Positions 1 to 64,000 of a stretch of 64,000 nucleotides of DNA are shown in pieces. Under the pieces are notes generated by a model. It was not told where the DNA came from. It searched no databases and was given only the letters and a program-made list of their open reading frames with translations. Both the position numbers and the translations under genes were made by a program. The DNA is from a virus. Positions within the stretch are counted from its first letter, which is position 1. The number at the start of each line of letters is the position of its first letter. The stretch is taken from IMG/VR virus record IMGVR_UViG_3300036766_000359, positions 124,001 to 188,000 of that record; one strand, given 5' to 3'.

Positions 1-619
1 GGACGTAGGCTTGTGTCAGGCCGATCTCCAGCGCCAGCTGCTTGAAATGCCGGTTACGGGTCGCTGGCACGACAGCATCTGAATCCGGGGCTGGACTTGT
101 AGCAACATGCCAGCCAGGCCCGTTGGCGTCCTTGGTGAGGCTGGACTTGTAGGTCAGCGCTATCACCTTGGGTTCCTCAAGGCTCAGCGCTAGAGCCGCC
201 ACCGCTGCCTTCCTACGCGCAGCCCATTCCTTGCCAACATCAGCAGGAACGCGCACCACAACGGACTTAGCCTTAGCCTTAGCCTTAGCCTTAGCCTTAG
301 CCTTAGCCTTAGGTAGCGGGTTTCCCGCCACGTCAGTCTGGTAGGAGACGATCGTGGACGGAGGAGATAATCGCACCACAGCGGACTTGGCCTTGGCGTT
401 GCCGCGCCTGCCCATCGCCGTGGCGAAGCTCTTGGCCGCCTCTCTTCGCTGCACCGCGTAAATATATTTCGTGGAGAGTTTGATGCCCGCCTTGGATGCA
501 AGCGTGACGAGATCCGTTGGCGTCATCGTCGGGTACTGCCGAACGAACGCCAACTTTTCCGTGTTCCAAGCAGTCATCGCATTACTCAATTTCTTCTTTG
601 TCTTCTTCTTAGTCGCCAT
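1..619 (-). CDS. Lys/Ala-rich protein with predicted helix-turn-helix-like N-terminus, partial
   Basis: The reading frame starts at 619 and runs off the left edge, giving at least 206 residues. Residues 1-12 are Lys-rich. Residues 20-60 (FVRQYP...KAGIKLSTKYIYAVQRR) look like a small helical DNA-binding unit. A (KA)7 tract sits near residue 105, and the visible C-terminal part contains FKQLALEIGLTQAYV. The protein at 46779 shares both the FVR..GI..KYV..VR block and the QLA.DIGL block, so the two are paralogues. The basic tract suggests nucleic-acid binding, which is inference. I recall similar proteins from myxobacteria but cannot verify this. Confidence 0.7.
   Translation of the reverse strand, partial: MATKKKTKKKLSNAMTAWNTEKLAFVRQYPTMTPTDLVTLASKAGIKLSTKYIYAVQRREAAKSFATAMGRRGNAKAKSAVVRLSPPSTIVSYQTDVAGNPLPKAKAKAKAKAKAKAKSVVVRVPADVGKEWAARRKAAVAALALSLEEPKVIALTYKSSLTKDANGPGWHVATSPAPDSDAVVPATRNRHFKQLALEIGLTQAYV
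266..312. repeat. CCTTAG hexanucleotide tandem repeat
   Basis: Seven perfect CCTTAG units (271-312) plus a partial one. On the minus strand they encode the alternating Lys-Ala tract of the flanking gene. Unit length is six, so copy-number changes keep the frame and only lengthen or shorten the tract. Confidence 0.9.
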
Positions 620-666
620 GTGCTCAACGCCTCTCTATCTCTCATGTAGCTGCGGTCTTCACCAAA

Positions 667-939
667 TCAGACATAACCGACTTCCTGCCTCGATCGCCAG
701 GTCAACATAGCACCGACAGGGAAGCTTGCTTGAGGACTAACTTCACGACAACGGTAGACTGCACGTTTCGTGATAAGATGATATTCCACCCGACCAATGG
801 CCAGAGATAAACCACCGGCTAGAACACGACCTCTGCCTTTCTTGCCAGGTGGAAACGCTAAGCGTTCTACCATGCCAGATTTATTCCATTGCACCAAGCC
901 GTGACGGCTGGCAATTTCTTGGAGTTGTTCGTAAGTCAT
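667..939 (-). CDS. hypothetical protein, 90 aa
   Basis: Begins MTYEQLQEIASRHG with GAAGGA upstream of the ATG. A longer frame from a TTG at 990 lacks a Shine-Dalgarno. The first 20 residues look like a helix-turn-helix-type unit (QLQEIASRHGLVQW). The remainder is basic and beta-rich with no motif I recognise. It lies just downstream of the Cys-cluster gene, probably in the same operon. Confidence 0.6.
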   Translation of the reverse strand: MTYEQLQEIASRHGLVQWNKSGMVERLAFPPGKKGRGRVLAGGLSLAIGRVEYHLITKRAVYRCREVSPQASFPVGAMLTWRSRQEVGYV

Positions 940-990
940 GCTTTCCTTCATCAATATACTACAGTGAAATTTAGGCAATTTACGAATCAA

Positions 991-1404
991 TTATTCGGAT
1001 ATCAACATTTCTTTAACTTTTAAAAGCATCAGTCGATTTGACCGCTCACCTAATACTTCATGCAACAATCGGGTCGGTTCACCCGAGCGAATAACCAATT
1101 TATGAATTTTTCGATCTGGTAGATTCTTGTTATAACCACGCGAACATTTCATCCGTTCGGTATGGCCGAAGATTTGACATACGAGAGGACGAACCGGATA
1201 GACCTGACAAGTTCCTTTTTGATAAAACGGACACGTAACACCCTGATCTATTGGGATAATGCCTTGTTTCTCTGCATATTGGACAACGCGATCATATTCA
1301 AGGTCTGTAGAAGGGGCTAAACCACAACAGTCCCCGCAACCCTGGTCACATTTCATTACGGGAAGTTTCATAGTATGAAAGGCGGGTTCTTTAGTAATCG
1401 TCAC
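991..1404 (-). CDS. YkgJ-family cysteine-cluster protein
   Basis: 137 residues. A conserved Cys array, CDQGCGDCCGL near residue 19 followed by CPFY..GTCQVYPVRPLVCQIFG in the middle, is the hallmark of the YkgJ/UPF0153 family of putative zinc- or iron-chelating proteins. The biochemical role of the family is unsettled. The chosen start is GTG at 1404, and an internal ATG (MKLPVMKCDQ) just before the first Cys is also possible. It overlaps the upstream gene by 14 nt. Confidence 0.8.
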   Translation of the reverse strand: MTITKEPAFHTMKLPVMKCDQGCGDCCGLAPSTDLEYDRVVQYAEKQGIIPIDQGVTCPFYQKGTCQVYPVRPLVCQIFGHTERMKCSRGYNKNLPDRKIHKLVIRSGEPTRLLHEVLGERSNRLMLLKVKEMLISE

Positions 1405-1720
1405 ACTTGTAAGGGCAACTCATTCGACGCGGAAAAGAATTGCAGGTAGGGCAGGGGGAATCAGCGATCGGAGTAGCTCGGGTGGAACGTCGATTTCTCT
1501 TCCGGGACTTCTGACCAGTCAACGGGACAGTTTTCAACGGGACAATCTGGTTCTCATTCCAAGACGGTTGCATTTTCGCATGGAGAGACTCGAGCGCGTC
1601 ACAAACGGATTTTTGCCATTCAAACACACATTCCTGATGGTCAACAGCTTCGCACTTCTGTTCGTAGTGAATTAACTGACGTGCTCTTTCGAGCAGCTGG
1701 GTAATTGATTGGGTAGGCAT
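1391..1720 (-). CDS. hypothetical protein, 109 aa
   Basis: Starts MPTQSITQLLERARQL at an ATG overlapping the upstream stop (TAATG), which indicates translational coupling. The N-terminal half is helical. The C-terminal half is basic (KSRKRNRR) and ends with a CPTC..C..C-type cluster that could bind a metal. No family recognised. Confidence 0.6.
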   Translation of the reverse strand: MPTQSITQLLERARQLIHYEQKCEAVDHQECVFEWQKSVCDALESLHAKMQPSWNENQIVPLKTVPLTGQKSRKRNRRSTRATPIADSPCPTCNSFPRRMSCPYKCDDY

Positions 1721-2130
1721 TAACCGAGCCCCCAACCGCAAATACCCTGATACTCGTCGGGCTGTTCAATACGCGTAACTGTCCACTTATTGGCAAGTAC
1801 GAAATCCTCAACGCGAACGAAGCGGTACCAGCGACGTTCTTCACCGTAGAATGATGGGCAAATTCCGGACTCAGATTTCTCGATGACCGCCAGGTTATTG
1901 GTGCCACCTTCATGAATATCACCATAGTCAGAGACTAGATACTCTTCGGCTTGCTCCAAAGTTTCAAACCACCCCCAACATCTGGAACTTGGGTGTCGGT
2001 CTGGACCTAACACCTGAATGGATGTAATGGTGAAGATAAATGGTCTGGTCTCTGGACTGGCCATACACGGCGAATCAAGCGGCGTAGACCCAAGGTACTC
2101 GGGTTCCATCTTCTTCTCGTTATCAGTCAT
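1720..2130 (-). CDS. hypothetical protein, 136 aa
   Basis: The ATG at 2130 (MTDNEKKMEP) is preferred over a GTG at 2145. The central part (SSRCWGWF, EQAEEYLVSDYGDIHEGG, AVIE) resembles a small fold often seen in phage hypothetical proteins, in which a Cys-Trp strand is followed by an E/D-rich helix and a YAVIE-like strand. No known function. First gene of the minus-strand run with 1391 and 991. Confidence 0.6.
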   Translation of the reverse strand: MTDNEKKMEPEYLGSTPLDSPCMASPETRPFIFTITSIQVLGPDRHPSSRCWGWFETLEQAEEYLVSDYGDIHEGGTNNLAVIEKSESGICPSFYGEERRWYRFVRVEDFVLANKWTVTRIEQPDEYQGICGWGLG

Positions 2131-2182
2131 AGTTTCAGTATACACCGAATGAATTGATCAGGCACGGATTCGATGACTGAGT

Positions 2183-2443
2183 TTAGGTTTCCATGACCCG
2201 TCGAATTATTTCAGCGTTGCAATCTCGAAATTGACCACCAAGATATGATGAGAACGTAGTTTCACCACCTCCACCGGAATTTTTCATCGGAGGTGGCGGG
2301 ACTTCGTAATTCGGGTCATCGATTGGATTGTCGGGCCATCCGTTCCATACGATGCAGGCCCCACAGTCGCGACAATTCCAAATATTCCCACGATCACCAC
2401 TAATTGGGTGGCAGCTTGGTGGACGCCAATCATGTTCTTTCAT
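2183..2443 (-). CDS. zinc-ribbon protein with C-terminal RRVMET tag
   Basis: Start MKEHDWRPPS was chosen by analogy with sister proteins that begin MK.H.W. Residues around CRDCGACIVW form one half of a zinc ribbon, and the tail DCNAEIIRRVMET matches the DC...I..VM.S ending of the sister proteins at 17213, 17395, 19196 and 21417. Proline/glycine-rich middle. Function unknown. Confidence 0.65.
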   Translation of the reverse strand: MKEHDWRPPSCHPISGDRGNIWNCRDCGACIVWNGWPDNPIDDPNYEVPPPPMKNSGGGGETTFSSYLGGQFRDCNAEIIRRVMET

Positions 2444-2548
2444 GTGAATTTGACCCGAAAAGGAAAGAAAATTAGGGTAGGTAATTTGACGGGTCCCTTC
2501 CAGATTATACGTATACCAGGGGGTGGATTTTCTGATCAAAAATTTTAC

Positions 2549-2638
2549 TTAAGTTAGCGTCCCACCGAAAGCAAGCGGGAAACGACGCTTGAATAAGCGC
2601 CATATACTTGCCCAGAAGGGTTCATTGTGGTCAGTCAC
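2549..2638 (-). CDS. possible 29-aa peptide
   Basis: A GTG overlaps the end of the upstream gene by 8 nt and opens a 29-residue frame rich in aromatic and basic residues (FWASIWRLFKRRFP). The overlap fits the coupling style of this genome, but the frame is too short for certainty. Confidence 0.3.
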   Translation of the reverse strand: MTDHNEPFWASIWRLFKRRFPLAFGGTLT

Positions 2639-2933
2639 CGAATTTCTCCAGCATGCGCCGCAGCCACGGGTCGCGTGGCCCGACCAACATGGCGTTCTGA
2701 CGTGAGTTGCGATCAGACGTGTCCAGGGCAAACGCCTCGCGTACGGCCAAGTCAGCAGCTTCGACCAAAGCGTACGCAGCATCGGACTCTGCGTTATTCA
2801 CATACGTACTGCCGAACAACAGAGTTTGATACGCCTCGTACACCAGGTCATACTCACCCACAGCCACACGTGTGCATGTCAAGGTCAAAGGATCGGTCAA
2901 CACTACATCTTCAGAAACCACGTTTTCCATCAT
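2631..2933 (-). CDS. hypothetical protein, 100 aa
   Basis: Begins MMENVVSEDVV and is mostly helical (YEAYQTLLFGS, DAAYALVEAADLAVREAF), ending WLRRMLEKFGD. No clear Shine-Dalgarno precedes the ATG. No family recognised. Confidence 0.5.
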   Translation of the reverse strand: MMENVVSEDVVLTDPLTLTCTRVAVGEYDLVYEAYQTLLFGSTYVNNAESDAAYALVEAADLAVREAFALDTSDRNSRQNAMLVGPRDPWLRRMLEKFGD

Positions 2934-3057
2934 ATCAAATTTACACCGTTTGGTTTCAAATTTCCGAAATTTCAAATCGCGTGGTAGGTGTACCTACATC
3001 TACACACCTCGCGGCATTTTACGCGGAAATTGGTTGGTGGTTGATGTATCCTAGGGC

Positions 3058-4062
3058 ATGCGAAAATTGGTAAGTGTTCAGCGAGTGTTGGCATTGCATC
3101 CGATTCCAACTGCCGATGCAATCGAGCTTTGCCAGATCAATGGCTGGCAGTGTGTAGTCAAGAAGGGCGATTTTCAAATCGGTGATATCGGGGTGTACTT
3201 CGAGATCGACGCGGTACCACCGGATCGTCCGATATTTGATTTTCTGTGGAAGGGACAAGCGAAACGTCCAGGGTCACTTTGCATCCGAACGGTTCGTCTC
3301 CGGGGGGCATTGAGCCAAGGGTTGCTAATGCCCTTGGAGCTGTTCCCCGAGGCTGAATGCACCGTAGAGGGTGCAGATCTCACAGAAATCCTTGGGGTTT
3401 ATAAATATGAGCCACCGCCTCCTGATGGTATGGGCGACTACCGGGGACCTTTTCCAACCCTGATAGTCAAGACTGACGAGGTGCGTATTCAGAGTTTCCC
3501 ACAGCTTATCGATGAACTACGGGGTAAGCCTTACGTAAGCACCCTAAAGTGTGATGGTACCTCTGCGACCTTCTGCATGTGGGAAGGAAGCTTCCATGCC
3601 TGCGGGCGAAACCACTCAATCGCGGATGCCGATAACATTTTCTGGCGAGCCGCACGCCGATATATGCTCCCCGAAATCATGGCACGGTATCCGGATCTGG
3701 CTCTACAAGGTGAAGTGGTAGGCCCCGGAATTCAAAAGAACCATATGGGACTCAAGGGAGTGGAATTTCGTTCCTTTAACCTCTATGACATGCGCAAAGG
3801 CAGGAATCTCGACCATGATGAATGCTTTGCGTTTTACGAGAAGCATGAGATTCCAGCTGCTCCCGTCGTTGAAGAAGGGCAATGCTTCCAACACACGGTC
3901 GAGAGCTTACTCCAACTTGCTGAGGGCCCATACCCCGATACCAAGAACGAACGTGAAGGTATCGTGATCCGGCCTCGCATAGGACAGCATAGTCAGACAC
4001 TCGGGGGACGTTTGTCGTTCAAAGCCATTAGCAACCGTTTTTTGCTCAAGAGTGGGGACTGA
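3058..4062 (+). CDS. RNA ligase, DRB0094/Rnl5 type
   Basis: 334 residues. An N-terminal OB-like domain (about 1-110) precedes the nucleotidyltransferase core. Motif I is LKCDGTS with the adenylation Lys at 164. LQGEVVGPG fits motif IIIa, EREGIVIRP motif IV and SFKAIS motif V. The domain order, OB-like first, matches the DRB0094 family of ATP-dependent RNA ligases, which seal 3'-OH/5'-PO4 RNA ends. Phages often use such enzymes to repair host-cleaved tRNA. That role is inferred; the family call rests on visible motifs. First plus-strand gene after the minus-strand cluster. Confidence 0.85.
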   Translation: MRKLVSVQRVLALHPIPTADAIELCQINGWQCVVKKGDFQIGDIGVYFEIDAVPPDRPIFDFLWKGQAKRPGSLCIRTVRLRGALSQGLLMPLELFPEAECTVEGADLTEILGVYKYEPPPPDGMGDYRGPFPTLIVKTDEVRIQSFPQLIDELRGKPYVSTLKCDGTSATFCMWEGSFHACGRNHSIADADNIFWRAARRYMLPEIMARYPDLALQGEVVGPGIQKNHMGLKGVEFRSFNLYDMRKGRNLDHDECFAFYEKHEIPAAPVVEEGQCFQHTVESLLQLAEGPYPDTKNEREGIVIRPRIGQHSQTLGGRLSFKAISNRFLLKSGD

Positions 4063-4176
4063 CTGCAATGGCAAACGGTATTCGAGTATAACGACACCTG
4101 GAACGAAATTCATATTTAGACTCGGGTCCTCCTAAGATCATACGTATGTCAAGGAGGTTTCTCTCCAAAAAAGGTC

Positions 4177-4373
4177 ATGGGAGAACGCTCGATTGGAAAA
4201 TTTGTTGAAGTCCTGAAGTCCTGAAGTCCTTTTGGAAATCGTTGAAGTGTGCGGATATTAGTTGTAAGGCGATGATCAAGCGTGTAGGTAGGATCAAGTA
4301 TTGCTACATACACAAGGTACGGAAAAAAGAGCGGGTAGGCCGACCACCACAAGCGTCACCAGATAAGCAATGA
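4177..4373 (+). pseudogene. small zinc-finger gene split by an 8-bp repeat (possible phase-variable gene)
   Basis: The ATG at 4177 opens a frame that ends after FVEVLKS at 4224, inside three copies of GAAGTCCT. A second frame, open from 4209 to 4373, encodes KCADISCK...RIKYCYIHK, a C-x4-C...C-x2-H cluster. Its stop overlaps the next ATG (ATGA), as in real genes here. Losing one 8-bp unit would join both frames into a zinc-finger protein of about 62 residues. Whether this is phase variation or decay cannot be told from one sequence. As written, only a 15-residue peptide is made from the first ATG. Confidence 0.45.
4207..4249 (+). repeat. GAAGTCCT tandem repeat with duplicated flank
   Basis: Three GAAGTCCT units (4208-4231) are followed by TTTTGGAAATCGTTGAAG. 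The same tract and flank recur at 4917-4955. Confidence 0.8.
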
Positions 4374-4579
4374 AAAATATCGAAGAGTTTGTGTTGCTCA
4401 TTCCTGCAAGTATGCTACTGGCAACAGTTATAACAGTTGAAGATGGCTATACCGTTTTGCCTATGCTTGTACTACCTATGGTGTGCACGTATTACTTAGG
4501 TCGGATACACGTATATCAAAGCTTAGAGGATATTCGACAGAAGCATGAAGAGAAAGAGAAGAACAAACGCCATGAATAA
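4370..4579 (+). CDS. small membrane protein
   Basis: 69 residues with two hydrophobic segments (about 7-23 and 28-45) and a charged C-terminal tail (RQKHEEKEKNKRHE) that would lie in the cytoplasm. Its ATG overlaps the stop of the upstream frame, and its own stop overlaps the next gene. Function unknown; a holin-like role is conceivable but unsupported. Confidence 0.65.
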   Translation: MKNIEEFVLLIPASMLLATVITVEDGYTVLPMLVLPMVCTYYLGRIHVYQSLEDIRQKHEEKEKNKRHE

Positions 4580-4772
4580 AGACGAAGCTAAATTGGTTGA
4601 GTTACTGAGTGATAAGCAAGTTGGTACCTTGACGTCCGAGCAATTCCGGGAAGCAGCCAAAGAATGGGCAGCGTATTGCCTCGATAACTTCACTGGACCA
4701 ACTCTGGAGCGTGGTATAAAGATAGCCACTGCTCTAGTCGAGTTTGTCACAGAGCTAGAAGCGTCTGTTTAG
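4572..4772 (+). CDS. hypothetical protein, 66 aa
   Basis: Starts at an ATG that overlaps the preceding stop codon (MNKDEAKLVELLSD). Acidic, predicted all-helical. No family recognised. Confidence 0.6.
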   Translation: MNKDEAKLVELLSDKQVGTLTSEQFREAAKEWAAYCLDNFTGPTLERGIKIATALVEFVTELEASV

Positions 4773-4787
4773 TGAGGTAGGTAAAAC

Positions 4788-4919
4788 ATGCAAACAAACG
4801 AGGCACGCAACCTAGCTAAGAACCCAAACACACCACCAGCTACTTTAGAGTTACTAGCACAATTTGAAGAATGGCATGTACGCTACTTGGTAGGTCTTCT
4901 TGAAGTCATGAAATCCTGA
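4788..4919 (+). CDS. single LRV-repeat protein with EVMKS tail
   Basis: 43 residues. AKNPNTPPATLELLAQ is one unit of the leucine-rich-variant repeat found in the proteins at 22161, 36838, 42686, 43033, 44090 and 45442, and the protein ends LLEVMKS. It may be a minimal or remnant family member. The stop lies at the edge of the GAAGTCCT repeats, and GTGAGGTAGG precedes the ATG. Confidence 0.6.
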   Translation: MQTNEARNLAKNPNTPPATLELLAQFEEWHVRYLVGLLEVMKS

Positions 4920-4955
4920 AGTCCTGAAGTCCTGAAGTTTTTGGAAATCGTTGAA
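4917..4955 (+). repeat. second copy of the CCTGAAGT repeat and flank
   Basis: TCCTGAAG units followed by TTTTTGGAAATCGTTGAAG, nearly identical to 4212-4249. Both copies begin at the stop codon of a frame ending in EV(L/M)KS. Confidence 0.8.
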
Positions 4956-5328
4956 GGTCTTCTTGAAATACTATATACTTTTGAAACGGGCCCGCCGCCG
5001 CGTAGTACGAATGAATATTTTCGACGTTCGAATACCCCCCTGTAAACTATGCATGCGCTTTCGTACCCCAGAGGGGTTTATCAATAGATGTACTCCCCTA
5101 TCATACCCTCCCCTATATAGGGGATAGGGTATAGTATAAGGGGATTCCCCCTCCCCATCCCCTTATACCCCTGGTGCCGTGGTATTTCCGGGCCGGGGTC
5201 CCGTCCGGATTTCCGGCTTCGTAAGTCCGGGACCGGCTTTCCGGGTCGTCGGACGGACGGACCGGCTCGAAGGCCGTTCCGGCGAAGAAGCGCCTCCGAA
5301 GCGCCTCCGAAGCGCCGCGTTTGTTGTA

Positions 5329-5365
5329 CTTGACGGGTCGGGCGATTTCCACCCGACCCGTCAAG
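5329..5365. terminator. 14-bp perfect hairpin
   Basis: CTTGACGGGTCGGG pairs with CCCGACCCGTCAAG around a 9-nt loop. No U-tract follows, so this may be a structural or binding element and not a terminator. Confidence 0.5.
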
Positions 5366-5519
5366 TTCGTAGATTTTAAGAGTGGTCCCGTACCACCTTT
5401 TTGCCTTCGCGCCGGATTGCCCGGTTCAGGCGACGTCTCGCGATCTTCGCACACTGTGCGACTTGAGACCGACGACCATCGCGCCGATTTGCGCCTTTCA
5501 TAAAGTTGGCTTCACTCAA

Positions 5520-5548
5520 CTTGCCTGCCAATCCAGCCATCGGACCTC
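5520..5548. repeat. 29-bp repeat, copy 1
   Basis: Begins CTTCACTCAACTTG and ends CCAATCCAGCC. An identical copy lies at 40874-40902 in the other large non-coding region. Confidence 0.85.
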
Positions 5549-5572
5549 CATGTTGGTTGCTCTCTCACCCAC

Positions 5573-5687
5573 GTCTACTGCAGCAAGTGCGCGATCTTCT
5601 GGAATCTCACACAGGGTTTGCACCCTGGCATATACTATCGTGATGACTATGATAGTCTACTGCAGCAAGTGCGCGATCTTCTGGAAT
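5573..5687. repeat. two identical 33-bp direct repeats
   Basis: GTCTACTGCAGCAAGTG...TTCTGGAAT occurs at 5573-5605 and 5655-5687. A diverged copy lies at about 36865-36900, inside the start of a gene. The first copy is followed by a CAGGGT/ACCCTG hairpin. Confidence 0.8.
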
Positions 5688-5831
5688 TCCACGCACGTGG
5701 TGTGCAGGATCCACCCGACCAGCAGGGTGGGCGGCAATGCGCAAATCAAATTCAACATGCTGGAACCTCCACCCCACGTACGCGAGCAGCGCGACGATCT
5801 CCGCTTTGCGGAAGTCCCCGGCAAAACGCAG

Positions 5832-5935
5832 TACCACTGTGTGGAGGGGGCCAGTGTTTCACGTGAAACACGTAGATCCGTCGTTCGCCAGAGTACCACT
5901 ATGTGGAGGGGGCCAGTATCTCGCGTCAGATAACC
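5832..5935 (+). promoter_or_regulatory. duplicated GTGGAGGGGGCCAGT leader module
   Basis: Two copies of GTGGAGGGGGCCAGT (5841-5855, 5903-5917), each after a GTACCAC block and each followed by a different hairpin (one is GTTTCACGTGAAAC). The same arrangement precedes the paralogous gene at 8798. No start codon follows at normal distance, so this is more likely an RNA or protein binding site than a ribosome site. Confidence 0.6.
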
Positions 5936-6049
5936 CGCGAGGCGCTGCTGGCGAGTCGGAAATTGTCTGCCACACGCAGTACCGGTGGTGTGGCGGATGG
6001 CAGGCAGGCTGGACGTCACGATTCCCCAACCAACACACAGGAGCCGCAA

Positions 6050-6505
6050 ATGACCAATCTCTACCCGTTCGTGACCAAGAATCAGATCAAGACCCGTCTC
6101 ACCGAGTCGCCCGCCTTCCGCTGCGAAGCCATGGCCATCCTGCACACGCTGCAGACCGAGTTCGAGCAGGGGACCCGCTCGACCCGCGACAAGAACCGCC
6201 AGGGCTTCATGAGCAGCCACGCCGTCAACGGGAGCCGGGTCGCGGAGAAGATCAAGTCGGGTGCCGAGCTGACCGCCGAGGATTGGGAGCACATCGACCG
6301 CATCGCTCCCCGCTACACGCGTCAGCTGGCCCTGGTGCTCCGAGCACGCCAGCTCGTCGAGCAGCCCGAGTTGGCGGCAGTCGCCAAGCTCTTCAGCGCG
6401 GACGTCTCGGGTGCCTCCACGGCAGACGTGCCTCCGACCGACAGCCAAGCCGTGGAGCACGAGCTTTCCATCGCAGACATGGACGCAGCCGCCGAGCTCA
6501 ACTGA
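6050..6505 (+). CDS. NLYPFVTK-family protein, copy 1
   Basis: 151 residues, with AGGAGCC upstream of the ATG. One of three paralogues (8798, 13612) sharing NLYPFVTK at the N-terminus, EAM.IL..LQT, KNRQGFMSSHAVNGSRVA, ED..H...IAPRYTRQLA and the end QPEL...A.LFSA. This copy carries an extra acidic tail of about 35 residues. The fold appears all-helical, the family function is unknown to me, and the strong conservation of KNRQGFMSSHAVNGSR suggests a ligand or partner site. GC content is higher than in the neighbours. A strong terminator follows. Confidence 0.75.
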   Translation: MTNLYPFVTKNQIKTRLTESPAFRCEAMAILHTLQTEFEQGTRSTRDKNRQGFMSSHAVNGSRVAEKIKSGAELTAEDWEHIDRIAPRYTRQLALVLRARQLVEQPELAAVAKLFSADVSGASTADVPPTDSQAVEHELSIADMDAAAELN

Positions 6506-6527
6506 GCCTCCTCTGACCGGACACCAG

Positions 6528-6551
6528 CCCCGACCCTTCACTGGGTCGGGG
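6528..6551 (+). terminator. hairpin terminator after copy 1
   Basis: CCCCGACCC pairs with GGGTCGGGG around a TTCACT loop, directly after the gene. The poly-T is weak. Confidence 0.65.
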
Positions 6552-6577
6552 CATTGCCGTTGAAAGCGGGTGAAGCG

Positions 6578-6820
6578 ATGGAAATCGACATCGACTTGAA
6601 GAAGGGAATCGACTGGCGTGCGTGGCTTCCATATTGGAAGAACTTCACGCAGGAAGAGCAAGACCTCCTCGACTTTGTGTCCAAGGTGTTGTTGGAACCT
6701 GTGGGCTTCGACAAGTACGAAAAGTACGTGAACATGGTGCGCACGGCGTACAAAGAGAACATGATCACGAAGAGCGAGTACAGCGCGTTGAGCAATCTGT
6801 ACAAAGTTGTCAACCCGTGA
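6578..6820 (+). CDS. hypothetical protein, 80 aa
   Basis: MEIDIDLKKGIDWRAWLPYW opens a helical protein with no known motif. GGGTGAAG lies just upstream of this ATG; an upstream in-frame ATG at 6554 falls inside the terminator tail and is less likely. Confidence 0.6.
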   Translation: MEIDIDLKKGIDWRAWLPYWKNFTQEEQDLLDFVSKVLLEPVGFDKYEKYVNMVRTAYKENMITKSEYSALSNLYKVVNP

Positions 6821-6874
6821 GGGTTCTGCTGTCTCTGTTGACTGACTATCTCACGTTTTTCGCTTATCTGGTAT

Positions 6875-7048
6875 ATGCAACACGAAATACTCATAGACCG
6901 TGTTCTTGCTCTTCTGGCATACATGTCAGAACGGGAAGCTGTCGAACACCTGGTTGAGTCGGGTGTCGATTTTGGCGAGGCTTTCCTCGCAGCTCGAGCA
7001 GCCGATGTTCTCACACGGGTATACCCGATAGTTCGACCGAACCCCTGA
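6875..7048 (+). CDS. hypothetical protein, 57 aa
   Basis: Frame starts MQHEILIDRVLALLAYM and is helical throughout (EREAVEHLVESGVDFGEAF). No obvious Shine-Dalgarno, but the composition is protein-like and the frame fills the gap between neighbours. Confidence 0.5.
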   Translation: MQHEILIDRVLALLAYMSEREAVEHLVESGVDFGEAFLAARAADVLTRVYPIVRPNP

Positions 7049-7062
7049 CATGGAGGTGCCGA

Positions 7063-7245
7063 ATGGTACGGAAAGATCATGAAGTGACGGTGTATCACCG
7101 TGGGCGAAAACTATCCGAAGAGTACAAGACCTACGTCACCGCTACGACCGACGAATGGTTCGATGAAGGTGAAGTTTGGTCTTTTTCTGGTCATCGGGTG
7201 ACCAGGAAGGCATCGCACGACTTCTGGACCAAGGCTGGGTCGTAG
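7063..7245 (+). CDS. hypothetical protein, 60 aa
   Basis: MVRKDHEVTVYHRGRK follows GGAGGTGCCGA. Beta-rich, basic start, aromatic middle (DEWFDEGEVWSF). Function unknown. Confidence 0.6.
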   Translation: MVRKDHEVTVYHRGRKLSEEYKTYVTATTDEWFDEGEVWSFSGHRVTRKASHDFWTKAGS

Positions 7246-7290
7246 ATACCTGGTAGGCACCTGTCGATTGTATGCTAGATATTCGAGTGT

Positions 7291-7357
7291 AGAAGGCAGG
7301 GAGTCTGTAGGTGCTCCCCTGCCTGGGTGCTCCAGCATCTTGGGCTCCTTGCCTTCT
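7291..7357 (+). ncRNA. repeated structured element, copy 1
   Basis: An outer stem AGAAGGCA/TGCCTTCT encloses GGCAGGGAG and CCCCTGCC, which can also pair. A homologous 72-nt copy lies at 9609. Paired segments are retained while loops differ, as expected of an RNA structure. Both copies lie between small plus-strand genes. It could be a processed small RNA, an attenuator or a mobile hairpin. Confidence 0.5.
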
Positions 7358-7441
7358 GTACTGCGAACTAGCAGCAAATTCAGCCCACCCAGCCGTATTG
7401 TCGGCGCGAGGTTTCCAATGTGGCACTCATATCAAGTGATA

Positions 7442-7633
7442 ATGACTGATATCGTTGATATCGATCACTACAAGGGTGCGAAACCACCCCCCGGTAGGTA
7501 TCGCGTCATGGGTATCACATATCAGCCACAATCCGCATATGGAGAAGTCCAAATAGCCTCCAATCTCTCGCACGATGAGGCGAGCCGACTCGCTGCAAAT
7601 TTGATAGAGATAGACAGGGTGATGCAGTCATGA
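7442..7633 (+). CDS. small protein with DRVMQS tail
   Basis: 63 residues, MTDIVDIDHYKG. It ends ANLIEIDRVMQS, matching the shared C-terminal tag. The stop overlaps the next ATG (ATGA). The middle (YRVMGITYQPQ) is beta-like. Function unknown. Confidence 0.65.
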   Translation: MTDIVDIDHYKGAKPPPGRYRVMGITYQPQSAYGEVQIASNLSHDEASRLAANLIEIDRVMQS

Positions 7634-7860
7634 AAGCTGATGATGGAATACACCTTCAGATCAAGAAACTCCAGAAGCCAGTTCCATGGTGCCAAACGTG
7701 GGTAGATGACAAAGGCAAAACCCATGTTCTTACTGAGATGCTTAGCCTCGATGGCGCGTTTGAATTTGCCGAATTGGACCAGCTTCCAAGTGGTCGATCC
7801 TGGTGCGAAGCCTGCTTGGTCGCTTACGAGCGCATCCACGGGTCAAAAGCAAAACTCTGA
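7630..7860 (+). CDS. hypothetical protein, 76 aa
   Basis: The ATG overlaps the upstream stop. A single C-x2-C (WCEACLVAYERIHG) near the C-terminus and WC near residue 20 could bind a metal ion. No family recognised. Confidence 0.6.
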   Translation: MKADDGIHLQIKKLQKPVPWCQTWVDDKGKTHVLTEMLSLDGAFEFAELDQLPSGRSWCEACLVAYERIHGSKAKL

Positions 7861-7973
7861 GGTATACTATATACTCAGCTCAATACTATCATAATTTTGG
7901 CTCGCCCAGTCGAAAATTCGTAAATTGTTGAAGAAATCGTGTCGCCATTTCTCGTCGTCGATGACTAAGATAT

Positions 7974-8117
7974 TCACGACCACTCCCGGAGTTGGCGAGC
8001 GTCCTTGGGACGCCGTGCACGTCGGTCGCGCATCACACCGCCTTTACGCTTGGACATGAGCATACCGAGCATCAGTGTGTTGCGTGGGACAGCTCGCTTC
8101 TTTGTCTTCTTGGTCAT
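7974..8117 (-). CDS. small basic protein, copy 1
   Basis: 47 residues, strongly basic. The core RNTLMLGMLMSKRKGG and VMRDRRARR is identical in the gene at 17598, so two paralogues exist in this window. The charge and lack of hydrophobic stretches suggest nucleic-acid binding, which is inference. Confidence 0.65.
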   Translation of the reverse strand: MTKKTKKRAVPRNTLMLGMLMSKRKGGVMRDRRARRPKDARQLREWS

Positions 8118-8217
8118 GTTGGTTGTACTTCGTTGATTCACCAATCTGCGCGACTGACCAACACATTCTGGTTCCCGCCCCTCACTCGCGTGAGGGGCGG
8201 GACCGTTCGTCAGCCGA

Positions 8218-8394
8218 TCAGAAGGACGAGATCAGTCCGTCACCGAAGTGAAGGGGAGACGGCTCCTCGCCCTCGGACTCATCCGGCAGCATGTTGACGT
8301 ACGGTGCGGTGGTTTGCACGTCGTCGTCGCACGGTCCGCATCGAACGTTGAAACGATTCAGATTCTCGAATTCGCCAAGGTCAAAGTGGTTCAT
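8218..8394 (-). CDS. small acidic protein
   Basis: 58 residues beginning MNHFDLGEFENLNRF, with a C-x2-C (CGPCDDD) and a very acidic second half. The leader CGTATGGGCGGATGGAGG before the ATG is a form of the shared leader element. Function unknown. Confidence 0.6.
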   Translation of the reverse strand: MNHFDLGEFENLNRFNVRCGPCDDDVQTTAPYVNMLPDESEGEEPSPLHFGDGLISSF

Positions 8395-8400
8395 CTTGTT

Positions 8401-8421
8401 TCCTCCATCCGCCCATACGTG
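8401..8421 (-). promoter_or_regulatory. shared leader element
   Basis: CGTATGGGCGGATGGAGG ends about 7 nt before the ATG at 8394. Confidence 0.5.
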
Positions 8422-8512
8422 GTGAGATCGATAACTTCCGGCCCGCTTGAGCTTTTTAGATAAGTTATCGCAAAGCTCCGCGATCTTCTTTTGTCGTAGA
8501 TTTCTAAAAAAG

Positions 8513-8622
8513 TGCAGTACCGCAAAGTGGAGGGGGCCAGTGCCTTGCAAAGGCTTCGTAAATCCGTCGTTTTGCTGAGTACCACAAAGTGGAGGGGGCC
8601 AGTGCCCTTTCGCAAGGCACCA
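8513..8622 (+). promoter_or_regulatory. duplicated GTGGAGGGGGCCAGT leader module
   Basis: Copies at 8527-8541 and 8589-8603. Each is followed by its own hairpin (the second is GTGCC...GGCAC), and they are separated by AATCCGTCGTT as at 5832. It precedes the second NLYPFVTK paralogue. Confidence 0.6.
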
Positions 8623-8797
8623 TTGCCAGTTCGGAGATCGGTTGCGTCGACGCGTACGGGTGGTGTGAGGCGGGACGGGACGCGAGGCAATGATGCAGCG
8701 CAAAACGGTCCGCAGATCACGGCCCTCCGGCAGTACGGAGGGTGGGAGGCGAGGCGGGCAGGCCGAGTTTCTCACAACCCAACCACAGGAGCACATC

Positions 8798-9154
8798 ATG
8801 GCAAATCTCTATCCCTTCGTCACCAAGTCTCAGATCAAGGCGCGTCTCGACGAGTCCCCCGCATACCGCTGCGAAGCGATGCTGATCCTCTACGCCTTGC
8901 AGACGGCGTACGAGCAGGACACGCGCAGCACCCGCGACAAGAATCGTCAGGGCTTCATGTCCTCGCACGCCGTCAACGGATCGCGGGTGGCCTTGAAGAT
9001 CAAGTCGGGCGAGGAACTCTCCCCCGAAGACTGGGAACACGTCAGCCGCATTGCTCCGCGCTACACCCGCCAACTGGCGGTCTACTTCAGGGCGCAGATG
9101 CTCCTGGAACAACCCGAGCTGCAGGCAGTCGCCAAGCTCTTCAGCGCGGGCTGA
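8798..9154 (+). CDS. NLYPFVTK-family protein, copy 2
   Basis: 118 residues with CAGGAGCACATC before the ATG. It is closer to the copy at 13612 (LAVYFRA, ILYALQT) than to the copy at 6050. It has the full family core and ends at LFSAG without the acidic tail of copy 1. The upstream duplicated leader suggests shared control with copy 1. Confidence 0.75.
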   Translation: MANLYPFVTKSQIKARLDESPAYRCEAMLILYALQTAYEQDTRSTRDKNRQGFMSSHAVNGSRVALKIKSGEELSPEDWEHVSRIAPRYTRQLAVYFRAQMLLEQPELQAVAKLFSAG

Positions 9155-9167
9155 GCGCAGGGCACCC

Positions 9168-9193
9168 GGCCCCCGTCCGAAAGGGCGGGGGCC
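9168..9193 (+). terminator. hairpin terminator after copy 2
   Basis: GGCCCCCG pairs with CGGGGGCC, followed by TTCCCTTT. Confidence 0.7.
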
Positions 9194-9215
9194 TTCCCTT
9201 TAGGGAGGGCTCGTG

Positions 9216-9431
9216 ATGTTTGTTTGCACTGAGTGCTCGAAAAACTTAAAAAACAAAGAGCGCGTGTTTAGCGGCACCAATTGGTGCCGTGCGTGCGTGC
9301 ATGCAGAGTCCCAACGGTCAATACGTGAGGATTCCGTGCAGGGGGCTGCTATTTGGTTCCGAAGCCGCCCTGCCAGGTACATGCTTCAACCGGAGCAGTA
9401 CGAGGTTTTTGGATACAAGAAAAAAGTGTAA
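9216..9431 (+). CDS. small zinc-ribbon protein
   Basis: 71 residues. CTECSKNLK and WCRACVHAE form two C-x2-C knuckles in the first 30 residues; the rest is basic. GGGAGGGCTC precedes the ATG, and a GTG three nt upstream is also possible. Confidence 0.6.
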   Translation: MFVCTECSKNLKNKERVFSGTNWCRACVHAESQRSIREDSVQGAAIWFRSRPARYMLQPEQYEVFGYKKKV

Positions 9432-9452
9432 TCTCACAACCACCGAGGGAAA

Positions 9453-9533
9453 ATGTGTAAGAAATGCAAATGCTGTGGTGAGCAAATTAGTGCTGATGCA
9501 CTGATTTGTAGGCACTGTAAACGTGTACCGTGA
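9453..9533 (+). CDS. 26-aa zinc-knuckle peptide
   Basis: MCKKCKCCGEQISADALICR is a complete C-x2-C...C-x2-C zinc knuckle in a 26-residue frame after GAGGGAAA. It resembles the short zinc-ribbon modules found at the ends of larger proteins. Likely a real micro-gene. Confidence 0.5.
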   Translation: MCKKCKCCGEQISADALICRHCKRVP

Positions 9534-9608
9534 CGAGGCACAATGTTTGATGAGTGCCATATATTTTATCCAAGCATGGCAGATGCTTGGACAAATCGAG
9601 TTCTACAT

Positions 9609-9680
9609 AGAAGGCAGGGAGTCCCGGTTGACTTACCCCTGCCTGGGATGCTCCTAAAGGTCCAGGGCTTCTTGCCTTCT
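9609..9680 (+). ncRNA. repeated structured element, copy 2
   Basis: A 72-nt relative of 7291-7357 with the same AGAAGGCA/TGCCTTCT closing stem and CCCCTGCCTGGG core, but a longer 5' loop. Confidence 0.5.
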
Positions 9681-9769
9681 GTACAGAACTCACTGATCAA
9701 TATACGACAAGTGTATGGCAGTAAATCGGTCGGTATGTGGCGTATGTCCACGGCAAAAACCGGAGTTTT

Positions 9770-9928
9770 ATGAAGAAAATGATTCGAGACGTTTGGCTCG
9801 TGCTCACATCTCGTGTGATGGTTATTCCGTACTGCAACATCGTCAGTGTGCAGGTCACGCAGTCCTATTCCGACAGTGGGAACGAGGTTCGGTCTTACGT
9901 CGAAGTTGTCGGCACCGTTTATCATTAG
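9770..9928 (+). CDS. hypothetical beta-rich protein, 52 aa
   Basis: MKKMIRDVWLVLTSRVMVIPYCNIVSVQ opens a short beta-rich protein. An overlapping frame (9715-9975) starts with a C-x2-C motif, so the choice is uncertain. Neither has a good ribosome site. Confidence 0.4.
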   Translation: MKKMIRDVWLVLTSRVMVIPYCNIVSVQVTQSYSDSGNEVRSYVEVVGTVYH

Positions 9929-10077
9929 ACTCGGCAGTCGCTGTAGCTCACATCGCCGTGACTAATTCGCCGTGACCGTTCGTGTTCGTTCCGTTGTCGT
10001 CTGTTGTCGTCACCGGCTCGTGGTCGTCCTCGGCTCGTGGTCGTCCTCGTGGCCCGCGTTTTACGTTTACGACGATA

Positions 10078-10108
10078 TATGCCAGGGTTCATCATGAACC
10101 CTGGCATA
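10078..10108. terminator. bidirectional terminator
   Basis: TATGCCAGGGTTCA and TGAACCCTGGCATA form a 14-bp stem with a 3-nt loop between converging genes, with T-rich sequence on the plus side. Confidence 0.7.
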
Positions 10109-10141
10109 CTTTCTTGGTGAGTCAACTCACGCTCAGAGCGG

Positions 10142-10411
10142 CTAGTCGTTAATGACCGTGATAGTGGTCCCATCAGCCGAAGCGAATTTGACTGCACCAT
10201 TCTCGGAACACGAGTAGCGGAATTCTTTCGAAATTTCCCGGTCGCGACGAACGAAAAAACCGGAAACGAAAATCTCTGATTTCGTCGCCACGTTGCACGT
10301 CATTTGATGATGACCGAAGTCAGAGCGCTCAACAATCCCTTCCTTGCATGTCTCGTCCCAAGTGAAGAAGCTGTGGTCGTGAAAGATCATTGATTTCGGT
10401 TCTGTCTTCAT
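10142..10411 (-). CDS. hypothetical protein, 89 aa
   Basis: MKTEPKSMIFHDHSFF, beta-rich, with two separated Cys residues. A TGGAGGCAAG leader (shared element) precedes the ATG. No family recognised. Confidence 0.65.
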   Translation of the reverse strand: MKTEPKSMIFHDHSFFTWDETCKEGIVERSDFGHHQMTCNVATKSEIFVSGFFVRRDREISKEFRYSCSENGAVKFASADGTTITVIND

Positions 10412-10416
10412 TGTTC

Positions 10417-10440
10417 TTGCCTCCACAAATTCGTACGGCT
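10417..10440 (-). promoter_or_regulatory. shared leader element
   Basis: CCGTACGAATTTGTGGAGGC lies upstream of the ATG at 10411. Confidence 0.6.
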
Positions 10441-10476
10441 ACGACTGCGCAGTCTACAGTTCCGTTGTCGGAACTG

Positions 10477-10887
10477 TCACTTCCAGCCGTTCCTTGTGTG
10501 TTTCATTACCCTCATCCCAGAAGACCCAGCACAGTCACGTGCGTCTCTCTCTGTGTTAAAGAATAGCATGGGAGAGAACCGACTTCCGACGAAGTCTCCC
10601 ATTGCCCACGTTCCCACTCGAGGGTACGCAGTTTGTCCGGGTGGCAGGCTGATGAGCCCGCCGCAATCTTCATCTTCGTCACCCGCGACGGCGGGCATCG
10701 GGTCTGGTGCCTGCGCCTCCGGGTACGGGACGTCCTCTTCTACCTGCGGCAGCGATGGCGGAGGTGGAAGCGAGTTCAGGTTTATGAACCGGGCGGTTGA
10801 ACGCGGTGGGACGTCGGACGTCGGCCTCGCGTCAGAGAACTTCAAACACGCAGGCAATACGATCACTAGAATGAGCAACTTCATCAT
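10477..10887 (-). CDS. predicted lipoprotein, proline-rich
   Basis: 136 residues. MMKLLILVIVLPACLKF is a short signal peptide with an LPAC lipobox, so Cys13 is probably lipidated. A Pro/Glu-rich linker (residues 40-70) follows, then a Gly/Phe-rich globular part. Its start overlaps the upstream stop. Proline-rich phage lipoproteins next to membrane genes can be spanins, but length and order here do not prove that. Confidence 0.6.
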   Translation of the reverse strand: MMKLLILVIVLPACLKFSDARPTSDVPPRSTARFINLNSLPPPPSLPQVEEDVPYPEAQAPDPMPAVAGDEDEDCGGLISLPPGQTAYPRVGTWAMGDFVGSRFSPMLFFNTERDARDCAGSSGMRVMKHTRNGWK

Positions 10888-11051
10888 TCGCACGTACGGA
10901 GCAAAAGTTCGCATTTCCGCTCCGTACATCCTTCAAACAAGAAGGCAAAACCACATGATGATGTAGAAGACATGATAAAGCCGCGAGGGCGAAACCCATG
11001 CACTTCCTTGTGCATGTCCGAGAACATCGACTTCAATGATTCCAATTTCAT
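10884..11051 (-). CDS. small protein with HGFRPR motif
   Basis: 55 residues. The start MKLESLKSMFSDMHKEVHG runs into FRPRG, a motif I recognise from many short phage proteins of unknown role (F.DM.KE..GFRPR). The shared leader element precedes it, and its stop overlaps the lipoprotein start. Confidence 0.6.
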   Translation of the reverse strand: MKLESLKSMFSDMHKEVHGFRPRGFIMSSTSSCGFAFLFEGCTERKCELLLRTCE

Positions 11052-11054
11052 CTT

Positions 11055-11085
11055 GCTGCCTCCACCCACCCGTACGTGTTGCGGA
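11055..11085 (-). promoter_or_regulatory. shared leader element
   Basis: Reads ACACGTACGGGTGGGTGGAG before the ATG at 11051. Confidence 0.65.
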
Positions 11086-11132
11086 TTCAAGTTTCCGTCG
11101 CTGCTTCAGCGTTCATAAGGGAGCCAACCGAT

Positions 11133-11351
11133 TCAATACTCAAACCATGAATTGATCTTCTGGAACACGTTCTCCGCCTCGGTCTCGCGTGCCTGCTTTG
11201 CGCCGAACATCACCAAGCAGATCTGCTGCGCACGATCCATTTCGAGTCCAAAATCCCTCGGAGCCGGTTCGACCACCAACCCCTGAATGAATGCGCCGAC
11301 CTGCAATTCGAAAAGAGCTTCACAAACTTCCTCACTTGCCTTGATCTTCAT
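11133..11351 (-). CDS. hypothetical protein, 72 aa
   Basis: MKIKASEEVCEALFELQVG, acidic, helical, ending INSWFEY. It has its own shared leader (11356-11380). Function unknown. Confidence 0.65.
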   Translation of the reverse strand: MKIKASEEVCEALFELQVGAFIQGLVVEPAPRDFGLEMDRAQQICLVMFGAKQARETEAENVFQKINSWFEY

Positions 11352-11355
11352 GTGC

Positions 11356-11380
11356 TGCCTCCACCACTCGTACGCGGCGG
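11356..11380 (-). promoter_or_regulatory. shared leader element
   Basis: GCGTACGAGTGGTGGAGGCA precedes the ATG at 11351. Confidence 0.65.
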
Positions 11381-11390
11381 AGGCTCGGAC

Positions 11391-11597
11391 TTACCACTTC
11401 TTCATGTGTGTTTTCAGTTGGATAACACAAGACACGAGGATAAATGCCGCCAGAGGCACTGTCCAATTACCAGATACCCAGTTATCCGACGTCCACTTGA
11501 CGTAAGCTTCACGACCTACATAGTCTTGTGCAAGACTCTGAACCATTGCTGCGGTGACTACACCGCAGAGAAACTCGGATCTCAACATCTTCTTCAT
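11391..11597 (-). CDS. small membrane protein
   Basis: 68 residues. An N-terminal hydrophobic segment (about 8-22) and a second one (about 49-62, VPLAAFILVSCVIQL) flank a polar loop, with a Lys-rich C-terminus. It follows the 11599 gene immediately. It could be a holin-type or inner-membrane accessory protein. Not assigned. Confidence 0.6.
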   Translation of the reverse strand: MKKMLRSEFLCGVVTAAMVQSLAQDYVGREAYVKWTSDNWVSGNWTVPLAAFILVSCVIQLKTHMKKW

Positions 11598-11598
11598 T

Positions 11599-12411
11599 TC
11601 ATGACTCCATTATCTTCTGCACTTGGGCTACTTTCTGTGATTCTTCGAAGTCTTCGCGGCGCACGAACATGAGAGAGGACTTGTTTCGTTTCAAAAACTT
11701 GACTAGATCATCAAGATCATCAGGATCAATTGACATGCATTCGAGCATGGTATCCGGATTAACGTCGAGCAAGCCTGGCGTTTTAGACAAAAAATCCCGC
11801 AACTTCTCGCGAAATTTTAACGCTTCTTTGTTCGTGTTTATCCCGGAAAACTGACCCACAATCTGATCGGCGTCAAGCAACGATTTTTGCCAAGCTGCCT
11901 TCCATTCTTTGTCGAGATAGTCAAGTCGTTCTGACAACTGCTCATTGAACACACCAGAAATACCTGAGTCGTCTGGGGTTAGACTTGAACTACTAACCCC
12001 ATCAAGCATGTATGAAATACCGTATGATGAGAAAGATAAATAGAGTTGTTGCGGATGTTGCGGATGTGTATGCGTCCATCGGTAGAAAAATTTTTCTCCT
12101 CTCACTTTGAAAAATTTTTCCTCCCAACTGATTTTTCCGTCCAGAACGACGTGTAGACGATTTACTGTGGTGATCAGGTTTTGAGAATAGGGAGAGCAAA
12201 CCTTCAACACACGGGGAGGGCTGATTTTCAGTTTGGAGTTGATAAGAAAGTGCCACGACTGAAGAGTCGCCTGCCTCATTTTCTTAATATACTCTTGCTG
12301 AAGAGCTGCCTGATTGAGCTTTGTTCTGCGATTGTCGGGAGTACACGACTTCTTGAAGGCATCGCTGTCCCGAAGCTTGTCGATTGCGTCTTCGACGAGT
12401 TTATAATCCAT
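11599..12411 (-). CDS. hypothetical protein with VQKIMES tail
   Basis: 270 residues from MDYKLVEDAIDKLR. Mixed fold with an aromatic-rich middle (FYRWTHTHPQHPQQLYLSF) and a helical C-terminal half (EKLRDFLSKTPGLL, DLDDLVKFLKRN). It ends VAQVQKIMES, a clear case of the shared C-terminal tag. Its start lies 3 nt after the upstream stop. No family recognised. Confidence 0.7.
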   Translation of the reverse strand: MDYKLVEDAIDKLRDSDAFKKSCTPDNRRTKLNQAALQQEYIKKMRQATLQSWHFLINSKLKISPPRVLKVCSPYSQNLITTVNRLHVVLDGKISWEEKFFKVRGEKFFYRWTHTHPQHPQQLYLSFSSYGISYMLDGVSSSSLTPDDSGISGVFNEQLSERLDYLDKEWKAAWQKSLLDADQIVGQFSGINTNKEALKFREKLRDFLSKTPGLLDVNPDTMLECMSIDPDDLDDLVKFLKRNKSSLMFVRREDFEESQKVAQVQKIMES

Positions 12412-12413
12412 CG

Positions 12414-12752
12414 CTACCGCGCATCGTAAACCGCCGAGTACCAGCAAGTGCACTGTTCGGCGTACAGCCCAAGTTGTTCCAGGCGGGTGTTCATCCGGTC
12501 GAACGCTCCGTATTGCTCGTAATCGAGGTTGAAGTATCGCGCCTGGTCGCCACCATCGTGGACCACGATCAACACGGCTCCCTGGCCGTAGTCCTCACCA
12601 CGGTCCGACCACTCCTCGGGCGTGTAGAAAGCCTTCCCGCCACCACCCGATGGGTTGGCAAGCTCGGCTGTCATCAAGGCCACGATCGCTTCCGCCGCTT
12701 GCTGACCCTGTGCATTCAGGTTGTTCGGAATGTTGAAGTCTTGGTTGTCCAT
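12414..12752 (-). CDS. hypothetical protein, 112 aa
   Basis: MDNQDFNIPNNLNAQGQQAAE shares its opening with the truncated frame at 12981 (DFNIP..L..QG..AAEA). A Gly-rich loop lies near residue 36, then a mixed alpha/beta stretch (AVLIVVHDGGDQARYFNLDY). Function unknown. Confidence 0.65.
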   Translation of the reverse strand: MDNQDFNIPNNLNAQGQQAAEAIVALMTAELANPSGGGGKAFYTPEEWSDRGEDYGQGAVLIVVHDGGDQARYFNLDYEQYGAFDRMNTRLEQLGLYAEQCTCWYSAVYDAR

Positions 12753-12756
12753 GTTG

Positions 12757-12978
12757 TTACAAGCTCCGGGAAACTCTAGTGGGCCACAGTGCCTGGACGT
12801 TCGCTACCACTTGGTCCAATCGCGCAAGTTCGTCGGCCTCACGCTTGGCTCGGGCAGGGGTCGTGTAGTGTTGCCACGATCCCGTCGAACAGTGGCACTC
12901 CCAAACCCCGTTTGTTTGGCCCTGTGCGCACCAACGCTTGCCCTCACGGGTGGGAAGAGGTTGGACACGGTATCCCAT
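12757..12978 (-). CDS. hypothetical protein, 73 aa
   Basis: MGYRVQPLPTREGKRWC, with three Cys and three Trp in the first 45 residues followed by a basic helix (ARAKREADELARLDQVV). It starts just after the short frame at 12981. Function unknown. Confidence 0.55.
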   Translation of the reverse strand: MGYRVQPLPTREGKRWCAQGQTNGVWECHCSTGSWQHYTTPARAKREADELARLDQVVANVQALWPTRVSRSL

Positions 12979-12980
12979 GA

Positions 12981-13052
12981 TCAGGCCACCCTGGCTTCCG
13001 CCGCACTCTTGCCTTGTTCGCTCAACTCGACTGGAATGTTGAAATCGTTCAT
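12981..13052 (-). CDS. 23-aa truncated paralogue of the 12414 protein
   Basis: The N-terminal motif DFNIPVELSEQGKSAAEA matches the start of the 12414 protein, but the frame stops after 23 residues. It has the full shared leader, so it may be a remnant that keeps expression of downstream genes coupled. Confidence 0.45.
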   Translation of the reverse strand: MNDFNIPVELSEQGKSAAEARVA

Positions 13053-13058
13053 ATTCAT

Positions 13059-13080
13059 TGCCTCCGCTATCTGTACGATC
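13059..13080 (-). promoter_or_regulatory. shared leader element
   Basis: GATCGTACAGATAGCGGAGG precedes the truncated frame at 13052. Confidence 0.6.
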
Positions 13081-13115
13081 GCAGAACAGGAATTTACACC
13101 TCCGCCGGAGGTGCT

Positions 13116-13391
13116 TTAAAGTTTTACCAGGTCCCGTACTCTGTTCAAGAATATCAAAGTGTCCATGTAGCTACACTCGTTGGGCAAGTTTTCTTGAATG
13201 TGGGATCGCGCCGAGACCACCACCCCGAGTTTTTCAGAGTACGCCAAGTCGTACCCGCGTTTGGTCAACTCAGGTTCAATTTTTTCCAGGATGGTGAGGA
13301 CGGTGATGATATGCCGCCGAGCATTGGTGTACCCGCGCTGTATCAGCTCAGGTTCAATTTTTTCCAGAATATCGGTAGCATGCGCGTTCAT
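13116..13391 (-). CDS. hypothetical protein with internal duplication
   Basis: 91 residues. ILEKIEPELIQRGY near residue 10 and ILEKIEPELTKRGY near residue 37 are a tandem duplication, also visible in the DNA. GGAGAAATTG precedes the ATG. Helical; function unknown. Confidence 0.65.
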   Translation of the reverse strand: MNAHATDILEKIEPELIQRGYTNARRHIITVLTILEKIEPELTKRGYDLAYSEKLGVVVSARSHIQENLPNECSYMDTLIFLNRVRDLVKL

Positions 13392-13611
13392 CAATTTCTC
13401 CTGACATTGGCGGTTGTCCCGCCAGAGCGCCCATCGATAATACGCGTGACACTCGCTGATCTGCGCTTTGTTGGGATACCTTCAAAAGCCATACAACTGC
13501 ACGGGGGACTCAAGACGGTCCGTAGATTCTCGTGCCGACAGCGTATCTGTGGATGTGAGACGGACTGGCAGCAGGCAGGCGCAGTCCACAACCCCTCACA
13601 CGGAGCACATC

Positions 13612-13971
13612 ATGGCAGCCAATCTCTACCCGTTCGTCACCAAGTCGTCCCTCAAAATTCGCCTCAACAGCGACCCCACCTTCCGTCTCGAAGCGATGGT
13701 CATCCTGTACGCCCTCCAGACCGGTTGGGAGCAGGACACGAGTTCGACCAAAGACAAGAATCGTCAGGGATTCATGTCCTCTCACGCGGTGAACGGCTCG
13801 CGGGTGGCTCGCAAGATCTTGTGGAACGAGGAGCTTTCCCCCGAAGACGAGGCTCACGTGGCAGGCATCGCTCCCCGCTACACGCGTCAGCTCGCCGTCT
13901 ACTTCAGGGCGAAGGCCATCGCAGAGCAGCCCGAGTTGGCGGAGATCGCCACTCTTTTCAGCGCAGGCTGA
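13612..13971 (+). CDS. NLYPFVTK-family protein, copy 3
   Basis: 119 residues with CACGGAGCACATC before the ATG. It has the same core as copies 1 and 2, including KNRQGFMSSHAVNGSRVA and IAPRYTRQLAVYFRA. Unlike the others it lacks the duplicated GTGGAGGGGGCCAGT leader; only a CCGTAGATTCTCGT fragment resembles it. Ends at LFSAG. Confidence 0.75.
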   Translation: MAANLYPFVTKSSLKIRLNSDPTFRLEAMVILYALQTGWEQDTSSTKDKNRQGFMSSHAVNGSRVARKILWNEELSPEDEAHVAGIAPRYTRQLAVYFRAKAIAEQPELAEIATLFSAG

Positions 13972-13990
13972 TCTCACCTCGGACACGACG

Positions 13991-14024
13991 GAGCCCCGGA
14001 CCTCTCGAAAGAGGTCCGGGGCTC
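13991..14024. terminator. strong hairpin terminator
   Basis: GAGCCCCGGACCTC pairs with GAGGTCCGGGGCTC around TCGAAA. It sits between converging genes and can serve both strands. Confidence 0.8.
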
Positions 14025-14032
14025 ATCTATAT

Positions 14033-14254
14033 TCAAATACCGAAAATCTTTTGAAGACGATTTGTTAATTCTTCTTCAAAAGTCCCTTTAAAAGCACGTT
14101 CGGCGCAATGGTCTTCGCAATCCATGCCGAAGTGCTTAGAAGTCACTGTGATTGGCTTTAAACAATATTCACAAAAGACATCAACGTGAAGACCAGTCGA
14201 ATCTTCTCTAATAGACACACCTTTAGGGATCTTCTTTGCGGGTTTCTTTGGCAA
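14033..14254 (-). CDS. small Cys-rich protein
   Basis: 73 residues. A Lys-rich start (MPKKPAKKIPKG), then CEYCLKPI and DCEDHC, a likely zinc site, then an acidic helix. It overlaps the upstream gene by 32 nt. Confidence 0.6.
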   Translation of the reverse strand: MPKKPAKKIPKGVSIREDSTGLHVDVFCEYCLKPITVTSKHFGMDCEDHCAERAFKGTFEEELTNRLQKIFGI

Positions 14255-14489
14255 GAGACGCTCCTCGGGGTGTTAGTCGGCAATGAATGACCAACTTCCA
14301 TTCATGACGTACTGACACCGTAAACGGGTTTACTTCAGATTTGTAGACCTTCTCGTACAAGCGTTCGGCTAGACGTTGATTCTCAAGCTCGATCATACTC
14401 CATCGATTTACGAGACTCGAGAACGGTCGATACTCTATGGCATCCAATTCGCGCAATAATGCCAGTCCGTTTTTGCTTGGGTGGTACAT
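14223..14489 (-). CDS. hypothetical protein, 88 aa
   Basis: MYHPSKNGLALLRELDAIEY, helical then beta (FTVSVRHEWKLVIHCRL). Its coding start abuts the long inverted repeat at 14499. Confidence 0.55.
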   Translation of the reverse strand: MYHPSKNGLALLRELDAIEYRPFSSLVNRWSMIELENQRLAERLYEKVYKSEVNPFTVSVRHEWKLVIHCRLTPRGASLAKETRKEDP

Positions 14490-14498
14490 GTGAGTTAT

Positions 14499-14581
14499 GA
14501 AGGGTTGAGTCTATGCTCCGGGAGCAAAGATGACCGGATTGGCAGCCGAAATCACCTTACGGAGCACAGACTCAACCCTTC
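14499..14581. ncRNA. long inverted repeat / structured RNA candidate
   Basis: GAAGGGTTGAGTCTATGCTC pairs with the arm at 14561-14581 (20 of 21 positions), enclosing 41 nt. It is too long for a simple terminator and lies between two minus-strand genes. It could be a processing site, a dsRNA hairpin or the terminator for 14593. Confidence 0.5.
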
Positions 14582-14592
14582 ACATATACTTT

Positions 14593-14916
14593 CTAGATCA
14601 CTGGCATCCACTCTTCGAATCGAAGCCTCACCGGGTTCTTCTTTCCTGCAGCTTCCCTCGCGTCGGGATCGCCGTAGATGTCCGGTTCAGCAGTCAGAAC
14701 GAGACCACCCTTCATGCGGGCGCTTTTACCTTCGGGTTGCTCTGAGTCTTGCAACTCGATCGCGAACAACACCGGTTCGTCCGACACGTAGTCCGGAATC
14801 TCAACCTTTTCGAATGTTGAGGTTGCCGTTTCTTTTGGTGGCTTACCATTCCACGTTCTGTGGGTACGCACGAGCCGAAATCCATCATCCGAGCTTGTCT
14901 CAACGTAAAAATGCAT
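14593..14916 (-). CDS. hypothetical protein, 107 aa
   Basis: MHFYVETSSDDGFRLVRTHR, beta-rich and acidic, ending LRFEEWMPVI. It has a TAGTGGAGGGAG leader. No family recognised. Confidence 0.65.
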   Translation of the reverse strand: MHFYVETSSDDGFRLVRTHRTWNGKPPKETATSTFEKVEIPDYVSDEPVLFAIELQDSEQPEGKSARMKGGLVLTAEPDIYGDPDAREAAGKKNPVRLRFEEWMPVI

Positions 14917-14920
14917 CGGT

Positions 14921-14948
14921 TGCTCCCTCCACTATTGTACGCCGCGCA
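14921..14948 (-). promoter_or_regulatory. shared leader element
   Basis: GCGTACAATAGTGGAGGGAG precedes the ATG at 14916. Confidence 0.6.
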
Positions 14949-15019
14949 GCCGCTGATCTCCGCGTTCCCGCGTACATGCGCATACTGGCATATATGCGCG
15001 CGTCATATGGCAGTATTCG

Positions 15020-15277
15020 TCAGGTAGTTTGCTTCGTGAACTCGTCGGCACCAACATCGAGTGCCACTATCTCGTAACTCGACTCATCACCCACAATCCT
15101 TTGCTTAGACGCGTCTGGAAGCGTTCGTATCGCAAGCTCGAATTGATCAAGATGAACTTTACAGAGAGGGCAAAGTCGACCCGTCTTTTTCGGTCTTACG
15201 AATTTTACCACACTCTCATCACAGATCAGGGCGGTCGATAGACGATTCCGTTGTCCATGATGATGACACTTAGCCAT
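15020..15277 (-). CDS. small protein with zinc-type Cys pair
   Basis: 85 residues with CHHHG near the start and CPLCKVHLDQFE in the middle. Its start overlaps the upstream gene by 8 nt. Function unknown. Confidence 0.6.
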   Translation of the reverse strand: MAKCHHHGQRNRLSTALICDESVVKFVRPKKTGRLCPLCKVHLDQFELAIRTLPDASKQRIVGDESSYEIVALDVGADEFTKQTT

Positions 15278-15551
15278 TGTTCAACCGTAGAAGAGCTTCC
15301 AAAACGCCGGGAGCGAGAATGATTTCAACATCTTCTTCAGAGTACAAATACTCTTCCTCGTTTGGCGTTGTTTTCTTTTTACAACAAATAAGTCGGGCTT
15401 CACCTTTGAGATTTCGTTGATGCTGAAGATGAACTTCAACGAAATCATCTACCGATTCACCAACTTCAATGCTTGCGGATGAAGCTTTCGGGTTTTTCGC
15501 CTTAAGTACGCTAACGATGATTTCGGTTGCGTTCTTCGTAACTCGACTCAT
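15270..15551 (-). CDS. hypothetical protein, 93 aa
   Basis: MSRVTKNATEIIVSVLKAK, with AAGGAAG before the ATG. Mixed fold, very acidic region NEEEYLYSEEDVE, and LICCKKK in the middle. Not recognised. Confidence 0.6.
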   Translation of the reverse strand: MSRVTKNATEIIVSVLKAKNPKASSASIEVGESVDDFVEVHLQHQRNLKGEARLICCKKKTTPNEEEYLYSEEDVEIILAPGVLEALLRLNNG

Positions 15552-15557
15552 CTTCAT

Positions 15558-15752
15558 CTTCCTTACTTGTCCGGAGTTTACGAAGTCGTCAGCTTCGAGG
15601 AGAGAGCGGGGATTTCACCCGCGCACCAGCGCTATTGATGTTGATCAAGCACCCTAGTCAGCTGGTCGTGCAACGATTCTGAGTTGTTGCAGGCCTATGG
15701 TTCGATGTTGCAACATCTTACCTTCCGACGATCCCTCCTCGAAACTGACGAC
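15558..15752. other. intergenic stretch
   Basis: About 195 nt without a convincing gene. It holds a GTTGCA-rich segment and a GCGGG/CCCGC mini-hairpin that resembles a T-arm, but no complete tRNA cloverleaf could be built on either strand. Confidence 0.4.
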
Positions 15753-16166
15753 TTATCGTTTCTTCGCAGCCTTCGCAGCCTTCTTCGTTCGGTAGGCCAT
15801 CTCCTTTTCGATAGCTGGACCAACCATCTTGCTCAAATAATACCCGAACTGCTCTTTGGCAACCGTGTTGTAGACCGTCGTATCATTGACGGACTCTCGT
15901 GCTGCGGTGTCAACCATCACTTGGATTTCATCCTTGTGTTGAGCAATCCAGGCGACGATCCCATCCCTAACGGAATCACGGTATAGGTTGCTATATCCGG
16001 AATCACCGCGAAAGTATTGAACAATGATGCGCTTCGTCTCTGCTTCGAGACCATCCCGAACACTTGCCTCAATGATGGCTTTGATTTCACCCTGAACTTC
16101 AGGGCGCTCAAAGACTGTCTCCATGAATTTTGCTACGGCCAGCTCAACTTGTCCATTTCGAAACAT
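15753..16166 (-). CDS. hypothetical protein, 137 aa
   Basis: MFRNGQVELAVAKFMETVFE after GGAGGATAAC. Long amphipathic helices and a Lys/Ala-rich C-terminus (TKKAAKAAKKR). Possible nucleic-acid or membrane contact; no family recognised. Confidence 0.65.
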   Translation of the reverse strand: MFRNGQVELAVAKFMETVFERPEVQGEIKAIIEASVRDGLEAETKRIIVQYFRGDSGYSNLYRDSVRDGIVAWIAQHKDEIQVMVDTAARESVNDTTVYNTVAKEQFGYYLSKMVGPAIEKEMAYRTKKAAKAAKKR

Positions 16167-16181
16167 TTTTGTTATCCTCCG

Positions 16182-16352
16182 TCATGGCAATTCCACAGAG
16201 AAAATTTCAAAATCACTCGTGTCAGCTTCTGTAATTAGCCGCGTAGAAGATTGCATCTTTTCGACCGACTCTTTGGCCTGGTCTTCAGACTCTGCTTCTA
16301 CGGTCACCGAGCCTGTAAAAGTTACACCGTAGTTGACGACGAACTTAGTCAT
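16182..16352 (-). CDS. hypothetical protein, 56 aa
   Basis: MTKFVVNYGVTFTGSVTVEA is a beta hairpin followed by a helix (EDQAKESVEKM), a small fold common in phage proteins of unknown role. GGAGGATAACAG precedes the ATG. Confidence 0.6.
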   Translation of the reverse strand: MTKFVVNYGVTFTGSVTVEAESEDQAKESVEKMQSSTRLITEADTSDFEIFSVELP

Positions 16353-16406
16353 TACTGTTATCCTCCGTCACTCGTACTGCGCCACGCCAGCGATTTACGC
16401 ATTCGA

Positions 16407-16826
16407 CTACCTATCGTGGACTCCGCATATGACCCATTCAGCAAGAACTTCATCGAACATCCTCTTCCAATGTTCAAGATTGAGTTCTGACGCGTTCCCA
16501 CGGCTCATTATTTGGATGATGTTGCTTTTGATCGCGGCTAACTTTCGAAGTCGGCGGTCTTCCTTCGCGTTTTCCGAATGGTCAACATCTTTACCCAGGA
16601 CATTAACTGATTGGACAATTCCTCTCTGTCCTATCATCTGACGCGCTTGATTCCAGGCTGAGGGATCGAGAAGTTTCTTTCCGTGGTCGCAGCACAGACC
16701 AAATATGTCCTGGTACTTTCCTTCTTTTTCACGATAAGGATAAAGATTCTTATATGAGACTTCAACAAACACCGTTGACTTTTTTCCGCAGACCTTACCT
16801 GCGCTCTTAAACACTGTGCAGTTCAT
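16407..16826 (-). CDS. hypothetical protein, 139 aa
   Basis: MNCTVFKSAGKVCGKKSTVF, with Cys at 3, 13 and a CC pair (FGLCCDHGKK) that together could form a zinc site, followed by helices (EDRRLRKLAAIKSNI). Not recognised. Confidence 0.6.
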   Translation of the reverse strand: MNCTVFKSAGKVCGKKSTVFVEVSYKNLYPYREKEGKYQDIFGLCCDHGKKLLDPSAWNQARQMIGQRGIVQSVNVLGKDVDHSENAKEDRRLRKLAAIKSNIIQIMSRGNASELNLEHWKRMFDEVLAEWVICGVHDR

Positions 16827-16835
16827 CGTTTGAAC

Positions 16836-17213
16836 CTAGCTCGACATGATTGAGTCCGCGATTACCATCCCACAGTTCGGGTTTACCTCGTGCTCAGTCA
16901 TGGCCTCATTCCACGTGGATTCTCGGCTCATCTTCATCTGTCGAAAACACTTCTTGCAGATGGCTTCGACTTCGTCGTCCGCAAAGACGAGGGTAGACTT
17001 CAGTTCCCATTCATGGGTTTCATAACCCTCGGTCTTCGGAGAAGTCTCAGAATTCAGGTCGAGCCCTTTCTCCGCCAGCATGCCGTCAAGAATCGACATG
17101 AAGGGGTCTACGTCAACGTTCTCGGCCGCTTTCCCAATGAGGTGAGAAAGCGGGTCTGCTTCCTCTACAGGCTGCACTTCCGAACCGAGCATTTCATCTA
17201 GTTGGTTCTTCAT
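16836..17213 (-). CDS. zinc-ribbon protein with IADSIMSS tail
   Basis: 125 residues. An acidic helical N-terminal half is joined to a zinc-ribbon half (HEWELKST...AICKKCFRQ), and it ends NPNCGMVIADSIMSS. This is the longest member of the HEW/CxxC/tag family. Its ATG overlaps the stop of 17213 (TGATG), the last step of a four-gene coupled operon (17598, 17395, 17213, 16836). Confidence 0.7.
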   Translation of the reverse strand: MKNQLDEMLGSEVQPVEEADPLSHLIGKAAENVDVDPFMSILDGMLAEKGLDLNSETSPKTEGYETHEWELKSTLVFADDEVEAICKKCFRQMKMSRESTWNEAMTEHEVNPNCGMVIADSIMSS

Positions 17214-17398
17214 CACGACTCCATAATTTTCAGGACCATTTGAGCTTGACAATCTGCCAGAATACCGATCTTGCGATAAAAGCTAGCACCGCGTGGTTTC
17301 ATGGGACCATAATAATGGGTTTTACAATTCTTACATATCCACGCTGCAGTCTTCGCCTGGAAATTGAAATAAACGTACTCCCATTCATGATTCTTCAT
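17213..17398 (-). CDS. zinc-ribbon protein with LKIMES tail
   Basis: 61 residues. MKNHEWEYVYF, then ICKNCKTHYYG, then ADCQAQMVLKIMES. ATGA overlap with the upstream gene. One C-x2-C pair is visible, so metal binding would need the DC near the end or a second molecule. Confidence 0.7.
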   Translation of the reverse strand: MKNHEWEYVYFNFQAKTAAWICKNCKTHYYGPMKPRGASFYRKIGILADCQAQMVLKIMES

Positions 17399-17601
17399 GA
17401 TTCCATCACTCCAGCAACCAGCATGGCGTTACAGTCTGCCGCATCTGGTGAAGTTTCAAAGAGGTTAAATGGCACAGCATTTTTGGTTTTATGGTCAAGT
17501 ACGAGACGAATCCCGCAACGCTGACACTGGTATACGTAAGCGTCCCCCTCGTGGTACGGACCGCTAGGTTTTATGTCCGGGAATGAATGCGAGTGTTTCA
17601 C
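17395..17601 (-). CDS. zinc-ribbon protein with AGVMES tail
   Basis: 68 residues from a GTG start that overlaps the upstream TGA. MKHSHSFPD, then CQRCGIRLVLD, then AADCNAMLVAGVMES. Same family and operon as 17213. Confidence 0.7.
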   Translation of the reverse strand: MKHSHSFPDIKPSGPYHEGDAYVYQCQRCGIRLVLDHKTKNAVPFNLFETSPDAADCNAMLVAGVMES

Positions 17602-17741
17602 CCGAACATTTCCTGCGTGCGTCTCGCGTCCTTCTGACGCCTTGCGCGTCGGTCGCGCATCACGCCTCCTTTACGCTTGGACATGAGCATCCCGAGCATC
17701 AGGGTATTGCGAACCTTGCACTTTTTTGATTTCTTCGCCAT
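17598..17741 (-). CDS. small basic protein, copy 2
   Basis: 47 residues; paralogue of 7974. RNTLMLGMLMSKRKGG and VMRDRRARR are identical in the two. First gene of a coupled operon with three tagged zinc-ribbon genes. Confidence 0.65.
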   Translation of the reverse strand: MAKKSKKCKVRNTLMLGMLMSKRKGGVMRDRRARRQKDARRTQEMFG

Positions 17742-17796
17742 GTTCGCTCCGTCCTTCCTGCTGTACCGAGGAGCGAGGCGAATTTACGCTTGCCCG

Positions 17797-18036
17797 TCAT
17801 CGACGTTTCAGTTGTCTTGACCGACCTTCTTGGGTTAATATACTGGAAAGTCGTTTCATGGCCGATGATAACTCTTCAAAGTCATCATGGTCCATCGAGT
17901 CAATCATTTTCCCGAACATGAGATCTAGCCTATTTTCTGAAATAAGCTTGAGGTTTCTTGCCACATACATGGACCCTCGAATGGCTTCCGGTAAATTTAT
18001 ATCGTTTTGACTCTTCGCCCGTGTAAAATTTGACAT
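17797..18036 (-). CDS. hypothetical protein, 79 aa
   Basis: MSNFTRAKSQNDINLPEAIR, helical (MFGKMIDSMDHDDFEELSSA), basic C-terminus. GGGGGTGATAT lies before the ATG. Divergent from the gene at 18138. Confidence 0.65.
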   Translation of the reverse strand: MSNFTRAKSQNDINLPEAIRGSMYVARNLKLISENRLDLMFGKMIDSMDHDDFEELSSAMKRLSSILTQEGRSRQLKRR

Positions 18037-18090
18037 ATCACCCCCATAAATTTACTTAAGTTTACAATGAAAAGCCGACACCACGCAAGC

Positions 18091-18129
18091 CGTAAGTTCG
18101 GCGCTGCGCTACGTACGAGTGGCGGAGGT
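18091..18129 (+). promoter_or_regulatory. shared leader element (type example)
   Basis: CGTAAGTTCG, then ACGTACGAGTGGCGGAGGT, ending 8 nt before the ATG at 18138. Consensus over more than 15 sites on both strands: GTAA-R-TTCG, 8-12 nt, GCGTACG-N-GTGG-N-GGAGG, 4-8 nt, ATG. The GGAGG part is the ribosome site. Conservation of the upstream half suggests a phage promoter or a 5'-UTR binding site. Confidence 0.65.
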
Positions 18130-18137
18130 AACGAAAC

Positions 18138-18794
18138 ATGGCACGAAAATCAGACGCAAAGACTTCTAGCTACGACAGAATCTTCGACGCGATCACCCGG
18201 TCTCCTCGGTGGAGGTCGTACATGGAGTCAATCCGTACCGACTTCGAGAAAGTCGGCATACTTGAGTACACCTTTAACCACCACTCAGTATACGAGAATG
18301 CAACAAACACCAACTATGTTGTTGAGGCAAGCTTTCACATCGGACCTGTCTTGGATGTGAAAGTTTCCTTCGACGAAGACTCCGCCCTGTTCGCTGATGC
18401 TGTCAGCGCAAACCAGATTGACTGGTCGATAAATAAGTTCTTTGCCGACGAAAAAAGGATGGACGGGGTCCTCGAGGGTCTCTTCGGTACCAAAGGGTAC
18501 CCGACGTTCAACTGCACACTCGACAACGCCAAGAAGAAGTGGTCTGACTTCGCCAAGAAACGAATCTCTGACGAACTTCATCCACTGAAGGATGCGTTCC
18601 ATTTGCACGTCTCCGAACAGAAGGAAAGCATCATGGCTTCTGAAGGATTCATTAGGGACAAGCAACGCTACTACGACCTTCTCGTCATAAACGACATTCG
18701 GGAAGTGGTCCAGAAGTTCTACAAGAAGGTCAGTCCTGAAGTCATCAAGGAAGCGTTGGACAACGTTATCGTCCACGACATATGTGACTCTTAG
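18138..18794 (+). CDS. hypothetical protein with VHDICDS tail
   Basis: 218 residues. MARKSDAKTSSYDRIFDAI opens an alpha/beta protein with long helices in the second half (RDKQRYYDLLVINDIRE). It ends DNVIVHDICDS, a loose form of the shared tag. Not recognised. Confidence 0.65.
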   Translation: MARKSDAKTSSYDRIFDAITRSPRWRSYMESIRTDFEKVGILEYTFNHHSVYENATNTNYVVEASFHIGPVLDVKVSFDEDSALFADAVSANQIDWSINKFFADEKRMDGVLEGLFGTKGYPTFNCTLDNAKKKWSDFAKKRISDELHPLKDAFHLHVSEQKESIMASEGFIRDKQRYYDLLVINDIREVVQKFYKKVSPEVIKEALDNVIVHDICDS

Positions 18795-18946
18795 TCCTTT
18801 TTATAGGACCGTCAGTGTAAGGTGGTCATATTGAAACAATGGACGGAAGCACGGACTGATTCCACTCGTCGAATCTTATCAGAAGAGGGTCCGTAACATC
18901 ATTCGGTACGAGTGTCGAGCGTGCAGGAAGGCTTTCAGGACTCAAG

Positions 18947-19111
18947 ATGAAGTCAAATAATGCTTGCAAGGACTGTGAAATCGCAGTCCAAGCCGCAATG
19001 AATGCATATGAACTGAATCCGAGTTCACGTGGACCATCTCCGTGGTGTCCTAAACACGAAGTCGAGCAGTTCGAACTAGTGGAAAAAATACGGAAGGCCT
19101 TCCAAAAATAA
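18947..19111 (+). CDS. small C-x2-C...C-x2-H protein
   Basis: 54 residues: ACKDCEIAVQAAMNAYEL and WCPKHEVEQ give a four-ligand zinc site. The protein at 20689 is a paralogue (SCQDCKKLTAAAMSAY, ICDYHQAA). The frame continues past the TAA for 21 more codons, to 19177, and would end VVMKVMKS, a tag-like ending. Confidence 0.6.
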   Translation: MKSNNACKDCEIAVQAAMNAYELNPSSRGPSPWCPKHEVEQFELVEKIRKAFQK

Positions 19112-19195
19112 CAGCACGCCAAAAGAAAAGAACTCACATGTTCTGATATGGTTGTCATGAAAGTCATGAAAAGTTAGTTTTCTTTAGAGGATTTA

Positions 19196-19396
19196 ATGAC
19201 GTCGCATTCTTGGCGAAAATGGCGTGACGATGGTGATGGGGTCATTATGCTAGACCACATCTGTGATAGATGTGGTATCGTAAAAGGTAATTTTATGTAT
19301 TATAACATGCCCGAATCCAATCCGGTTTCTTTAATATCAGAAGACAGCGAACCCGACTGTGATTTGATGATTGTCAAAAGAATCATGGCCACCTGA
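19196..19396 (+). CDS. zinc-ribbon protein with VKRIMAT tail
   Basis: 66 residues. MTSHSWRKWRDD, then ICDRCGIVKGNFMYY, then PDCDLMIVKRIMAT. Member of the H.W / CxxCG / DC / tag family. Confidence 0.7.
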   Translation: MTSHSWRKWRDDGDGVIMLDHICDRCGIVKGNFMYYNMPESNPVSLISEDSEPDCDLMIVKRIMAT

Positions 19397-19440
19397 ACTG
19401 AGTGTATATTGTTTCCAAAGACAACTGGTACCGGACGGGT

Positions 19441-19502
19441 CGTAAGTCTGCGAGTTGTCGGCGTACGGGTGGGGAGGCAAGCGCGGTGCTTGCCACGGAG
19501 GT
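19441..19502 (+). promoter_or_regulatory. shared leader element with inserted hairpin
   Basis: CGTAAGTCTGCGAGTTGTCG, then GCGTACGGGTGGGGAGGC, then a GGCAAGC/GCTTGCC hairpin and a second GGAGGTGACG. This is the only copy with two GGAGG sites, and the hairpin could control access to the second. Confidence 0.6.
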
Positions 19503-19508
19503 GACGAT

Positions 19509-20615
19509 ATGCTGACCGACGTTTTCGAGATCGAACAGGCAACCTACAAGCGGGTACTCTCGTTCAACATCCGCTCTGGCGGGAACGTGATCATCCTGGG
19601 CCAAGCTGGCACAGGCAAGACGGAGATCGCGCAAGCGGTCTGTGGAGAAGAAGGGTTTGAGTACATCTACTTGAACCTGTCCGTTCTGGAGGCACCTGAC
19701 CTCGTCGGTTTGCCGATCATCGCGGCAAACAACACTGTTGACTACGCCAGCCCGAAGTTCCTTCCTCGGATGGACATCACCCCGAAGCCGATCGTCCTGA
19801 TTGTCGATGAGATCGACAAAGCCAAGCCCGAGCTTCAGAACCCCTTGCTGGAGCTTTTCCAGTTCCATTCCATCAACGGGACCAAGCTCAACATCAAGGC
19901 GATCATCGCCACGGGCAATCTGCCTGACGAGGGGGCGTTCAGCCAGCCCATCTCACACGCCCTCACCAACCGGTGCAAGGTGTACCGCCTGACGCACTCC
20001 TTCGAGGCGTGGCGCGAGTGGGCTCAAAACGACTCGCTCAACGCGCTGGTCATTGGCTTCCTGAGCAAGAACCAGGAGTACCTCAGCCGAGCGGCGGTCG
20101 AGGGAGATCCCACGGCGTACTGTCGCTGCAGCCCGCGCTCTTGGGCAATGGCCGCCAACGACCTGGACAAGACGTCCAGCCAAGACACGGTGGAGTTTCA
20201 GACACTCCTCGTCAGCGGTCGCGTCGGGATGGGCGCTGCGGTGAAATTCCGGGTGTGGCTCGACCACTATCGCCACGTGGAGCCCATCATCGAGAAGCTC
20301 GTCGAGAAGGGCGAGAAGCCTTCCATCAACGACATGTCGATCGATCGACAGCTCGTTTGCGCAATTGCCGCTGTGGCAGCCGTCGCCAACGAATGCAAGA
20401 GGGAGCTGAAAGGCGAGGAGCGCGTGAAGCAGGGCGAGCGCGTGACGAAGATTGCCAAGAACGTCTTCAGTTGGGTGAAGCTCCTCCCATCTGAGTTCCA
20501 GATTGGCGCGGTCAAGTCGGCACTCAACATGAAGATGATCCAGGAATTCAAGCTGACCAACGTTCAGGAAGTGATGGACACCTATCTCACGGTACGTAAG
20601 GCCATGAAGGACTGA
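19509..20615 (+). CDS. MoxR/RavA-type AAA+ ATPase
   Basis: 368 residues. Walker A GQAGTGKTE at 31-39, Walker B IVLIVDEID with D100-E101, a sensor-1 IIATGN, and an Arg after TN that fits the finger. MoxR-type ATPases remodel partner complexes and usually pair with a von Willebrand A protein. The VWA gene at 23055 is the likely partner. A domain of about 150 residues C-terminal to the ATPase carries no motif I recognise. Confidence 0.8.
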   Translation: MLTDVFEIEQATYKRVLSFNIRSGGNVIILGQAGTGKTEIAQAVCGEEGFEYIYLNLSVLEAPDLVGLPIIAANNTVDYASPKFLPRMDITPKPIVLIVDEIDKAKPELQNPLLELFQFHSINGTKLNIKAIIATGNLPDEGAFSQPISHALTNRCKVYRLTHSFEAWREWAQNDSLNALVIGFLSKNQEYLSRAAVEGDPTAYCRCSPRSWAMAANDLDKTSSQDTVEFQTLLVSGRVGMGAAVKFRVWLDHYRHVEPIIEKLVEKGEKPSINDMSIDRQLVCAIAAVAAVANECKRELKGEERVKQGERVTKIAKNVFSWVKLLPSEFQIGAVKSALNMKMIQEFKLTNVQEVMDTYLTVRKAMKD

Positions 20616-20635
20616 TTCTCCTTCGCTGAGAATCA

Positions 20636-20671
20636 GAGGGGACTGTCGGTTGAAATACTGGCAGTCCCCTC
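20636..20671 (+). terminator. hairpin terminator after the MoxR gene
   Basis: GAGGGGACTG pairs with CAGTCCCCTC. A smaller GATTCTC/GAGAATC hairpin lies just before it. Confidence 0.65.
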
Positions 20672-20688
20672 TCGATTATGTGGGTGAT

Positions 20689-20859
20689 ATGATAAAAATC
20701 CGTAACATAGCTTCGTGCCAAGACTGTAAGAAACTAACCGCTGCAGCAATGTCTGCATATGACAAAGCACCGGGTATAGTGCAAAAATCAATCTGTGATT
20801 ATCATCAAGCTGCCATTCAAAGCGGGGTGAGTGAGCAGATTAAACTGATGAAGCGATAA
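20689..20859 (+). CDS. small C-x2-C...C-x2-H protein, paralogue of 18947
   Basis: 56 residues: SCQDCKKLTAAAMSAY then SICDYHQAAIQSG. Same zinc-ligand spacing as 18947, which supports both as real genes. Confidence 0.6.
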   Translation: MIKIRNIASCQDCKKLTAAAMSAYDKAPGIVQKSICDYHQAAIQSGVSEQIKLMKR

Positions 20860-20913
20860 CTTAAGCTGCCGGAGTGGAGATCGGCGGGTTATCGGCGTAC
20901 TGTGAGTGGACAA

Positions 20914-21420
20914 ATGAGCGTACGCACCCGAAAGATGAAGAAGGAGAAGCTGCGCAAGGTTGCGCACGGTAAGGACTACGAAAGTCTCTTGTCCGTGTTT
21001 TATCGATACAATATGTTTGACTCATGGGAACCGAATCAGTTCATGGAGTTCGTCCGTCTGTATCGCTATTTCCCGTGTGATAGCACAGGCAGCGCGTTCG
21101 TTAGTTCAGTTCAACGCGACCGCGAACAGTTTTGTCTTGATGATGTTTCTGAACGTCTCAAGGCACTGGTTCGTAGCAAGCGCTTTTTAGAAAAGTGTGG
21201 CTATTATTTGCCATTTGGCACCACCAACATCATGTACATCGTTGATTCGTGGAACGTGATGGATCTCATGAAGTTGGTGACTTTCTGTCAAAAAAGCCGT
21301 GATGCTAATTCCGTGTTAGCATTGATCCGTTCGGTACAAATTTTTGGACACAAAATTCGCTTCCAGGAAGTAAAAGCGGCCATGGGTATGATCAAGATTC
21401 AAAAGATCATGGAATCATGA
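20914..21420 (+). CDS. hypothetical protein with IQKIMES tail
   Basis: 168 residues, basic start (MSVRTRKMKKEKLRKV), then a helical body rich in Phe/Tyr. It ends MIKIQKIMES. A GTG at 20902 is an alternative start. Its stop overlaps the next ATG. Function unknown. Confidence 0.65.
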   Translation: MSVRTRKMKKEKLRKVAHGKDYESLLSVFYRYNMFDSWEPNQFMEFVRLYRYFPCDSTGSAFVSSVQRDREQFCLDDVSERLKALVRSKRFLEKCGYYLPFGTTNIMYIVDSWNVMDLMKLVTFCQKSRDANSVLALIRSVQIFGHKIRFQEVKAAMGMIKIQKIMES

Positions 21421-21605
21421 AACCACATAATTGGGTCAAAGCTCGTACTCGTAGTCTCAAGGTTGACGGTTTCGCCGGTATCTATTACCGGCGATGTACT
21501 GAGTGTGGAATCGAAGTTTCATACGATGATGATGGTAAATGGCCGTTTGAACCTTATAATGATGACTGCGACGAGCAGATCCTTCGGGTAATACATGAGT
21601 CATAA
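21417..21605 (+). CDS. zinc-ribbon protein with LRVIHES tail
   Basis: 62 residues: MKPHNWVKART, then YYRRCTECGIEVSY, then DDCDEQILRVIHES. The tag's Met is replaced by His. ATGA overlap with the upstream gene. Confidence 0.65.
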   Translation: MKPHNWVKARTRSLKVDGFAGIYYRRCTECGIEVSYDDDGKWPFEPYNDDCDEQILRVIHES

Positions 21606-21939
21606 ATCCGCAGATATGGTGACTTATTCACCAAAGGGTCACAAGGATATTTATACACACTGCACTCATGCAGATGCTTTGAAGTATAACAGAAGATACG
21701 TTGAATCAATGAGTACTGTGACTATTCTTGGTTATTGGGATGATTTCATCTGCCCATCATACGATATTTTCAGAGAAGACGGAGTTTCACACTTGAAAAG
21801 TGATGAAGGAAACTGGGATGTTTTCTTTAGTAAAATGTACATTTGTCGTATGTCTTCCAGGGATAAAGCCATTCAGTCGTTAGCAGCTCTTCGGCATGAC
21901 CCGAGTCTGGTCGTCATTTTTCAGACTCATGAGTCGTAG
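21595..21939 (+). CDS. hypothetical protein with FQTHES tail
   Basis: 114 residues, overlapping the previous gene by 11 nt. Alpha/beta with aromatic clusters (GYWDDFICPSYDIF). It ends VVIFQTHES, a tag variant like its neighbour. Confidence 0.6.
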   Translation: MSHKSADMVTYSPKGHKDIYTHCTHADALKYNRRYVESMSTVTILGYWDDFICPSYDIFREDGVSHLKSDEGNWDVFFSKMYICRMSSRDKAIQSLAALRHDPSLVVIFQTHES

Positions 21940-21990
21940 CTTTCATGTTGTCACGCGTACGGGAGGCGGATAGATGAAGGAGGTCATGAA

Positions 21991-22164
21991 GTGAAGCTCT
22001 ATGGCTCAAAGCGCAAGTCTTGTCAGACGTGCAAATATGGGTGCTGCGGATCCAAGGAAGCGAAGCTCCACCGGTTCGCGGGTGCGGGTGCCGTGCGGAA
22101 GGCAGCCCGTCACCGGGCGCGGCGGAAGGCACGGGAGGAAGCGACGCAGGAGGCGACAGAGTGA
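21991..22164 (+). CDS. small Cys/Arg-rich protein
   Basis: 57 residues from a GTG preceded by AGGAGG. CQTCKYGCCGSKEAK then a very basic helix (VRKAARHRARRKAREE). Short proteins of this type (C.TC..GCCGS...HR) occur in other phages with no assigned role. Its stop overlaps the next GTG. Confidence 0.6.
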   Translation: MKLYGSKRKSCQTCKYGCCGSKEAKLHRFAGAGAVRKAARHRARRKAREEATQEATE

Positions 22165-22400
22165 GCCGGAATCTGGCCATCGACTGGTTCTGGCCAGTCG
22201 AAATGACTAAACTTGAGTCGCGTGATGCCCGTGTGCGTGAGGCACAAGACCCAAATACGCCTGTCAGCGACCTCATACTGTTGTCTAATGATAACGAACC
22301 GGGCATCCGTTGGGCGATATCAGAAAACCCGAGTACCCCTCCAGAAATTAAGGCCTACTTAAAAGCACTTGAAATTGCATACGACGTGATGGAGAGTTAG
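22161..22400 (+). CDS. LRV-repeat protein with YDVMES tail
   Basis: 79 residues. The GTG overlaps the upstream stop and has GGAGG 7 nt before. Two leucine-rich-variant units (DPNTPVSDLILLSND, NPSTPPEIKAYLKA) end in ALEIAYDVMES, tying the LRV family to the C-terminal tag. Confidence 0.65.
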   Translation: MSRNLAIDWFWPVEMTKLESRDARVREAQDPNTPVSDLILLSNDNEPGIRWAISENPSTPPEIKAYLKALEIAYDVMES

Positions 22401-22403
22401 TGC

Positions 22404-22441
22404 AGGACCGCAAGTGTCGAGTTGTCGCACGTACGGGGCGG
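22404..22441 (+). promoter_or_regulatory. shared leader element, diverged
   Basis: CGCAAGTGTCGAGTTGTCGC then ACGTACGGGGCGGG before the ATG at 22444. Its GGAGG is reduced to GGCGGG. Confidence 0.5.
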
Positions 22442-22443
22442 GA

Positions 22444-22836
22444 ATGCTGGACAAGAAACCACGACTGACACGAGCGAGTGGACGTGTGGTGTGTCATCAC
22501 ATGGCCAAAACATTCGCGAGCGTCCTGTCGCGTTCACCCAACGTGCAAGTCGAGGTACTTGACGACGGTAGCAATCCTGAACTTCACACGTTCAACAAAC
22601 CAAAGCTTCGAATCACCCATCGAGATATTACTTATTTCATGAGAGTGACTTCACGTACAGACAAGGTGTTCATATACGTCGAAGATGCCGCTGAACCCGA
22701 CAACCCAGGTTTTCCTGGAGAAATTTTTTTCAAGTATACAACCTCAGCGATTCAGCCGGGGAAAATTCGTAAAAATGCCCTTATTTTACTTAAGAAAATG
22801 GAGCACCGATTCATTTTCGAAATAATGAATGCTTAG
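22444..22836 (+). CDS. hypothetical protein with IFEIMNA tail
   Basis: 130 residues from MLDKKPRLTRASGRV. Beta-rich middle, Lys-rich helix near the end, last residues FIFEIMNA (tag variant). Not recognised. Confidence 0.6.
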   Translation: MLDKKPRLTRASGRVVCHHMAKTFASVLSRSPNVQVEVLDDGSNPELHTFNKPKLRITHRDITYFMRVTSRTDKVFIYVEDAAEPDNPGFPGEIFFKYTTSAIQPGKIRKNALILLKKMEHRFIFEIMNA

Positions 22837-22839
22837 TGT

Positions 22840-23009
22840 ATAATTTTGAAGTACGGAGGTATACGTGACATGAATTAGTCAATCTAATTGATTATCCCTC
22901 CTCGGGTCCATAGAGGCGTTCCGGAACAGGTGCACGTGAAACTGAAATGGCGACAACCTGTCTAGTTCGATAAGCAAATATATTATCTTGAAATTTCAGT
23001 TCTGCTCCG
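22840..23009. other. intergenic stretch
   Basis: A second TACGGAGG-ATACGTG-like leader at about 22853 leads to only a two-codon frame (ATGAATTAG). Otherwise I see AT-rich sequence with short inverted repeats and no gene. Confidence 0.4.
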
Positions 23010-23046
23010 CAGATCCGACGGTCGCGTGCGTACCCGTGGTGGAGGC
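23010..23046 (+). promoter_or_regulatory. shared leader element
   Basis: CAGATCCGACGGTCGCG then TGCGTACCCGTGGTGGAGGC, ending 8 nt before the ATG at 23055. Confidence 0.65.
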
Positions 23047-23054
23047 AACAAAAC

Positions 23055-24521
23055 ATGGCAACAGCAGACCGATCGATCGCAGCAACCATCACCCGTCTCA
23101 AGGATCCAGAGAACGTGGCGAGCAGCCCTCGCCAGTACATGGAACTTTGCGACAAAATCTCGTCCTGCATGACGAGGCTTTTCCAGTTCCCCAAGAACGG
23201 GGGCAACCCGTTCTTGTTCGCCCTCACCGGCCCGAAGCCACACTTCCTCGTCAGGAAGCTTCACGGACAGGATATCAAGACAGCGGCCACCGACGGAAAG
23301 AATTTCTACTGGAACCCTGAGTTTCTTGAGTCGATGAGCCCTCAAGAGATCCAGACGGTCATGTCCCATGAGAGCTACCACGTTCTCTTTTTCCACTGCT
23401 CGAAGGACCGGGCGGCTGGGAAGAAGCCGCATGAATGGAATATCGCCGTGGACTACATCGTCAACGGCGTCATTGAGCATGACCACGAAAAGAGCGGACG
23501 ATCGGCTTCTTTCAAGCTGTGGGGCGGCGCGATCGGATCGCCAATCTCGTTCGACGATTACATCGCCTGGATTGCGGGCAAGATTGATGATCTGCCGCAA
23601 CACGGTTGCTTCGCAGACCCGACCATGCACGGTCGGTCTCCGGAGTCCATCTACGGCGATATCATCCAGGCCCAACTCAGCAGCCCACGTCGTTGCAAAG
23701 AGAACGCGGGTGGCTGTGGAGCACTGTCCATCGACCCGAAGACCGGGGTCTCTGTAATCGATCAGCCCTGGGACGCGGACGCCTGCCAGAAGTGCGGCGC
23801 AAAGCCCAACCAGGGAACCGGCCCTGGGTCTCTCGACTCACATGTTCCCACCGACCTGACAAAGGATGAGGTCATGGGGGAGATGATGAAGGCTGCAGAG
23901 CAAGCCGCAGCGACTGGTCGTGGAACGGCCCCTGCTGAAATAGAGGCAGCCCTGGCTGAACTCAAGGCTCCGCAGCTCCGCCCGAGCGATATCATCCGAC
24001 AGGCATTCTTTCGCAAGGCAATCGACACCGGCAACAAGAACGACTGGAAGCGCCTTCGACGCCGCCAGCTCGCAATGACCCCTCGCCAGTTCCTCCCACG
24101 CAAGCACGAACATCTGCCCAAATGGGTGGTCTGCCTTGACACGTCTGGCTCAATGTCCGACAAGGACATTGCAAACGGCCTCAAGGAGATGCAGGCCGTC
24201 CCGCAGAATTCAGAGGGATGGGTGATCCCTTGCGATGCGGTCCCATACTGGGACCGGAAGACCCTCGTGCGGAACTCATCCGACCTCAAGCGGACCAAGG
24301 TCGTTGGACGTGGCGGCACGGTCTTCGACCAATTCTTCGCGGAGCTTCCAGAGAAGATTGGGAGGGACCTTGACATTGTGGTCATCATCAGTGATGGTGA
24401 TTGCGGGACTATTCCGATGAATCTCCACCCGCGTTGCGACGTGCTCTGGATTATCACGAACAAGCGTGACTTCAAGCCCACGTTCGGACGGGTCGTTCAA
24501 CTCAGTCCGTCTCGCGCCTAA
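23055..24521 (+). CDS. VWA-domain metallopeptidase-like protein (DUF2201 type)
   Basis: 488 residues. The N-terminal domain has HESYH at 105-109, an HExxH zinc-peptidase motif, followed by EWNIAVDYIVN. The C-terminal domain is von Willebrand A with the MIDAS motif DTSGS at 362-366. A CGALS...CQKCG segment lies between. Proteins of this architecture pair with MoxR AAA+ ATPases, here the gene at 19509. Whether the peptidase site is active and what it acts on are unknown. Confidence 0.8.
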   Translation: MATADRSIAATITRLKDPENVASSPRQYMELCDKISSCMTRLFQFPKNGGNPFLFALTGPKPHFLVRKLHGQDIKTAATDGKNFYWNPEFLESMSPQEIQTVMSHESYHVLFFHCSKDRAAGKKPHEWNIAVDYIVNGVIEHDHEKSGRSASFKLWGGAIGSPISFDDYIAWIAGKIDDLPQHGCFADPTMHGRSPESIYGDIIQAQLSSPRRCKENAGGCGALSIDPKTGVSVIDQPWDADACQKCGAKPNQGTGPGSLDSHVPTDLTKDEVMGEMMKAAEQAAATGRGTAPAEIEAALAELKAPQLRPSDIIRQAFFRKAIDTGNKNDWKRLRRRQLAMTPRQFLPRKHEHLPKWVVCLDTSGSMSDKDIANGLKEMQAVPQNSEGWVIPCDAVPYWDRKTLVRNSSDLKRTKVVGRGGTVFDQFFAELPEKIGRDLDIVVIISDGDCGTIPMNLHPRCDVLWIITNKRDFKPTFGRVVQLSPSRA

Positions 24522-24530
24522 ACGACAAGT

Positions 24531-24567
24531 CCACGCGGCCCGCTCCTTGGAAGGGCGGGCCGCGTGG
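24531..24567 (+). terminator. hairpin terminator
   Basis: CCACGCGGCCCGC pairs with GCGGGCCGCGTGG after the VWA gene. Confidence 0.75.
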
Positions 24568-24630
24568 TACCCCATATACTAGCGAAAACCCTGGCATATA
24601 CCATCAGATAACTTACGTCAGGCCGCCCAG

Positions 24631-24666
24631 GAAACTCGGCAGTTGTCGGCGTACGAACGGTGGAGG
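24631..24666 (+). promoter_or_regulatory. shared leader element
   Basis: AAACTCGGCAGTTGTCGGC then GTACGAACGGTGGAGG before the ATG at 24672. Nearly the same as the copy at 30301. Confidence 0.65.
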
Positions 24667-24671
24667 TCACC

Positions 24672-24947
24672 ATGTCGATAATCATCATGACGATGGCTGG
24701 AATTTTGGGCGGAGTGGTGCTGTACCCTTTGGCCGTGAGTCTATCAGTAAGCTTCGTCTGCGGCCCTTGTAGAGCAGCGGCAGCGTGGCTTAACGAACAT
24801 GATGGGGAGCGCTCTGCGTGTTATGTGATGCTGTTCGGACTAAAGTTGATTGCTTTCGTGGAAGGCGGTCTGGACACCCCGGCTGTTCATCTTCAAGAAC
24901 GCTTTAGAAAACGTATAGAGAACCTGGAAACACATGAAAAGTTTTGA
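24672..24947 (+). CDS. small membrane protein
   Basis: 91 residues: one or two transmembrane segments (about 3-28), a C-x2-C just after them (VCGPCRAAAAW), a second weaker hydrophobic stretch (YVMLFGLKLIAF) and a charged tail. It overlaps the next gene by 14 nt. Confidence 0.6.
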   Translation: MSIIIMTMAGILGGVVLYPLAVSLSVSFVCGPCRAAAAWLNEHDGERSACYVMLFGLKLIAFVEGGLDTPAVHLQERFRKRIENLETHEKF

Positions 24948-25251
24948 GGATATCGATACCACAACTGGCACTTGGTCAGTCCCAGAAAAGAGAATGGAGA
25001 AGAATCGCCAAAACTTGCTTGGATTCTTTAGTGATATCGATAACTACGGTCGCGTTCGGAAAAGTGCCGTCGAGACATTTGAACCCGATGTATTCATCAA
25101 AATAATGAGACTTTTCCTTTATCACGAGAATGAGATGAGTCACATACAAGGTTTCGTAAATCGTTTCAGGAAATCCGCAAACGAGATAACCGATGACAAC
25201 ATTCGTGAAGTTCTAAAACAACTGGCCGTAAATGATGTAATGGATTCTTAG
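24934..25251 (+). CDS. hypothetical protein with VNDVMDS tail
   Basis: 105 residues, acidic, helical (MRLFLYHENEMSHIQGF). It ends LAVNDVMDS. Function unknown. Confidence 0.65.
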   Translation: MKSFEDIDTTTGTWSVPEKRMEKNRQNLLGFFSDIDNYGRVRKSAVETFEPDVFIKIMRLFLYHENEMSHIQGFVNRFRKSANEITDDNIREVLKQLAVNDVMDS

Positions 25252-25309
25252 GATCCATGGCACATACTGTCGTCGTGGATCGAGAACCCGGTCGCGTACT
25301 GGTGAGAAC

Positions 25310-25714
25310 ATGGCGTTACTGATTCACGTCGGCATTTCAGAAATTGAGAGTCGCATCAATAAAATTATCGAACCGAGACTGCGGCTTTTAACTGGCCCTA
25401 ACGAACTGTTGGACATAACTGTCAAAGTGCGCACGAATTTTCGCAAAAGAATTCGTAGTGTTGCAGACACTAAGATTGAACTAAAAAGTTCGTCTAACGG
25501 AGAAGAAAGTTTCAATGCTTGGTTGGCCGGTTTCGAGTATGCCAGGAAAATTCCTGATGACGTGCACTACTTCGTATTCCCTAATTCTAACTCTTTCGCA
25601 GTTATCCATTCGACCGATTGTCTTAAAAAAGTTGATCATATCATTGCAGAGTTTTCACATAAGGTGGCCGAACTGGAAAATATCTGCGCAGTTTCAGACG
25701 TGATGTTGTCGTAA
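25310..25714 (+). CDS. hypothetical protein with VSDVMLS tail
   Basis: 134 residues from MALLIHVGISEIESRINK. Mixed alpha/beta, ending ICAVSDVMLS. A diverged leader (GGTCGCGTACTGGTGAG) precedes it. Not recognised. Confidence 0.65.
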   Translation: MALLIHVGISEIESRINKIIEPRLRLLTGPNELLDITVKVRTNFRKRIRSVADTKIELKSSSNGEESFNAWLAGFEYARKIPDDVHYFVFPNSNSFAVIHSTDCLKKVDHIIAEFSHKVAELENICAVSDVMLS

Positions 25715-25772
25715 CTTATACGGCGTAGATCCGCGCAGTCTCTCGGTACTAGCAGGGAAGGAGAAACACAGC

Positions 25773-25811
25773 ATGGCGAAGCAAAACGATTGTACGGCAC
25801 TATGGAAGTAA
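25773..25811 (+). pseudogene. 12-codon remnant in front of the HNH insertion
   Basis: MAKQNDCTALWK follows a leader (CTCGGTACTAGCAGGGAAGG) and stops 3 nt before the HNH gene's end. The gene after the HNH begins MAKKNELTDMW, so this looks like the original 5' end of that gene, cut off by insertion. Confidence 0.4.
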
Positions 25812-25813
25812 AT

Positions 25814-26299
25814 TCATTCTATGTGTGGGCATTGACCATATGCTCCCTTCGCTAGGTTACAGTTATGGCACAACACTTGGAAACCAGGCGGATATTTGTT
25901 CGCTCGAAGCCATGAATAGATACCGAGACCATTAGTTCCGATCTGTCTTCTATGCTCTCTACCGCCGCCTTCAATATGGTCAATTGCAAGAAATTTCGGC
26001 TCATTAGTAGAACACCCGCCAAGACACATGCAATGGATGTTTCCTCCGCAATATGCTCGAAAAGCAGCCATGCGCATACTTTGTCGATATTCCCTAGCTT
26101 TCATGTATCTGATCTCTTTTGTGCATTCTCTCCAGTTTTTTGCTTTTCGAGCATATTCAGCTGGGTTATCTCGACGTCGTTTCTGATGATATTCACGTTG
26201 ACATAATTTACAGCGACTTTTATGACCATCTGAACACCTGGTATCCAAACCGAATTCATGAATGTCCTTCGGACCACAGATAATACATTGTTTTTCCAT
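25814..26299 (-). CDS. HNH-type homing endonuclease
   Basis: 161 residues from MEKQCIICGPKDIHEFG, with AGGTGAGGTG before the ATG. C-x2-C pairs in the N-terminal half; the C-terminal part LAIDHIEGGG...CHNCNLAKGAYG is an HNH core of the phage homing type. It sits on the strand opposite to its neighbours and appears to separate a leader from its gene. Confidence 0.75.
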   Translation of the reverse strand: MEKQCIICGPKDIHEFGLDTRCSDGHKSRCKLCQREYHQKRRRDNPAEYARKAKNWRECTKEIRYMKAREYRQSMRMAAFRAYCGGNIHCMCLGGCSTNEPKFLAIDHIEGGGREHRRQIGTNGLGIYSWLRANKYPPGFQVLCHNCNLAKGAYGQCPHIE

Positions 26300-26337
26300 C
26301 ACCTCACCTCTCATTGAAAAGTAATGAAAGATTCATC

Positions 26338-26694
26338 ATGGCAAAGAAAAATGAATTGACTGATATGTGGGCTATTGTTCAGGTCATGGAGGTTTCCAAC
26401 GCCCTGAAGGGCAAGGTTTTCAGCATCACCGGCCACCTCGGGCTGAAACGACCCGAGATCGTTCAAATCATCGAGACGGCTGGTGGTCGATTTGAGGAAC
26501 GGCCTCGATGGGGAGTGAATTTTCTCATTACGAACTCGGACTGGAATAAGGGGTCGACCGTTGACCCCAAGAAGTCGTCGAAGTACATTGATGCAGAGCG
26601 CAATCGCATCAAGATCATCTCAGAGGACCAATTCTGTCAAATGGTCATCGATGGCGGAGAAACGATGGCTGACAACATCTCATCTGGTCGATGA
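26338..26694 (+). CDS. BRCT-domain protein
   Basis: 118 residues. ALKGKVFSITGHLGLKR and IIETAGGRFEERP followed by NFLITN are the conserved strand, glycine turn and core of a BRCT domain, as found at the C-terminus of NAD-dependent DNA ligases. There is no catalytic domain, so it may act as a DNA-end or protein adaptor. Confidence 0.7.
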   Translation: MAKKNELTDMWAIVQVMEVSNALKGKVFSITGHLGLKRPEIVQIIETAGGRFEERPRWGVNFLITNSDWNKGSTVDPKKSSKYIDAERNRIKIISEDQFCQMVIDGGETMADNISSGR

Positions 26695-26708
26695 ATTGTT
26701 GAGGGCGA

Positions 26709-27188
26709 ATGATTATCCAAAGTATATGTAATCTCACTTACGCAGAAGCTCTGGCCGATAATCCGGCTGCTGTTGCTGTGGTTCTAAAGAAGATCCGTAA
26801 GGGTCGCAGCAAGAAGAAGAACGACGCGCCCGAGACTTTCGAGTGGTCGTATGGCCTGGCTCTATTAGTAAACGGCTTGTCGCTGATGGACCGTCTTGCT
26901 GGCAAGAAGGAGTATGACGCGGACTTCACTGATGCACAGAAGGTGGCGGATTACGTTTCTCGCTGCACCACATGGTTGCAGGCTAACGGACACTCATGCC
27001 CTATTTCTGTCCCGGACTTCGTGGGTGAGGAAAAAGCCAGGCAACTTATTCAAGAAGGTGATGAACGGCGGCGATTCGAAGCTTTGTCTGTCGAAGATCA
27101 ACAAGCGGAGATCGCTAAACTCATGAGCGCCGCGATTGCAGGCGGAGCGAGAGTCGTTTTAGTACCAGAAAGACCACATGGCGAATAA
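26709..27188 (+). CDS. hypothetical protein, 159 aa
   Basis: MIIQSICNLTYAEALADNPA, helical with a basic patch (KKIRKGRSKKKN). GAGGGCGA precedes the ATG. It overlaps the next small gene. Not recognised. Confidence 0.6.
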   Translation: MIIQSICNLTYAEALADNPAAVAVVLKKIRKGRSKKKNDAPETFEWSYGLALLVNGLSLMDRLAGKKEYDADFTDAQKVADYVSRCTTWLQANGHSCPISVPDFVGEEKARQLIQEGDERRRFEALSVEDQQAEIAKLMSAAIAGGARVVLVPERPHGE

Positions 27189-27321
27189 GAAACCCGTTGT
27201 CCAGCTATGCGAGTGGTTCTTTTTATGTAAGCGCCCCGCTACGACCATTGAGTCGCATCCGGTGTTAGGTAAAGTACCGATCTGTGCGCGTTGTGCCGCG
27301 TGGCTACGGAGCAACGAATAA
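27178..27321 (+). CDS. 47-aa Cys-rich protein
   Basis: MANKKPVVQLCEWFFLCKR and ICARCAAWLRS give four Cys in C-x5-C...C-x2-C spacing, a plausible zinc site. It overlaps the upstream gene by 11 nt. Confidence 0.55.
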   Translation: MANKKPVVQLCEWFFLCKRPATTIESHPVLGKVPICARCAAWLRSNE

Positions 27322-27325
27322 GGCG

Positions 27326-27550
27326 GTGATAGCCCGTCCTGCCATTCCCCGGCCCCGTCCTGCCTCCCGGCTGCACGGGGCCGATTCGTGCCGGGTCGAC
27401 GACCGACTGACAACCGAGAACCGCCGAGGTTATTACTGGTCACAACTTCCAGGGTCAGAGCAATCATGGTTCACCACTTTCGGCAGTCCCCGACCCATAT
27501 GGGCTCATCTCTGGGCTAAACTTGCAGTTCGTGAAGTGATGGAGTCTTGA
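27326..27550 (+). CDS. small protein with VREVMES tail
   Basis: 74 residues from a GTG. Pro/Arg-rich start, Trp-rich second half (YYWSQL, SWFTTF, IWAHLWAK), ending LAVREVMES. Function unknown. Confidence 0.55.
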   Translation: MIARPAIPRPRPASRLHGADSCRVDDRLTTENRRGYYWSQLPGSEQSWFTTFGSPRPIWAHLWAKLAVREVMES

Positions 27551-27630
27551 GCAAGGGTAATAACCCACCTTCCAGGCTCCTCCGACGCGCAAATTGTCAC
27601 ACAATAACTGTTTTCCGAGCTCTCCCCGAG

Positions 27631-27670
27631 CTGTAAGTTCGGATCGAAGCCGCGTATACGGGACGGAGGA
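27631..27670 (+). promoter_or_regulatory. shared leader element
   Basis: TGTAAGTTCGGATCGAAGCC then GCGTATACGGGACGGAGG before the ATG at 27679. Confidence 0.6.
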
Positions 27671-27678
27671 TCAGATCA

Positions 27679-28449
27679 ATGATCAAGACACCGACATTTG
27701 TCGTTAACGACAACCAAGATCCCAAGAAGTCAAGGAAAGCCATACAAAACCTGAAGAGGATGATCAAGTATGGGAAAATCGCAGAAGCTGCTTTGAAAAA
27801 TATTAACACTCAGGGATATCACTCAGGCAGGAGCCCCATCATCAACGAAGTCTATGGTTTGAGCATTTCGGGCTTTTCAAATGAAAGAAACAGGCCCATG
27901 TCGAAATCAGCTACTTGCGAATATGTTCGATTCCATAAACGAGTCGAGGTTTCGCGAAGTGACGTCGGTGATCTGTCGAAACTTCGGGCTGAAGTTGACC
28001 ATACGGGTGGAGGAAAACCGGTCCTATACCTGGCGGGGCCTCTGTTTTTCCAGTTATTCCCCAACAAAGATATATTCGAGATCAAAGAAGGTCGGCGTCA
28101 GCTAGGGTTCATTAACATCAATAAAGGGTATATCTCTTTAACCCCGCACACGGATGTTGAACCACCGAATGGTTTCGATGATAAAGTAATCCGCATCTAC
28201 CAAGCGATGGCATTCGCCAAGGAGTCTCTACAATCTTTTTCTGCGTACGCAGGAACCGCGTTAGCTGACGTGGAGTTAGTGAAATACGCCACCCCCTATC
28301 CAAATAAGAAAACTCGGCCGGGGATGATGTCAAAAACCATCGAGATACAGAATAAATCTGGTGAGTGGATTTATGAGGAAGGTCACGCCGAGAGACTGTT
28401 TCTTGAAATCAACAAACTGGTGAAAATTCACCAGGTCATGACTTCATGA
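27679..28449 (+). CDS. hypothetical protein with IHQVMTS tail
   Basis: 256 residues. Basic N-terminus (DPKKSRKAIQNLKRMIKYGK), then an alpha/beta body (VLYLAGPLFFQLF, LGFININKGYISL). It ends LVKIHQVMTS. Its stop overlaps the next ATG. No family recognised. Confidence 0.65.
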   Translation: MIKTPTFVVNDNQDPKKSRKAIQNLKRMIKYGKIAEAALKNINTQGYHSGRSPIINEVYGLSISGFSNERNRPMSKSATCEYVRFHKRVEVSRSDVGDLSKLRAEVDHTGGGKPVLYLAGPLFFQLFPNKDIFEIKEGRRQLGFININKGYISLTPHTDVEPPNGFDDKVIRIYQAMAFAKESLQSFSAYAGTALADVELVKYATPYPNKKTRPGMMSKTIEIQNKSGEWIYEEGHAERLFLEINKLVKIHQVMTS

Positions 28450-28595
28450 AGAAAATGATTCGGTCGAAGCGTAAAGATAAAGCAAAAGAACTGCTGGTTT
28501 CCGCCCTGATCGAAGCGCTGTCCTCTGGTGTTCCACCAGACGAAGTCCTTTCAATAGTAAAAGAGTCACTGGTTTCACAAACTATGGAGTCGTAG
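28446..28595 (+). CDS. 49-aa protein with SQTMES tail
   Basis: MKKMIRSKRKDKAKELLVSA, then a helix (EVLSIVKESLVSQTMES). ATGA overlap with the gene before. Its ending is a tag variant with Thr before Met. Confidence 0.6.
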   Translation: MKKMIRSKRKDKAKELLVSALIEALSSGVPPDEVLSIVKESLVSQTMES

Positions 28596-28629
28596 ACCCG
28601 AACGTCGTGTGCGTACTCGTGGGCGGAGG
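28591..28629 (+). promoter_or_regulatory. shared leader element
   Basis: CGTAGACCCGAACGTCGTG then TGCGTACTCGTGGGCGGAGG, reaching the ATG at 28631 or 28634. Confidence 0.6.
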
Positions 28630-28630
28630 C

Positions 28631-29254
28631 ATGATGGACTGCATAATTACCATCAAAGGTTCTGGAAGAGGCACAAGTAGAGGACATGGAGTTCCAGTCC
28701 ATGATAGGACTGAACCTGTCCGAAACTTTCTAGTTGATAACACTTATTTCTATATTGCAATCACCGAACATCTAACCACATGCAAAGTTTGTTCAATTGA
28801 CCAGATTTTGAAAGAGTATCTTCGAAGACGAATCGAAATTCCGAAGTTCCACGGTGCAACCGGGTCGTCCCTTATCAAAAGATCAATAACCCTTGAGAGA
28901 CTTGCCATGAAAAAAGGCGAGATCCTAACACCAGGGTTGGTGAACCAGTTTGTCATTCGTGGGTGCGCTGAAGATTTCGCACGTCACAGTGAACGTCTTG
29001 ACATTTGTGAGCAATATTTTGCAATTAAACTCATGTCACGACGGACCCACCAGTGGAGGGAGCAACTTGAAAGTTCCATGAAGTCCCAAAGAACCAAGAT
29101 CAAGGCAGGCGAGGGAATTGCATTCATGAAAATGGAAAGTCATATGCGTTGCATTAAAGAAATCGCAGACCTCGTTTCGCAGGGTGTAAATGCAGAACTT
29201 TCTCAAGAAGAATTGGAAAAACTTTTGAGAGTGTCTAGTGTGATGAATTCATAG
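28631..29254 (+). CDS. hypothetical protein with VSSVMNS tail
   Basis: 207 residues from MMDCIITIKGSGRG; the second Met may be the true start. Helical body with many Arg and paired Cys (TTCKVCSIDQ), ending LLRVSSVMNS. Not recognised. Confidence 0.65.
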   Translation: MMDCIITIKGSGRGTSRGHGVPVHDRTEPVRNFLVDNTYFYIAITEHLTTCKVCSIDQILKEYLRRRIEIPKFHGATGSSLIKRSITLERLAMKKGEILTPGLVNQFVIRGCAEDFARHSERLDICEQYFAIKLMSRRTHQWREQLESSMKSQRTKIKAGEGIAFMKMESHMRCIKEIADLVSQGVNAELSQEELEKLLRVSSVMNS

Positions 29255-29257
29255 GCA

Positions 29258-29298
29258 GACGGAGATCGGGGCACCGGACGCGTACAGATGGTGGAGGT
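29258..29298 (+). promoter_or_regulatory. shared leader element
   Basis: GGAGATCGGGGCACCGGAC then GCGTACAGATGGTGGAGGTT, 6 nt before the ATG at 29305. Confidence 0.65.
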
Positions 29299-29304
29299 TA
29301 CGAT

Positions 29305-30090
29305 ATGAGCAATATGAAGAATCTTTTCAATCTGTTCGACCAGGAACCAAGTTTGGTAGAAATCACCGAGGCACAGAACGCTGTGCTGGAGAAGGATTTC
29401 GAGCGACAGGAGCAACTGCCGCTGGTTGTTGAAGCAGCCCCCGCTGCCATCTTTGCGATGCCCCCGGTCGCCTACATCAAGGCAGGTCGCCGCCACAAGT
29501 TGGTATTCGAGGGAGTTTGCACCAATTGTGCTCACTGCTCACAACCCCTCTCGGACGCCGTGTCGATCGAACGCGGGATCGGACCGGTTTGCTCGAAAAA
29601 GGGATACCTGGAAGATCCCAAGGTGTCGGACGAAATCCAGGCGATGATCGACTTGGCCGAGTTTCCTTCCTTGGTGACTTTCCTCGTCGAGCGGTATAAG
29701 CCGCAGGGCGTCCGTTCGATGATGAATGCCCTGGTGAAGATCTGTTCTCTCAACCGTCGTTCGCCAGTACATCCGGCATGCTGCGATGCCATCGAGTCGC
29801 TCGGATACACCCGACTTGCAAGCACTCTTCGTGAGAGCATCGCGGTCGTGGAAATTTCCGTGCTTTCAGCTTCTGACGACCGACTGAAAGTATGGGTCAA
29901 GAAGAGCGAGTGGAATTGGCGTTGGACGACCGAAATTCGACAGATCCTTGGGGCGGGGTACTCAACGCAACACAAGGGAACCTTAGTTCCAGCTGCCCGG
30001 AAACGGGAGTTGTGGAACCTGATCAAGAAGCATTATGCAGGCCTCTGTTGCAAGACTCCAACCGGAACTGTGAAGATTCCAGCGGTTTAA
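29305..30090 (+). CDS. DUF6011-like zinc-binding protein
   Basis: 261 residues. CTNCAHCSQPLSD then SIERGIGPVCSKKG (about 72-98) is the pattern of DUF6011-type zinc modules found in phage and mobile-element proteins. The C-terminal half has a WKKSEWNWRW-like aromatic stretch and HKGTLVP. Possible nucleic-acid contact; function unproven. Confidence 0.65.
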   Translation: MSNMKNLFNLFDQEPSLVEITEAQNAVLEKDFERQEQLPLVVEAAPAAIFAMPPVAYIKAGRRHKLVFEGVCTNCAHCSQPLSDAVSIERGIGPVCSKKGYLEDPKVSDEIQAMIDLAEFPSLVTFLVERYKPQGVRSMMNALVKICSLNRRSPVHPACCDAIESLGYTRLASTLRESIAVVEISVLSASDDRLKVWVKKSEWNWRWTTEIRQILGAGYSTQHKGTLVPAARKRELWNLIKKHYAGLCCKTPTGTVKIPAV

Positions 30091-30214
30091 AACGGTGTCG
30101 GAAGTGTGGTGAATTTCGAAAAGGGTCTAAGACTCCTGAACACTGGTTTCGAATAATGAAATCTTTCCCTTCGCAGGCAGTCACCTCCAACTAACCAACG
30201 AAGGGTGTCACCAA

Positions 30215-30242
30215 CGCCTGGGCCTCGAAAGGGGCCCAGGCG
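30215..30242 (+). terminator. hairpin terminator
   Basis: CGCCTGGGCC pairs with GGCCCAGGCG, followed by TATATTTGTGTT. Confidence 0.75.
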
Positions 30243-30300
30243 TATATTTGTGTTATATAGGTGAAAGGTCTCAGTCAAAGATAACTTACACACGTCCGCC

Positions 30301-30339
30301 CGGAAATTCGGCAGTTGTCGGTGTACGTGTGGTGGAGGT
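30301..30339 (+). promoter_or_regulatory. shared leader element
   Basis: CGGAAATTCGGCAGTTGTCG then GTGTACGTGTGGTGGAGGTG before the ATG at 30345. Confidence 0.65.
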
Positions 30340-30344
30340 GACAC

Positions 30345-30653
30345 ATGACGGCACAGGAAATGGTTGCGAAGCTTTCTGGCGTGGAGAAGGGACAGCGGGT
30401 TTTCGTGAGCTACATTGCTGGGAGGAGGCCCACAGCCCGCGCTGAACGAGAGGCCGCAAAGGCCGACGACGAGGGTTATTGCAAGCGATGGTTCGAGGGG
30501 TCCTTCGAGTCCGTGTGGATCACGAAGAAGGGCCATCCGGTGATGACAGTCTTGAGCACGACCCGCTACAACGACGAGGACCCCACGGCTGAAGCCCACT
30601 ACAGGACTTTTAATCCGGCACTGGGGTCTATGCTAATTTTAGAGATTTTGTGA
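30345..30653 (+). CDS. hypothetical protein, 102 aa
   Basis: MTAQEMVAKLSGVEKGQRVF is a small beta/alpha protein, basic in the middle (AGRRPTARAEREAAK). No motif recognised. Confidence 0.6.
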   Translation: MTAQEMVAKLSGVEKGQRVFVSYIAGRRPTARAEREAAKADDEGYCKRWFEGSFESVWITKKGHPVMTVLSTTRYNDEDPTAEAHYRTFNPALGSMLILEIL

Positions 30654-30665
30654 ACTTTCAACTGC

Positions 30666-31124
30666 ATGAAAAAATTGAAGGTCTGTAGAAAATGTCTACA
30701 AGAAAAATATCTAACTGAGTTCACCTTCAAAAGAAGGAAAAATGGCACCAAGACACCTAGATCTTGGTGCCGCCTATGTAGCTATGAGTATAGGAGATGC
30801 TACTATTCTAATAGTCCACTACAACAAGAGAAGCTAAAAGCTTCCAACAAACACCATAAAACTGTTCTCTCTGCATACATGGAACAAATAAAGAGTGTTC
30901 CATGTATGGACTGTAAACAGAGTTTCCCTTATTACGTAATGGATTTTGATCATAGAGATCCGTCCAAGAAAGAAGCAAACGTCGGTAGTCTTAGGAGGGA
31001 TGGGGCTAGTTTAGAAGCTTTAAAAACTGAAATCGCAAAGTGTGATATCGTTTGCGCAAATTGTCATAGAGTTAGAACCCATAAAAAGAAAGATGGGCCT
31101 GATGTTTATTATGCGCTCACATAA
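30666..31124 (+). CDS. HNH endonuclease
   Basis: 152 residues. N-terminal C-x2-C zinc pairs (CRKCLQEK, WCRLCSYEY), then VMDFDHRDP and IVCANCHRVRTH, the conserved His/Asn-Cys-His core of phage HNH nucleases. Likely a free-standing homing endonuclease between two unrelated genes. Confidence 0.8.
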   Translation: MKKLKVCRKCLQEKYLTEFTFKRRKNGTKTPRSWCRLCSYEYRRCYYSNSPLQQEKLKASNKHHKTVLSAYMEQIKSVPCMDCKQSFPYYVMDFDHRDPSKKEANVGSLRRDGASLEALKTEIAKCDIVCANCHRVRTHKKKDGPDVYYALT

Positions 31125-31147
31125 CTCAAAAGGAAGTGCCGAGCCCG

Positions 31148-31183
31148 TGTAAGTTCTTGTATCGCGCGTGTATGCGGTGGAGG
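31148..31183 (+). promoter_or_regulatory. shared leader element
   Basis: TGTAAGTTCTTGTATCGCGC then GTGTATGCGGTGGAGGC, serving the short frame at 31198. Confidence 0.6.
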
Positions 31184-31197
31184 CGGCAAACATCGTG

Positions 31198-31248
31198 ATG
31201 GGCTTCTCTCCCTGGAAATCTTGTAAGGAGCCAAATGACATTAGTTAA
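31198..31248 (+). CDS. 16-aa leader peptide
   Basis: MGFSPWKSCKEPNDIS lies between the shared leader and the gene at 31235 and overlaps its start by 14 nt. The overlap suggests translational coupling. The next gene also has its own AAGGAG. Confidence 0.4.
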   Translation: MGFSPWKSCKEPNDIS

Positions 31249-31837
31249 AGGTCGTGCATTGGAAGAACTCTTCGCTTTGGCATATGCCAATGCCCCAAAG
31301 AAATCAGCGCTCATCGCAAACGTTGGGAGTTTACCAGGAGTCCTGTGTTCTCACGGGTCTAATGCCTTTGTTGCGGGATTTGCAAAGTGTTACCAGATGA
31401 CCTCTGATGAGCAACTACATATGGTTGAGTTCATATCAGTTGCTACCGAACATTCTTTTCTTCTTCAAGACATTCAACCTTTCCAAAGTGCTCTTGAGGA
31501 CGTAAAGAACAGAACCTACGCACAGGTCCCGACGCCGAGGAAAGTGATGGTCAAAATGGTTCACCAAAGGATGATGAGTTTGCTTAAGGCAGTTCATGGT
31601 CGTAACGAACTATGTGCGCAGTACCCGAATAGTTACAAGAATACCTCTGCAGTTCCAACGCTCTGTTCTAAACAGAGTTTCGTTGACTGGGTGGAACACA
31701 ACAGAAAACAAAACTACAACGATAAAATAGTCATCAACGCTGACATCATCAGCATCCTTACGCGTGATGATATTCTTGACGATGTTTACCTAGAAGCATG
31801 GGATCTCGTTCAGGTTCGAGAAATAATGGAATCGTAA
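31235..31837 (+). CDS. hypothetical protein with VREIMES tail (paralogue of 39554)
   Basis: 200 residues. Shared blocks with the protein at 39554: GLPGV.C.H/GSLPGVLCSH, HSFLLQD, VPTPRKVMVKMV, DDI.DDVY.EAWDL, and the tagged end. Predicted helical. The conserved VPTPR-VKMV block suggests a common partner or ligand. No known family. Confidence 0.7.
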   Translation: MTLVKGRALEELFALAYANAPKKSALIANVGSLPGVLCSHGSNAFVAGFAKCYQMTSDEQLHMVEFISVATEHSFLLQDIQPFQSALEDVKNRTYAQVPTPRKVMVKMVHQRMMSLLKAVHGRNELCAQYPNSYKNTSAVPTLCSKQSFVDWVEHNRKQNYNDKIVINADIISILTRDDILDDVYLEAWDLVQVREIMES

Positions 31838-31880
31838 ATCTCGCTCTTGGTGATAACTCCCTGGACAGCAGCTCGAACTG

Positions 31881-31919
31881 CGTAAATTCGCGTGTCGCGT
31901 GCGTACACGTGATGGAGGT
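31881..31919 (+). promoter_or_regulatory. shared leader element
   Basis: CGTAAATTCGCGTGTCGCG then TGCGTACACGTGATGGAGGT before the ATG at 31926. Confidence 0.65.
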
Positions 31920-31925
31920 GACGAC

Positions 31926-33107
31926 ATGCCACAATTGATCGAAGGAAGTCCAGTTTTCATTCAGGGCTCTGGTGCTAAGCCATATGAACTCAAGAACACT
32001 GGCGGGATACATAGCTGTAGCTGCCCCGCTTGGAGAAACCAGAGTGTTCACATCGACCGCCGCACATGCAAGCATCTGAAAAAGCATTGTGGGGATGCGG
32101 CTGAAATGGCGCGTGTTGGTACAAGTCCGCTGAACGCGGCGGTCCTGGGGCCTGCTCTGGTTCAAGGACCGAAGCCCGTTCCCGCCGTCACACACACGCG
32201 CATGCAAGCACATGAGGTTGGAATCGATGGTCGCGAGTTCACCGCTGACGCTGAGTACGCTGATACGGTAGTGCAGCGTGCCCTAGCTGACGGACGCAAA
32301 CTCCGTCAAGACGAAAAGGCCAAGCTTTTTGGACCGCCAGTCCTCCTCGCGCACAAGTTCGAGGACTTCGAGGACCTGGACCCGACGGGGTGGTGGTGTT
32401 CCGAGAAGCTCGATGGCGTTCGGGCCTACTGGAACGGCAAAGACTTCATTTCACGCCAGGGTAACATTTTCCACGCCCCGGAATGGTTCAAGGCCGCACT
32501 GCCGAAGGATGAAGTCCTGGACGGCGAACTCTGGATTGGACGCCAGATGTTCCAGAAGACCATCTCGGTCGTCAAGCGTCTTGATTGGGGCGACGGCGCA
32601 AAGCTCGTCAAGTATATTATTTTCGACGTGCCATCTCGCAAAGATGAAGCGTTCGAGTCTCGCCTGAATGCGGCATGCAATCACGCAGTTGCAGCCAACG
32701 TGCCGCACGTTCAGGCACACCCGCACTATTTGGTTCAGTCACGCACGAGCCTGCTCTCGGACCTCAAGAAGATTGAGGCGGCAGGCGGCGAAGGCCTGAT
32801 GATCCGCAAGCCCATGTCTCTGTACGAGATCGGGCGGTCATCGACGTTGCTGAAGGTCAAGCCGTTCAAGGACGATGAAGGTGTCGTCGTTGCACACAAG
32901 CCTGGTAAGGGCAGACACAAAGGCGTACTCGGTGGCGTCACGATTCGGTGGAACTCAGTTGAGTTCGACCTCGGGACCGGGTTCACAGACGAGGACCGTC
33001 GAAATCCTCCTCCCATCGGAGCCACAGTCACCTTCAGGTACACCGAGCTGACTGAAGACGGGAAGCCAAAATGCACCGCGTTTATCGCAGTCAGGGAGGG
33101 TTACTAA
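31926..33107 (+). CDS. ATP-dependent DNA ligase with N-terminal SWIM zinc finger
   Basis: 393 residues. A SWIM finger (C31, C33, C48, H50) is fused to a minimal DNA ligase. Motif I is SEKLDGVRAYW with the adenylation Lys at 161, VLDGELW is motif III, GGEGLMIRKP motif IV, and LLKVKPF motif V, followed by an OB fold (GGVTIRWN...FRYTEL). Such ligases join nicked duplex DNA. SWIM fingers bind DNA or proteins, so the fusion may direct the ligase. A shorter SWIM protein is at 40207. Confidence 0.85.
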   Translation: MPQLIEGSPVFIQGSGAKPYELKNTGGIHSCSCPAWRNQSVHIDRRTCKHLKKHCGDAAEMARVGTSPLNAAVLGPALVQGPKPVPAVTHTRMQAHEVGIDGREFTADAEYADTVVQRALADGRKLRQDEKAKLFGPPVLLAHKFEDFEDLDPTGWWCSEKLDGVRAYWNGKDFISRQGNIFHAPEWFKAALPKDEVLDGELWIGRQMFQKTISVVKRLDWGDGAKLVKYIIFDVPSRKDEAFESRLNAACNHAVAANVPHVQAHPHYLVQSRTSLLSDLKKIEAAGGEGLMIRKPMSLYEIGRSSTLLKVKPFKDDEGVVVAHKPGKGRHKGVLGGVTIRWNSVEFDLGTGFTDEDRRNPPPIGATVTFRYTELTEDGKPKCTAFIAVREGY

Positions 33108-33278
33108 ATGAGTAAACCAGCCAAGAAACCGATGTTCAAGTGGACCGACAAAGCGAAAAAAGATGCAATTGAAAAATTCCATCGAGAAGCTGAGAGGTTA
33201 CTCAGTGGCGGGGTTTCAATCGAGGACCTAAGGAGTGCATGCGACATGGCAATAGCAGCGGATGTCACCCGCTCCTAA
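33108..33278 (+). CDS. 56-aa basic protein, copy 1
   Basis: MSKPAKKPMFKWTDKAKKDA is a paralogue of the frame at 33830 (MSKPVKKSTFKWSDKAKQDA). Both continue with a helix REAERLL.GG.S..D...ACD. It starts directly after the ligase stop. Confidence 0.6.
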   Translation: MSKPAKKPMFKWTDKAKKDAIEKFHREAERLLSGGVSIEDLRSACDMAIAADVTRS

Positions 33279-33316
33279 AAATATACACCATATAAACGAA
33301 AATACTGTCAGACATC

Positions 33317-33514
33317 ATGACGAAGACACGTGAAAAGAAGTGGCTGATTGTTTGCGATGACAGTGGTCATCACCGGGCGATGTCAAAGTCATGGCTTGAA
33401 CTGAACGGACTCGGACTCGGCACTTTTCATGTTGTTGATGAAGCTCATCATTATCTAGGAGCATGTAGGCTGGCTGACAAGTTGAATGAAGTATCGAACG
33501 TCATGGGGTCATAG
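33317..33514 (+). CDS. small protein with VSNVMGS tail
   Basis: 65 residues. KWLIVCDDSGHHRAMSKSW followed by a beta strand, then ADKLNEVSNVMGS. One of a family with 33515 and 34215 that share W..V.D..GHHR/DHH and the tagged end. Confidence 0.65.
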   Translation: MTKTREKKWLIVCDDSGHHRAMSKSWLELNGLGLGTFHVVDEAHHYLGACRLADKLNEVSNVMGS

Positions 33515-33718
33515 ATGACAAGTCGTAATGATGATTGGTTCGTAGTTGTTGATCCTGTCGGTCATCATCGCCCATGGGGTCCCCCTGAACTCCTTGAGTG
33601 GAACGGGTGCGCCAATATACCAGTCGGGTGGAGTGTGGTTGACAGGGGGGTGTCATTGAAAGAGGCACGCAAGAGGGCTGATGAACTCAATTACGTAGAA
33701 GAAATCATGAAGTCATGA
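33515..33718 (+). CDS. small protein with VEEIMKS tail
   Basis: 67 residues directly after the stop of 33317. DWFVVVDPVGHHRPWGPP then ADELNYVEEIMKS. Same family. Confidence 0.65.
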   Translation: MTSRNDDWFVVVDPVGHHRPWGPPELLEWNGCANIPVGWSVVDRGVSLKEARKRADELNYVEEIMKS

Positions 33719-33750
33719 CCAGCACCAAATAAAAACGAGGCCGGTGCTGG
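33719..33750 (+). terminator. hairpin terminator
   Basis: CCAGCACC pairs with GGTGCTGG right at the end of the preceding gene. Confidence 0.55.
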
Positions 33751-33829
33751 TAAGGTATAGTCCCAGTGTACTTTGGGTAGCATGAAATTCGAGTGGTGGG
33801 TTTTAAACACGTCTAGCTAAGAGGAACCA

Positions 33830-34003
33830 ATGAGCAAGCCAGTCAAGAAGTCAACATTCAAGTGGTCGGATAAAGCCAAGCAGGACGCGCTAGGCAAGTT
33901 TGCTCGAGAAGCCGAACGGCTCCTCAACGGTGGACTCTCGCTCGATGACATGAAGAAGGCATGCGATAGTGCTGCTTCGAATTTGTCGGCACCGAAGAGT
34001 TGA
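33830..34003 (+). CDS. 57-aa basic protein, copy 2
   Basis: Paralogue of 33108: MSKPVKKSTFKWSDKAKQDA, REAERLLNGGLSLDDMKKAC. AGAGGAACC precedes the ATG. The duplication brackets the GHHR family genes. Confidence 0.6.
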   Translation: MSKPVKKSTFKWSDKAKQDALGKFAREAERLLNGGLSLDDMKKACDSAASNLSAPKS

Positions 34004-34015
34004 TCTGTGGATGGG

Positions 34016-34050
34016 TACTATGCCATACATGGCTTTGGTATGGCATAGTA
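34016..34050 (+). terminator. 13-bp hairpin terminator
   Basis: TACTATGCCATAC pairs with GTATGGCATAGTA, then TTTGTT. Confidence 0.75.
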
Positions 34051-34214
34051 TTTGTTCCTCATTCGTAAATCAGGAAAACTCGAACGTATTGATTCTGCAG
34101 GGAACGGTTTACAGCGAGGCAACACCTTTGAAAACCAAAAGGTTGGTGTTGACCCGGTAGGTTTACTAGGCTCGTTTGTAGTGGGTTCGATTCCTTACCC
34201 CTGTGTCAATTTAA
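34051..34214 (+). other. structured leader, no gene
   Basis: AACACC-TTTG/CAAA-GGTGTT stem at about 34119-34151, then GTGGGTTCGATTCC, which resembles a tRNA T-arm. No acceptor or anticodon arm fits. It could be an mRNA leader for 34215 or a tRNA remnant. Confidence 0.35.
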
Positions 34215-34427
34215 ATGAAGACTGCAGCAGGCACGGTCGAGATGTACGAAGAACGCATGCCACACAACGAGTGGCGTGTAGTCAGGGACAGCCTAGGCGA
34301 TCACCATGTGATGTCCCGTCCTCCTACTCCTTATGGATGGCATATACTTTTTACCAATCTTTCACACTTGAAGGCAAGCGAAGAGTGCAAAAAACTTAAC
34401 CTCATCAAAGAAGTTATGGAGTCGTGA
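34215..34427 (+). CDS. small protein with IKEVMES tail
   Basis: 70 residues: NEWRVVRDSLGDHHVMSRPP then ECKKLNLIKEVMES. Third member of the GHHR/DHH family. Its stop overlaps the next GTG. Confidence 0.65.
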   Translation: MKTAAGTVEMYEERMPHNEWRVVRDSLGDHHVMSRPPTPYGWHILFTNLSHLKASEECKKLNLIKEVMES

Positions 34428-34675
34428 ACGAGGTCAAAGTTGGGGATCGAGTAACCCGTCAAAAATTTCTCGACGACGGCACTTGGCAATGGCGCGGTGA
34501 TGACTGCCTAGACGAAAGCCCGCTTTTGCATGGCGTGGTCACTCGCGTATTCATAGAGTCAAGGACTCGATTCAATAAAAACGCTCGAAAGCTTCTCCCG
34601 ATGTGCGAAGTTTCGTGGTCTGAAACAGGAGAAACTTGGGCTTATTTCTTTCACGGAGTGACACGCGACATGTAA
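34424..34675 (+). CDS. hypothetical protein, 83 aa
   Basis: GTG start inside the previous stop. KVGDRVTRQKF and the beta-rich rest (GVVTRVFIES, MCEVSWSETGE) suggest a small SH3-like barrel. Function unknown. Confidence 0.6.
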   Translation: MNEVKVGDRVTRQKFLDDGTWQWRGDDCLDESPLLHGVVTRVFIESRTRFNKNARKLLPMCEVSWSETGETWAYFFHGVTRDM

Positions 34676-34687
34676 ACTCGATCGATG

Positions 34688-34710
34688 CGTCCGTACTGGT
34701 GGTGGAGGCA
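34688..34710 (+). promoter_or_regulatory. shared leader element
   Basis: GTCCGTACTGGTGGTGGAGG in front of the short frame at 34714. Confidence 0.6.
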
Positions 34711-34713
34711 AGA

Positions 34714-34761
34714 ATGGACACAAAGTATCAGAAAATCACGAGATTTGCCAATGACGGTTAG
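34714..34761 (+). CDS. 15-aa leader peptide
   Basis: MDTKYQKITRFANDG ends in TAG within the start of the gene at 34751 (ATGACGGTTAG). Same layout as 31198: leader, short peptide, overlapping gene. Confidence 0.4.
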   Translation: MDTKYQKITRFANDG

Positions 34762-35035
34762 GTGCATCGTGGCGGTTAGATATCTCGTATGCCGACATCC
34801 GGATTTCCCAATCTTTCATGACTCCACAGGACCTCAGTTTGAGATGCGTAGTCTATACGACGATGAAGCTTATTCGCAAGAAATCGACCAAATGGGTAAA
34901 TCAGTAACCGTTTTCAAAAGAAACGGTGTCACAGTTGACACTGCTGGCGAATTTTGCGGAGAATATGCTAACGCGAGAGAAGCGCGTGTCGTCATTGATA
35001 GACTTAATCAAGTTTCCAGGGTCATGGACTCATGA
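34751..35035 (+). CDS. hypothetical protein with VSRVMDS tail
   Basis: 94 residues from MTVRCIVAVRYLVCRH. Beta-rich middle, then VIDRLNQVSRVMDS, close to the ends of 33317 and 34215. The next gene overlaps its stop. Confidence 0.6.
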   Translation: MTVRCIVAVRYLVCRHPDFPIFHDSTGPQFEMRSLYDDEAYSQEIDQMGKSVTVFKRNGVTVDTAGEFCGEYANAREARVVIDRLNQVSRVMDS

Positions 35036-35268
35036 CTTATATCTTCGTACTGGTTCAACTGGTTCAACTGGCGTTGTTGGTATTAGTTTATTGGTCGTTT
35101 AAACGAAGGATTTCTAAAATCGAGATGTCGGTTGTTCGTCAGATAATGGAAGAATCTCCAGAGTTGCCAACCCGAGTTCTTGCAACTTTCGACAAACTCC
35201 GAAGTGGTCAAATCGATCCAGACAAAGCTTTGAAAGAGGCAAGGCGACTTCACGGGCTAGACCCATGA
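35032..35268 (+). CDS. small single-span membrane protein
   Basis: 78 residues. A transmembrane segment at about 3-22 (FVLVQLVQLALLVLVYW) is followed by a cytoplasmic helical tail. ATGA overlap with the upstream gene. Confidence 0.65.
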   Translation: MTYIFVLVQLVQLALLVLVYWSFKRRISKIEMSVVRQIMEESPELPTRVLATFDKLRSGQIDPDKALKEARRLHGLDP

Positions 35269-35417
35269 TGGTTGGAAGAACACTCTCGGGTGTAAATTCG
35301 GTGCGGGTCGTAAATCTAACGACCGCAGCAGTACGCGAACCGAGACCGAAACAACCGACGGACGCCTCCCGACATGTTGTTGGGTGCCTTCCCGAGGAGC
35401 TTTCAAGAAAGAACGCA

Positions 35418-36116
35418 ATGACCCAGACTCAAACCAAACCATCCGCACTCGACGCTCTCCGTGGACTCTCGAAGAAGGCCGCTCCGCCTTCCGCAGCAAT
35501 CGCCGCCCAGGTCAACGATCCGGCCATCGCCGGGGCCAAGCGCGACAAGAACACGGTCAAGCTCGGGTTCGACCCCAACATTGCCCAGGTAGCGGAACAC
35601 ACCGCTCAGTTGAAGGAAGCTCTCGAACGCGCCGAGGCGGAATTCAAGGTGGATCAGGCCACGATGCGCGACTATGGCATCGGGAAGCGTGGTCTTTACA
35701 ACGACACCTTCAAGTGCGAGGTAACGACCGTCCAGGTCCCGTACACGGTCGATGTTCCTGGTGGAAACGAGACCAGGTACGTTCAGGTGATTTGTTCCAA
35801 CAAGTACTCGGTTCAGAAGGATATCGTCCTTGGAAACAAGGAACTGATCGGACCAGCCTACGAGCGAATGTTCGAGGAACAGACAACCAAGGCTCTCAAG
35901 CCGAACGCCGAGGAGCTTATCCGCAATCTCTTGACCGAGGTTGCAGGTCTCTCGGGTGACGAGCTTGAAAACACGATGAACGAGCTTTTCGACAGCACAA
36001 CGACCGTCAAGGCAACCGACAAGTACGAATCGGAGTTCAAGAAGCTCCCCGACGACGTGAAGGTGGTGCTGGACCAGGCCGTCACACGCGCTCAGCCCGC
36101 GCTCAAGTTCGTGTAA
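35418..36116 (+). CDS. hypothetical protein, 232 aa
   Basis: MTQTQTKPSALDALRGLSKK. Ala-rich start, a long helix (EHTAQLKEALERAEAEFK), a beta section (VTTVQVPYTVDVPGG, YVQVICSNKYSV) and a helical C-terminus. GC-rich codon use like the MoxR and VWA genes, suggesting a conserved core gene. Product unknown. A terminator follows. Confidence 0.65.
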   Translation: MTQTQTKPSALDALRGLSKKAAPPSAAIAAQVNDPAIAGAKRDKNTVKLGFDPNIAQVAEHTAQLKEALERAEAEFKVDQATMRDYGIGKRGLYNDTFKCEVTTVQVPYTVDVPGGNETRYVQVICSNKYSVQKDIVLGNKELIGPAYERMFEEQTTKALKPNAEELIRNLLTEVAGLSGDELENTMNELFDSTTTVKATDKYESEFKKLPDDVKVVLDQAVTRAQPALKFV

Positions 36117-36140
36117 GCCCGAGTCAGGACGCTCAATGAA

Positions 36141-36177
36141 GTTCACCGGCAGGTCTACCTCGATTCTGCCGGTGAAC
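36141..36177 (+). terminator. hairpin terminator
   Basis: GTTCACCGGCAG pairs with CTGCCGGTGAAC, then TCGTATTTGG. Confidence 0.8.
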
Positions 36178-36199
36178 TCGTATTTGGTTGAAAATCAAT

Positions 36200-36775
36200 A
36201 TGATTAAATTCGGAATTCACGCGGTCACGAGTATTCAAATTCTTCGAGGAATCGGAGCCGATAAAATCAGTTTCAATTGTGACGGGGCTCCAACCACATT
36301 CCCAGATCTGAAAACCGATCCATATTTCGCCATTGAAGTTAGCAAGGGTTATGCAGAAGAATGGCTTCTGCTCATGTTTGGTGTTAAAGTTCCCAGTCCA
36401 CTGGTAACACTTTTAGACATGGATAGAGCGAAAAAGCCCGCATTTAGTAATAAGCACGCATTTGGAGTAGGACAACTAGTCAGTGCGGACACACCTGGTG
36501 GTTACAATTATCCGTGGGTGTATGAAGTCGTCGGCCCAGTAAACCCAGTATCTCGTTCATCTGATACGATAAGAGTACGAAATTTCACTAATGGGTCAAA
36601 CACATATCACACATATTGTTTGAAATTCTTAACTCCTATTTCAAATGAAGAGGCAATACGTCGATTGACATTCCATCGAGATAATCGTGCTATCGGCAAA
36701 AACCCCCCTGGAACACGACCAAAAAAGCCATTTAACTTTGAAGAGCGTATGCAAGAGTTGAACGAAAAACTGTAA
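36200..36775 (+). CDS. hypothetical protein, 191 aa
   Basis: MIKFGIHAVTSIQILRGIG. The middle (FGVGQLVSADTPGG, WVYEVVGP, IRVRNF) looks like a small beta barrel, and the C-terminus is a basic helix. A TTG at 36188 is an alternative start. Not recognised. Confidence 0.6.
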   Translation: MIKFGIHAVTSIQILRGIGADKISFNCDGAPTTFPDLKTDPYFAIEVSKGYAEEWLLLMFGVKVPSPLVTLLDMDRAKKPAFSNKHAFGVGQLVSADTPGGYNYPWVYEVVGPVNPVSRSSDTIRVRNFTNGSNTYHTYCLKFLTPISNEEAIRRLTFHRDNRAIGKNPPGTRPKKPFNFEERMQELNEKL

Positions 36776-36837
36776 ATCAAACATTGACACCGTAAATGGC
36801 CGCGTCGTGTCAGTACGCGCTGGTGGGAGGACAAATC

Positions 36838-37422
36838 GTGGACATGGGTAAAGATATCCGTCATATGCAGCAAATGTGCGATCTTCTGGAATTCCACGCA
36901 CGTGCTGGGCATGTCTCCTCTCGCTATTACGAGAGACATGCCCAGCTGAGCCTGCGACCGCACTCAACGTATGGTAGTCAAAACCGAGGTATCGCGAGAG
37001 ATCCGAACACTCCTATTGACGTCTTGGTCAAGTTATCCACTGACCAGGACCCGAATGTTCGTATCGAAGTAGCAAAATTCGCGTTCTCACGTCCCTGCGG
37101 TAACGAAGCATTCAGTGAGACTCTCGTTAAAACCCTGGTCAATATGTTGTCGATCGACCGAGACCCGTCTGTTCGTTATCATGCAGCCGCAAATCCCTGC
37201 ATACCTGTCGAGACCTTGACCGAGTTATCTGCTTCCAAAGATGCATACGTTCGTCAAGGCGTGGCGATAAACCCGAGCACGCCTGTCGATATCTTGAGCA
37301 CGTTGTCCAACGATAACGACGCATACGTTCGTATTCACGTGTCCGCAAACTCCAAAACTCCTTATGAAGTCTTACTTTATCTAGAGGCACTTGAAGCTAT
37401 ATACGACGTGACGGATAGTTGA
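36838..37422 (+). CDS. LRV-repeat protein with YDVTDS tail
   Basis: 194 residues from a GTG after GGGAGGAC. About six leucine-rich-variant units (DPNTPIDVLVKLSTD, NPSTPVDILSTLSND and similar), ending LEALEAIYDVTDS. The first 30 codons coincide with a diverged copy of the 5573 repeat and a 14-bp hairpin (GCTGGGCATGTCTC). LRV solenoids usually bind protein or nucleic acid; the partner is unknown. Confidence 0.65.
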   Translation: MDMGKDIRHMQQMCDLLEFHARAGHVSSRYYERHAQLSLRPHSTYGSQNRGIARDPNTPIDVLVKLSTDQDPNVRIEVAKFAFSRPCGNEAFSETLVKTLVNMLSIDRDPSVRYHAAANPCIPVETLTELSASKDAYVRQGVAINPSTPVDILSTLSNDNDAYVRIHVSANSKTPYEVLLYLEALEAIYDVTDS

Positions 37423-37436
37423 AATTGGAGCAAACT

Positions 37437-37760
37437 ATGAGTTTAGACATTTGGTTTGAACAGGTTCAGCCGACTACAGTGTTCGAGTCGAACTACACGC
37501 ACAACGTCAGAGCAATGGCGCGGTTGGCAGAGGTCTACACGCCACTATGGCATCCCGAAGATGCGGGGATAAGCAAGGCGTCTGATTTGATTGAACCCAT
37601 TCGTAATGGACTTCAACTCATGCGGGCGGAGCCAGAACGCTTTATTGCCCTCGATCACGAGACTGGTTGGGGCACGTACGACACGTTTGTGCCGTGGCTG
37701 GAAAAAACGCTCGATGCCTGCATAAAGTTTCCTGACGCCAGCGTGCGGGTGTCCAGGTGA
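37437..37760 (+). CDS. conserved phage protein, MSLDIWF family
   Basis: 107 residues. MSLDIWFEQVQPTTVFESN then YTHNVRAMARLAEVYTPLW, NGL, GWGTYDTFVPWLEKTLDAC and PDA.V..SR form a pattern I recall from many phages with no assigned function. Its ribosome site GAAATTGGAGC equals the end of the CRISPR repeat. Confidence 0.65.
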   Translation: MSLDIWFEQVQPTTVFESNYTHNVRAMARLAEVYTPLWHPEDAGISKASDLIEPIRNGLQLMRAEPERFIALDHETGWGTYDTFVPWLEKTLDACIKFPDASVRVSR

Positions 37761-38152
37761 CAACGAATATGTTATCAGGCGAAGACCTGAGTGATACCAT
37801 CAAGATGCTTGAAGGAATGCTTGCGGGTAAGAAAGTCAAAAAGACTAAGCGCAAAAATCCTAAGCGCAAAAATCCTTTGATTGACGCCATCATGCTATCG
37901 ATGGAAGATAACTCTTTACCTGGCTACAGTCGAGGCCAACTATTGACTGAAACGAAGCTTCGCTCACTGCCTGTCGGCACTGTTGTCTGGATTCATTATT
38001 GCAAAGATGATAATCCAGATGACGTTCGATTCAATGGGGCATATAAGATTGAATCCATTGATTCATCAGAGTTCACCACAAGTTCGGAGTCCTGGGAGTA
38101 TAATGGCAATACTAGCCGTGGGCAAGCTCACTATTATAAAGCCAAGCGTTAA
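37757..38152 (+). CDS. hypothetical protein, 131 aa
   Basis: GTG start inside the previous stop. Two CGCAAAAATCCT units encode a KRKNPKRKNP basic tract near residue 31, then a beta-rich second half (GTVVWIHY, GAYKIESI). Not recognised. Confidence 0.6.
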   Translation: MTTNMLSGEDLSDTIKMLEGMLAGKKVKKTKRKNPKRKNPLIDAIMLSMEDNSLPGYSRGQLLTETKLRSLPVGTVVWIHYCKDDNPDDVRFNGAYKIESIDSSEFTTSSESWEYNGNTSRGQAHYYKAKR

Positions 38153-38157
38153 CCTTC

Positions 38158-38231
38158 GGACCCTTAGCTCAATAGGTTAGAGTCCCCCTCTCATAAAGGG
38201 GTTGTTGCTGGTTCGAGCCCAGCAGGGTCCA
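38158..38231 (+). tRNA. tRNA with CAU anticodon (probably tRNA-Ile2, otherwise Met)
   Basis: A complete cloverleaf: acceptor GGACCCT/AGGGTCC, D-stem GCTC/GAGT, anticodon stem CCCCT/AGGGG with loop CTCATAA (CAU at 38192-38194), T-arm GCTGG-TTCGAGC-CCAGC, discriminator A. No CCA is encoded. Acceptor and T-arm resemble bacterial tRNA-Ile(CAU) (lysidine type) more than elongator Met; the initiator GGG/CCC pairs are absent. Confidence 0.9.
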
Positions 38232-38233
38232 CT

Positions 38234-38623
38234 ATGAGATATTTAAACCGAGAAAAAATGAGGTTACTTGCGATGGCTGAACAACGCTCAGGTCAAGAAA
38301 TTGATAAAGCCGTAGAAGACGCCGAACTGTATAATCGGGTAACGGAAGCGCGACTTAAAACGTTTGCTCCGGAATTTCCACTCACCCACCCAGAGGGTAT
38401 TCCGAGGTATATATACGTAGCTCTTCAAGGTTATCTGGCATATAAGCGTCCAGTCGGCCACTTCTTGACCGCTGTACTTCAAAATAACCTGCATGAAGCA
38501 CTGGCGAAAGCTGATGCCGATTCTCTCGAGGCGCTGCAAGTTATCTGCCAGTTCATTTACTGGAGTGTCCCCGGCCAAGCCTGGGGTTCACCTGAACGAG
38601 TGTCGAACTGGCTGAAGTCGTGA
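38234..38623 (+). CDS. hypothetical protein, 129 aa
   Basis: MRYLNREKMRLLAMAEQRSG, all-helical, ending RVSNWLKS. It starts 2 nt after the tRNA. No family recognised. Confidence 0.6.
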   Translation: MRYLNREKMRLLAMAEQRSGQEIDKAVEDAELYNRVTEARLKTFAPEFPLTHPEGIPRYIYVALQGYLAYKRPVGHFLTAVLQNNLHEALAKADADSLEALQVICQFIYWSVPGQAWGSPERVSNWLKS

Positions 38624-38793
38624 GTCAACTACCCGCTCAACTTGAGCGACTGCTCGAGTTTGAGCGACAAATCAGACGAGCAGTTGATTGTCTTAATCAT
38701 GACATTCAAGAGTCAGATTATCGAGACGAAAGGGACATGGCACGCGTGCGTTTTTCAAACGCAGTTAAAAATGCAGTCACCAAACTCCCATAA
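38620..38793 (+). CDS. 57-aa helical protein
   Basis: GTG start overlapping the previous stop. MSQLPAQLERLLEFERQIRR is a charged, coiled-coil-like helix throughout. It overlaps the next gene by 23 nt. Confidence 0.5.
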   Translation: MSQLPAQLERLLEFERQIRRAVDCLNHDIQESDYRDERDMARVRFSNAVKNAVTKLP

Positions 38794-39040
38794 ATGGACG
38801 TATTCAGTATACCGGGACGTCCTCAGCCCGAGGAACATGCATATGCGTGTTCATTGCCCCCACTGTGAGACTACAGTACTACACGAGTATGCATACGAGT
38901 TGTTACAGACAACTCATGAAAGACACCAGGGGCGCGAAGACATCTTCGCAGAAGTATGCCGAACACTTGAAAGTAAATTTACTTCGGATTGTGAAGAAGC
39001 CCGTTTACTTAATGTGTGTGACCAGATACACAGTTCGTGA
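38771..39040 (+). CDS. tandem zinc-ribbon protein 1
   Basis: 89 residues: HKWTYSVYRDVL, VHCPHCETTVLHEY, then TSDCEEARLLNVCDQIHSS. First of three tandem copies. The last 60 nt are almost identical in all three, consistent with recent duplication or gene conversion. Confidence 0.65.
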   Translation: MQSPNSHKWTYSVYRDVLSPRNMHMRVHCPHCETTVLHEYAYELLQTTHERHQGREDIFAEVCRTLESKFTSDCEEARLLNVCDQIHSS

Positions 39041-39300
39041 CTTCATCCACACATGAATGGGTATACTCGGTGTATCGGGACGTTCTTTCCACGGTATCCA
39101 CGCACATGCGTGTTCATTGTGACAAGTGCGGGACTGTAACACTACATGATCTTGACGAGCAAGTCTATGTCCACACGACGGATGCACACACGAAATATTT
39201 AATCTTCAAAAAAGTATGCCGAACACTTGAAAGTAAATTTACTTCGGATTGTGAAGAAGCCCGTTTACTTAACATCTGTGACCAAATACATAGTTCATGA
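39037..39300 (+). CDS. tandem zinc-ribbon protein 2
   Basis: 87 residues from a GTG overlapping the previous stop: HEWVYSVYRDVLS, VHCDKCGTVTLHD, ending LLNICDQIHSS. Its tail differs from copy 1 by one residue. Confidence 0.65.
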   Translation: MTSSTHEWVYSVYRDVLSTVSTHMRVHCDKCGTVTLHDLDEQVYVHTTDAHTKYLIFKKVCRTLESKFTSDCEEARLLNICDQIHSS

Positions 39301-39548
39301 CTTCATCCACACATGAATGGACGTATTCAACGTATCACGAGCTTTCCAAGAAGTCAGGATTTGTCGACGTCCACTGCGCCAAGTGTGGAACCACGATGCG
39401 ACACCAGTACATTGACGAAGTTTCTGAAATCAATCCTGATTATTTCAAAAACATCTTTGAAGATGTATGTCTTTATCTTGAAAATCAATTTACGGATTGT
39501 GAAGAAGCCCGTTTACTTAACATGTGTGACCAGATACACAGTTCATGA
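39297..39548 (+). CDS. tandem zinc-ribbon protein 3
   Basis: 83 residues: HEWTYSTYHELSKKSG, VHCAKCGTTMRHQ, ending LLNMCDQIHSS. ATGA overlap with copy 2. It ends at a strand switch. Confidence 0.65.
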   Translation: MTSSTHEWTYSTYHELSKKSGFVDVHCAKCGTTMRHQYIDEVSEINPDYFKNIFEDVCLYLENQFTDCEEARLLNMCDQIHSS

Positions 39549-39553
39549 TTAGC

Positions 39554-40210
39554 TCACGAATCCATCACCATATTCACTTCGAACAGGTCCCACGCTTCCT
39601 TGTAAACATCGTCGGGAATGTCGTCACGTTGCAAAATTCCTTCCAAAGCTTTCCTACCATCTCTATGGGTCCAGAAGGTGTTTTCTAGACACCACTCCGC
39701 GCAAGCTTCTTTTGAATTCAGTACATCCATAACCACCGGGGGCGCGAGATTTGGCACTGTGCCGAGCGTTTGCTTATTACGTGCCAGAGTATGGACACTG
39801 AACCAAACGGCATTCTTATAGACTTTATCAAGCCTGAGCTTAACCATCTTTACGAGAACGCTTCGAGGGGTTGGGACTCGGACGAAGTTCCTATTCTTCA
39901 TGGCAATACAGGCTTTGGTGAACTCCGTCGCGTCACTCAACAAGAAATGTCTCTCGCCAACTCTTATTTGCCTTGATGCGAATCCGCTTCCGCTTCCGCT
40001 AGAAGAACTCTGGAACGAGATGATTTGATATCCATAACAGGGAAGGTTATTTTCAACAAGTGACTTTAGATACCCTTCACAAAAAGCCTTCGCTTGGTGA
40101 GTACACACCACTCCCGGAAGACCAGCTATCTCATCAAAAAATTTATTTTTGACGGGGGCCATTTCGTACGCTTCTCCGAAGAGCTTAGAGATGGCTTCGG
40201 AATGACTCAT
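39554..40210 (-). CDS. hypothetical protein with VNMVMDS tail (paralogue of 31235)
   Basis: 218 residues from MSHSEAISKLFGEAYEM. ERHFLLSDATEF, VPTPRSVLVKMVKLRL, IPDDVYKEAWDLFEV match the 31235 protein. A Ser/Gly-rich insert (SSSSGSGSGF) is unique to this copy. Coupled to the SWIM gene by ATGA overlap. Confidence 0.7.
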   Translation of the reverse strand: MSHSEAISKLFGEAYEMAPVKNKFFDEIAGLPGVVCTHQAKAFCEGYLKSLVENNLPCYGYQIISFQSSSSGSGSGFASRQIRVGERHFLLSDATEFTKACIAMKNRNFVRVPTPRSVLVKMVKLRLDKVYKNAVWFSVHTLARNKQTLGTVPNLAPPVVMDVLNSKEACAEWCLENTFWTHRDGRKALEGILQRDDIPDDVYKEAWDLFEVNMVMDS

Positions 40211-40506
40211 ACGGCAACCCTTACGGTTTCTACTGGACCCCCACACGCAGGGCAACAGTCGTAAGACCCATTATCAGATAAATCGGCGTTCCACCCACAG
40301 CGCGTCGGTTTGACGGCCAAAATGTGTTTACACGGCTTTTTGCCGAACCTGAACGCCGAGCACGTGCACGTCCAGTCGTATTGGGTGTCGCTGGAGTGTG
40401 ACCACCCGTAGGAGACCTGATAATCGCCTTTAGACCCGCGAACACTAGCTTCGAAACTCGTGTTCGTCTGGCAAACCGTTCTGTTTTCGACTGTGAGATC
40501 TGGCAT
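40207..40506 (-). CDS. SWIM zinc-finger protein
   Basis: 99 residues. WTCTCSAFRFGKKPCKHILAV is a SWIM finger (C-x-C...C-x-H), and CCPACGG near the end adds a C-x2-C. It resembles the SWIM part of the 31926 ligase as a stand-alone module. Likely binds DNA or a partner protein. Confidence 0.7.
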   Translation of the reverse strand: MPDLTVENRTVCQTNTSFEASVRGSKGDYQVSYGWSHSSDTQYDWTCTCSAFRFGKKPCKHILAVKPTRCGWNADLSDNGSYDCCPACGGPVETVRVAV

Positions 40507-40639
40507 TGCTGTACCGAGCGTACGACGTCAGACCTCGAGTTTACAGCGTAACAGGTATCCGAGGGTATACATTAAACATGATACCAGTGATAACTCAGTA
40601 CGGCCGGAGGCGGCCCGTGTGCAGTTGTATTTAGTTTTC

Positions 40640-40705
40640 AAAAGCCATCTTCTAAAGCCATCTTCAAAGAACAGTCCTTTTAAAGCCATCTTCAAAGAAC
40701 AGTCT
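40640..40705. repeat. AAAGCCATCTTC repeats
   Basis: Three AAAGCCATCTTC units, the last two followed by AAAGAACAGTC. Confidence 0.8.
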
Positions 40706-40748
40706 TCGTAAATTCGGCATCGCTTTAAATATAATCATTATCCCGTCA

Positions 40749-40866
40749 GAAGACCTCAGGCCAAAGACACTTTTTTCAAAAAGTGGTTTCTCAAGACCTC
40801 GGTCAAAGGAAATTCTTTGAAAAGTGGTTTCTAAAGACCTCGGTCAAAGGAAATTTTTTGAAAACT
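40749..40866. repeat. three ~41-bp tandem units
   Basis: Each unit has AAGACCTC..GTCAAAGGAAA and TTTGAAAAGTGGTTTCT. The first is the most diverged. Confidence 0.75.
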
Positions 40867-40873
40867 CGGGCAT

Positions 40874-40902
40874 CTTCACTCAACTTGCCTGCCAATCCAG
40901 CC
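40874..40902. repeat. 29-bp repeat, copy 2
   Basis: Identical to 5520-5548. Confidence 0.85.
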
Positions 40903-41034
40903 TTTGAAAGCTTAGTTTCAAAGATGTGGGCTTTGACACACGGGCTTTGACGGACATCAATATTCGTTGACGGGTCTCCCCGGAACAAGGAACTTGAAGA
41001 GGGGGTAGGGGCCACCATCGCGAAAGTCCGATCA

Positions 41035-41106
41035 AAAATGGGGTTCGTGGCCAAAATGGGGTTCGTGGCCAAAATGGGGTTCGTGGCCAAAATGGGGTTC
41101 GTGGCC
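41035..41106. repeat. 18-bp tandem repeat, four exact units
   Basis: AAAATGGGGTTCGTGGCC repeated four times, followed by diverged TTTGGCC / ATGGCC units to about 41166. Confidence 0.9.
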
Positions 41107-41722
41107 AAAAGTTTGGCCCTACTCATGGCCCAACTTTTGGCCTCATTCGTGACCCCACTCATGGCCAAACTTCCCTAGGTTTCAAAATTCCCTAGGTTTC
41201 AAAATTTTTGGTGTGGGTTTCAAATTTCCGTGTGACCTGGTGGCCTCACGGGTCAACGTTCCAGCTTCCCATTCAACCATTTCACCTGGATTCACTTACA
41301 ACTCAAACCTCGGCGTTCCAATCACATCTCCTTTAAGTCACGGGTACACTCCGGGTTGGACTATCATGGTCCACCTCCCCAACCTCCAATGGTAGCCCAT
41401 CAGTTGCGCAGAACTTCCATTATGCAACTTTAAGTTGCATAGTTGTTTGACATGTCAGGTTCTAGTCACCCTAGGTCACCCTTGATTCATCCGTCCGTGG
41501 GGTCATCTCGGCGTCCGGACGCCCCTTGGAGGCTCTCTAGGTTCGACAACGTTCTTCCGTTCAAAGGGAAATTTGATGTGACGGGAAAAACCGTTTGACA
41601 ACCCGTCAGGTCAGAGCAAGGTTATGTCGGTATCCAGGTTATATTCAGCCAGTCATCCGTCTACCTATCCGTCCAGTGGGAATCGTTCCGTCGTCGGTTC
41701 CGTCGTCAGCCGTCCAAGTATA

Positions 41723-41776
41723 TGCCAGATATCAGAACGAATAGTGCCAGATATTTGGTCGAATAGTGCCAGATAT
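41723..41776. repeat. 22-bp-spaced iterons
   Basis: TGCCAGATAT at 41723, 41745 and 41767. The first two also share CGAATAG at the end of the unit. Two-helical-turn spacing is typical of replication-initiator iterons. Confidence 0.7.
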
Positions 41777-42043
41777 ATAGTTTGCGTTCAACGTATTACA
41801 TTATCCTACCTGCCGGGTCACCCATCCATCCCATCCAGTCAACCCATCCAGTTTACGGTGCGCCAACCCGTATCGTAGTTCGCGTATTGGTTAACCGTCA
41901 ATCACGAACTTTGTAAAATTTTACACCGATTAATAAAATTGATCTCCCCTCCCCTTATCAAAGTTTACAAATTTTTCGTCAAAGTGCCCGCCAATTGCCG
42001 CTATTAGGTTTCTTGTTTTGGGTTTCTTGTTTTAGGTGGTGAT

Positions 42044-42586
42044 ATGGATCATTATCGCATAGCAATGAACATTGTTGCTGAAAGAAATAAAGGACTTTTT
42101 AAATCATATAAAAAGAAGTACCCTCACGTTCCCGATTATATCATTCGTGAAGTTTACAGTGGAGCTGATCGAGACAAAACGCATTCATCTCTAGACGAAA
42201 TTATGGATGATATCGGTTCTCGGACATGGAAGAAAAAGCAAGTAGACTTACATATTTCTAACTTATCTAAAGTCACTAAACAGAATTTCTTACGCCGTAG
42301 ATTTGGACTAGAGAATCCAGACCAAGTTCCGAATGACGTGGAGCGTATGGCAAGACAAATCGAGTCCGTAGGTCTGGATAACGAACCAGTAATATTCTTT
42401 GACACACCAGGAGGGTTGGAACTGCTCGAGGGGTTCCACCGTTCAATGGCTCGGATCGTTTCCGGTGCTGGAGATGTTGAACAAGCTCTGAAAGAACTCG
42501 CTCAAGCTAAGTCCGATGGCGATATTGAAGAAATCGCCATGGGATGGAAACCAGTTTCAACGAAAGCTTGGGTTGGGATCACCTGA
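42044..42586 (+). CDS. possible ParB/sulfiredoxin-fold protein
   Basis: 180 residues. The basic helical first half precedes EPVIFFDTPGGLELLEGFHR, where the strand, loop and GFHR motif recall ParB-like nuclease/regulator domains of phage. It is the first gene beside the iteron region, which would suit a replication or partition role (inference). Confidence 0.45.
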   Translation: MDHYRIAMNIVAERNKGLFKSYKKKYPHVPDYIIREVYSGADRDKTHSSLDEIMDDIGSRTWKKKQVDLHISNLSKVTKQNFLRRRFGLENPDQVPNDVERMARQIESVGLDNEPVIFFDTPGGLELLEGFHRSMARIVSGAGDVEQALKELAQAKSDGDIEEIAMGWKPVSTKAWVGIT

Positions 42587-42685
42587 TTATGGGAGAATAT
42601 TAATACCAGCTGTCGTAAATTCGGGTTTCCGGTTGATACATCTTAAACCAGACTTTAGTTTTGCGAACTGTGCGGTCATAACCAA

Positions 42686-43018
42686 ATGGGTTCAAATCGA
42701 CATTTAGCCACGGATCCTAACACCCCTCCTAAAATCCTTGCAAAGTTATCTGGTGACACGGATGTGGTTACTCGTTGGAATGTGGCCTCGAATACCAACA
42801 CATCTCTCGAAATTTTGATCAAGTTAGCTAGTGATACGGATGAATGGGTTCGTCAGAATGTAGCCCGGAACCAAAATACTCCTCTCGAAACTTTGACCCG
42901 GTTGTCTGATTCGGATGTATGGGTTCGTCGGAGTGTATCTCTAAACCCCAGCACTTCTCCCGAAACCCTGAGTCAACTTGACGCACTTGAAGCCGCGTAT
43001 TTGGTGACGAATAGTTAG
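42686..43018 (+). CDS. LRV-repeat protein with LVTNS tail
   Basis: 110 residues, about four units (DPNTPPKILAKLSGD, NTNTSLEILIKLASD, NQNTPLETLTRLSD). It ends LDALEAAYLVTNS. Adjacent to another family member. Confidence 0.65.
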   Translation: MGSNRHLATDPNTPPKILAKLSGDTDVVTRWNVASNTNTSLEILIKLASDTDEWVRQNVARNQNTPLETLTRLSDSDVWVRRSVSLNPSTSPETLSQLDALEAAYLVTNS

Positions 43019-43032
43019 TTGTGAACAATCAG

Positions 43033-43551
43033 ATGTCTAAACTAAGTTTTGCACCAAGTTATACTAATCGTGAAGATTTATCCCGAGATCCTCAAACTTC
43101 TCCAGAAATCCTAACACAGTTATCCGATGACATAAATCCGAGTATTCGCTATTTTGTGGCCGTGAATCCCAACACACCCCCCGAAACTTTGACCAAGTTA
43201 TCCATTGATTCGGATTACATTGTTCGTCGGCGTGTGGCCTCGAACCCTAATACTTCTCCCGAAACCTTAAACCAATTTGCCGATGACACGAATGCGAATG
43301 TTCGTCGGAATGTGGCCTCGAATCCCAACACTCCTTCTGAAATTTTAACCAAGTTATCCAATGATGCGGATTATATTGTTCGTCGGAATGTGGCCTCGAA
43401 TCCCAACACACCCCCCGAAATTTTAACCAAGTTATCCAATGACTCGGATTATATTGTTCGTCGGCGTGTGGCCTCGAATCCCAACACTCCTTCTGAAACC
43501 CTAATTCAACTTGACGCACTTGAAGCCGCATTCATGGTGACTAATAGTTGA
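43033..43551 (+). CDS. LRV-repeat protein with MVTNS tail
   Basis: 172 residues, about six units of 24 residues ([20 protein letters not shown] and similar), several nearly identical in DNA. It ends [17 protein letters not shown] at 43021 is an alternative start. Confidence 0.65.
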   Translation: MSKLSFAPSYTNREDLSRDPQTSPEILTQLSDDINPSIRYFVAVNPNTPPETLTKLSIDSDYIVRRRVASNPNTSPETLNQFADDTNANVRRNVASNPNTPSEILTKLSNDADYIVRRNVASNPNTPPEILTKLSNDSDYIVRRRVASNPNTPSETLIQLDALEAAFMVTNS

Positions 43552-43554
43552 AGG

Positions 43555-43686
43555 CCTAAATTCTGGTGTCAGTGTATACTGACCAGGTAAACTTCCTTGA
43601 TTGTCCGATAAATATCAGCAGATGATTACTAAACCTTCGGGACAGTTCCTATCCACTGACTGGGGTGCTGAAAGCCTTGCCATAGC
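43555..43686 (+). other. intergenic, possibly structured
   Basis: CTGGTGTCAGT/ACTGACCAG-type hairpin at about 43562-43588 and an AAGGC/GCCTT outer pairing. No tRNA found, no gene. Confidence 0.3.
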
Positions 43687-44085
43687 ATGACAGTCAAACA
43701 AGTAATCTGTGTTCGTAAAGATCTTTCAATGCGAAAAGGGAAACTGGCAGCTCAGGTTGCGCATGCTTCTCAAGGATTCATACTTGCTTACGGAACATTC
43801 GAGTCTAAGGAATCCGGAGCAGTATTATTCGAGACTCATCTTAGGCCCTTAGAGGCAGACTGGTTACGAGGCACACTCAAGACTAAAATTGTGGTTTGGG
43901 TTAATTCTGAACAAGAGCTTCAGGATCTAATCATTGCAGCTGTCAAACAGGGTATCCGAACTATTCCAATCATAGACGCCGGATTAACTGAGTTTCATGG
44001 TGTGTCAACACTTACGTGCGCTGCGTTCGGACCTGACTTATCTGAAATTCTTGATCCAATAACCGGAAGTTTACCCTTGCTTTGA
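43687..44085 (+). CDS. pth2: peptidyl-tRNA hydrolase 2
   Basis: 132 residues, full-length for the PTH2 family. KQVICVRKDLSMRKGKLAAQ then VAHAS, KIVVWVNSEQEL, GI.TI.I.DAG.TEF, CAAFGPDLSEI, ITGSLPL are all family-conserved. PTH2 frees peptides from peptidyl-tRNA dropped by stalled ribosomes. It is mainly archaeal and eukaryotic, with phage and scattered bacterial members, so lateral origin is likely. Confidence 0.9.
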   Translation: MTVKQVICVRKDLSMRKGKLAAQVAHASQGFILAYGTFESKESGAVLFETHLRPLEADWLRGTLKTKIVVWVNSEQELQDLIIAAVKQGIRTIPIIDAGLTEFHGVSTLTCAAFGPDLSEILDPITGSLPLL

Positions 44086-44089
44086 GCCA

Positions 44090-44467
44090 ATGTCGCGAAA
44101 AGGTAAAGCCAAGTTAGCTAATGACACGGATCTGACTATTCGTCGGCGTATGGCCGACAGTCCAAGTACATCTTCCAAAATCCTAACCCAGTTAGCTAGT
44201 GACACGGATGAATTGGTTCGTCAGCTTGTGGCCTCGAATTCCAACACACCTTCTGAAACTTTGACCCGGTTGTCTAATGACACAGATAGAGCTGTTCGTC
44301 GGTGTGTAGCCTCGAATCCTAACACTTCTCCTGAAATCTTAACTCAACTTGCTTATGATACAAATAGAAATGTTCGTCGGCATGTATCTCAGAACCCTAA
44401 CACACCCCCCGAAACCTTAGTTAAACTTGATGCACTTGAAGCCGCGTTCATGGTAACGAATAGTTAA
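44090..44467 (+). CDS. LRV-repeat protein with MVTNS tail
   Basis: 125 residues, four to five units ([46 protein letters not shown]). It ends [13 protein letters not shown]. Strong DNA similarity to 43033. Confidence 0.65.
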
Positions 44468-44501
44468 TTGTACATTAGTTTTAACCAGGTTAATACTTTC
44501 A

Positions 44502-45056
44502 ATGCAAGAAATTTACATAAGTACAGATGTGGAAGCAGATGGACCGATTCCCGGACCTAACTCAATGTTAAGCTTCGGTTCCGCCGCTTTCTTGGCAGAT
44601 GGCACAATGAACGGCACCTTCTCTCGGAATCTGGAGACCCTTGAGGGGGCTCAGGCCGATCCCGATACTGCCGCTTGGTGGTTGACTCAACCAGAAGCGT
44701 GGGCTGCATGCCGGAAGGACCAGGTGGCCCCCGAGTTCGCAATGAAGAGTTATTGTGGATGGCTCAAGGGTCTACCAGGTAAACCCGTGTTCGTCGGGTA
44801 TCCAGCCACATACGATTTCATGTTCATCCACTGGTACATGATTAGGTTCTGTGGTGAGAATCCAATGTCGTTCTCCGGTCTAGATATCAAGACATTCGCC
44901 ATGTGCTTGCTCAAAAGTGATTTCCGGCAGTCCACTAAGCGGAATATGCCCAAGCGTTGGTTCGGTGATGCACCACATAATCACGTTGCATTGGATGATG
45001 CGATCGGTCAAGGACAGTTATTCGTCAATATGCTTCAGGAGAGTCGTCGGAAGTAG
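44502..45056 (+). CDS. DEDD-family 3'-5' exonuclease
   Basis: 184 residues. [20 protein letters not shown] carries the first two acidic ligands (D9, E11), [13 protein letters not shown] the second block, and [13 protein letters not shown] the DEDDh His/Asp block. Family members (RNase T, DnaQ) trim single-stranded RNA or DNA 3' ends with two metal ions. Likely an exoribonuclease-type phage enzyme; the substrate is unproven. Confidence 0.8.
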
Positions 45057-45069
45057 GTGGGTGTATAAG

Positions 45070-45396
45070 ATGGCACAGATCACAGAAGAAAAGTTGAATG
45101 AGGCTAGAACGTTCATCGAACAACGCAAGTTTGATGAATTTATGGCTTGGTTAAAGGTGAACGTCCCGACCGGTTTAGACTTAGAGAAAGTAGGCCCTAC
45201 GTTCAAGCGGTGCTTTGACGCTCAAGATCTAGGGAGAGCCCGAAAGCTCTTTGAGGTTGCCGTAAAAGACTATGATCCCGAAGTTCAATTCTGGGCTCAA
45301 CTCACGGTTGCGGCATTTCGATTGAGTTGGGGTTTACTCAAACTACTCGCTGTGATAGGCGGGTGTGCCTACTTGTTCAAGGTCGCGTGTGGCTAA
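45070..45396 (+). CDS. C-terminally anchored membrane protein
   Basis: 108 residues. A helical soluble part (EEKLNEARTFIEQRKFDEFM) is followed by one transmembrane segment near the end (LLKLLAVIGGCAYLF). Not recognised. Confidence 0.6.
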   Translation: MAQITEEKLNEARTFIEQRKFDEFMAWLKVNVPTGLDLEKVGPTFKRCFDAQDLGRARKLFEVAVKDYDPEVQFWAQLTVAAFRLSWGLLKLLAVIGGCAYLFKVACG

Positions 45397-45441
45397 ACGG
45401 TGCAACATGCTTCATGGGAGCTGTCGTCAGGGACGTGTCAT

Positions 45442-46011
45442 ATGAGTGTCGATCCGAAAACCCCTGAAGATTACTTTGACGCGGGTGTTCGTGCTCGCTA
45501 TGACATTGCCCATAATCCTCACACATCCCCATCAATTTTGGCTCAATTGTATACTGACGTTAATCCTAATATTCGTTTAGCGGTGTCAGTGAACCCGAGT
45601 ACGCCAATTGATATTTTAGTTAAAATGTCAGTAGGCGAACCCACCATGATTCGTCAGGGTGCAATTGGCGAACCCACCATGATTCGTCAGGGTGTAGCCG
45701 CAAATCCGAGTGCACCTATCAGTCTCTTGACCGAGTTATCAATCGACAAGGACAATATCGTTCGTCAAAGTGTAGCATGGAACCCAAATACTCCTGTCGA
45801 TGTCTTAATCCGATTATCGGACGATGTCGATCAATACGTTCGTCGCGGTGTGGCCAAGAATCCAAATACTCCTGTCGATGTCTTAATCCGGTTATCTGGT
45901 GACGTCAGTCGAGGGGTTCGTCAGGGTTTGGAAAAGAACCCCAATACACCTCCCCAAATCTTGCTTCAGTTAGAAGCGCTCGAAATCGCCTATCAGGTAA
46001 CAGAAAGTTAA
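45442..46011 (+). CDS. LRV-repeat protein with QVTES tail
   Basis: 189 residues, about six units (NPHTSPSILAQLYTD, NPSTPIDILVKMS, NPNTPVDVLIRLSDD). A 33-nt segment encoding GEPTMIRQG is duplicated inside it. It ends LEALEIAYQVTES. A GTG at 45400 could extend it. Confidence 0.65.
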   Translation: MSVDPKTPEDYFDAGVRARYDIAHNPHTSPSILAQLYTDVNPNIRLAVSVNPSTPIDILVKMSVGEPTMIRQGAIGEPTMIRQGVAANPSAPISLLTELSIDKDNIVRQSVAWNPNTPVDVLIRLSDDVDQYVRRGVAKNPNTPVDVLIRLSGDVSRGVRQGLEKNPNTPPQILLQLEALEIAYQVTES

Positions 46012-46037
46012 ATCGACTGATAAATCGTTCTGATCAT

Positions 46038-46232
46038 ATGACTACCAAGAAACAACTGACCAAACGACAGCGCGAGAATGCGCTGAAGGAAATCTTCTAT
46101 AAACACCGCGACGCAATAAGCGCGGCTGACGCCGCTTTTCTAGCCGCACAAAGAAAGGCGGCGTCAACTCAGGTTGCTCGCTACATTCGAGCCGATCGCG
46201 CATACGATAAAGCACAGAAGAGACTCACATGA
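46038..46232 (+). CDS. small basic helical protein, copy 1
   Basis: 64 residues: MTTKKQLTKRQRENALKEIF, all-helical, Arg/Lys/Ala-rich. The next gene is a paralogue; they overlap by ATGA. Confidence 0.6.
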   Translation: MTTKKQLTKRQRENALKEIFYKHRDAISAADAAFLAAQRKAASTQVARYIRADRAYDKAQKRLT

Positions 46233-46483
46233 CAATCAAGAAACAACTGACCAAACGGATGACCACCAAACGAATAACTGAGCGGCAACGCGACGCAGCA
46301 CAGAAGGTTATCGACAATCAACTAATGGGCGTCATCGGTGAATCCATAAAGAAATGCGATCTGGCAATCAATGCGGCTCGTGTTGCGCATGATGTACGCT
46401 GCGATCGAGCATTCCGAATCGCCACCAAAGCGCGTGAGTTGCTCGATGCGAAAGAGATTTATGAGACCAAAAAACGAAGATGA
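46229..46483 (+). CDS. small basic helical protein, copy 2
   Basis: 84 residues: MTIKKQLTKRMTTKRITERQ, RDAAQKVID, then R..RA...A. as in copy 1. Confidence 0.6.
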   Translation: MTIKKQLTKRMTTKRITERQRDAAQKVIDNQLMGVIGESIKKCDLAINAARVAHDVRCDRAFRIATKARELLDAKEIYETKKRR

Positions 46484-46658
46484 ACCCTGTCACCTGCTGC
46501 GAAGCCAGGTTGGGAGGCCAGTCGGCCAACTGCTCGCATACTGTGGACTTGATTTAAGCAATTGCCCACGTGGACACTGGACCACCACCACTATCGAGTG
46601 TGTCGATTGTCCAGCATGCGTCAAGGTGATCGATGAGACCCTAAAGAGTTTGCGTTAA
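46461..46658 (+). CDS. small Cys-rich protein
   Basis: 65 residues: CGLDLSNCPRGHW then IECVDCPACVKVIDE, a likely zinc site of the CRGH...ECxDC type. Overlaps the previous gene by 23 nt. Confidence 0.55.
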   Translation: MRPKNEDEPCHLLRSQVGRPVGQLLAYCGLDLSNCPRGHWTTTTIECVDCPACVKVIDETLKSLR

Positions 46659-46778
46659 TTGCTTCGCATCGGATACTTGACAATATCAGTCCGTAAATGT
46701 CCGGTCTCAAAGTGTAAATTTAGGTTCTAAACTCTCAACTAACCAGTTTCTAAACTCTCAACTAACCAGGATAACCAG

Positions 46779-47159
46779 ATGACTTCTACTCGTAAATCCG
46801 TTAATAAGTCGGCATTCGTCCGTCTTCACTCCAAGACAACTCCCTCAGAAATCGTTGCTTTGGGAAAAACCGCTGGGATCTCGTTCGACGAGAAGTACGT
46901 TCATAACGTCCGTTGGAAGGACAAGAAGGATATTAGTGAAGGGAAGGTTCCCGGCGTCCGTACTCGGAGGTCCAGCCCGACTAAGAGTGTCAACGGTCGG
47001 GCGGTCGGATTTCGTCGTCCTCGGACCGTGGTAGGAACCCCGTTTAATCTCAGTCTGGCAGAACAGTTTGTTCAACTGGCCATGGACATCGGGCTGGCTT
47101 CAGCCGAAGCTTTGATCGCCAAGGTGCGGTCGGCAGCTAACAGTTTGACCGTCGACTGA
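46779..47159 (+). CDS. HTH-like basic protein, paralogue of the gene at 1-619
   Basis: 126 residues. SAFVRLHSKTTPSEIVALGK, AGISFDEKYVHNVRWKDKK, then a basic linker and a C-terminal helix QFVQLAMDIGLASAEALIAK. The N- and C-terminal blocks match the protein at the left edge, though without the KA tract. A duplicated CTAAACTCTCAACTAACCAG precedes it. Putative DNA binding. Confidence 0.65.
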   Translation: MTSTRKSVNKSAFVRLHSKTTPSEIVALGKTAGISFDEKYVHNVRWKDKKDISEGKVPGVRTRRSSPTKSVNGRAVGFRRPRTVVGTPFNLSLAEQFVQLAMDIGLASAEALIAKVRSAANSLTVD

Positions 47160-47196
47160 TATGTGTTGATTGACTTCGATCAGACGGAGGTGCAAG

Positions 47197-47340
47197 ATGG
47201 GGATGAAGCCGCCATTACACGCGCAGTTTCCAGATGGTAAGTACGCGGCTGGGACTGCCGCCCCACTCGAAACCAGAAGAAAACATGCGAAATTTCAGTT
47301 TGTCCGAAATCATAGGATTGTTAAAAACGGATCCAATTGA
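47197..47340 (+). CDS. 47-aa basic protein
   Basis: MGMKPPLHAQFPDGKYAAGT after CGGAGGTGCAAG, the best ribosome site nearby. Basic second half. It overlaps the next frame by 56 nt, so one of the two may be spurious. Confidence 0.5.
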   Translation: MGMKPPLHAQFPDGKYAAGTAAPLETRRKHAKFQFVRNHRIVKNGSN

Positions 47341-47509
47341 CCTATCAATTGAGACAAATCGTCGAAGACTTCGTCATTATTTGGAAAGGCTTGTACAATA
47401 TGAAAAGTTTGCACAAGCATGCAATGACGCTCGCGCTCATTTACCACACGACCCAAGTTGGGTCCTGAAGGGTGTGTATGAAAGGAAGGAAGTTATCTCA
47501 CGTTCCTGA
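47285..47509 (+). CDS. hypothetical protein, 74 aa
   Basis: MRNFSLSEIIGLLKTDPIDL, helical, with the last 16 codons inside the inverted repeat at 47461. Protein-like composition but poor ribosome site. Confidence 0.5.
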   Translation: MRNFSLSEIIGLLKTDPIDLSIETNRRRLRHYLERLVQYEKFAQACNDARAHLPHDPSWVLKGVYERKEVISRS

Positions 47510-47601
47510 GATAACACCATGGTGTAATTCCATGGGACGCAAGCGTCTTTACGTGAGCGTTAATGTCGGACCGGACACGTTCATACACACCCTTCATGAC
47601 C
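47461..47601 (+). ncRNA. multi-hairpin structured RNA candidate
   Basis: Arms 47461-47482 and 47580-47601 pair over 22 positions with one mismatch. Inside are GTTATCTCA/TGAGATAAC, CCATGG/CCATGG and GACG-CAAG-CGTC hairpins. Same architecture class as the candidate tracrRNA at 60107 (long closing stem, several inner hairpins) but no anti-repeat. Role unknown. Confidence 0.5.
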
Positions 47602-47614
47602 TACACAATATAAT

Positions 47615-47863
47615 ATGAATAACCTCAGGAAACCTGCACTAGAATGGACGCGAGAGAATGAATTCGTGTCAATTGCTTCATGTGCAGGAGAAATATTACG
47701 CGTTTTTCAAGACGGCAACCAAGAAAGTGAATTCTTCGGTATGTGGTGCGCTTACCAATTTAGTTATTATGACACTGAAGAAAAAGCTCAACTTGCGTAT
47801 GAACGTAAAATGCAAAAACACGCAAAGGCAATTTTACGTGATTTAAAAGGGTCTAATGAGTAA
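47615..47863 (+). CDS. hypothetical protein, 82 aa
   Basis: MNNLRKPALEWTRENEFVSI, acidic start, Lys-rich helix at the end (EERKMQKHAKAI-like). Overlaps the RHH gene by 8 nt. Not recognised. Confidence 0.6.
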   Translation: MNNLRKPALEWTRENEFVSIASCAGEILRVFQDGNQESEFFGMWCAYQFSYYDTEEKAQLAYERKMQKHAKAILRDLKGSNE

Positions 47864-48158
47864 TGGCACCCCGATGAAGAAAAGCACCCCGATGAAGAAA
47901 AAGTCCAGTCAAAAGTCAAACTCCGGTTCAGGCAAAAAGGTGCAGATCTATTTTGACTCCCGCGCTCTTGAGATTATCAACCGCTTGCAGGAATCATCGG
48001 GCTCAGCAAGCATGGCAAATACGCTGCGAGATGCGCTGGCCCATTATGACTGGGCTCTCGAACAAATAGAGAATGGGCGATGCGTTGGTTCGTTTGCGCC
48101 TGATGGGTCCAGTATCAAAGAATTGGCCATCCTTAGATTAGCTCGGAAATCAACATGA
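47856..48158 (+). CDS. ribbon-helix-helix type regulator
   Basis: 100 residues. Lys/Ser-rich disordered start with a duplicated STPMKK unit, then KKVQIYFDSRALEIINRLQE and SSGSASMANTLRDALAHYDW, the strand-helix-helix of a MetJ/Arc-fold DNA-binding domain. Probably a dimeric transcription repressor of nearby genes. Confidence 0.7.
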   Translation: MSNGTPMKKSTPMKKKSSQKSNSGSGKKVQIYFDSRALEIINRLQESSGSASMANTLRDALAHYDWALEQIENGRCVGSFAPDGSSIKELAILRLARKST

Positions 48159-48189
48159 CCCGATACGCTACTCTGACTAGAGTTAAAAA

Positions 48190-48525
48190 ATGACCACAGC
48201 GCTTGCATTCAAGATTCAGGCTGAGCCCGGTTGGCGTGGCGTATACTTGATCTACGGGGATTTAGCGGAAGGCCAGTCAGAGTTTCGCCACGTTAAAATC
48301 GTCGTCGATAAAATCTGGTACCGGGGGTTGTTCAAGTCAAGCCGGAAAGTCTCTCCCCTGGATGGTCTGTCAGGACTGTTTGGTGGTGGTGGGCCTGAGT
48401 TCGAGCCCTTGGATAGCGATGGGAATCGCTTCACTGATCTACGCCGGATTGTGTCTCCCGCTGATACTATCTCGAATGATGAATTGATAGCCGAAATGAC
48501 GGCGACGTTGCAGAAGAAAACATAG
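48190..48525 (+). CDS. hypothetical protein, 111 aa
   Basis: MTTALAFKIQAEPGWRGVYL, beta-rich, with a Gly-rich loop (GLSGLFGGGGPEFEP). Not recognised. Confidence 0.6.
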   Translation: MTTALAFKIQAEPGWRGVYLIYGDLAEGQSEFRHVKIVVDKIWYRGLFKSSRKVSPLDGLSGLFGGGGPEFEPLDSDGNRFTDLRRIVSPADTISNDELIAEMTATLQKKT

Positions 48526-48536
48526 GATAGAAAACT

Positions 48537-48647
48537 ATGAACACACCAACCGAACAATCTGAAAATAGTTATCAAAGTGCCCTCCCATTCGATTGGTCCG
48601 AAACGCTTACGGATGATGGATTGCATGTCGAAATTACGCCATATTAG
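48537..48647 (+). CDS. 36-aa acidic peptide
   Basis: MNTPTEQSENSYQSALPFDW. Short but followed by an overlapping gene (23 nt), as is common here. Confidence 0.4.
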   Translation: MNTPTEQSENSYQSALPFDWSETLTDDGLHVEITPY

Positions 48648-48909
48648 GATCACAGCAGAAGATTTTATCGACAAGCATTCCTCAGAGTATCCAAAGCTGA
48701 GTGATTTTCGCAATGTGGTTCTCATAGGCTGCGAAATCAATCCCAACAATGACCCGCCCGGGATCTGTGTTTTTCAAGTCCCCGATCCAACACGTGGTGG
48801 TGCAGATGCAGTTGTTGTTGTTCACGAGGGTGGTGTGTGGATTCGTGGTCTAGATGACCTCATTAACAAAAGAGTGGCTGAGGCTGTGAGCGCCTTTACT
48901 AAGGGTTGA
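48625..48909 (+). CDS. hypothetical protein, 94 aa
   Basis: MSKLRHIRITAEDFIDKHSS, alpha/beta (VVLIGCEINP, AVVVVHEGGVWIRG), ending in a helix. Not recognised. Confidence 0.6.
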   Translation: MSKLRHIRITAEDFIDKHSSEYPKLSDFRNVVLIGCEINPNNDPPGICVFQVPDPTRGGADAVVVVHEGGVWIRGLDDLINKRVAEAVSAFTKG

Positions 48910-48929
48910 TTTCTACTGTAGGTTTTAGC

Positions 48930-49910
48930 ATGCTACCACTTGAAAAACTCAAAGCCGTCAAGATCATTATTAGCCATGCGAACTGTGCTGATGGCACTGC
49001 AGCAGCGATGTTCCTTCACGATGTTCTTCCGGATGCGAAAATTCAGTTTTTGCAATATGGGACTGAAGCATATCAAAATTTGCAGGCAGAACCGTGTATG
49101 TTATTCTGCGACATTTCACCACATCCAGACACATACCATCAGTTTGTTAACGCGGGCGCTCTCATCCTAGACCACCACAAGGGCTCCCAGGGTATCGTAG
49201 AGGCCTTCGGAGAACTCGGAGTGTTCGGGGACGAGGTGAAAGACCCTGGAGTATGTGGAGCCTTCTTGGCCTACCGGGAAGCCTGGTTTAAGCTCAAGAG
49301 TACGGATGGTTTACCCGGTCCGTCAGGCGTGGAGGCTGGGATTGGTGGTAAGATAGCCCGTCTGGCTGGAATCCGGGATACCTGGCAACGACAGGACTCC
49401 ATGTGGGATGAAGCATGTGTTTTGGCGGAAGCCATGCGCTTTTACCCAGCCGAGTCATGGTTGATTGATGATCCTTTCGCACCGAAGAACCAAACTTGGT
49501 GGGAAGAAAGAATGACCGTTGGTCGCGTGTTGATTAAACGTAACGATGCGGCTGTCAAAAAAGCAGTTGAAGGCGGATATCGTTTCACAACTCCTCGAGG
49601 AACTCGTTGCGTAATATTTTCAGGAATCAGGTTATCGAGTGATGCCGCCGAGTTCTTGGGTAGTGATGCTGACCTGGTTGTCGGGTTTGATTATGTAGGA
49701 ATTGAACAGGGTCAAGCCGTTCTCGTTTTTTCAACTCGTTCCCATATAGATTTCAACTGCATGGAATTTTGTAAGGCTCATGGGGGAGGTGGTCATACAA
49801 AAGCTGCTGGTTTTTCAGTTCGATTTGACCCGAAAACGCATGATCTAAGTCCATATGCGGTATTCGAGATTTTACTCGGAAAATACGAGTCAGGGACGGC
49901 GGGATGTTAA
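48930..49910 (+). CDS. DHH-family phosphoesterase
   Basis: 326 residues. SHANCADGTAAA is a variant of the first DHH-family motif, FCDISP the second, ILDHHKG the DHH motif, and GGGGHTKAAGF the DHHA1 glycine-rich substrate loop. DHH/DHHA1 enzymes (NrnA type) remove nucleotides from short RNAs or cleave cyclic dinucleotides and pAp. It could degrade nano-RNA or a host signalling nucleotide; the substrate cannot be told. A TTG at 48906 would add 8 residues. Confidence 0.8.
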   Translation: MLPLEKLKAVKIIISHANCADGTAAAMFLHDVLPDAKIQFLQYGTEAYQNLQAEPCMLFCDISPHPDTYHQFVNAGALILDHHKGSQGIVEAFGELGVFGDEVKDPGVCGAFLAYREAWFKLKSTDGLPGPSGVEAGIGGKIARLAGIRDTWQRQDSMWDEACVLAEAMRFYPAESWLIDDPFAPKNQTWWEERMTVGRVLIKRNDAAVKKAVEGGYRFTTPRGTRCVIFSGIRLSSDAAEFLGSDADLVVGFDYVGIEQGQAVLVFSTRSHIDFNCMEFCKAHGGGGHTKAAGFSVRFDPKTHDLSPYAVFEILLGKYESGTAGC

Positions 49911-49959
49911 ACTTGCACTCAGTCTATTCAGTCTCATCAACCAAAACAGTGAATCAAAT

Positions 49960-50322
49960 ATGACGACGATCAAAACTCAGTACCTTCATATCCGTGGGCG
50001 TCACCCGCGAGTAGTAACACTTGTTCATACGCTAGAATCAGCAGAAGACGGTTCTAAGTATGCTCGAGTTGGTTACGCAATCTGCAACTGCGAACACGAT
50101 CAGTTTGTTAAAAAGCTCGGACGGACGATTGCTTTGGGTCGTTTGCAGAACGCAAAGACCATGCTGATGGTTAATTACAAACCAGATCAGACATGGAAGC
50201 AACGCATGGAAACATTGTTGGGTGAGCTTAGTTGCCTGCGTCATGGACCGGAAGAAGACTTGTCAACGCAGCCATCCCGTTTGGCAAGAACTGTTTCTCA
50301 GTATGTTGTTTCAGTTGACTAA
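49960..50322 (+). CDS. hypothetical protein, 120 aa
   Basis: MTTIKTQYLHIRGRHPRVVT is beta-rich, then helical (QFVKKLGRTIALGRLQNAK). Not recognised. Confidence 0.6.
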   Translation: MTTIKTQYLHIRGRHPRVVTLVHTLESAEDGSKYARVGYAICNCEHDQFVKKLGRTIALGRLQNAKTMLMVNYKPDQTWKQRMETLLGELSCLRHGPEEDLSTQPSRLARTVSQYVVSVD

Positions 50323-50342
50323 AGTCATCCTGTGAGGTTTAT

Positions 50343-50918
50343 GTGGTAGTTCAATTGGCCGATTCTGACTCCGTAGTGAGTGATCGTTTTGTTACTGGAG
50401 AGGAAGCACGCATTTTGCTTCAACGTCCCGGCGTTGTTTTCACGTGTCTTGGTTATACATATAGAACTCGAGACGATGGACTTTTGGACTGTTGGGGTCT
50501 CGACTCTACGAGTATGATGGATTGGTTGATTGCTGACCATAACATGGAAGTTCTGTTAAAACACGTGTTACATATACTAAAAGAACCAAAGGTTTTCATT
50601 GGTCCGGCAAAAATATACGGAGACTCTGAACGAGAAGATTTGTATACACGCGCAAGGATTGTATTCGATTCATCAATTCAAATGAAAATGATTCAGTGCG
50701 AGTGTGCTGAACTTATTGCCGCTATTAGTCGATTAGATATAGATCATGACACAGGTCAATATGTAGTTCATAATGTGATCAATAAGGTTGCTGGTGTTCA
50801 AATAATGATTGAACAGGCACGACGACTTCTTGGTTCAAAACTTGTTGACCGTGAAGTTCACACTAAACTTTCGCAATTAGAACATTCAATTGAAAAGATT
50901 GAAAAGACCGGAGGATAA
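50343..50918 (+). CDS. hypothetical protein, degenerate MazG-like C-terminus
   Basis: 191 residues from a GTG. The C-terminal helices (QMKMIQCECAELIAAISRL, NKVAGVQIMIEQARRLL) follow the pattern of phage MazG-like NTP pyrophosphohydrolases, but one acidic metal ligand (usually EiaD) is replaced. If related, it is probably inactive or specialised. Confidence 0.45.
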   Translation: MVVQLADSDSVVSDRFVTGEEARILLQRPGVVFTCLGYTYRTRDDGLLDCWGLDSTSMMDWLIADHNMEVLLKHVLHILKEPKVFIGPAKIYGDSEREDLYTRARIVFDSSIQMKMIQCECAELIAAISRLDIDHDTGQYVVHNVINKVAGVQIMIEQARRLLGSKLVDREVHTKLSQLEHSIEKIEKTGG

Positions 50919-50922
50919 AGTC

Positions 50923-51459
50923 ATGGGCGTCACCACTTATCTGCAAACATATTTTGCGATTGAATGTTCTCGTAGTGCGTTTTTCATCTCTACGGGAACA
51001 AATAAGACTGTTTGTCCACTATATGGCATTGAACACGAAGTTAGAAACAATGCTAAATTTTGTGATCAATGTGGATCCAAAACACTATTGGAAACCACAG
51101 AAGAACCAACTGAAGCATTCAAAAATTTTTGCGTTAAATTTAGGTATATTTCACCGGAAAAAGTTTTCATTCCCCTAATGGAAGGAGATCTTGTATGGTC
51201 TTCCTCAACTGGTTCATACAAAATTGGTTGGTATAAACTCCAAGCCGGGACGCATTGTGATACGAAAATCGAGGATTCCATAATGGGACTTGGAATTCAG
51301 TTAAGTAACATATGTTGTGAAAGCGACGTTGCTTCTCGAGTATTGGCCTATTCATCTGAAGACTTCGTGAAACTTACAAAACTATTGCAAGAAATTGCTA
51401 CAGTTTTCGGGTTTATTACACCTCCGAAACTTTATACTCAAGTGTATATTAGTTATTAA
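50923..51459 (+). CDS. zinc-ribbon protein, 178 aa
   Basis: GGAGGATAAAGTC precedes the ATG. MGVTTYLQTYFAIECSRSA, then HEVRNNAKFCDQCGSKTLLE, a zinc-ribbon knuckle, then a beta/alpha domain. Not recognised as a family. Confidence 0.6.
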   Translation: MGVTTYLQTYFAIECSRSAFFISTGTNKTVCPLYGIEHEVRNNAKFCDQCGSKTLLETTEEPTEAFKNFCVKFRYISPEKVFIPLMEGDLVWSSSTGSYKIGWYKLQAGTHCDTKIEDSIMGLGIQLSNICCESDVASRVLAYSSEDFVKLTKLLQEIATVFGFITPPKLYTQVYISY

Positions 51460-51472
51460 TGATTGGGACCAA

Positions 51473-51793
51473 ATGGCTAAGCAGACGATCAAAGTTATGT
51501 GCCCCTCTTGTGGCGGAACAGGTGTTTACTGCGGCTTCGCAGAACCTAAGGGTGTAGGCGTAGTGTGCGTGAAATGTGACGGCACAGGCTGTGCCGATCT
51601 TAGCTACGAGCCGTTCACAAAACGTCAGCACAAGATGACCGAGTCGACAAAAGGCGATGCTGGTGCTGGCTGGGAATCGCTCGACGACGTGATTGCTAGA
51701 AATGCTCAGGCGCGCGATCTGGAGAAGAGGGGCCGACGTCTAGCCAGCGCGCGAAACGATTCTGATCTGTCCAACCGCGCAGTTCTTGGCTGA
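51473..51793 (+). CDS. DnaJ-type zinc-finger protein
   Basis: 106 residues. CPSCGGTGVYCGF and CVKCDGTGCADL repeat the CxxCxGxG unit of DnaJ cysteine-rich domains, followed by a charged helical tail. No J-domain, so not a chaperone by itself. Confidence 0.65.
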   Translation: MAKQTIKVMCPSCGGTGVYCGFAEPKGVGVVCVKCDGTGCADLSYEPFTKRQHKMTESTKGDAGAGWESLDDVIARNAQARDLEKRGRRLASARNDSDLSNRAVLG

Positions 51794-51814
51794 ACCCGTT
51801 GAGGACGTAGTGCC

Positions 51815-52195
51815 ATGAAGTCAACTAAAAGCCTTGCCAACGCTGAGTCGGAAACGCCCGTTCATCCCCCGGCAATCAATATATGCGCCAACTGCGGTGA
51901 TATTAAATCAGAACACGATTTTTTCACTAGTATTGAGGGTATATGTATGGGCGGTAATACAACGTTCCTGAGTTTAGCTGAACATGAGAAAACCATGACC
52001 ACCTTCCGCCTTCCACACGACCATCGAGTCCCCGATGCAAGCGCACTGGCAGACGCCGCTGAAGCGCTGGGAAATGTGCGCTCAGAGGACGGCGCACCTA
52101 TCGTGATGACATGGGCAGAAGTGCTTGAAGCAATCCGCGAACTTCGCGCTGATTACAATCACCTCGTAGAAGAATTAGCCGGGGAATCAATATGA
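51815..52195 (+). CDS. hypothetical protein, 126 aa
   Basis: ESETPVHPPAINICANCGD near the start is repeated in part (SESETPVHPLP) at the start of the next gene. One CANCG knuckle, then a helical C-terminus (EVLEAIRELRADYNHLVEEL). Confidence 0.6.
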   Translation: MKSTKSLANAESETPVHPPAINICANCGDIKSEHDFFTSIEGICMGGNTTFLSLAEHEKTMTTFRLPHDHRVPDASALADAAEALGNVRSEDGAPIVMTWAEVLEAIRELRADYNHLVEELAGESI

Positions 52196-52626
52196 GTGAA
52201 TCTGAAACACCCGTGCATCCGCTGCCGACCGACTTCTCGCTGCACTACTCGTACATCGTGAACCAACTCACCGGCACGTTGCACAAGGCTGAGTTGGAGT
52301 TTGCCGCCGCGCTGATCATTAGGTGGCACAAGCTACACAGCAGCGAGACTTGGATCGGATTCTCCCGTGATGACATCGCTACGCTGTTCAATCCGGCCAG
52401 CCCAGACCCAGGGGTGCTGGAGTACCAAGGCAACCCATTCTGGAAGCCCGACCCGATGGGCTTGGTCGAGAAGGGTTTCGTGGACGGCTGGGACTACGGG
52501 CCAGAGAACGCTCACATGATCGGGCGATTCACCGATAAGTTCTTTGAAGCTGTAGCAAAAGAGTGGACACGACGCAGCCCGAGCTGGAGCACGTTAGGTC
52601 GCGCAAAGAACAAAGTGGTCACATGA
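52192..52626 (+). CDS. hypothetical protein, 144 aa
   Basis: MSESETPVHPLPTDFSLHYS, then helices and a Trp/Pro-rich part (NPFWKPDPMGLVEKGF). ATGA overlap with the upstream gene. Not recognised. Confidence 0.6.
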   Translation: MSESETPVHPLPTDFSLHYSYIVNQLTGTLHKAELEFAAALIIRWHKLHSSETWIGFSRDDIATLFNPASPDPGVLEYQGNPFWKPDPMGLVEKGFVDGWDYGPENAHMIGRFTDKFFEAVAKEWTRRSPSWSTLGRAKNKVVT

Positions 52627-52871
52627 TGCAAATGATTCGAGATCCGCTGCTTACTTGGTTGCGATCTAAACGGAACGTTTGGCATGCCGGTAGGTGTGCG
52701 AAAAACAGGCACGCTTGGCAGTGGGGCCTAGTACCCGCGTCTGGAATCAAAAGTGACGCGCTCATACGGATGGATTGGCTTCGCGGTTTTGACGGTCGGA
52801 TTACTCCCGTGGCGATCTACTCGCGTTGTAAGCATTGCCAGTGTCTAGGAAAGATGCCCAATGATTTGTAG
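52623..52871 (+). CDS. HAW-type zinc protein without tag
   Basis: 82 residues: RHAWQWGLVPASG and SRCKHCQCLG resemble the H.W / CxxC family, but it ends KMPNDL without the tag. Overlaps both neighbours. Confidence 0.55.
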   Translation: MMQMIRDPLLTWLRSKRNVWHAGRCAKNRHAWQWGLVPASGIKSDALIRMDWLRGFDGRITPVAIYSRCKHCQCLGKMPNDL

Positions 52872-53085
52872 GAATCACGAGTGGGTACGTTCATCTCGTC
52901 CTTCCCGTACGATACTCACCGCGAAAGCAGGACTCCTGATATGGCGTTGGACTTGCCACGAATGTGGTTCTAAGCTTGAGAAATCTGACACTCATTCCGT
53001 TTACCCGGTTGCTCAGGACTGTATCGAACACGACGTTTTGATCAACTGTTCAGAACAAATAATTCGCATAGTAACGGATTGCTGA
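52861..53085 (+). CDS. zinc-ribbon protein with IRIVTDC end
   Basis: 74 residues: NHEWVRSSRPSR, WTCHECGSKLEKS, then QDCIEHDVLINCSEQIIRIV, ending TDC. The ending is a diverged tag (VTDC for VMES). Confidence 0.6.
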   Translation: MICRNHEWVRSSRPSRTILTAKAGLLIWRWTCHECGSKLEKSDTHSVYPVAQDCIEHDVLINCSEQIIRIVTDC

Positions 53086-53115
53086 AACAATCTTCGGCGT
53101 ACTTTATGATTTGGT

Positions 53116-53355
53116 ATGAATATGCCGAACCAAGAAGAGTGGAAGAAACATCTGAAAGTCTTAAAGACCAAGAGGAATCTTCATACTCGTCAGAATAGAC
53201 TCATAAAACTCGTTCATCGCGGACGTGATAGGTTTCGTCAAAACAAGAAAGCTCAGTTGGAGTTACGTCGTGTGGTTTCTCTATGTTTTCGACTTGGGGA
53301 AAAACTTCATAATGAACTACAAGAAGAATTTGTCGAAGGGGTGATGGAGTCATGA
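53116..53355 (+). CDS. small basic helical protein with VEGVMES tail
   Basis: 79 residues, Lys/Arg-rich helix (KVLKTKRNLHTRQNRLIKLV), ending EEFVEGVMES. The fourth Met-Pro start (MPNQ) is an alternative. Confidence 0.65.
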   Translation: MNMPNQEEWKKHLKVLKTKRNLHTRQNRLIKLVHRGRDRFRQNKKAQLELRRVVSLCFRLGEKLHNELQEEFVEGVMES

Positions 53356-53404
53356 ACGGAAAGCGCGTGGCCGATCTATCCATAAAGCTCGTTGGAGGGT
53401 CTAT

Positions 53405-53779
53405 ATGACCGTTGAAGCAATGAACAACTTCGAGGTCGTGGTCGAGGCCAGAAGTTCACAAGCGCTGGGCATGGCGTTGGACCTTGTCATGTTGAGTCAC
53501 AGCAGGTTTGTGGCGTGGCGAATTACCACGCCGCCAGTGCTGGAGCTATACTGGTCCAAGCCTCCGCACACACCGGTTCAAGACTTCATGGCTCCGCTTA
53601 CTGCGCAAGGTGTCCTTCCTAATGTGCTTCAATGGCTTGAGTCTGTAGAACCCACCAAACCCAAACCCGATATCGACGGGTCTGTGTCCAAGGGCTTTCG
53701 GCTTACATCCGATTGTAAAGAAGGCTGGTCCTACGTAGCGTGCCGTATTATGCCCATATGGGCTCTGCACGGGAAGTGA
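53405..53779 (+). CDS. hypothetical protein, 124 aa
   Basis: MTVEAMNNFEVVVEARSSQA after GTTGGAGGGTCT. Alpha/beta; C-terminal half has GWSYVACRIMPIW. Not recognised. Confidence 0.6.
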   Translation: MTVEAMNNFEVVVEARSSQALGMALDLVMLSHSRFVAWRITTPPVLELYWSKPPHTPVQDFMAPLTAQGVLPNVLQWLESVEPTKPKPDIDGSVSKGFRLTSDCKEGWSYVACRIMPIWALHGK

Positions 53780-53782
53780 CTT

Positions 53783-54013
53783 ATGGATGATGGATGGCAG
53801 TACACCGTGAATGGTACGTTCCGGCACATCGATGGTTCTGGTGTTTTGATGTTCATCAAAGGTAAGGAAGGAGACACATGGGTTTGGCCAAATGAAAATG
53901 ATGGCGATGTTCAAGTGCTATATACTTGGAAAACCAAAGAAGACAAAGATTGGGATTTCAATAAACAGACAGATAACTTAAAAGACGCAATGCATAGAGC
54001 TATGAATGGATAA
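53783..54013 (+). CDS. hypothetical protein, 76 aa
   Basis: MDDGWQYTVNGTFRHIDGSG, beta-rich and acidic with many Trp. Not recognised. Confidence 0.55.
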   Translation: MDDGWQYTVNGTFRHIDGSGVLMFIKGKEGDTWVWPNENDGDVQVLYTWKTKEDKDWDFNKQTDNLKDAMHRAMNG

Positions 54014-54215
54014 AATGCCAAACCAGTCTAATAAAGTTTCCGCCATCCATCAGTGGGTCATACATTTAAGTTGTATAACAAATGATTGGGAGTCCGTTTG
54101 CGGAATCAAAGACCCGCAAATGCTCATGGATAAGGTTCCTAAGGAAATCCTCGATGGATATCGAGTATGCCCCCACTGTTTAAATCAGTCAATCAGTCAA
54201 TCGGAGCAAACTTGA
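54006..54215 (+). CDS. hypothetical protein, 69 aa
   Basis: MDKMPNQSNKVSAIHQWVIH; a CxxC (VCPHCLNQ) lies near the end, and H.W and C upstream make a zinc site possible. It ends with a duplicated SISQ. Confidence 0.5.
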   Translation: MDKMPNQSNKVSAIHQWVIHLSCITNDWESVCGIKDPQMLMDKVPKEILDGYRVCPHCLNQSISQSEQT

Positions 54216-54387
54216 TCCCTTCGGGTGGAATTTTGTTTTCCCACCCTTGACTTATTCGCATTCTTTCAAAGAAAAAAAGCACGATCGGGTCTTTTGAACC
54301 CCGCAGTGGTTCAACCACTTGGTTTATTTCATCTGCCGTTAAGCAGACAGTAGTTTGAGTGATACCTGGTAGCTTAAATGTCATCAT
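54193..54387 (-). CDS. hypothetical protein, 64 aa
   Basis: Minus-strand gene in a plus-strand operon: MMTFKLPGITQTTVCLTADE, helical. It overlaps the end of the upstream plus gene by 23 nt. Confidence 0.5.
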   Translation of the reverse strand: MMTFKLPGITQTTVCLTADEINQVVEPLRGSKDPIVLFFFERMRISQGWENKIPPEGIKFAPID

Positions 54388-54458
54388 TTCTATTCTCTAC
54401 TTGTTACTAAACCGATAAAAAGACTTTACGGTTGGACTATTCCACTGTACATTTTTAC

Positions 54459-54653
54459 ATGAAAATTGACATCGACACAACCGTTCGCCATAATGCGGGC
54501 AAGGTGATCTTAACGAACGCAAAGTTTCAATGTACGAGATGTAACAGGTGGAAGCCCGCTGGTTTATTTGGTCTTCGACAGATGCCAAATGGATCCGTAA
54601 GGAACCAGCCACAATGTGTTTCTTGCCGAGCCAAAAAACCTTCGAAAATTTAG
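54459..54653 (+). CDS. small zinc-binding protein
   Basis: 64 residues: FQCTRCNRWKPAGLFGLRQM and CVSCRAKK, the N-terminal zinc module type seen in HNH homing proteins (C..C...Lp...F...C..C) but without an HNH core. Confidence 0.55.
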   Translation: MKIDIDTTVRHNAGKVILTNAKFQCTRCNRWKPAGLFGLRQMPNGSVRNQPQCVSCRAKKPSKI

Positions 54654-54696
54654 TATCACCTAATCTTTGTGAAATTTGATTGGACTGACTGCCCTT

Positions 54697-55176
54697 ATGA
54701 CTATCGAAGAAATCGAAACCGAACTTGGGACGCGTATACTACTGTTGACACACGGTGGATCGCTCAAAGTAACGCATACCAACAGTGGGTTGGTTCAGAT
54801 TTGCGTAGGCGGAATCAATCCGCTAGAGTTGACATTTGACTCACGAGAAGCACTTACACTCATCGAGTTTCTAGCTATTGCGCTGAAGCCAAGCTCAAAT
54901 AATCAAATCATAACTCTGAACGAAGAAAATAATGGCGACGGAAAATGGACACCCAAATGTGGGTTGTCTCCGTACAGAGTCATCTGTGCATCTAGCCATG
55001 AGTGCGGCAAGCAATATCTAACGTTCCGTGCGTATGAAGATCAACTACATGCACAATGTGATCGTTGGGCATGTCCGGAATGCGGCTACGAAGCAACTTG
55101 GGATAGCGCATGGTATGAAGGATATGCAGAAGAGATCAGAATCGAAGAATCCTCGAATAGAAAAAAGTTTAAATGA
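54697..55176 (+). CDS. hypothetical zinc-ribbon protein, 159 aa
   Basis: MTIEEIETELGTRILLLTHG; alpha/beta first half, then CASSHECGKQYLTFRAYEDQ and WACPECGYEATW form a zinc ribbon near the end. It overlaps purB by 4 nt. Confidence 0.6.
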   Translation: MTIEEIETELGTRILLLTHGGSLKVTHTNSGLVQICVGGINPLELTFDSREALTLIEFLAIALKPSSNNQIITLNEENNGDGKWTPKCGLSPYRVICASSHECGKQYLTFRAYEDQLHAQCDRWACPECGYEATWDSAWYEGYAEEIRIEESSNRKKFK

Positions 55177-56510
55177 TCCCGAGATACTCACCACCCGATA
55201 TTTTTGAGATATGGTCGGATTCACACCGATTGTCCTTGTGGACATCAATAGAACTTGCCGCTTGTTTGGCTATGGAGAATCACGGGATTGTTCCATCCGG
55301 AACTTCGGCGGTCATAAGGTCCGCAGTATACTTCGACGACATATCTGGAAGAACTTTTTCACGGTTGAGTTTGCGTCGTGTCGCAGACCTCGAAAAGACG
55401 ACACATCATGATTTCATTGCCTTTCTTGCTCACCTTGAGGAACTGGCAGGCGACCCGGCTCGATGGATTCATCATGGGATGACTTCGAGTGACGTCGTTG
55501 ACACCGCTCTCGCCATTCAGATCAGAGAAGTTTCTGATCTACTTCTTCAGCGAATATTTAAGTTTTCCGAATCATTAGCTAACCGCGCTTCTGAACATTC
55601 GTCGACTCCTATCGTCGGTCGTTCTCACGGGATGCACGCTGAGCCTACTACAGTCGGATTCATCCTTGCTGGCCATCGCGCTGAAGTTTTGCGCGCTTAT
55701 TACCACTTAAAAACTGCATCTGAGGGGATTGGAGTAGGGAAGTTATCTGGTGCTGTCGGCACGTATGCTCATTTTCCTCCGGAAGTGGAAGAAGAGGTTA
55801 TGCACTCTTTCGGTCTCCGACCAGAAAGTGTATCAACACAAGTCGTAGCTCGTGACAGGCACGCCGCTTGGATGCAATCTCTCGCTCTCGTAGCCTGTTC
55901 GATTGAACGTATCGCTCTAACGATTAGACACTGGCAACGCACAGAAGTTGGAGAAGCAGAAGAGGGATTCAAACCTGGTCAGATGGGGTCTAGTGCGATG
56001 CCGCATAAGCGGAACCCTATCGTAAGTGAAAATTTATGTGGACTTTCACGTTTGGTAAGGGGATACGTAGGTCCAATGTTGGAGAATTGCACGCTTTGGC
56101 ATGAACGTGACATTTCTCATTCATCCGTCGAAAGAATCGCAATACCTGATTCATCCTGCATTCTTGGTCACATGCTAGACCGTGCGATCGATTTGATTGA
56201 TAATCTGGTCTTTTTCCCTGAAAGAATGTCTCGGAATCTTGAAATGTCAGGAGGGCTTATTTTCTCTGAGTCAATCCTTCTTGCGTTGATTGACCTTGGA
56301 TGCCCGAGACAAGAGGCTTATAAAGCCGTACAACGCTGTTCAATGATGTCTTGGAATGGTGAAGGTTCATTCCGCAGTTTACTATCTTCTGACCCGTACA
56401 CAGGTCCAAAAATTGGTAAAAATCTGGACGACCTGTTTGATGCAACACTTGCAACAGCCCACATGCCTCTAATCGTTAGGCGGGCTCTCGACATTAAAAT
56501 TATTAAATGA
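55173..56510 (+). CDS. purB: adenylosuccinate lyase
   Basis: 445 residues, full length. TSSDVVDTALA, GRSHGMHAEPTT and the fumarase-superfamily signature GSSAMPHKRNP at 272-282 are present. PurB cleaves adenylosuccinate to AMP and SAICAR to AICAR, releasing fumarate. It is rare on phages. It may raise purine supply, or finish an amino-adenine (Z) pathway if the genome encodes PurZ elsewhere, which is not in this window. ATGA-type overlap with both neighbours suggests co-translation. Confidence 0.9.
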   Translation: MIPRYSPPDIFEIWSDSHRLSLWTSIELAACLAMENHGIVPSGTSAVIRSAVYFDDISGRTFSRLSLRRVADLEKTTHHDFIAFLAHLEELAGDPARWIHHGMTSSDVVDTALAIQIREVSDLLLQRIFKFSESLANRASEHSSTPIVGRSHGMHAEPTTVGFILAGHRAEVLRAYYHLKTASEGIGVGKLSGAVGTYAHFPPEVEEEVMHSFGLRPESVSTQVVARDRHAAWMQSLALVACSIERIALTIRHWQRTEVGEAEEGFKPGQMGSSAMPHKRNPIVSENLCGLSRLVRGYVGPMLENCTLWHERDISHSSVERIAIPDSSCILGHMLDRAIDLIDNLVFFPERMSRNLEMSGGLIFSESILLALIDLGCPRQEAYKAVQRCSMMSWNGEGSFRSLLSSDPYTGPKIGKNLDDLFDATLATAHMPLIVRRALDIKIIK

Positions 56511-57889
56511 CTATTCGACACTCATACTATGATAAAATTTGGCTCGATATCGCTGATGTCGTTGAATCAGACAAAATCGCATTCACGAAGCGATGCATGA
56601 GTATTATCTCAGCTCTCGACCTTAGTATATCATCTCCATCGGAGAAAAACAGAGAGGTATATGAATGTGCCATCAAACTAATTAATCTTCCGGATGTAAT
56701 AGCATTAGAACGTTTCGAAGAGATTGATCATAGAAGTAAGCGTGAAGCACTAAGTCGTGAAACTCGTATTAAGTTGGCACATCGAATTGAATTGCGCCGA
56801 TTTTATGCTGTGCACTTGTTTGTTCAAATGTGTGGTAGACTCAGTAGTTCTACCGATACCTTGAGTCATTTTACTCAAGTGATTCTTGATAAATTCAATA
56901 AAGACGCTTTAGAAATGGGATATAGTAAGCAGGACGCTCGAGAAAATGCGACCACACAAACGATTTTTCATTTTAGTCTTGCGTTGTTTGCAAATAACGG
57001 ACGACCAACATTTGTTCCAAGTTCTGGTTTAACAGAGTCACTCATCTACACTGAGTTTCGTGATGTTCCATCGGAGATGGTTCAACTTCCACACCCAGCG
57101 TTGTTCATTGAAGCCCCACTAAAATCGGGCCTCTTCATTCCAAATGCAGAAAGTGGGTTACATGAACTATATGGCGCATTCGTTGTTGCACATAACGAAC
57201 TAAATGAATCAGATGAGTTTAATGAAAATAAAAGACTTCAAATAGTTCTTGTCGGGCACCCGAAAGAATGGGGGAAGGAAACACATAATCAACTGACGGC
57301 CAATAATCATCTATTTAACGATGCACTATTTCATTTCAGCATCATCTTAAAGCCACACTCCACCGTTGGTGATTGCATCAAAGGAACGGTTGATGGTCTA
57401 GATGCATGGGATGGTGTTTTAAATGATGATCGGAGGTCAGTTAACTCGATGGGCGATTGGATGGGTGAAGGTTTCGAAAATTGCGTAAGATTTGTACTTA
57501 ACACCCTGTTGTATATAACGTTGCCCGACACGGAAATTGACTCGGTATTTTCAGACTCAGATATACCTGATCTGATGACGAAGTTATCTAAAGCACCGAA
57601 GGGCTCTAAGAAGCGTTCGACCATCAACGAACAACTCAAGAAGAAAAGTCACCATAAATACATGCTTCTTGGTTCTTCAGTTAAAATTGACCGTTCTTCC
57701 AGGACAGAAAGTGGCGAAGCGCACGCGAAAGGACATAACCACAAACTAAGTGTGGCGTTTATTCGACGGGGTCACTGGAGGAATCAACCGTTCGGTATGG
57801 GTCGTAAACAAACACGGATCAAATGGATTAAACCGACGATGGTAAACCCCGATGGACCCATGAAAATCACGACTTATATGATCGAATAA
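56507..57889 (+). CDS. large protein with AcrVA2-like C-terminal region
   Basis: 460 residues, coupled to purB (ATGA). The C-terminal part FIRRGHWRNQPFG (about 418-430) then RIKWIKPTMVNPDG resembles the RGHW.NQ.YG...W.IKP region I associate with AcrVA2-like anti-Cas12a proteins. The helical N-terminal 200 residues are unassigned. AcrVA2 limits Cas12a production by acting on its mRNA. Without a profile search this remains a motif-level resemblance, but its location 2.4 kb from a Cas12-like gene makes it notable. Confidence 0.45.
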   Translation: MTIRHSYYDKIWLDIADVVESDKIAFTKRCMSIISALDLSISSPSEKNREVYECAIKLINLPDVIALERFEEIDHRSKREALSRETRIKLAHRIELRRFYAVHLFVQMCGRLSSSTDTLSHFTQVILDKFNKDALEMGYSKQDARENATTQTIFHFSLALFANNGRPTFVPSSGLTESLIYTEFRDVPSEMVQLPHPALFIEAPLKSGLFIPNAESGLHELYGAFVVAHNELNESDEFNENKRLQIVLVGHPKEWGKETHNQLTANNHLFNDALFHFSIILKPHSTVGDCIKGTVDGLDAWDGVLNDDRRSVNSMGDWMGEGFENCVRFVLNTLLYITLPDTEIDSVFSDSDIPDLMTKLSKAPKGSKKRSTINEQLKKKSHHKYMLLGSSVKIDRSSRTESGEAHAKGHNHKLSVAFIRRGHWRNQPFGMGRKQTRIKWIKPTMVNPDGPMKITTYMIE

Positions 57890-58513
57890 TCATTCAGTGA
57901 TTTCATCAAATGATGGACGTTTCATTATTTGTGGGTCAGCTTTTAGTTCAGGAGGAGTAGAATCTGCTGCAGGTTCCTGAGGGTCATCACTTTGAAATTG
58001 TTCCATCATTGTGTTCTGATTCTCAACAAACATATCATGGATTCCCTGAGGGAAGTTCATTGGCTGAGCAGCACCACTAACAGGTTGTCTTCGTACTGGT
58101 TTTCGTACTGGTTTTCGTACTGCACCGGCACCTTGACCCTCCGGTTCCGGCAATGGTTCTGGTTCTGGTTCAGATTTGATTTCTGGTGTTGTTGGCGTAA
58201 AACCTGAGTTTTTCATACCTTCCAGATAAGCTCGTAGAGCAACAATGTCCTCATGCATCTGAACATCGTTCTTTGATAATTCTTGAACCCTCTCAGTAGT
58301 CCAGTCAAAACTTTGCTTTACGGTCGTTGTGTCGGTAGGTTTAAACCAACTACCAATTGCAGTTGCGAGAGCTGCGACAGCAAGAATTATATTTCGATAG
58401 GCATTTAGTTTATCAACAAAATGCCTACCTCTTTTCGTTGGTGGCTCACTTTTTGTGCTTTCGTTTTCACCAACTTCGCTTTCCGATTTAGTTTCTTCAG
58501 GTACTTCAGGCAT
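57890..58513 (-). CDS. single-span membrane protein with Pro/Glu-rich tail
   Basis: 207 residues. An acidic N-terminus, one transmembrane segment (NIILAVAALATAIGSWF, about 41-57), a helix (VQELSKNDVQMHEDIVAL), then EPEPEPLPEPEGQ and RKPVRKPVRRQP repeats. Topology and role unknown. Converges with the AcrVA2-like gene. Confidence 0.65.
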   Translation of the reverse strand: MPEVPEETKSESEVGENESTKSEPPTKRGRHFVDKLNAYRNIILAVAALATAIGSWFKPTDTTTVKQSFDWTTERVQELSKNDVQMHEDIVALRAYLEGMKNSGFTPTTPEIKSEPEPEPLPEPEGQGAGAVRKPVRKPVRRQPVSGAAQPMNFPQGIHDMFVENQNTMMEQFQSDDPQEPAADSTPPELKADPQIMKRPSFDEITE

Positions 58514-58642
58514 ATCTATACTCTTTCGTTGTAAATTAATTGTTTGGTGACGTATAAAGGGAAACGCCTACAATGACATACATGAAACTAAACCAGTTAC
58601 GAATAAAACAGAACATGAATGAAAAATTGAATAAAGTTAGCA

Positions 58643-58936
58643 ATGATCTCTATTGAGGACATAGCTGATACCGAGGTCCTTGACAAGGAACTATGGGATA
58701 TCCCAGGACGGCAGCGCGTGCAGTTTCGCAAGGATCTTCGGGCGCGTGGGTTTGAGCTTGCGCGAGAGTGCTGGTGTCACCCAGCTCATTGGCGCGTAGA
58801 GGAATATGACTTTGGTCCTGAAAGGGGTCGATACTGCGTGATTTCCGAGGCGTACGTACCACTCACAGCGGCGGCAAAAATGTGGCGTAAAAAAGTGATC
58901 GCTGAATGGAAGGAACAAGATGGGACGAACACTTAA
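58643..58936 (+). CDS. hypothetical protein, 97 aa
   Basis: MISIEDIADTEVLDKELWDI, with WCHPAHWRVEEYDFGPERGR in the middle. Alpha/beta. Overlaps the next gene by 17 nt. Confidence 0.6.
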   Translation: MISIEDIADTEVLDKELWDIPGRQRVQFRKDLRARGFELARECWCHPAHWRVEEYDFGPERGRYCVISEAYVPLTAAAKMWRKKVIAEWKEQDGTNT

Positions 58937-59819
58937 ACGAGTACCGATGGATTTTAACTGGCCGCTTGGCCAGGTTTGGGGCGGGTATATAAATCCGTAC
59001 TACGCGCAGTCAACACCGTGCCCCGAGTGTGATGGCGCTGGCGGTTCGAAGGAATACCGGCATTTCTACGAGCAGTGGTACGGCAACGCGCCGTTTGATC
59101 CTGTCGCCTACGGCGCTACTCCGTTATCCTTGAACAGCGCACATCTGCTGAGAATCGCGGAACATCAATGTGAACGCACGCCTGATTACTACGGCACCGG
59201 GGAGTACGCCGTGCGTCGCGAAGTTCGTAGGCTTTACAACCTGTGGCGTAACCAGTGGACGCATCACTTGATCCAAGCCGACGTGGATGCGCTCTTGGAA
59301 GCGGGGCGTTTGATGGACTTCACTCACGTGCCTCGTACGGACGAGCAGCGGGAGATCGTGCGGGCCAAGATCGCAGCGGGCGGTAACTCTTGGTTGCCTG
59401 AGCCCAGCGGCTATCGGCCCACTGCTTATGAAGTCAACGAGTGGTCCTTGGACGGCATGGCACACGACGGGCTCAACGCTTATGTGTGTTGCCGAGCACG
59501 TTGTGCTCGTGAAGGCGTGCCTGATAAATGCCAGCGTTGCAAAGATGAAGGCCAGTTCTGGCCTACGCCTGAGATCGAGCGTTTGTACGAGGCTTGGTCG
59601 GAGACAGAGCCGCCCACTGGCGAAGGTTACCAGCTCTGGGAGACAACCTCGGAGGGCTCACCCAAGTCGCCTGTGTTCACATCAATAGAGGAGCTGTGCG
59701 CGTGGTGTGCGGACAATGCGACCACGTTCGCCAGCTTCAAAGCGAGTGCTGATGAATGGCGCAAGATGCTCGACGAAGACTTCGTGCACCACACGACCGG
59801 TCACATGGTGTTTATCTAA
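58920..59819 (+). CDS. conserved phage protein, LKRVPMDFNWPLGQVW family
   Basis: 299 residues. TLKRVPMDFNWPLGQVWGGY then CPECDGAGGS near residue 34 and CQRCKDEGQFW near 199, a split zinc module. The LKRVP.DF.WP opening is shared by many phage proteins whose function is not known. Trp/Tyr-rich throughout. Confidence 0.7.
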   Translation: MGRTLKRVPMDFNWPLGQVWGGYINPYYAQSTPCPECDGAGGSKEYRHFYEQWYGNAPFDPVAYGATPLSLNSAHLLRIAEHQCERTPDYYGTGEYAVRREVRRLYNLWRNQWTHHLIQADVDALLEAGRLMDFTHVPRTDEQREIVRAKIAAGGNSWLPEPSGYRPTAYEVNEWSLDGMAHDGLNAYVCCRARCAREGVPDKCQRCKDEGQFWPTPEIERLYEAWSETEPPTGEGYQLWETTSEGSPKSPVFTSIEELCAWCADNATTFASFKASADEWRKMLDEDFVHHTTGHMVFI

Positions 59820-60041
59820 ATGAGCCGAAAAGGCCAACCCTTCGTGCTGTGTCGGTTACGGGCCAAGGGAGGATTGGTTCCTAAAAGCCGTCGATGGAAG
59901 GTGACGTGTCGCTACGAAATCCAAATCTCTGCGCGTAAGCTAGTCCCCGCCGTTCGAGTTCGGTGCTTTCATAGCGGGGCGGCTGTGTGTATGCACTTCA
60001 CGGAAATCGAATTCAACCGTCTGTTTGAGATGATCACCTAG
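59820..60041 (+). CDS. hypothetical protein, 73 aa
   Basis: MSRKGQPFVLCRLRAKGGLV, basic beta-rich protein, starting right after the previous stop. Last gene before the CRISPR-associated RNA. Confidence 0.55.
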   Translation: MSRKGQPFVLCRLRAKGGLVPKSRRWKVTCRYEIQISARKLVPAVRVRCFHSGAAVCMHFTEIEFNRLFEMIT

Positions 60042-60072
60042 CAGAACATTTTCGTAAATTTCGTAATAAAAT

Positions 60073-60100
60073 TTGTACCGGTTGGTGTAGAATTTAAAAT
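60073..60100 (+). promoter_or_regulatory. candidate promoter of the tracrRNA-like gene
   Basis: TTGTAC (60073-60078) and TAAAAT (60095-60100) with a 16-bp spacer. The predicted start near 60107 falls at the first base of the closing stem. Confidence 0.6.
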
Positions 60101-60106
60101 GGACGC

Positions 60107-60251
60107 TTGTAAGAGATTGCTGTCGCTGAAATTGGGTCGCCTCCACGGCCTAAAGGCGAGGTGTGAACAACACGCTCGCCAAGTAGATGTGAAAACATCT
60201 ACGTTAACCTTCGGGTTAGATTTCATCCTGGGCAACAGCAATCTCTTACAG
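60107..60251 (+). ncRNA. candidate tracrRNA for the Cas12f-like effector
   Basis: A perfect 16-bp stem (60108-60123 with 60235-60250) encloses a stem GGCGAG-GTGT/ACAC-CTCGCC (60155-60180), an 8-bp GAAA-capped hairpin GTAGATGT/ACATCTAC (60183-60202) and a UUCG-capped hairpin TAACC/GGTTA (60205-60218). Then comes ATTTCATCCTG (60220-60230), an exact complement of CAGGATGAAAT inside the CRISPR repeat. A UUCG hairpin immediately before the anti-repeat is also the layout of Cas12f tracrRNA. An inner copy of CTGAAATTGG (60126-60135) mimics the repeat and could pair with the anti-repeat before crRNA binds. Confidence 0.75.
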
Positions 60252-60273
60252 GTGTTCAGTGTGAAGAGGTAGT

Positions 60274-61842
60274 ATGACTGAACGAAATGCTTGTCGCAAT
60301 TGTGGTATTATAAAGGCAGACGGGCGGTGTCCATCATGCATCGTCACGGCTGTGCTTATGGAGATCGTGAAACCCACATCAGAAAACTGGGACGATTTCG
60401 GAGATCAACTTCGCGGTCTTCGAAGTCTCACTCATCGAATGCTTAATGCTGCGATGATTGGCCTTGTGTCTGATCTTCACAATCGGGAAAGTAAGAAGGA
60501 TTGTGCCGGTTTCACCGATTTAAGTTTTTGGCGAGAAGTTGATCTCCATAATCGTGACACAAGTCAGGATATTGACTCAGGTCAGAGCACTTATAAGCAT
60601 ATTAATGCTGAACTCAGATCCTATTCTGCTTGGTGCGCTGGTCAACGTCAACAGAAACAAGAGGCTTTGGATTCTAGTCAACTGGCATTATTGAAAGCTC
60701 GGCCAGGTAAAAATAAGGAAAAGTTGACTGCGGACGTCACTCGTTTTGACAACGAGGTGAAAAGACTTGCTTCCCGTGAAAACTTGGCGTCTACCATGTC
60801 GATGAGCATGGTTGCCTGCCTCGGCAAAACAGCTGACGATAAATTCAGACAGTGGCTAAAAGTTCGGATCGAAGAACGTCTTCCCATGTATAAGAAGAAG
60901 TCTCCGATCATGCTTAATAATATGGACGTCAGGATTCAACTTATTGATAAGTCATCCGTTCAAATGAGTTTGAAGCTCCGTAGTAAGGGTACAACTCATG
61001 TTATTGCATTACCCGTGAGTGGGTCAGCATGGCAAGCGATGCGCTTGGTTGCGTCAGGTGCGGCCAAACATGGAGCCGGTAAAATCACTTACGACGAAGC
61101 TAAGAAGAAATGGTTTCTACGTTTGACGATCATCCGTCCACGTCCACAACGTCCACCCATGAACTCCGATGTGGTTTTAGCGGTAAATCGTGGTCGCAAC
61201 AATTTCTTATATGCAATTTCTAATGACGGGCGTACTTCCCGGGTCATATGGCCTGGTAATGATATTCTTCAGTTCAAAAAGAGCATCCGGGCTCGAACAC
61301 TGGACCTGAAACGGATGCGTCACCATCGTGGCAGTGGTGCTCATGGACACGGACGTGATCGATTTTTCGCGTCTGAAACCAGACTCAAAGACTACGAAAT
61401 AAATTTCGTTAGAACTCTTTGCCAAAGAGCTGCGGCTGCACTGGATCAGCAAGCTCGAGAAATTGGTGCCGGGACTATAGTCATCGAAGACTTTAACACA
61501 ATTGATTCAGAAGACCTTCGTTATGTTATGAGTTGGCCATGGTATCAACTCAAACAGGCAATCGCCTGGATGTGTGAGAAAACTGGTCGTACACTCGTTG
61601 AAGTGCCTAGTGAGTATATCAGTTCTGAGTGCCCGAATTGCGGGAATCGGGATGTTAGCCAAGTTAATCATCTTGGAATATTTCATTGTAAAGGGCACTG
61701 CACTGGATATAAGAATGGGTTCAGTCGCGAATCAGATTTCGTGGCTTGTTATACAATGTTGCGACGATCCAATGTTGATATGTCAGGTTGGGATCGTTAC
61801 TTCAAAATTACGGATAAAATCTCAGCAGAAGCAGCAGAATAA
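60274..61842 (+). CDS. Cas12f/TnpB-like CRISPR effector with altered RuvC-I motif
   Basis: 522 residues, in the size range of Cas12f (about 400-700). An N-terminal zinc finger (C7, C10, C19, C22) and a helical recognition part lead to the RuvC domain. RuvC-I reads VLAVNRGRNNFLYAIS, where the usual catalytic Asp is Asn305 (codon AAT at 61186). RuvC-II is TIVIEDF with Glu405. The target-nucleic-acid zinc motif has C453, C456, C472, C476. RuvC-III is ESDFVACYTML with Asp488. The D-to-N change predicts lost or much reduced DNA cleavage, leaving guided DNA binding. GAAGAGG precedes the ATG, directly downstream of the candidate tracrRNA. Alternatives: a TnpB-like nuclease-dead repressor or a new type V subtype. 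Confidence 0.85.
   Translation: MTERNACRNCGIIKADGRCPSCIVTAVLMEIVKPTSENWDDFGDQLRGLRSLTHRMLNAAMIGLVSDLHNRESKKDCAGFTDLSFWREVDLHNRDTSQDIDSGQSTYKHINAELRSYSAWCAGQRQQKQEALDSSQLALLKARPGKNKEKLTADVTRFDNEVKRLASRENLASTMSMSMVACLGKTADDKFRQWLKVRIEERLPMYKKKSPIMLNNMDVRIQLIDKSSVQMSLKLRSKGTTHVIALPVSGSAWQAMRLVASGAAKHGAGKITYDEAKKKWFLRLTIIRPRPQRPPMNSDVVLAVNRGRNNFLYAISNDGRTSRVIWPGNDILQFKKSIRARTLDLKRMRHHRGSGAHGHGRDRFFASETRLKDYEINFVRTLCQRAAAALDQQAREIGAGTIVIEDFNTIDSEDLRYVMSWPWYQLKQAIAWMCEKTGRTLVEVPSEYISSECPNCGNRDVSQVNHLGIFHCKGHCTGYKNGFSRESDFVACYTMLRRSNVDMSGWDRYFKITDKISAEAAE
61186..61188 (+). other. RuvC-I catalytic codon, AAT (Asn) in place of GAT/GAC (Asp)
   Basis: Codon 305 in AVNRGRNN. A single G-to-A change from an Asp codon would produce it, so a sequencing error must be excluded. 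Confidence 0.7.
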
Positions 61843-61849
61843 AGGTAAT

Positions 61850-62443
61850 ATGAAAACAAACACTGAAATTAGTCAAAAAGATACTCAACTACTCAACAAG
61901 ATCGTCATTGATCTTCAGCGAGTCAAAAACCTTAATGACAAGGCGGATATCGAGTTTTTTCTGAAACTACGTGATATATCGATTAAGCATAAGGAGTTAA
62001 TTGAACGCGGGCATGGATCTGTGTTCAGTTTTTTCAGCTCAAAGGGCCTGAGTCCCGCCCCTCAGTTCAAGAGCTTCTTGAGGGGTCTCTCCTTCATTGA
62101 TGATCCGACAGCCAAGAAAGTAGGTCTATCGGTAGTCATGGCATTGGCTAAGACTCAGCATAAAAAACAAGTTCATGAAGTCGTGCGCTTGGCACTCGAG
62201 CATTTCAGTGCTCACTCAGTTCAACCGAACGATCGCCAAGCAAAAGCGATCATGATGACGGCTGGAGCCCGAGAAATCATTGCGCGGGGACCAACGATCG
62301 CGTCTCAACTTCAGCGACGCATCAGTCAGCTTGAAGCTGAAAATGAACAACTTCGCGCGGATCTCAGATCTGAGCGTCGTCTTAAGGTTCAGTTTGAGCG
62401 TCGTCTTGCTCAGTATGAAAAGTCCGGCAAACGCGCTGCATGA
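61850..62443 (+). CDS. CRISPR-associated accessory protein with C-terminal coiled coil
   Basis: 197 residues between effector and array, 7 nt after the effector stop. The helical N-terminal two thirds (QLLNKIVIDLQRVKNLNDKA, FFSSKGLSPAPQF, RQAKAIMMTAGAREII) precede a coiled coil (QLEAENEQLRADLRSER, about 156-190). It does not resemble Cas1, Cas2, Cas4 or a sigma factor. The position suggests a partner of the effector, for instance an oligomerisation or repression factor. Function unknown; the operon link is the only evidence. Confidence 0.75.
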   Translation: MKTNTEISQKDTQLLNKIVIDLQRVKNLNDKADIEFFLKLRDISIKHKELIERGHGSVFSFFSSKGLSPAPQFKSFLRGLSFIDDPTAKKVGLSVVMALAKTQHKKQVHEVVRLALEHFSAHSVQPNDRQAKAIMMTAGAREIIARGPTIASQLQRRISQLEAENEQLRADLRSERRLKVQFERRLAQYEKSGKRAA

Positions 62444-62633
62444 TGCGAGAGACTCTACGGCACTTCATATGCCGTAATCGCTCGCACGTTTGAAGTTCTT
62501 TGACATTTTAATAATCAGGCTATGAAACCTCATAAACCGGTGGAGACGGTTTATGAGGTTCAGAATTTCAGTTGAACTGAAACCGTGAAACAGCGTGATT
62601 GTAAGTTTGAAATCGAAGTGTACTGATGGCACT
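62444..62633 (+). promoter_or_regulatory. CRISPR leader
   Basis: Contains TGCGAG...CTCGCA around a TACGGCA/TGCCGTA hairpin (end of the accessory gene), a possible promoter TTGACA (62500-62505) / TATGAA (62521-62526, 15-bp spacer), a 14-bp hairpin AACCTCATAAACCG/CGGTTTATGAGGTT (62526-62560), and a TTTCAGTT-G-AACTGAAA palindrome. A repeat-like TTGAAATCGAAGTG (62608-62621) may be a dead first repeat. Confidence 0.55.
62526..62560 (+). terminator. 14-bp leader hairpin
   Basis: AACCTCATAAACCG pairs with CGGTTTATGAGGTT around a 7-nt loop. No U-tract, so more likely a leader structure or a processing barrier than a terminator. Confidence 0.55.
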
Positions 62634-63753
62634 GTCGAAATCGAGATCAGAACAGGATGAAATTGGAGCAAAACGATTGGCCACATTTAATTGGACTAAC
62701 GACCAAGTCGAAATCGAGATCAGAACAGGATGAAATTGGAGCAGGGCATGGTTTTTCATACCTATACTTTTTAAGTCGAAATCGAGATCAGAACAGGATG
62801 AAATTGGAGCGACGGACGACAGGGGTAGTGAGGCCCAACGGGATATCAGTCGAAATCGAGATCAGAACAGGATGAAATTGGAGCCGCTGCCAACCATCTA
62901 TCAAATCTCACGACTTCTAGGAGCGTCGAAATCGAGATCAGAACAGGATGAAATTGGAGCAGCCACTTGTTCCGAGCAACCAAATAATGGGTCCCGACGT
63001 CGAAATCGAGATCAGAACAGGATGAAATTGGAGCGCTTTGCGGAGCAGACCGTCGCGGTGGGCGCGGTGATGTCGAAATCGAGATCAGAACAGGATGAAA
63101 TTGGAGCCTCGTCGGGGTGGTCAACCACTCCACGCGCGATCGCATCGGGATCAGAACAGGATGAAATTGGAGCAGGCAGTCGCTCATGAGTTCGTCGATT
63201 GTGCGCCCAGTCGAAATCGAGATCTCACCACAGCGATAGCCAGGTCGAAATCGAGATCAGAACAGGATGAAATTGGAGCTCGTAGACAGCCTGGAGCCCG
63301 TGTCGAAATCGAGATCAGAACAGGATGAAATTGGAGCAGGCGTCTGCCAAGGAACGTCGGAATCGAGATTAAAACAGGATGAAATTGGAGCAACCGCGTG
63401 TCCAATGGCTGTGACCGCAGGTCGGAGGGTCGAAATCGAGATCATAACAGGATGAAATTGGAGCCTGCGCGAGCAAACGCCAGTCCTTGGTGACGACAAA
63501 GGTTGAAGTCAAGATAATAACATAATGAAATTGGAGCGCCTTGTTGATGGTTAGGTCGATTGGATCGGCCTGCGTCGAAATCGAGATCAGAACAGGATGA
63601 AATTGGAGCATACAGTGGCGCGTCATCGCCCCAATGCTGCTCGTCGTCGAAATCAAGATCAGAACAGGATGAAATTGGAGCTAGTGCTGAGAGAATCGTT
63701 GGCGGATCAGATGAGCTGTTGAAATCGAGATCAGAACAGGATGAAATTGGAGC
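62634..63753 (+). CRISPR. type V CRISPR array, 16 full-length repeats plus one truncated
   Basis: 36-nt repeats that begin GTCGAAATCGAGATC and end GATGAAATTGGAGC. Starts: 62634, 62707, 62775, 62849, 62925, 62999, 63072, 63138 (5' half degenerate), 63210 (only 15 nt), 63244, 63302, 63356, 63429, 63502, 63574, 63646, 63718. Most spacers are 30-40 nt; two are 22 and 18 nt (63280, 63338), and 19 nt follow the truncated repeat. Variants cluster at the right end (63356, 63429, 63502, 63646, 63718), which fits a leader on the left. The repeat's CAGGATGAAAT pairs with the RNA at 60220. Confidence 0.95.
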
Positions 63754-63811
63754 GTCGTCATGATGTCGCCTAGTATGAAGGTAAAAATATGAAACTGTTA
63801 TAACGGTTCTG

Positions 63812-63979
63812 ATGTTGGTTTGCGGGATGTGGCTATACGACGTCTGCGCCCACACTTTGTTTGGTATACGCACCGAAATTAGAGTTCAGGCGCAATCAAG
63901 CGGAACCGACTACCGACAGACCGTTGCTTTGGAGCGTATTGCTGCCGCGCTCGAACGAATTGAACACAAAATTCATTAG
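63812..63979 (+). CDS. small hypothetical protein, 55 aa
   Basis: MLVCGMWLYDVCAHTLFG then a helix (YRQTVALERIAAALERIEHK). It lies after the array. Weak ribosome site; the N-terminus is hydrophobic enough for a membrane contact. Confidence 0.45.
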   Translation: MLVCGMWLYDVCAHTLFGIRTEIRVQAQSSGTDYRQTVALERIAAALERIEHKIH

Positions 63980-64000
63980 TAGTGTCGAAGAAAATGAGGT

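Follow-up and report, generated by a model that had tools for sequence, protein, structure and literature searches.

The window, i.e., the whole stretch of DNA analysed here (64 kb), belongs to a phage of 193 kb that is a relative of Bacillus phage G. Its DNA gave no match to known phages, and a search of genomes with the capsid protein, aimed at the host, returned no relatives. The following genes of the window are considered here; most of their products end in a similar peptide.

2183-2539, minus strand: tagged zinc-ribbon protein, ending RRVMET
4788-4919, plus: tagged LRV-type protein, ending LEVMKS
7418-7633, plus: tagged protein, ending DRVMQS
11599-12009, minus: tagged protein, ending QKIMES; homologues in G002 and G004 also tagged
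16836-17213, minus: tagged zinc-ribbon protein, ending DSIMSS
17213-17398, minus: tagged zinc-ribbon protein, ending LKIMES
17395-17601, minus: tagged zinc-ribbon protein, ending AGVMES
18138-18794, plus: protein with diverged tag, VHDICDS; homologues near the MoxR gene have HEIMES, HAIMEN, HEIMKD
19196-19396, plus: tagged zinc-ribbon protein, ending KRIMAT
19455-20615, plus: MoxR-type AAA+ ATPase (AAA_5), untagged; candidate tag reader
20902-21420, plus: tagged protein, ending QKIMES
21417-21605, plus: tagged zinc-ribbon protein, looser ending RVIHES
21595-21939, plus: protein with looser tag, ending FQTHES
22203-22400, plus: tagged LRV protein, ending YDVMES
22444-22836, plus: tagged protein, ending FEIMNA
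23055-24521, plus: DUF2201, HExxH zinc-peptidase and VWA (MIDAS intact), untagged; partner of the MoxR ATPase
24934-25251, plus: tagged protein, ending NDVMDS
25310-25714, plus: tagged protein, ending SDVMLS
27284-27550, plus: tagged protein, ending REVMES
27679-28449, plus: tagged protein, ending HQVMTS; homologues in G002 and G004 also tagged
28446-28595, plus: tagged protein, looser ending SQTMES
28607-29254, plus: tagged protein, ending SSVMNS
31235-31837, plus: tagged protein, paralogue of 39554-40255, ending REIMES
33108-33278, plus: protein with looser tag, ending ADVTRS
33317-33514, plus: tagged protein, ending SNVMGS
33515-33718, plus: tagged protein, ending EEIMKS
34215-34427, plus: tagged protein, ending KEVMES
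34685-35035, plus: tagged protein, ending SRVMDS
36796-37422, plus: tagged LRV solenoid, looser ending YDVTDS
38642-39040, plus: tagged zinc-ribbon protein, ending DQIHSS
39037-39300, plus: tagged zinc-ribbon protein, ending DQIHSS
39297-39548, plus: tagged zinc-ribbon protein, ending DQIHSS
39554-40255, minus: tagged protein, paralogue of 31235-31837, ending NMVMDS
42686-43018, plus: tagged LRV solenoid, ending YLVTNS
43021-43551, plus: tagged LRV solenoid, ending FMVTNS
44090-44467, plus: tagged LRV solenoid, ending FMVTNS
45400-46011, plus: tagged LRV solenoid, ending YQVTES
53116-53355, plus: tagged protein, ending EGVMES

A sequence-only reading had listed 23 genes with a common C-terminal ending on both strands. 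All 23 end exactly as claimed, the listed endings bear out the presence of the tag on both strands, and the looser forms VTNS, VTDS, VTES, IHSS, IHES, THES and TMES are found on plausible genes. Some starts in the earlier list fall within longer frames.

The ending [VI]-M-x-[STA]-stop closes 24 of the 1250 stop-to-stop frames of at least 30 aa in the window. The shuffled background that the earlier reading had named as a control was computed from 20 second-order Markov shuffles (maximum 2 per shuffle), and the endings proved far commoner than its expectation of 0.6 +/- 0.66; chance or base composition is thereby ruled out. One of the 24 frames is probably spurious: 33705-33812 on the minus strand, which is antisense to the 3' end of a tagged gene. 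With hydrophobic positions added (L..V..VM.S type), 13 cases are observed in the window versus 0 in the shuffles.

Descent from one duplicated gene family was checked as well. Without their last 14 residues, the carriers of the window fall into LRV solenoids, zinc ribbons, one pair (31235/39554) and many unrelated singletons. A single family is ruled out by 381 tagged proteins that form 335 sequence clusters, with no full-length homology common to the carriers. Codon choice at V, I, E and S varies, as had been claimed; every synonymous codon is in use at the tag residues, which rules out a DNA-level element or a signal that starts the following gene. A bias towards TCA before TGA is explained by the overlap of TCATGA with the start of that gene. 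In five genomes together, 138 occurrences of the VM motif, as we call the form with [VI]-M, are terminal and 4 are internal. The DNA pattern of the tag gives 78, 49, 27, 13 and 12 matches, its reversed-pattern control 0. Selection of the peptide at the protein level, common to unrelated proteins, is thus strongly supported.

The tag is also present in related phages, and over the whole phage group the earlier count proves too low; the original observation holds, on a larger scale than first claimed. The consensus of the VM tag in relatives is V-x-x-[VI]-M-[ED]-S-COOH, and it ends about 57, 94 and 109 called proteins in genomes of 393, 436 and 427 kb, respectively. The binomial log10 p of the C-terminal excess is about -111 (G004), -99 (G015) and -36 (G002). 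In a family of very large phages from soil and water, up to one fifth of the genes are tagged, which amounts to hundreds of small proteins. Tags are specific to lineages: elsewhere in the group the tag reads VVDxVHDL or LWDHL or, with a weaker signal, TRFER. G005 has 17-19 VHDL-type tags, and in G017 Pro/Lys/Glu-rich linkers precede the LWDHL tag. Orthologues are tagged in one phage and untagged in another, and their endings vary (IMES, IMEN, IMKD or ICDS). G016, G020, G022 and G013 were read in part. No tag was seen where Tunturi_5 and LR745208 were sampled, in the sampled parts of phage G, or in about half of the G024 genome. The literature searched holds no matching report of a C-terminal tag of this kind.

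The carriers are small orphans with a fast turnover; the tag is absent from the core proteins of replication and structure. The earlier statement that no recognised enzyme is tagged holds within the window; it fails in relatives, where a RuvC-like resolvase and a DHH phosphoesterase are tagged. The VM tag resembles a helix end, judging from its sequence pattern and a low-confidence structure model. A search for host sigma-70 promoters, meant to class the tagged genes as early, gave no signal.

The MoxR AAA+ ATPase and its HExxH-metallopeptidase/VWA partner occur together in eight VM-tag phages (G000, G002, G004, G015, G012, G016, G013 and G033), with the MIDAS and HExxH motifs of the partner intact. 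Tag density within 20 kb of the pair is raised 1.7 to 3.1-fold in the five mapped genomes, and neighbours of the pair are tagged in the other three. A ClpX with a zinc-binding domain was not found in G000, G002, G004, G015 and G012. Zinc-finger ClpX is encoded by G017 and G018, its IGF-type loop being retained in the sequence, and the LWDHL and TRFER phages encode ClpX. Co-occurrence of the tag with one of these machines is thus observed in most tagged phages. Among the phages without a tag where sampled, Tunturi_5 and LR745208 yielded neither MoxR/VWA nor ClpX, phage G has both machines and G024 has ClpX; N4 and Ab09 carry the MoxR/VWA-peptidase pair but no shared C-terminal tag in the early and middle regions read. 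In G017, the ClpX gene lies outside the tag cluster, and proximity of machine and tag may be incidental because the machines also sit in accessory regions.

The best supported reading, which we hold tentatively, is that the tag is a docking peptide at the C terminus, recognised by a phage AAA+ remodelling or protease machine, with the tagged proteins as adaptors or substrates. Tunturi_5 and LR745208, with neither machine and no tag where sampled, speak for such a receptor. Against it stand G005, which is tagged although neither machine was found in it, the phages N4, Ab09, G and G024, which have a machine but no tag in the parts read, and the position of the ClpX gene in G017. Of the functions guessed at earlier, a link to proteases is favoured since the MoxR/VWA-metallopeptidase pair or ClpX is co-encoded. 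The receptor, adaptor role and targets that we infer would be as follows. A short linear motif closes an amphipathic pattern, in the window phage V/I-x-x-[VI]-[MH]-[ED]-S-COOH, and one receptor per phage lineage would read the lineage tag; new accessory proteins would therefore evolve towards the tag of their own lineage, and related phages differ in their tags. The candidate receptor of VM-tag phages is the MoxR ATPase together with its HExxH-metallopeptidase/VWA partner; the MIDAS metal site of this partner might bind the acidic residue or else the terminal carboxylate. Where the tag is LWDHL or TRFER, the receptor may instead be the phage ClpX. The tagged proteins would mainly be adaptors: a target from the host or a competitor would bind to their variable N-terminal module, and the tag would hand this captured target over for unfolding or cleavage. 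Alternatively, they could be substrates that are removed on schedule. It is a rather speculative extension that dozens to more than 100 such proteins form an arsenal of plug-in adaptors, the lineage tag delivering a host or competitor target to the phage AAA+ protease: a small binding protein would become active by gaining the tag, and the MoxR/VWA-metallopeptidase or ClpX would degrade the target.

It is also possible, if doubtful, that the tag is a localisation signal by which accessory proteins dock on another hub. This could be a compartment for phage replication or transcription, the sliding clamp, a host protein or the core AAA protein (about 500 aa). G005 is tagged, yet MoxR, DUF2201, ClpX and ClpP were all sought there and none was found, and the core AAA protein is present there too; lineage-specific tags would be expected if the receptor changes with the host, and LWDHL bears a loose resemblance to clamp-binding peptides. 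Against such a hub, the core genes conserved between genomes carry no tag, and co-occurrence gives no candidate beyond the MoxR/VWA pair and a 232-aa protein (35418-36116). The latter was found only in five VM-tag contigs, in keeping with a hub, but was rejected as such because its model was poor (pLDDT 57). A BRCT protein was considered as receptor from an internal VxxVMEVS; this segment aligns with the lead-in of a core BRCT paralogue, and the match is therefore a coincidence.

Less easily reconciled with the data is a degron by which host or phage proteases destroy tagged early proteins at a set time, which we consider unlikely. AAA+ protease-like machines are present in the phages, and C-terminal peptides are classical recognition signals. 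It would be odd, however, if between a tenth and a fifth of the genes, those for solenoids and membrane proteins among them, were expressed only for their products to be destroyed; LWDHL follows flexible linkers, as docking peptides do, and the endings MES and VHDL are unlike the LAA in which ssrA ends.

Quite unlikely is a capsid-targeting signal, by which the carriers would enter the head and be injected. In sharing one short peptide, the variable orphans do resemble the internal proteins of T4, which bear a capsid-targeting sequence (PMC9026906), and three of the carriers are fragmentary relatives of the major capsid protein. However, the carriers in G015 and G017 include integral membrane proteins, which implies a cytoplasmic role, and the proteins adjoining the capsid gene are marked by a separate N-terminal motif; head packaging, another of the earlier guesses, is disfavoured for these two reasons. 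Moreover, the tag is missing from every conserved protein encoded in the head gene cluster. Scaffold mimicry was rejected: a conserved capsid-adjacent gene ends LWDRP in VM phages (compare LWDHL), and its G017 relative ends VFGTR.

That the tag is an artefact of chance, one-family descent or a DNA element such as the next gene's start site is extremely improbable, the TCA excess before TGA being outweighed by shuffles, terminal versus internal counts, clusters, codon usage and the reversed-pattern control.

Returning to docking, the use of different tags in the same manner by relatives points to a docking system, which may pass proteins to a remodelling machine made by the phage. If true, one signal links 10-20% of the genes, nearly all without known function, in some of the largest phages, and orphan genes that resist annotation become one system with a testable receptor. 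The tag would provide a sequence handle for accessory and host-takeover proteins of uncultured phages, suggest a use for the MoxR/VWA-peptidase pair, which is present without known role in N4 too, and may add docking peptides for use in sorting or in targeted degradation.

Among known systems, the T4 internal proteins IPI, IPII and IPIII carry a short capsid-targeting sequence on divergent, fast-evolving bodies (PMC9026906), and the likeness lies in one short peptide common to a phage's variable accessory proteins. In T4 the signal stands at the N terminus, is cleaved and is confined to few proteins, whereas the tag described here sits at the extreme C terminus of 20 to more than 100 proteins, membrane proteins included. 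The ClpX-binding region of SspB (XB/XBR), with an LKxh-type consensus (PMC7226468), is likewise a short C-terminal peptide, in SspB behind a flexible linker. Such linkers are clear in the LWDHL proteins of G017, and G017 and G018 encode the zinc-finger ClpX. SspB is a single host adaptor, whereas the phage tags mark dozens of proteins and read VxxVMES, VHDL, LWDHL and TRFER, unlike LKxh; VM-tag phages have MoxR/VWA instead of ClpX. For jumbo phages, Iyer et al. 2021 (PMC7824862) described a MoxR/vWA pair with an N-terminal metallopeptidase, the same type of gene pair as 19455-20615 and 23055-24521, and proposed virion assembly and processing as its role; a C-terminal tag goes unmentioned in the passages found in that paper. 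Unlike VM-tag phages, those of the N4 type possess the pair without the tag in the regions read. With ssrA-type degrons the tag shares a C-terminal peptide that an AAA+ protease could read; it differs in being genome-encoded and in sequence, with an acidic penultimate residue and a terminal Ser, and ends MES, MDS or HDL instead of an LAA-like non-polar end. As plug-in adaptors, the tagged proteins would act in targeted degradation by a logic comparable to that of E3 ligases.

The VM tag, a C-terminal peptide with the consensus V-x-x-[VI]-M-[ED]-S, is real and under selection at the protein level. All 23 endings listed by the sequence-only reading were found in the window, and its looser endings are likewise present. 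The motif [VI]M.[STA] ends 24 of 1250 stop-to-stop frames with a length of 30 aa or more, one of them probably a spurious antisense frame. Second-order Markov shuffles of the window give a mean of 0.6 and a maximum of 2; with the upstream hydrophobic spacing added, 13 window endings compare with none in the shuffles. The tagged proteins (carriers) of the window comprise LRV solenoids, zinc ribbons, one paralogous pair and many unrelated singletons, and sequence clustering of 381 carriers from the phages compared resulted in 335 clusters, 308 of them with a single member. The endings therefore do not stem from one duplicated gene family.

The full virus record behind the window has 192,972 bases, of which the window covers 124001-188000, and it is flanked by replication, nucleotide metabolism and structural genes. 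A 297-aa protein matching the PHROG major head protein is the major capsid protein. It is at least 90% conserved in closer relatives and has relatives in the uncultured 485 kb phage LR745208 (76%), Tunturiibacter phage Tunturi_5 (45%) and Bacillus phage G (36%). The phage sits in a group of large phages without a close isolate. Several relatives were taken with most or all of their genome, in pieces, and genes were called by a simple caller of our own, so that tag counts are approximate. The search in related phages found the tag on dozens to more than 100 called proteins per genome.

VM tags in five phage genome records: tagged of called proteins (approximate); binomial log10 p of the strongest terminal pattern, relative to how often that pattern occurs internally; matches to the pattern RTNATGGANTCNTRR
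G015: 109 of 587; about -99; 49
G004: 94 of 561; about -111; 78
G002: 57 of 495; about -36; 27
G012: 30 of 268; about -14; 13
G000: 29 of 234; about -13; 12

The reversed pattern has no match in these five genomes and one in all 26 records together. V/I..V/I-M-E/D-S/T occurs 138 times at termini versus 4 times internally (439,107 residues, five genomes).

Carriers are mainly located in accessory regions, and none of the conserved structural and replicative core genes of the compared phages ends with the tag. When the window's own phage is set aside, only a handful of the longest 140 carriers match Pfam, PHROG or NCBIfam; families matched by carriers are DHH phosphoesterase, RuvC-like resolvase, capsid-like fragments, tail-fibre or collagen-like proteins and DnaJ zinc. 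CxxC zinc motifs are enriched among the carriers of G002, G004, G005 and G017. Structure predictions were of too low quality to rely on, although the model of one carrier has a terminal helix that takes in the tag. Predicted integral membrane proteins occur at about background rate (6 of 109 carriers in G015, two clear cases in G017). In the clearest of them basic residues follow the membrane segment, which suggests a cytoplasmic C terminus. Membrane proteins are no ordinary head cargo, and encapsidation is therefore unlikely as the general role of the tag. More promising as a head signal, possibly a capsid-targeting sequence, is the N-terminal motif M-[DN]-[LF]-x-x-I-A-x-R-[VI]-A (general form M-x-x-x-x-I-A-x-R-[VI]-A), which many proteins without the C-terminal tag carry in G015, G002, G005, G000 and G004; right behind the G015 capsid gene lies a run of six such genes (306302-308591, L180). 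Three tagged proteins are related to the major capsid protein, each to a different stretch of it (residues 233-297, 10-69 and 186-264), and are possibly decoys or capsid-interfering proteins.

Tagged capsid-related proteins
G002 54190-54867
G002 94901-95200
G015 238541-238918

Between lineages the tag changes gradually and is exchanged in a concerted manner. VMDG and VMDE endings also occur in G012, and IMEN, VHES, VHNS, IMKD and IQDD are found near the AAA+ locus of G013, G016 and G033. The tag of G005 is [LV]V-D-x-V-H-D-L (19 proteins). G017 has a 78% identical capsid protein, yet lacks the VMxS tag; about 37 of its proteins close on LWDHL, followed by no more than about six further residues and preceded by flexible linkers, and the corresponding DNA pattern has 36 matches in G017 and at most one in any other record. 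G018 shows a weaker tag, [ST]RF[EDN]R (11 observed vs 0.7). Orthologues carry different tags according to the phage, and some are untagged; a RuvC-like protein, for instance, has a tag in G004 and none in G002. A DHH phosphoesterase relative (PHROG 4771; window 48906-49910) bears a VHAL tag on its G005 orthologue only. These patterns are most simply read as each lineage having one reader and new genes repeatedly gaining the tag, and the tag is very probably a docking peptide for such a reader.

As for the reader itself, two window genes are of interest.

19455-20615, MoxR-type AAA+ ATPase
23055-24521, DUF2201 protein with HExxH peptidase motif and VWA domain, MIDAS motif intact

Each of the eight VM-tag phages where either was found has both, with the genes close together (G000, G002, G004, G015, G012, G016, G013, G033), and tag density is 1.7 to 3.1 times higher within 20 kb of the pair in five mapped genomes. 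In G017 and G018 a ClpX with zinc finger and retained IGF-type loop takes its place. Neither machine was found in Tunturi_5 and LR745208, nor any enriched ending in the parts sampled. Because machines and tags co-occur and are both missing in these two phages, the tag may dock to a phage-encoded AAA+ machine for remodelling or proteolysis, and the carriers may serve as its adaptors or substrates. That the reader is an AAA+ machine is a tentative and rather doubtful assignment. Shared ancestry confounds this association, as does the placement of tags and machines alike in accessory regions. Tags without a detected MoxR, DUF2201 or ClpX machine occur in G005, a possibly incomplete record; G003, G009 and G014, short or possibly incomplete, have a few VM tags and no MoxR match. 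Conversely, no tag was seen in the early/middle genome half read of N4-like phages, which have the MoxR/VWA pair, in the parts read of phage G, which has both machines, or in the half read of G024, which has ClpX. The MoxR and metallopeptidase-vWA pair is known in jumbo phages from Iyer and colleagues, who put forward a role in virion assembly and processing (PMC7824862). The RefSeq name of phage N4 gp25, HNH endonuclease, looks wrong, since the protein has HExxH and VWA (DTSGS) motifs and follows the MoxR ATPase gp24 (both genes within L294 9938-12306).

Further window features were noted.

190-501, simple repeat coding an LR/LA dipeptide run on both strands
26338-26694, single BRCT-domain protein, named by sequence reading
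31926-33107, ATP-dependent DNA ligase-like protein, named likewise
35418-36116, 232-aa untagged protein, only in five tag-bearing phage contigs
55173-56510, adenylosuccinate lyase (PurB-like), adjoining an uncharacterised 460-aa protein
60274-61842, TnpB/Cas12f-like nuclease (Cas12f1-like TNB domain)

The BRCT and ligase-like proteins are conserved, untagged neighbours within the tag region, and the G004 homologue of the latter appears to have a SWIM-like zinc motif. The PurB-like gene could be linked to modified purine synthesis.

A matching report of a shared C-terminal peptide in phages was not found in the bounded literature collection searched, and as far as this search reached, the tag is new. 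The nearest phage precedent is the T4 capsid-targeting sequence, in which a single short signal is shared by variable proteins (PMC9026906), and the nearest mechanism to the proposed docking peptide is the C-terminal ClpX-binding region of SspB (PMC7226468).

What the first reader, a model, noticed from the sequence alone, without database searches (positions are those of the whole stretch)
60107..63753. Compact phage-borne type V CRISPR system: tracrRNA-like RNA, mini Cas12, accessory gene, array
All parts lie in 3.7 kb on one strand, in the order candidate tracrRNA, 522-aa Cas12f/TnpB-like effector, 197-aa unknown protein, 36-nt repeat array. No adaptation genes are present. Seen directly: motifs, repeats and anti-repeat. 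Established: Cas12f uses a tracrRNA and a short crRNA repeat end, and some huge phages carry Cas12 systems. Inferred: this is a new or divergent V-F-like subtype used against competing elements or to regulate host genes.
Basis: partly seen in the sequence, partly recalled or inferred. Interest (0 to 1): 0.92.

Follow-up and report, generated by a model that had tools for sequence, protein, structure and literature searches.

The report
Phage CRISPR with a disarmed Cas12f
A large bacterial virus carries a small CRISPR system whose cutting enzyme has lost a key cutting residue but whose guide RNAs and partner protein are intact, and the same set occurs in three other, unrelated phage sequences, so it probably binds and silences DNA instead of cutting it.

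Summary
In detail: 60105-63753 of this 193-kb virus record holds a tracrRNA, a 522-aa Cas12f-type effector, a 197-aa gene and a 17-repeat CRISPR array, all on the + strand. I found three further members on unrelated phage records (Rctr197k and two IMG/VR contigs). RuvC-I reads N, H, H or R in the four; the other two active-site residues never change. The four form one clade (support 100/99) beside AsCas12f1-like Cas12f and apart from TnpB. All four have an array, a tracrRNA with a shared core and two anti-repeats that match each phage's own repeat, and a homologous, otherwise unknown helical leucine-zipper protein next to effector or array. Cas1, Cas2 and Y1 transposase are absent from all four records. 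Best explanation: a V-F-derived, naturally nuclease-dead, phage-borne CRISPR interference system that silences DNA by guided binding, with the zipper protein as dedicated partner. No spacer target was found, so the victims are unknown. It is a new variant of a known kind.

The parts
60105..60255 (+). tracrRNA-like RNA: 19-bp closing stem, inner hairpins, shared core and two anti-repeats
   Evidence: fold z = -10.5; shared core and anti-repeats in all four phages
60149..60161 (+). tracr core motif CCTAAAGGCGAGG
   Evidence: only match to CC[TC]AAA.GCGAGG in the 193-kb genome, on either strand; single matches also in Rctr197k (197 kb) and in 19 kb of G002, each beside the effector; not matched in G001, which keeps GCGAGG
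60141..60145 (+). anti-repeat 2 (CTCCA), pairs with TGGAG at the 3' end of the repeat
   Evidence: same aligned place and at least 5 bp in all four phages; matched sum ranks 1 of 24 permutations, narrowly
60220..60230 (+). anti-repeat 1 (ATTTCATCCTG), pairs with CAGGATGAAAT of the repeat
   Evidence: 11 bp here; 8-12 bp in all four with their own repeats, at most 7 with other phages' repeats
60274..61842 (+). Cas12f-type effector, 522 aa, RuvC triad N305-E405-D488 (predicted nuclease-dead)
   Evidence: PDB AsCas12f1 1.1e-30, profile 2.5e-48; PADLOC Cas12u3/Cas12f 4.6e-41; residues
61186..61188 (+). codon 305 AAT (Asn) at the RuvC-I catalytic Asp position
   Evidence: alignments
61850..62443 (+). 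accessory gene, 197 aa, predicted all-helical with C-terminal leucine zipper
   Evidence: homologues beside all four dead effectors; leave-one-out profile without the coiled coil finds each
62444..62633 (+). leader with a perfect 14-bp inverted repeat (62526-62560)
   Evidence: function not tested
62634..63753 (+). CRISPR array, 17 repeat units, 16 spacers

Best explanation
This is a phage-borne CRISPR interference system derived from subtype V-F. The array makes crRNAs whose repeat pairs at two places with the tracrRNA encoded just upstream of the effector; the Cas12f-type effector binds this dual guide and the matching DNA. Having lost the RuvC-I aspartate it does not cut: it stays bound and blocks transcription or replication of the target. 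The leucine-zipper protein, encoded by the next gene, is a dedicated partner that probably binds the effector or the DNA and strengthens or extends the block. Shown: the parts, their conservation, the clade and the lost residue. Inferred: RNA expression, DNA binding, lack of cutting, the partner's role, and the kind of target.
For: Four effectors on unrelated phage records have N, H, R, H at RuvC-I but keep E and D; of the other sequences aligned all but one have D at RuvC-I. They form one clade, 100/99, next to AsCas12f1-like Cas12f. tracrRNA core and matched anti-repeats in all four. Accessory homologues in all four: leave-one-out E 2e-12, 1e-18, 6e-4 and 4e-12 without the coiled coil, and none in the held stretches around the Cas12f relatives checked. 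Intact open frames at 21-38% identity argue for selection. Cas12m proteins with H-D-D or N-D-D sites bind and silence without cutting (PMC11013384, PMC10442227).
Against: No biochemical or expression data. E and D of the active site are kept, which a pure binder would not obviously need (Cas12m also keeps part of its site and holds Mg2+ there, PMC10442227). No spacer target found. The leader-distal part of the window's array is decaying and the Rctr197k array has only four repeats.
Confidence: 0.68

Rival explanations
1. Same machine, other purpose: a guided regulator that switches host genes during infection, like the phage-encoded TldR repressors, rather than a weapon against rival elements.
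For: Phage-encoded nuclease-dead TnpB repressors of host genes are established (PMC13418256); inactivation fits regulation.
Against: TldR works from its own guide RNA without a CRISPR array; here there are 16 different spacers of mean GC 0.57 against 0.46 for the phage genome and unrelated spacers in each phage, which looks like a record of varied foreign DNA.
Confidence: 0.17
2. The effector still cuts or nicks: N, H or R at RuvC-I is tolerated, another residue supplies the metal ligand, or the accessory protein supplies the nuclease.
For: E405 and D488 are invariant; reading frames are intact.
Against: Three different residues replace Asp, one of them Arg, which is not expected to bind Mg2+; the accessory matches no nuclease family in Pfam or PHROGs and is predicted helical with low confidence; N-D-D and H-D-D Cas12m do not cut dsDNA (PMC11013384).
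Confidence: 0.1
3. A dying CRISPR system: the nuclease was lost and what is left is decay.
For: Degenerate leader-distal repeats, truncated units R8 and R9.
Against: All effector and accessory frames are open; two of three active-site residues, zinc-ribbon cysteines and guide pairing are kept in four deeply diverged members; the first seven repeats are identical.
Confidence: 0.04
4. An IS200/IS605 TnpB with a chance repeat array.
For: NCBIfam's TnpB model matches just under its cut-off (96 of 100 bits); the Rctr197k protein is annotated transposase-like.
Against: Tree, PDB profile and Foldseek all put it with Cas12f; no Y1 transposase in any of the four records; repeat-matched tracrRNA.
Confidence: 0.01

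Closest known systems
Cas12f1 / V-F1, formerly V-U3 (AsCas12f1)
   Same: Fold and sequence (PDB profile E 2.5e-48), C-terminal zinc ribbon, CRISPR array, tracrRNA with split anti-repeat
   Different: RuvC-I Asp lost; conserved leucine-zipper partner gene; N-terminal CxxC...CxxC extension in the window member; found here only on phage records
Cas12m (V-M, formerly V-U1)
   Same: Non-canonical RuvC site with His or Asn first; expected binding without cutting
   Different: Much more distant in sequence (best Cas12m entry E 0.009 against 2.5e-48 for Cas12f); Cas12m2 uses a crRNA alone (PMC10442227), this has a tracrRNA
TldR (nuclease-dead TnpB repressors, some in phages; PMC13418256)
   Same: RuvC inactivated, phage-borne, partner genes
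   Different: No CRISPR array in TldR; this groups with Cas12f, not with TnpB
dCas12f RNA-guided transcription system (PDB 9n9c, 9n9m; its sigma-factor partner is from memory, not checked here)
   Same: Nuclease-dead Cas12f homologue; Foldseek hit 2.2e-9
   Different: The window protein is closer to AsCas12f1 than to this dCas12f; its partner is a zipper protein with no sigma-factor match; array and tracrRNA present
Cas12k (V-K transposon effector)
   Same: Dead RuvC with partner proteins and tracrRNA (from general knowledge)
   Different: No Tn7-like genes were noted at the loci (not searched for specifically); fold similarity much weaker

Membership tests
Subtype V-F (Cas12f) | Effector sequence groups with Cas12f and not with TnpB | tested here: met
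   Sister to AsCas12f1-like proteins, 86/87; dead clade itself 100/99; PADLOC Cas12f 7.9e-40
Subtype V-F (Cas12f) | CRISPR array beside the effector | tested here: met
   Arrays in window, Rctr197k, L042, L072
Subtype V-F (Cas12f) | tracrRNA with repeat:anti-repeat pairing | tested here: met
   Sequence complementarity only, no expression data; matched pairs 8-12 bp, mismatched at most 7 bp
Subtype V-F (Cas12f) | Intact RuvC D-E-D site for DNA cleavage | tested here: not met
   N-E-D, H-E-D, R-E-D, H-E-D; cleavage itself not testable with these tools
Subtype V-F (Cas12f) | Works as an asymmetric dimer | not testable with these tools
   Needs structure or biochemistry
Subtype V-M (Cas12m) | Sequence membership in Cas12m | tested here: not met
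   Cas12m entry only at E 0.009, Cas12f at 2.5e-48
Subtype V-M (Cas12m) | Single crRNA, no tracrRNA | tested here: not met
   tracrRNA-like RNA found
TldR / TnpB | TnpB clade, own guide RNA, no CRISPR array | tested here: not met
   Array present; tree position; no Y1 transposase

The most novel reading that the evidence does not exclude
The zipper protein is an obligate co-effector: it multimerises on the guided, non-cutting Cas12f complex and spreads a block along target DNA, or recruits or excludes RNA polymerase. This would be a two-protein CRISPR silencing machine used by phages, distinct from every described type V subtype.
Probability: 0.3. Interest if true: 0.9.

Novelty: new variant of a known kind. 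Interest (0 to 1): 0.78.

Why it matters
It would show that phages hold a CRISPR lineage that has given up cutting, parallel to Cas12m, Cas12k and TldR but from the Cas12f branch, and with its own partner protein. It makes testable why a phage would rather silence than cut, and offers a compact natural guided DNA binder with a natural accessory factor. My searches of the open PMC library turned up no description of this clade or of the accessory gene; most subscription papers and preprints were not searchable.

Tried and rejected
Close-relative scans of viral contigs with the effector, the accessory and the repeat found nothing, as did an alignment scan and a scan with the Rctr197k protein. 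One DNA pattern was sent with two N too many, so out of frame; corrected it gave 12 stretches, none encoding a relative by tblastn. A looser pattern then found L042 and L043. The same pattern over 84,980 bacterial and archaeal genomes gave 23 stretches, none related, so outside phages the clade is rare or absent at that sensitivity. Spacers: no match in phage or plasmid records; in the own genome only stretches of up to 14 nt besides themselves. The effector structure model has low confidence (mean pLDDT 53), so only the ranking of Foldseek hits was used; the accessory model is confident only in the coiled coil. PHROG, Pfam and PDB hits of the accessory lie mostly in its coiled coil or are weak and were not used. 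Host not identified: no phage relative in a megablast of the first 25 kb of the window.

Full report
What is there. The window is positions 124001-188000 of a 192,972-base IMG/VR virus record. At its right end, on the + strand, lie in order a structured RNA (60105-60255), a 522-aa gene (60274-61842), a 197-aa gene starting 8 bases after the effector's stop (61850-62443), a leader and a CRISPR array (62634-63753). The array has 17 repeat units; the seven next to the leader are identical and several distal ones are decayed, with spacers of 18-41 nt. No Cas1, Cas2 or Y1 transposase is found in the record.

The effector. Sequence searches place it with Cas12f, nearest AsCas12f1 (PDB phmmer 1.1e-30; PADLOC Cas12u3/Cas12f 4.6e-41; profile of four members against the PDB 2.5e-48). 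A low-confidence model still ranks AsCas12f first in Foldseek (1.6e-16). The RuvC-I motif reads VVLAVNRG: the catalytic Asp is Asn305 (codon AAT). Glu405 and Asp488 are kept.

Relatives. A protein search of phage records found Virus Rctr197k (29% identity; annotated as transposase-like, with a CRISPR next to it), where RuvC-I reads VMAVHRG. A DNA pattern made from residues shared by these two found two IMG/VR contigs: L043/L072 (85.7 kb, 38% identity, VLVVHRG) and L042 (44 kb, 21-23%, IMFVRRT). Window phage and Rctr197k share only a few distant single-gene matches; the two contigs were not compared genome-wide. The host of none is known to me. In a tree with 29 other Cas12f and TnpB proteins the four are one clade (100/99) next to AsCas12f1-like proteins (86/87). 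Of all aligned sequences outside the clade only one lacks the RuvC-I Asp (L075, N-A-E); within the clade it is N, H, R, H while E and D are constant.

The guide RNA. The window RNA folds with z = -10.5. Its core CCTAAAGGCGAGG is the only match to CC[TC]AAA.GCGAGG in 193 kb; Rctr197k has one match in 197 kb and G002 one in 19 kb, each beside the effector; in G001 only GCGAGG is kept. Before the core lies a short anti-repeat to the 3' end of the repeat, after it a longer one to the middle of the repeat. Each phage's RNA pairs best with its own repeat: anti-repeat 1 is 11, 10, 12 and 8 bp when matched and at most 7 bp when mismatched; matched pairing ranks first of 24 permutations for both anti-repeats, though only narrowly for the short second one. 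In Rctr197k the RNA lies after the effector instead of before it. Split pairing of this sort is, from my knowledge of solved Cas12f guides, typical of V-F.

The accessory gene. Homologues stand beside effector or array in all four: between effector and array in the window and L042, after a short array in L072, before the effector in Rctr197k. A profile built from three members without the coiled coil finds the fourth each time (2e-12, 1e-18, 6e-4, 4e-12), and no such protein lies in the held stretches around the Cas12f relatives checked. It matches no named family; the model is all-helical and only the C-terminal leucine zipper is confident.

How it most likely works. Cas12m proteins with H-D-D or N-D-D sites bind target DNA and silence it without cutting (PMC11013384, PMC10442227), and phages use nuclease-dead TnpB (TldR) as guided repressors (PMC13418256). 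By analogy the window's effector should be a guided DNA binder. The accessory's constant company and zipper suggest a dimeric partner on the effector or the DNA; this is inference. The spacers are richer in G+C (0.57) than the phage (0.46), have no match in its genome beyond 14 nt, and match nothing in the phage and plasmid collections, so foreign targets are more likely than self-regulation, but no target is known.

Known or new. Type V effectors with weak or missing RuvC motifs on phages have been listed in bulk (PMC12607003), and dead Cas12 lineages are known (Cas12m, Cas12k, TldR, and a dCas12f in the PDB). I found no description of this clade, its fixed RuvC-I loss or its partner gene in the open library; that is not proof of absence. 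It works like Cas12m but is not one; it descends from V-F but fails the nuclease feature of V-F. I file it as a new variant of a known kind.

Noticed in passing
L039:10743-14219 (KX853510, 110743-114219): Rctr197k carries a second type V system: a 622-aa effector matching PADLOC Cas12u1/V-U1 (5.8e-105) with D at RuvC-I, beside an array of about 20 repeats. One phage thus seems to hold a D-E-D and a dead type V effector.
   Followed up: partly
L075:1435-2772: A chromosomal AsCas12f1-like protein in a genome drawn from the phylum of the Pseudalkalibacillus locus has triad N-A-E, so it is also predicted dead; repeat-like units may follow it.
   Followed up: partly
43155-43499, 44277-44429, 45759-45951: Three places hold 78-base repeats; at 43155 they read in frame as 26-residue units (about RRNVASNPNTPPEILTKLSNDSDYIV).
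   Followed up: no
L042:1319-1372 and 3988-4041: An 81%-identical 54-bp direct repeat brackets the whole L042 system, possibly a mark of insertion or a shared promoter.
   Followed up: no
record positions 19572-22118 (L002/L003) and 190834-192423 (L009): Two collagen-like GPTGPTG proteins, perhaps tail fibres, outside the window.
   Followed up: no
L011:3196-4774 (PV686781): Alicyclobacillus phage MMB025 carries a D-E-D Cas12f annotated as transposase, beside a short CRISPR array.
   Followed up: partly
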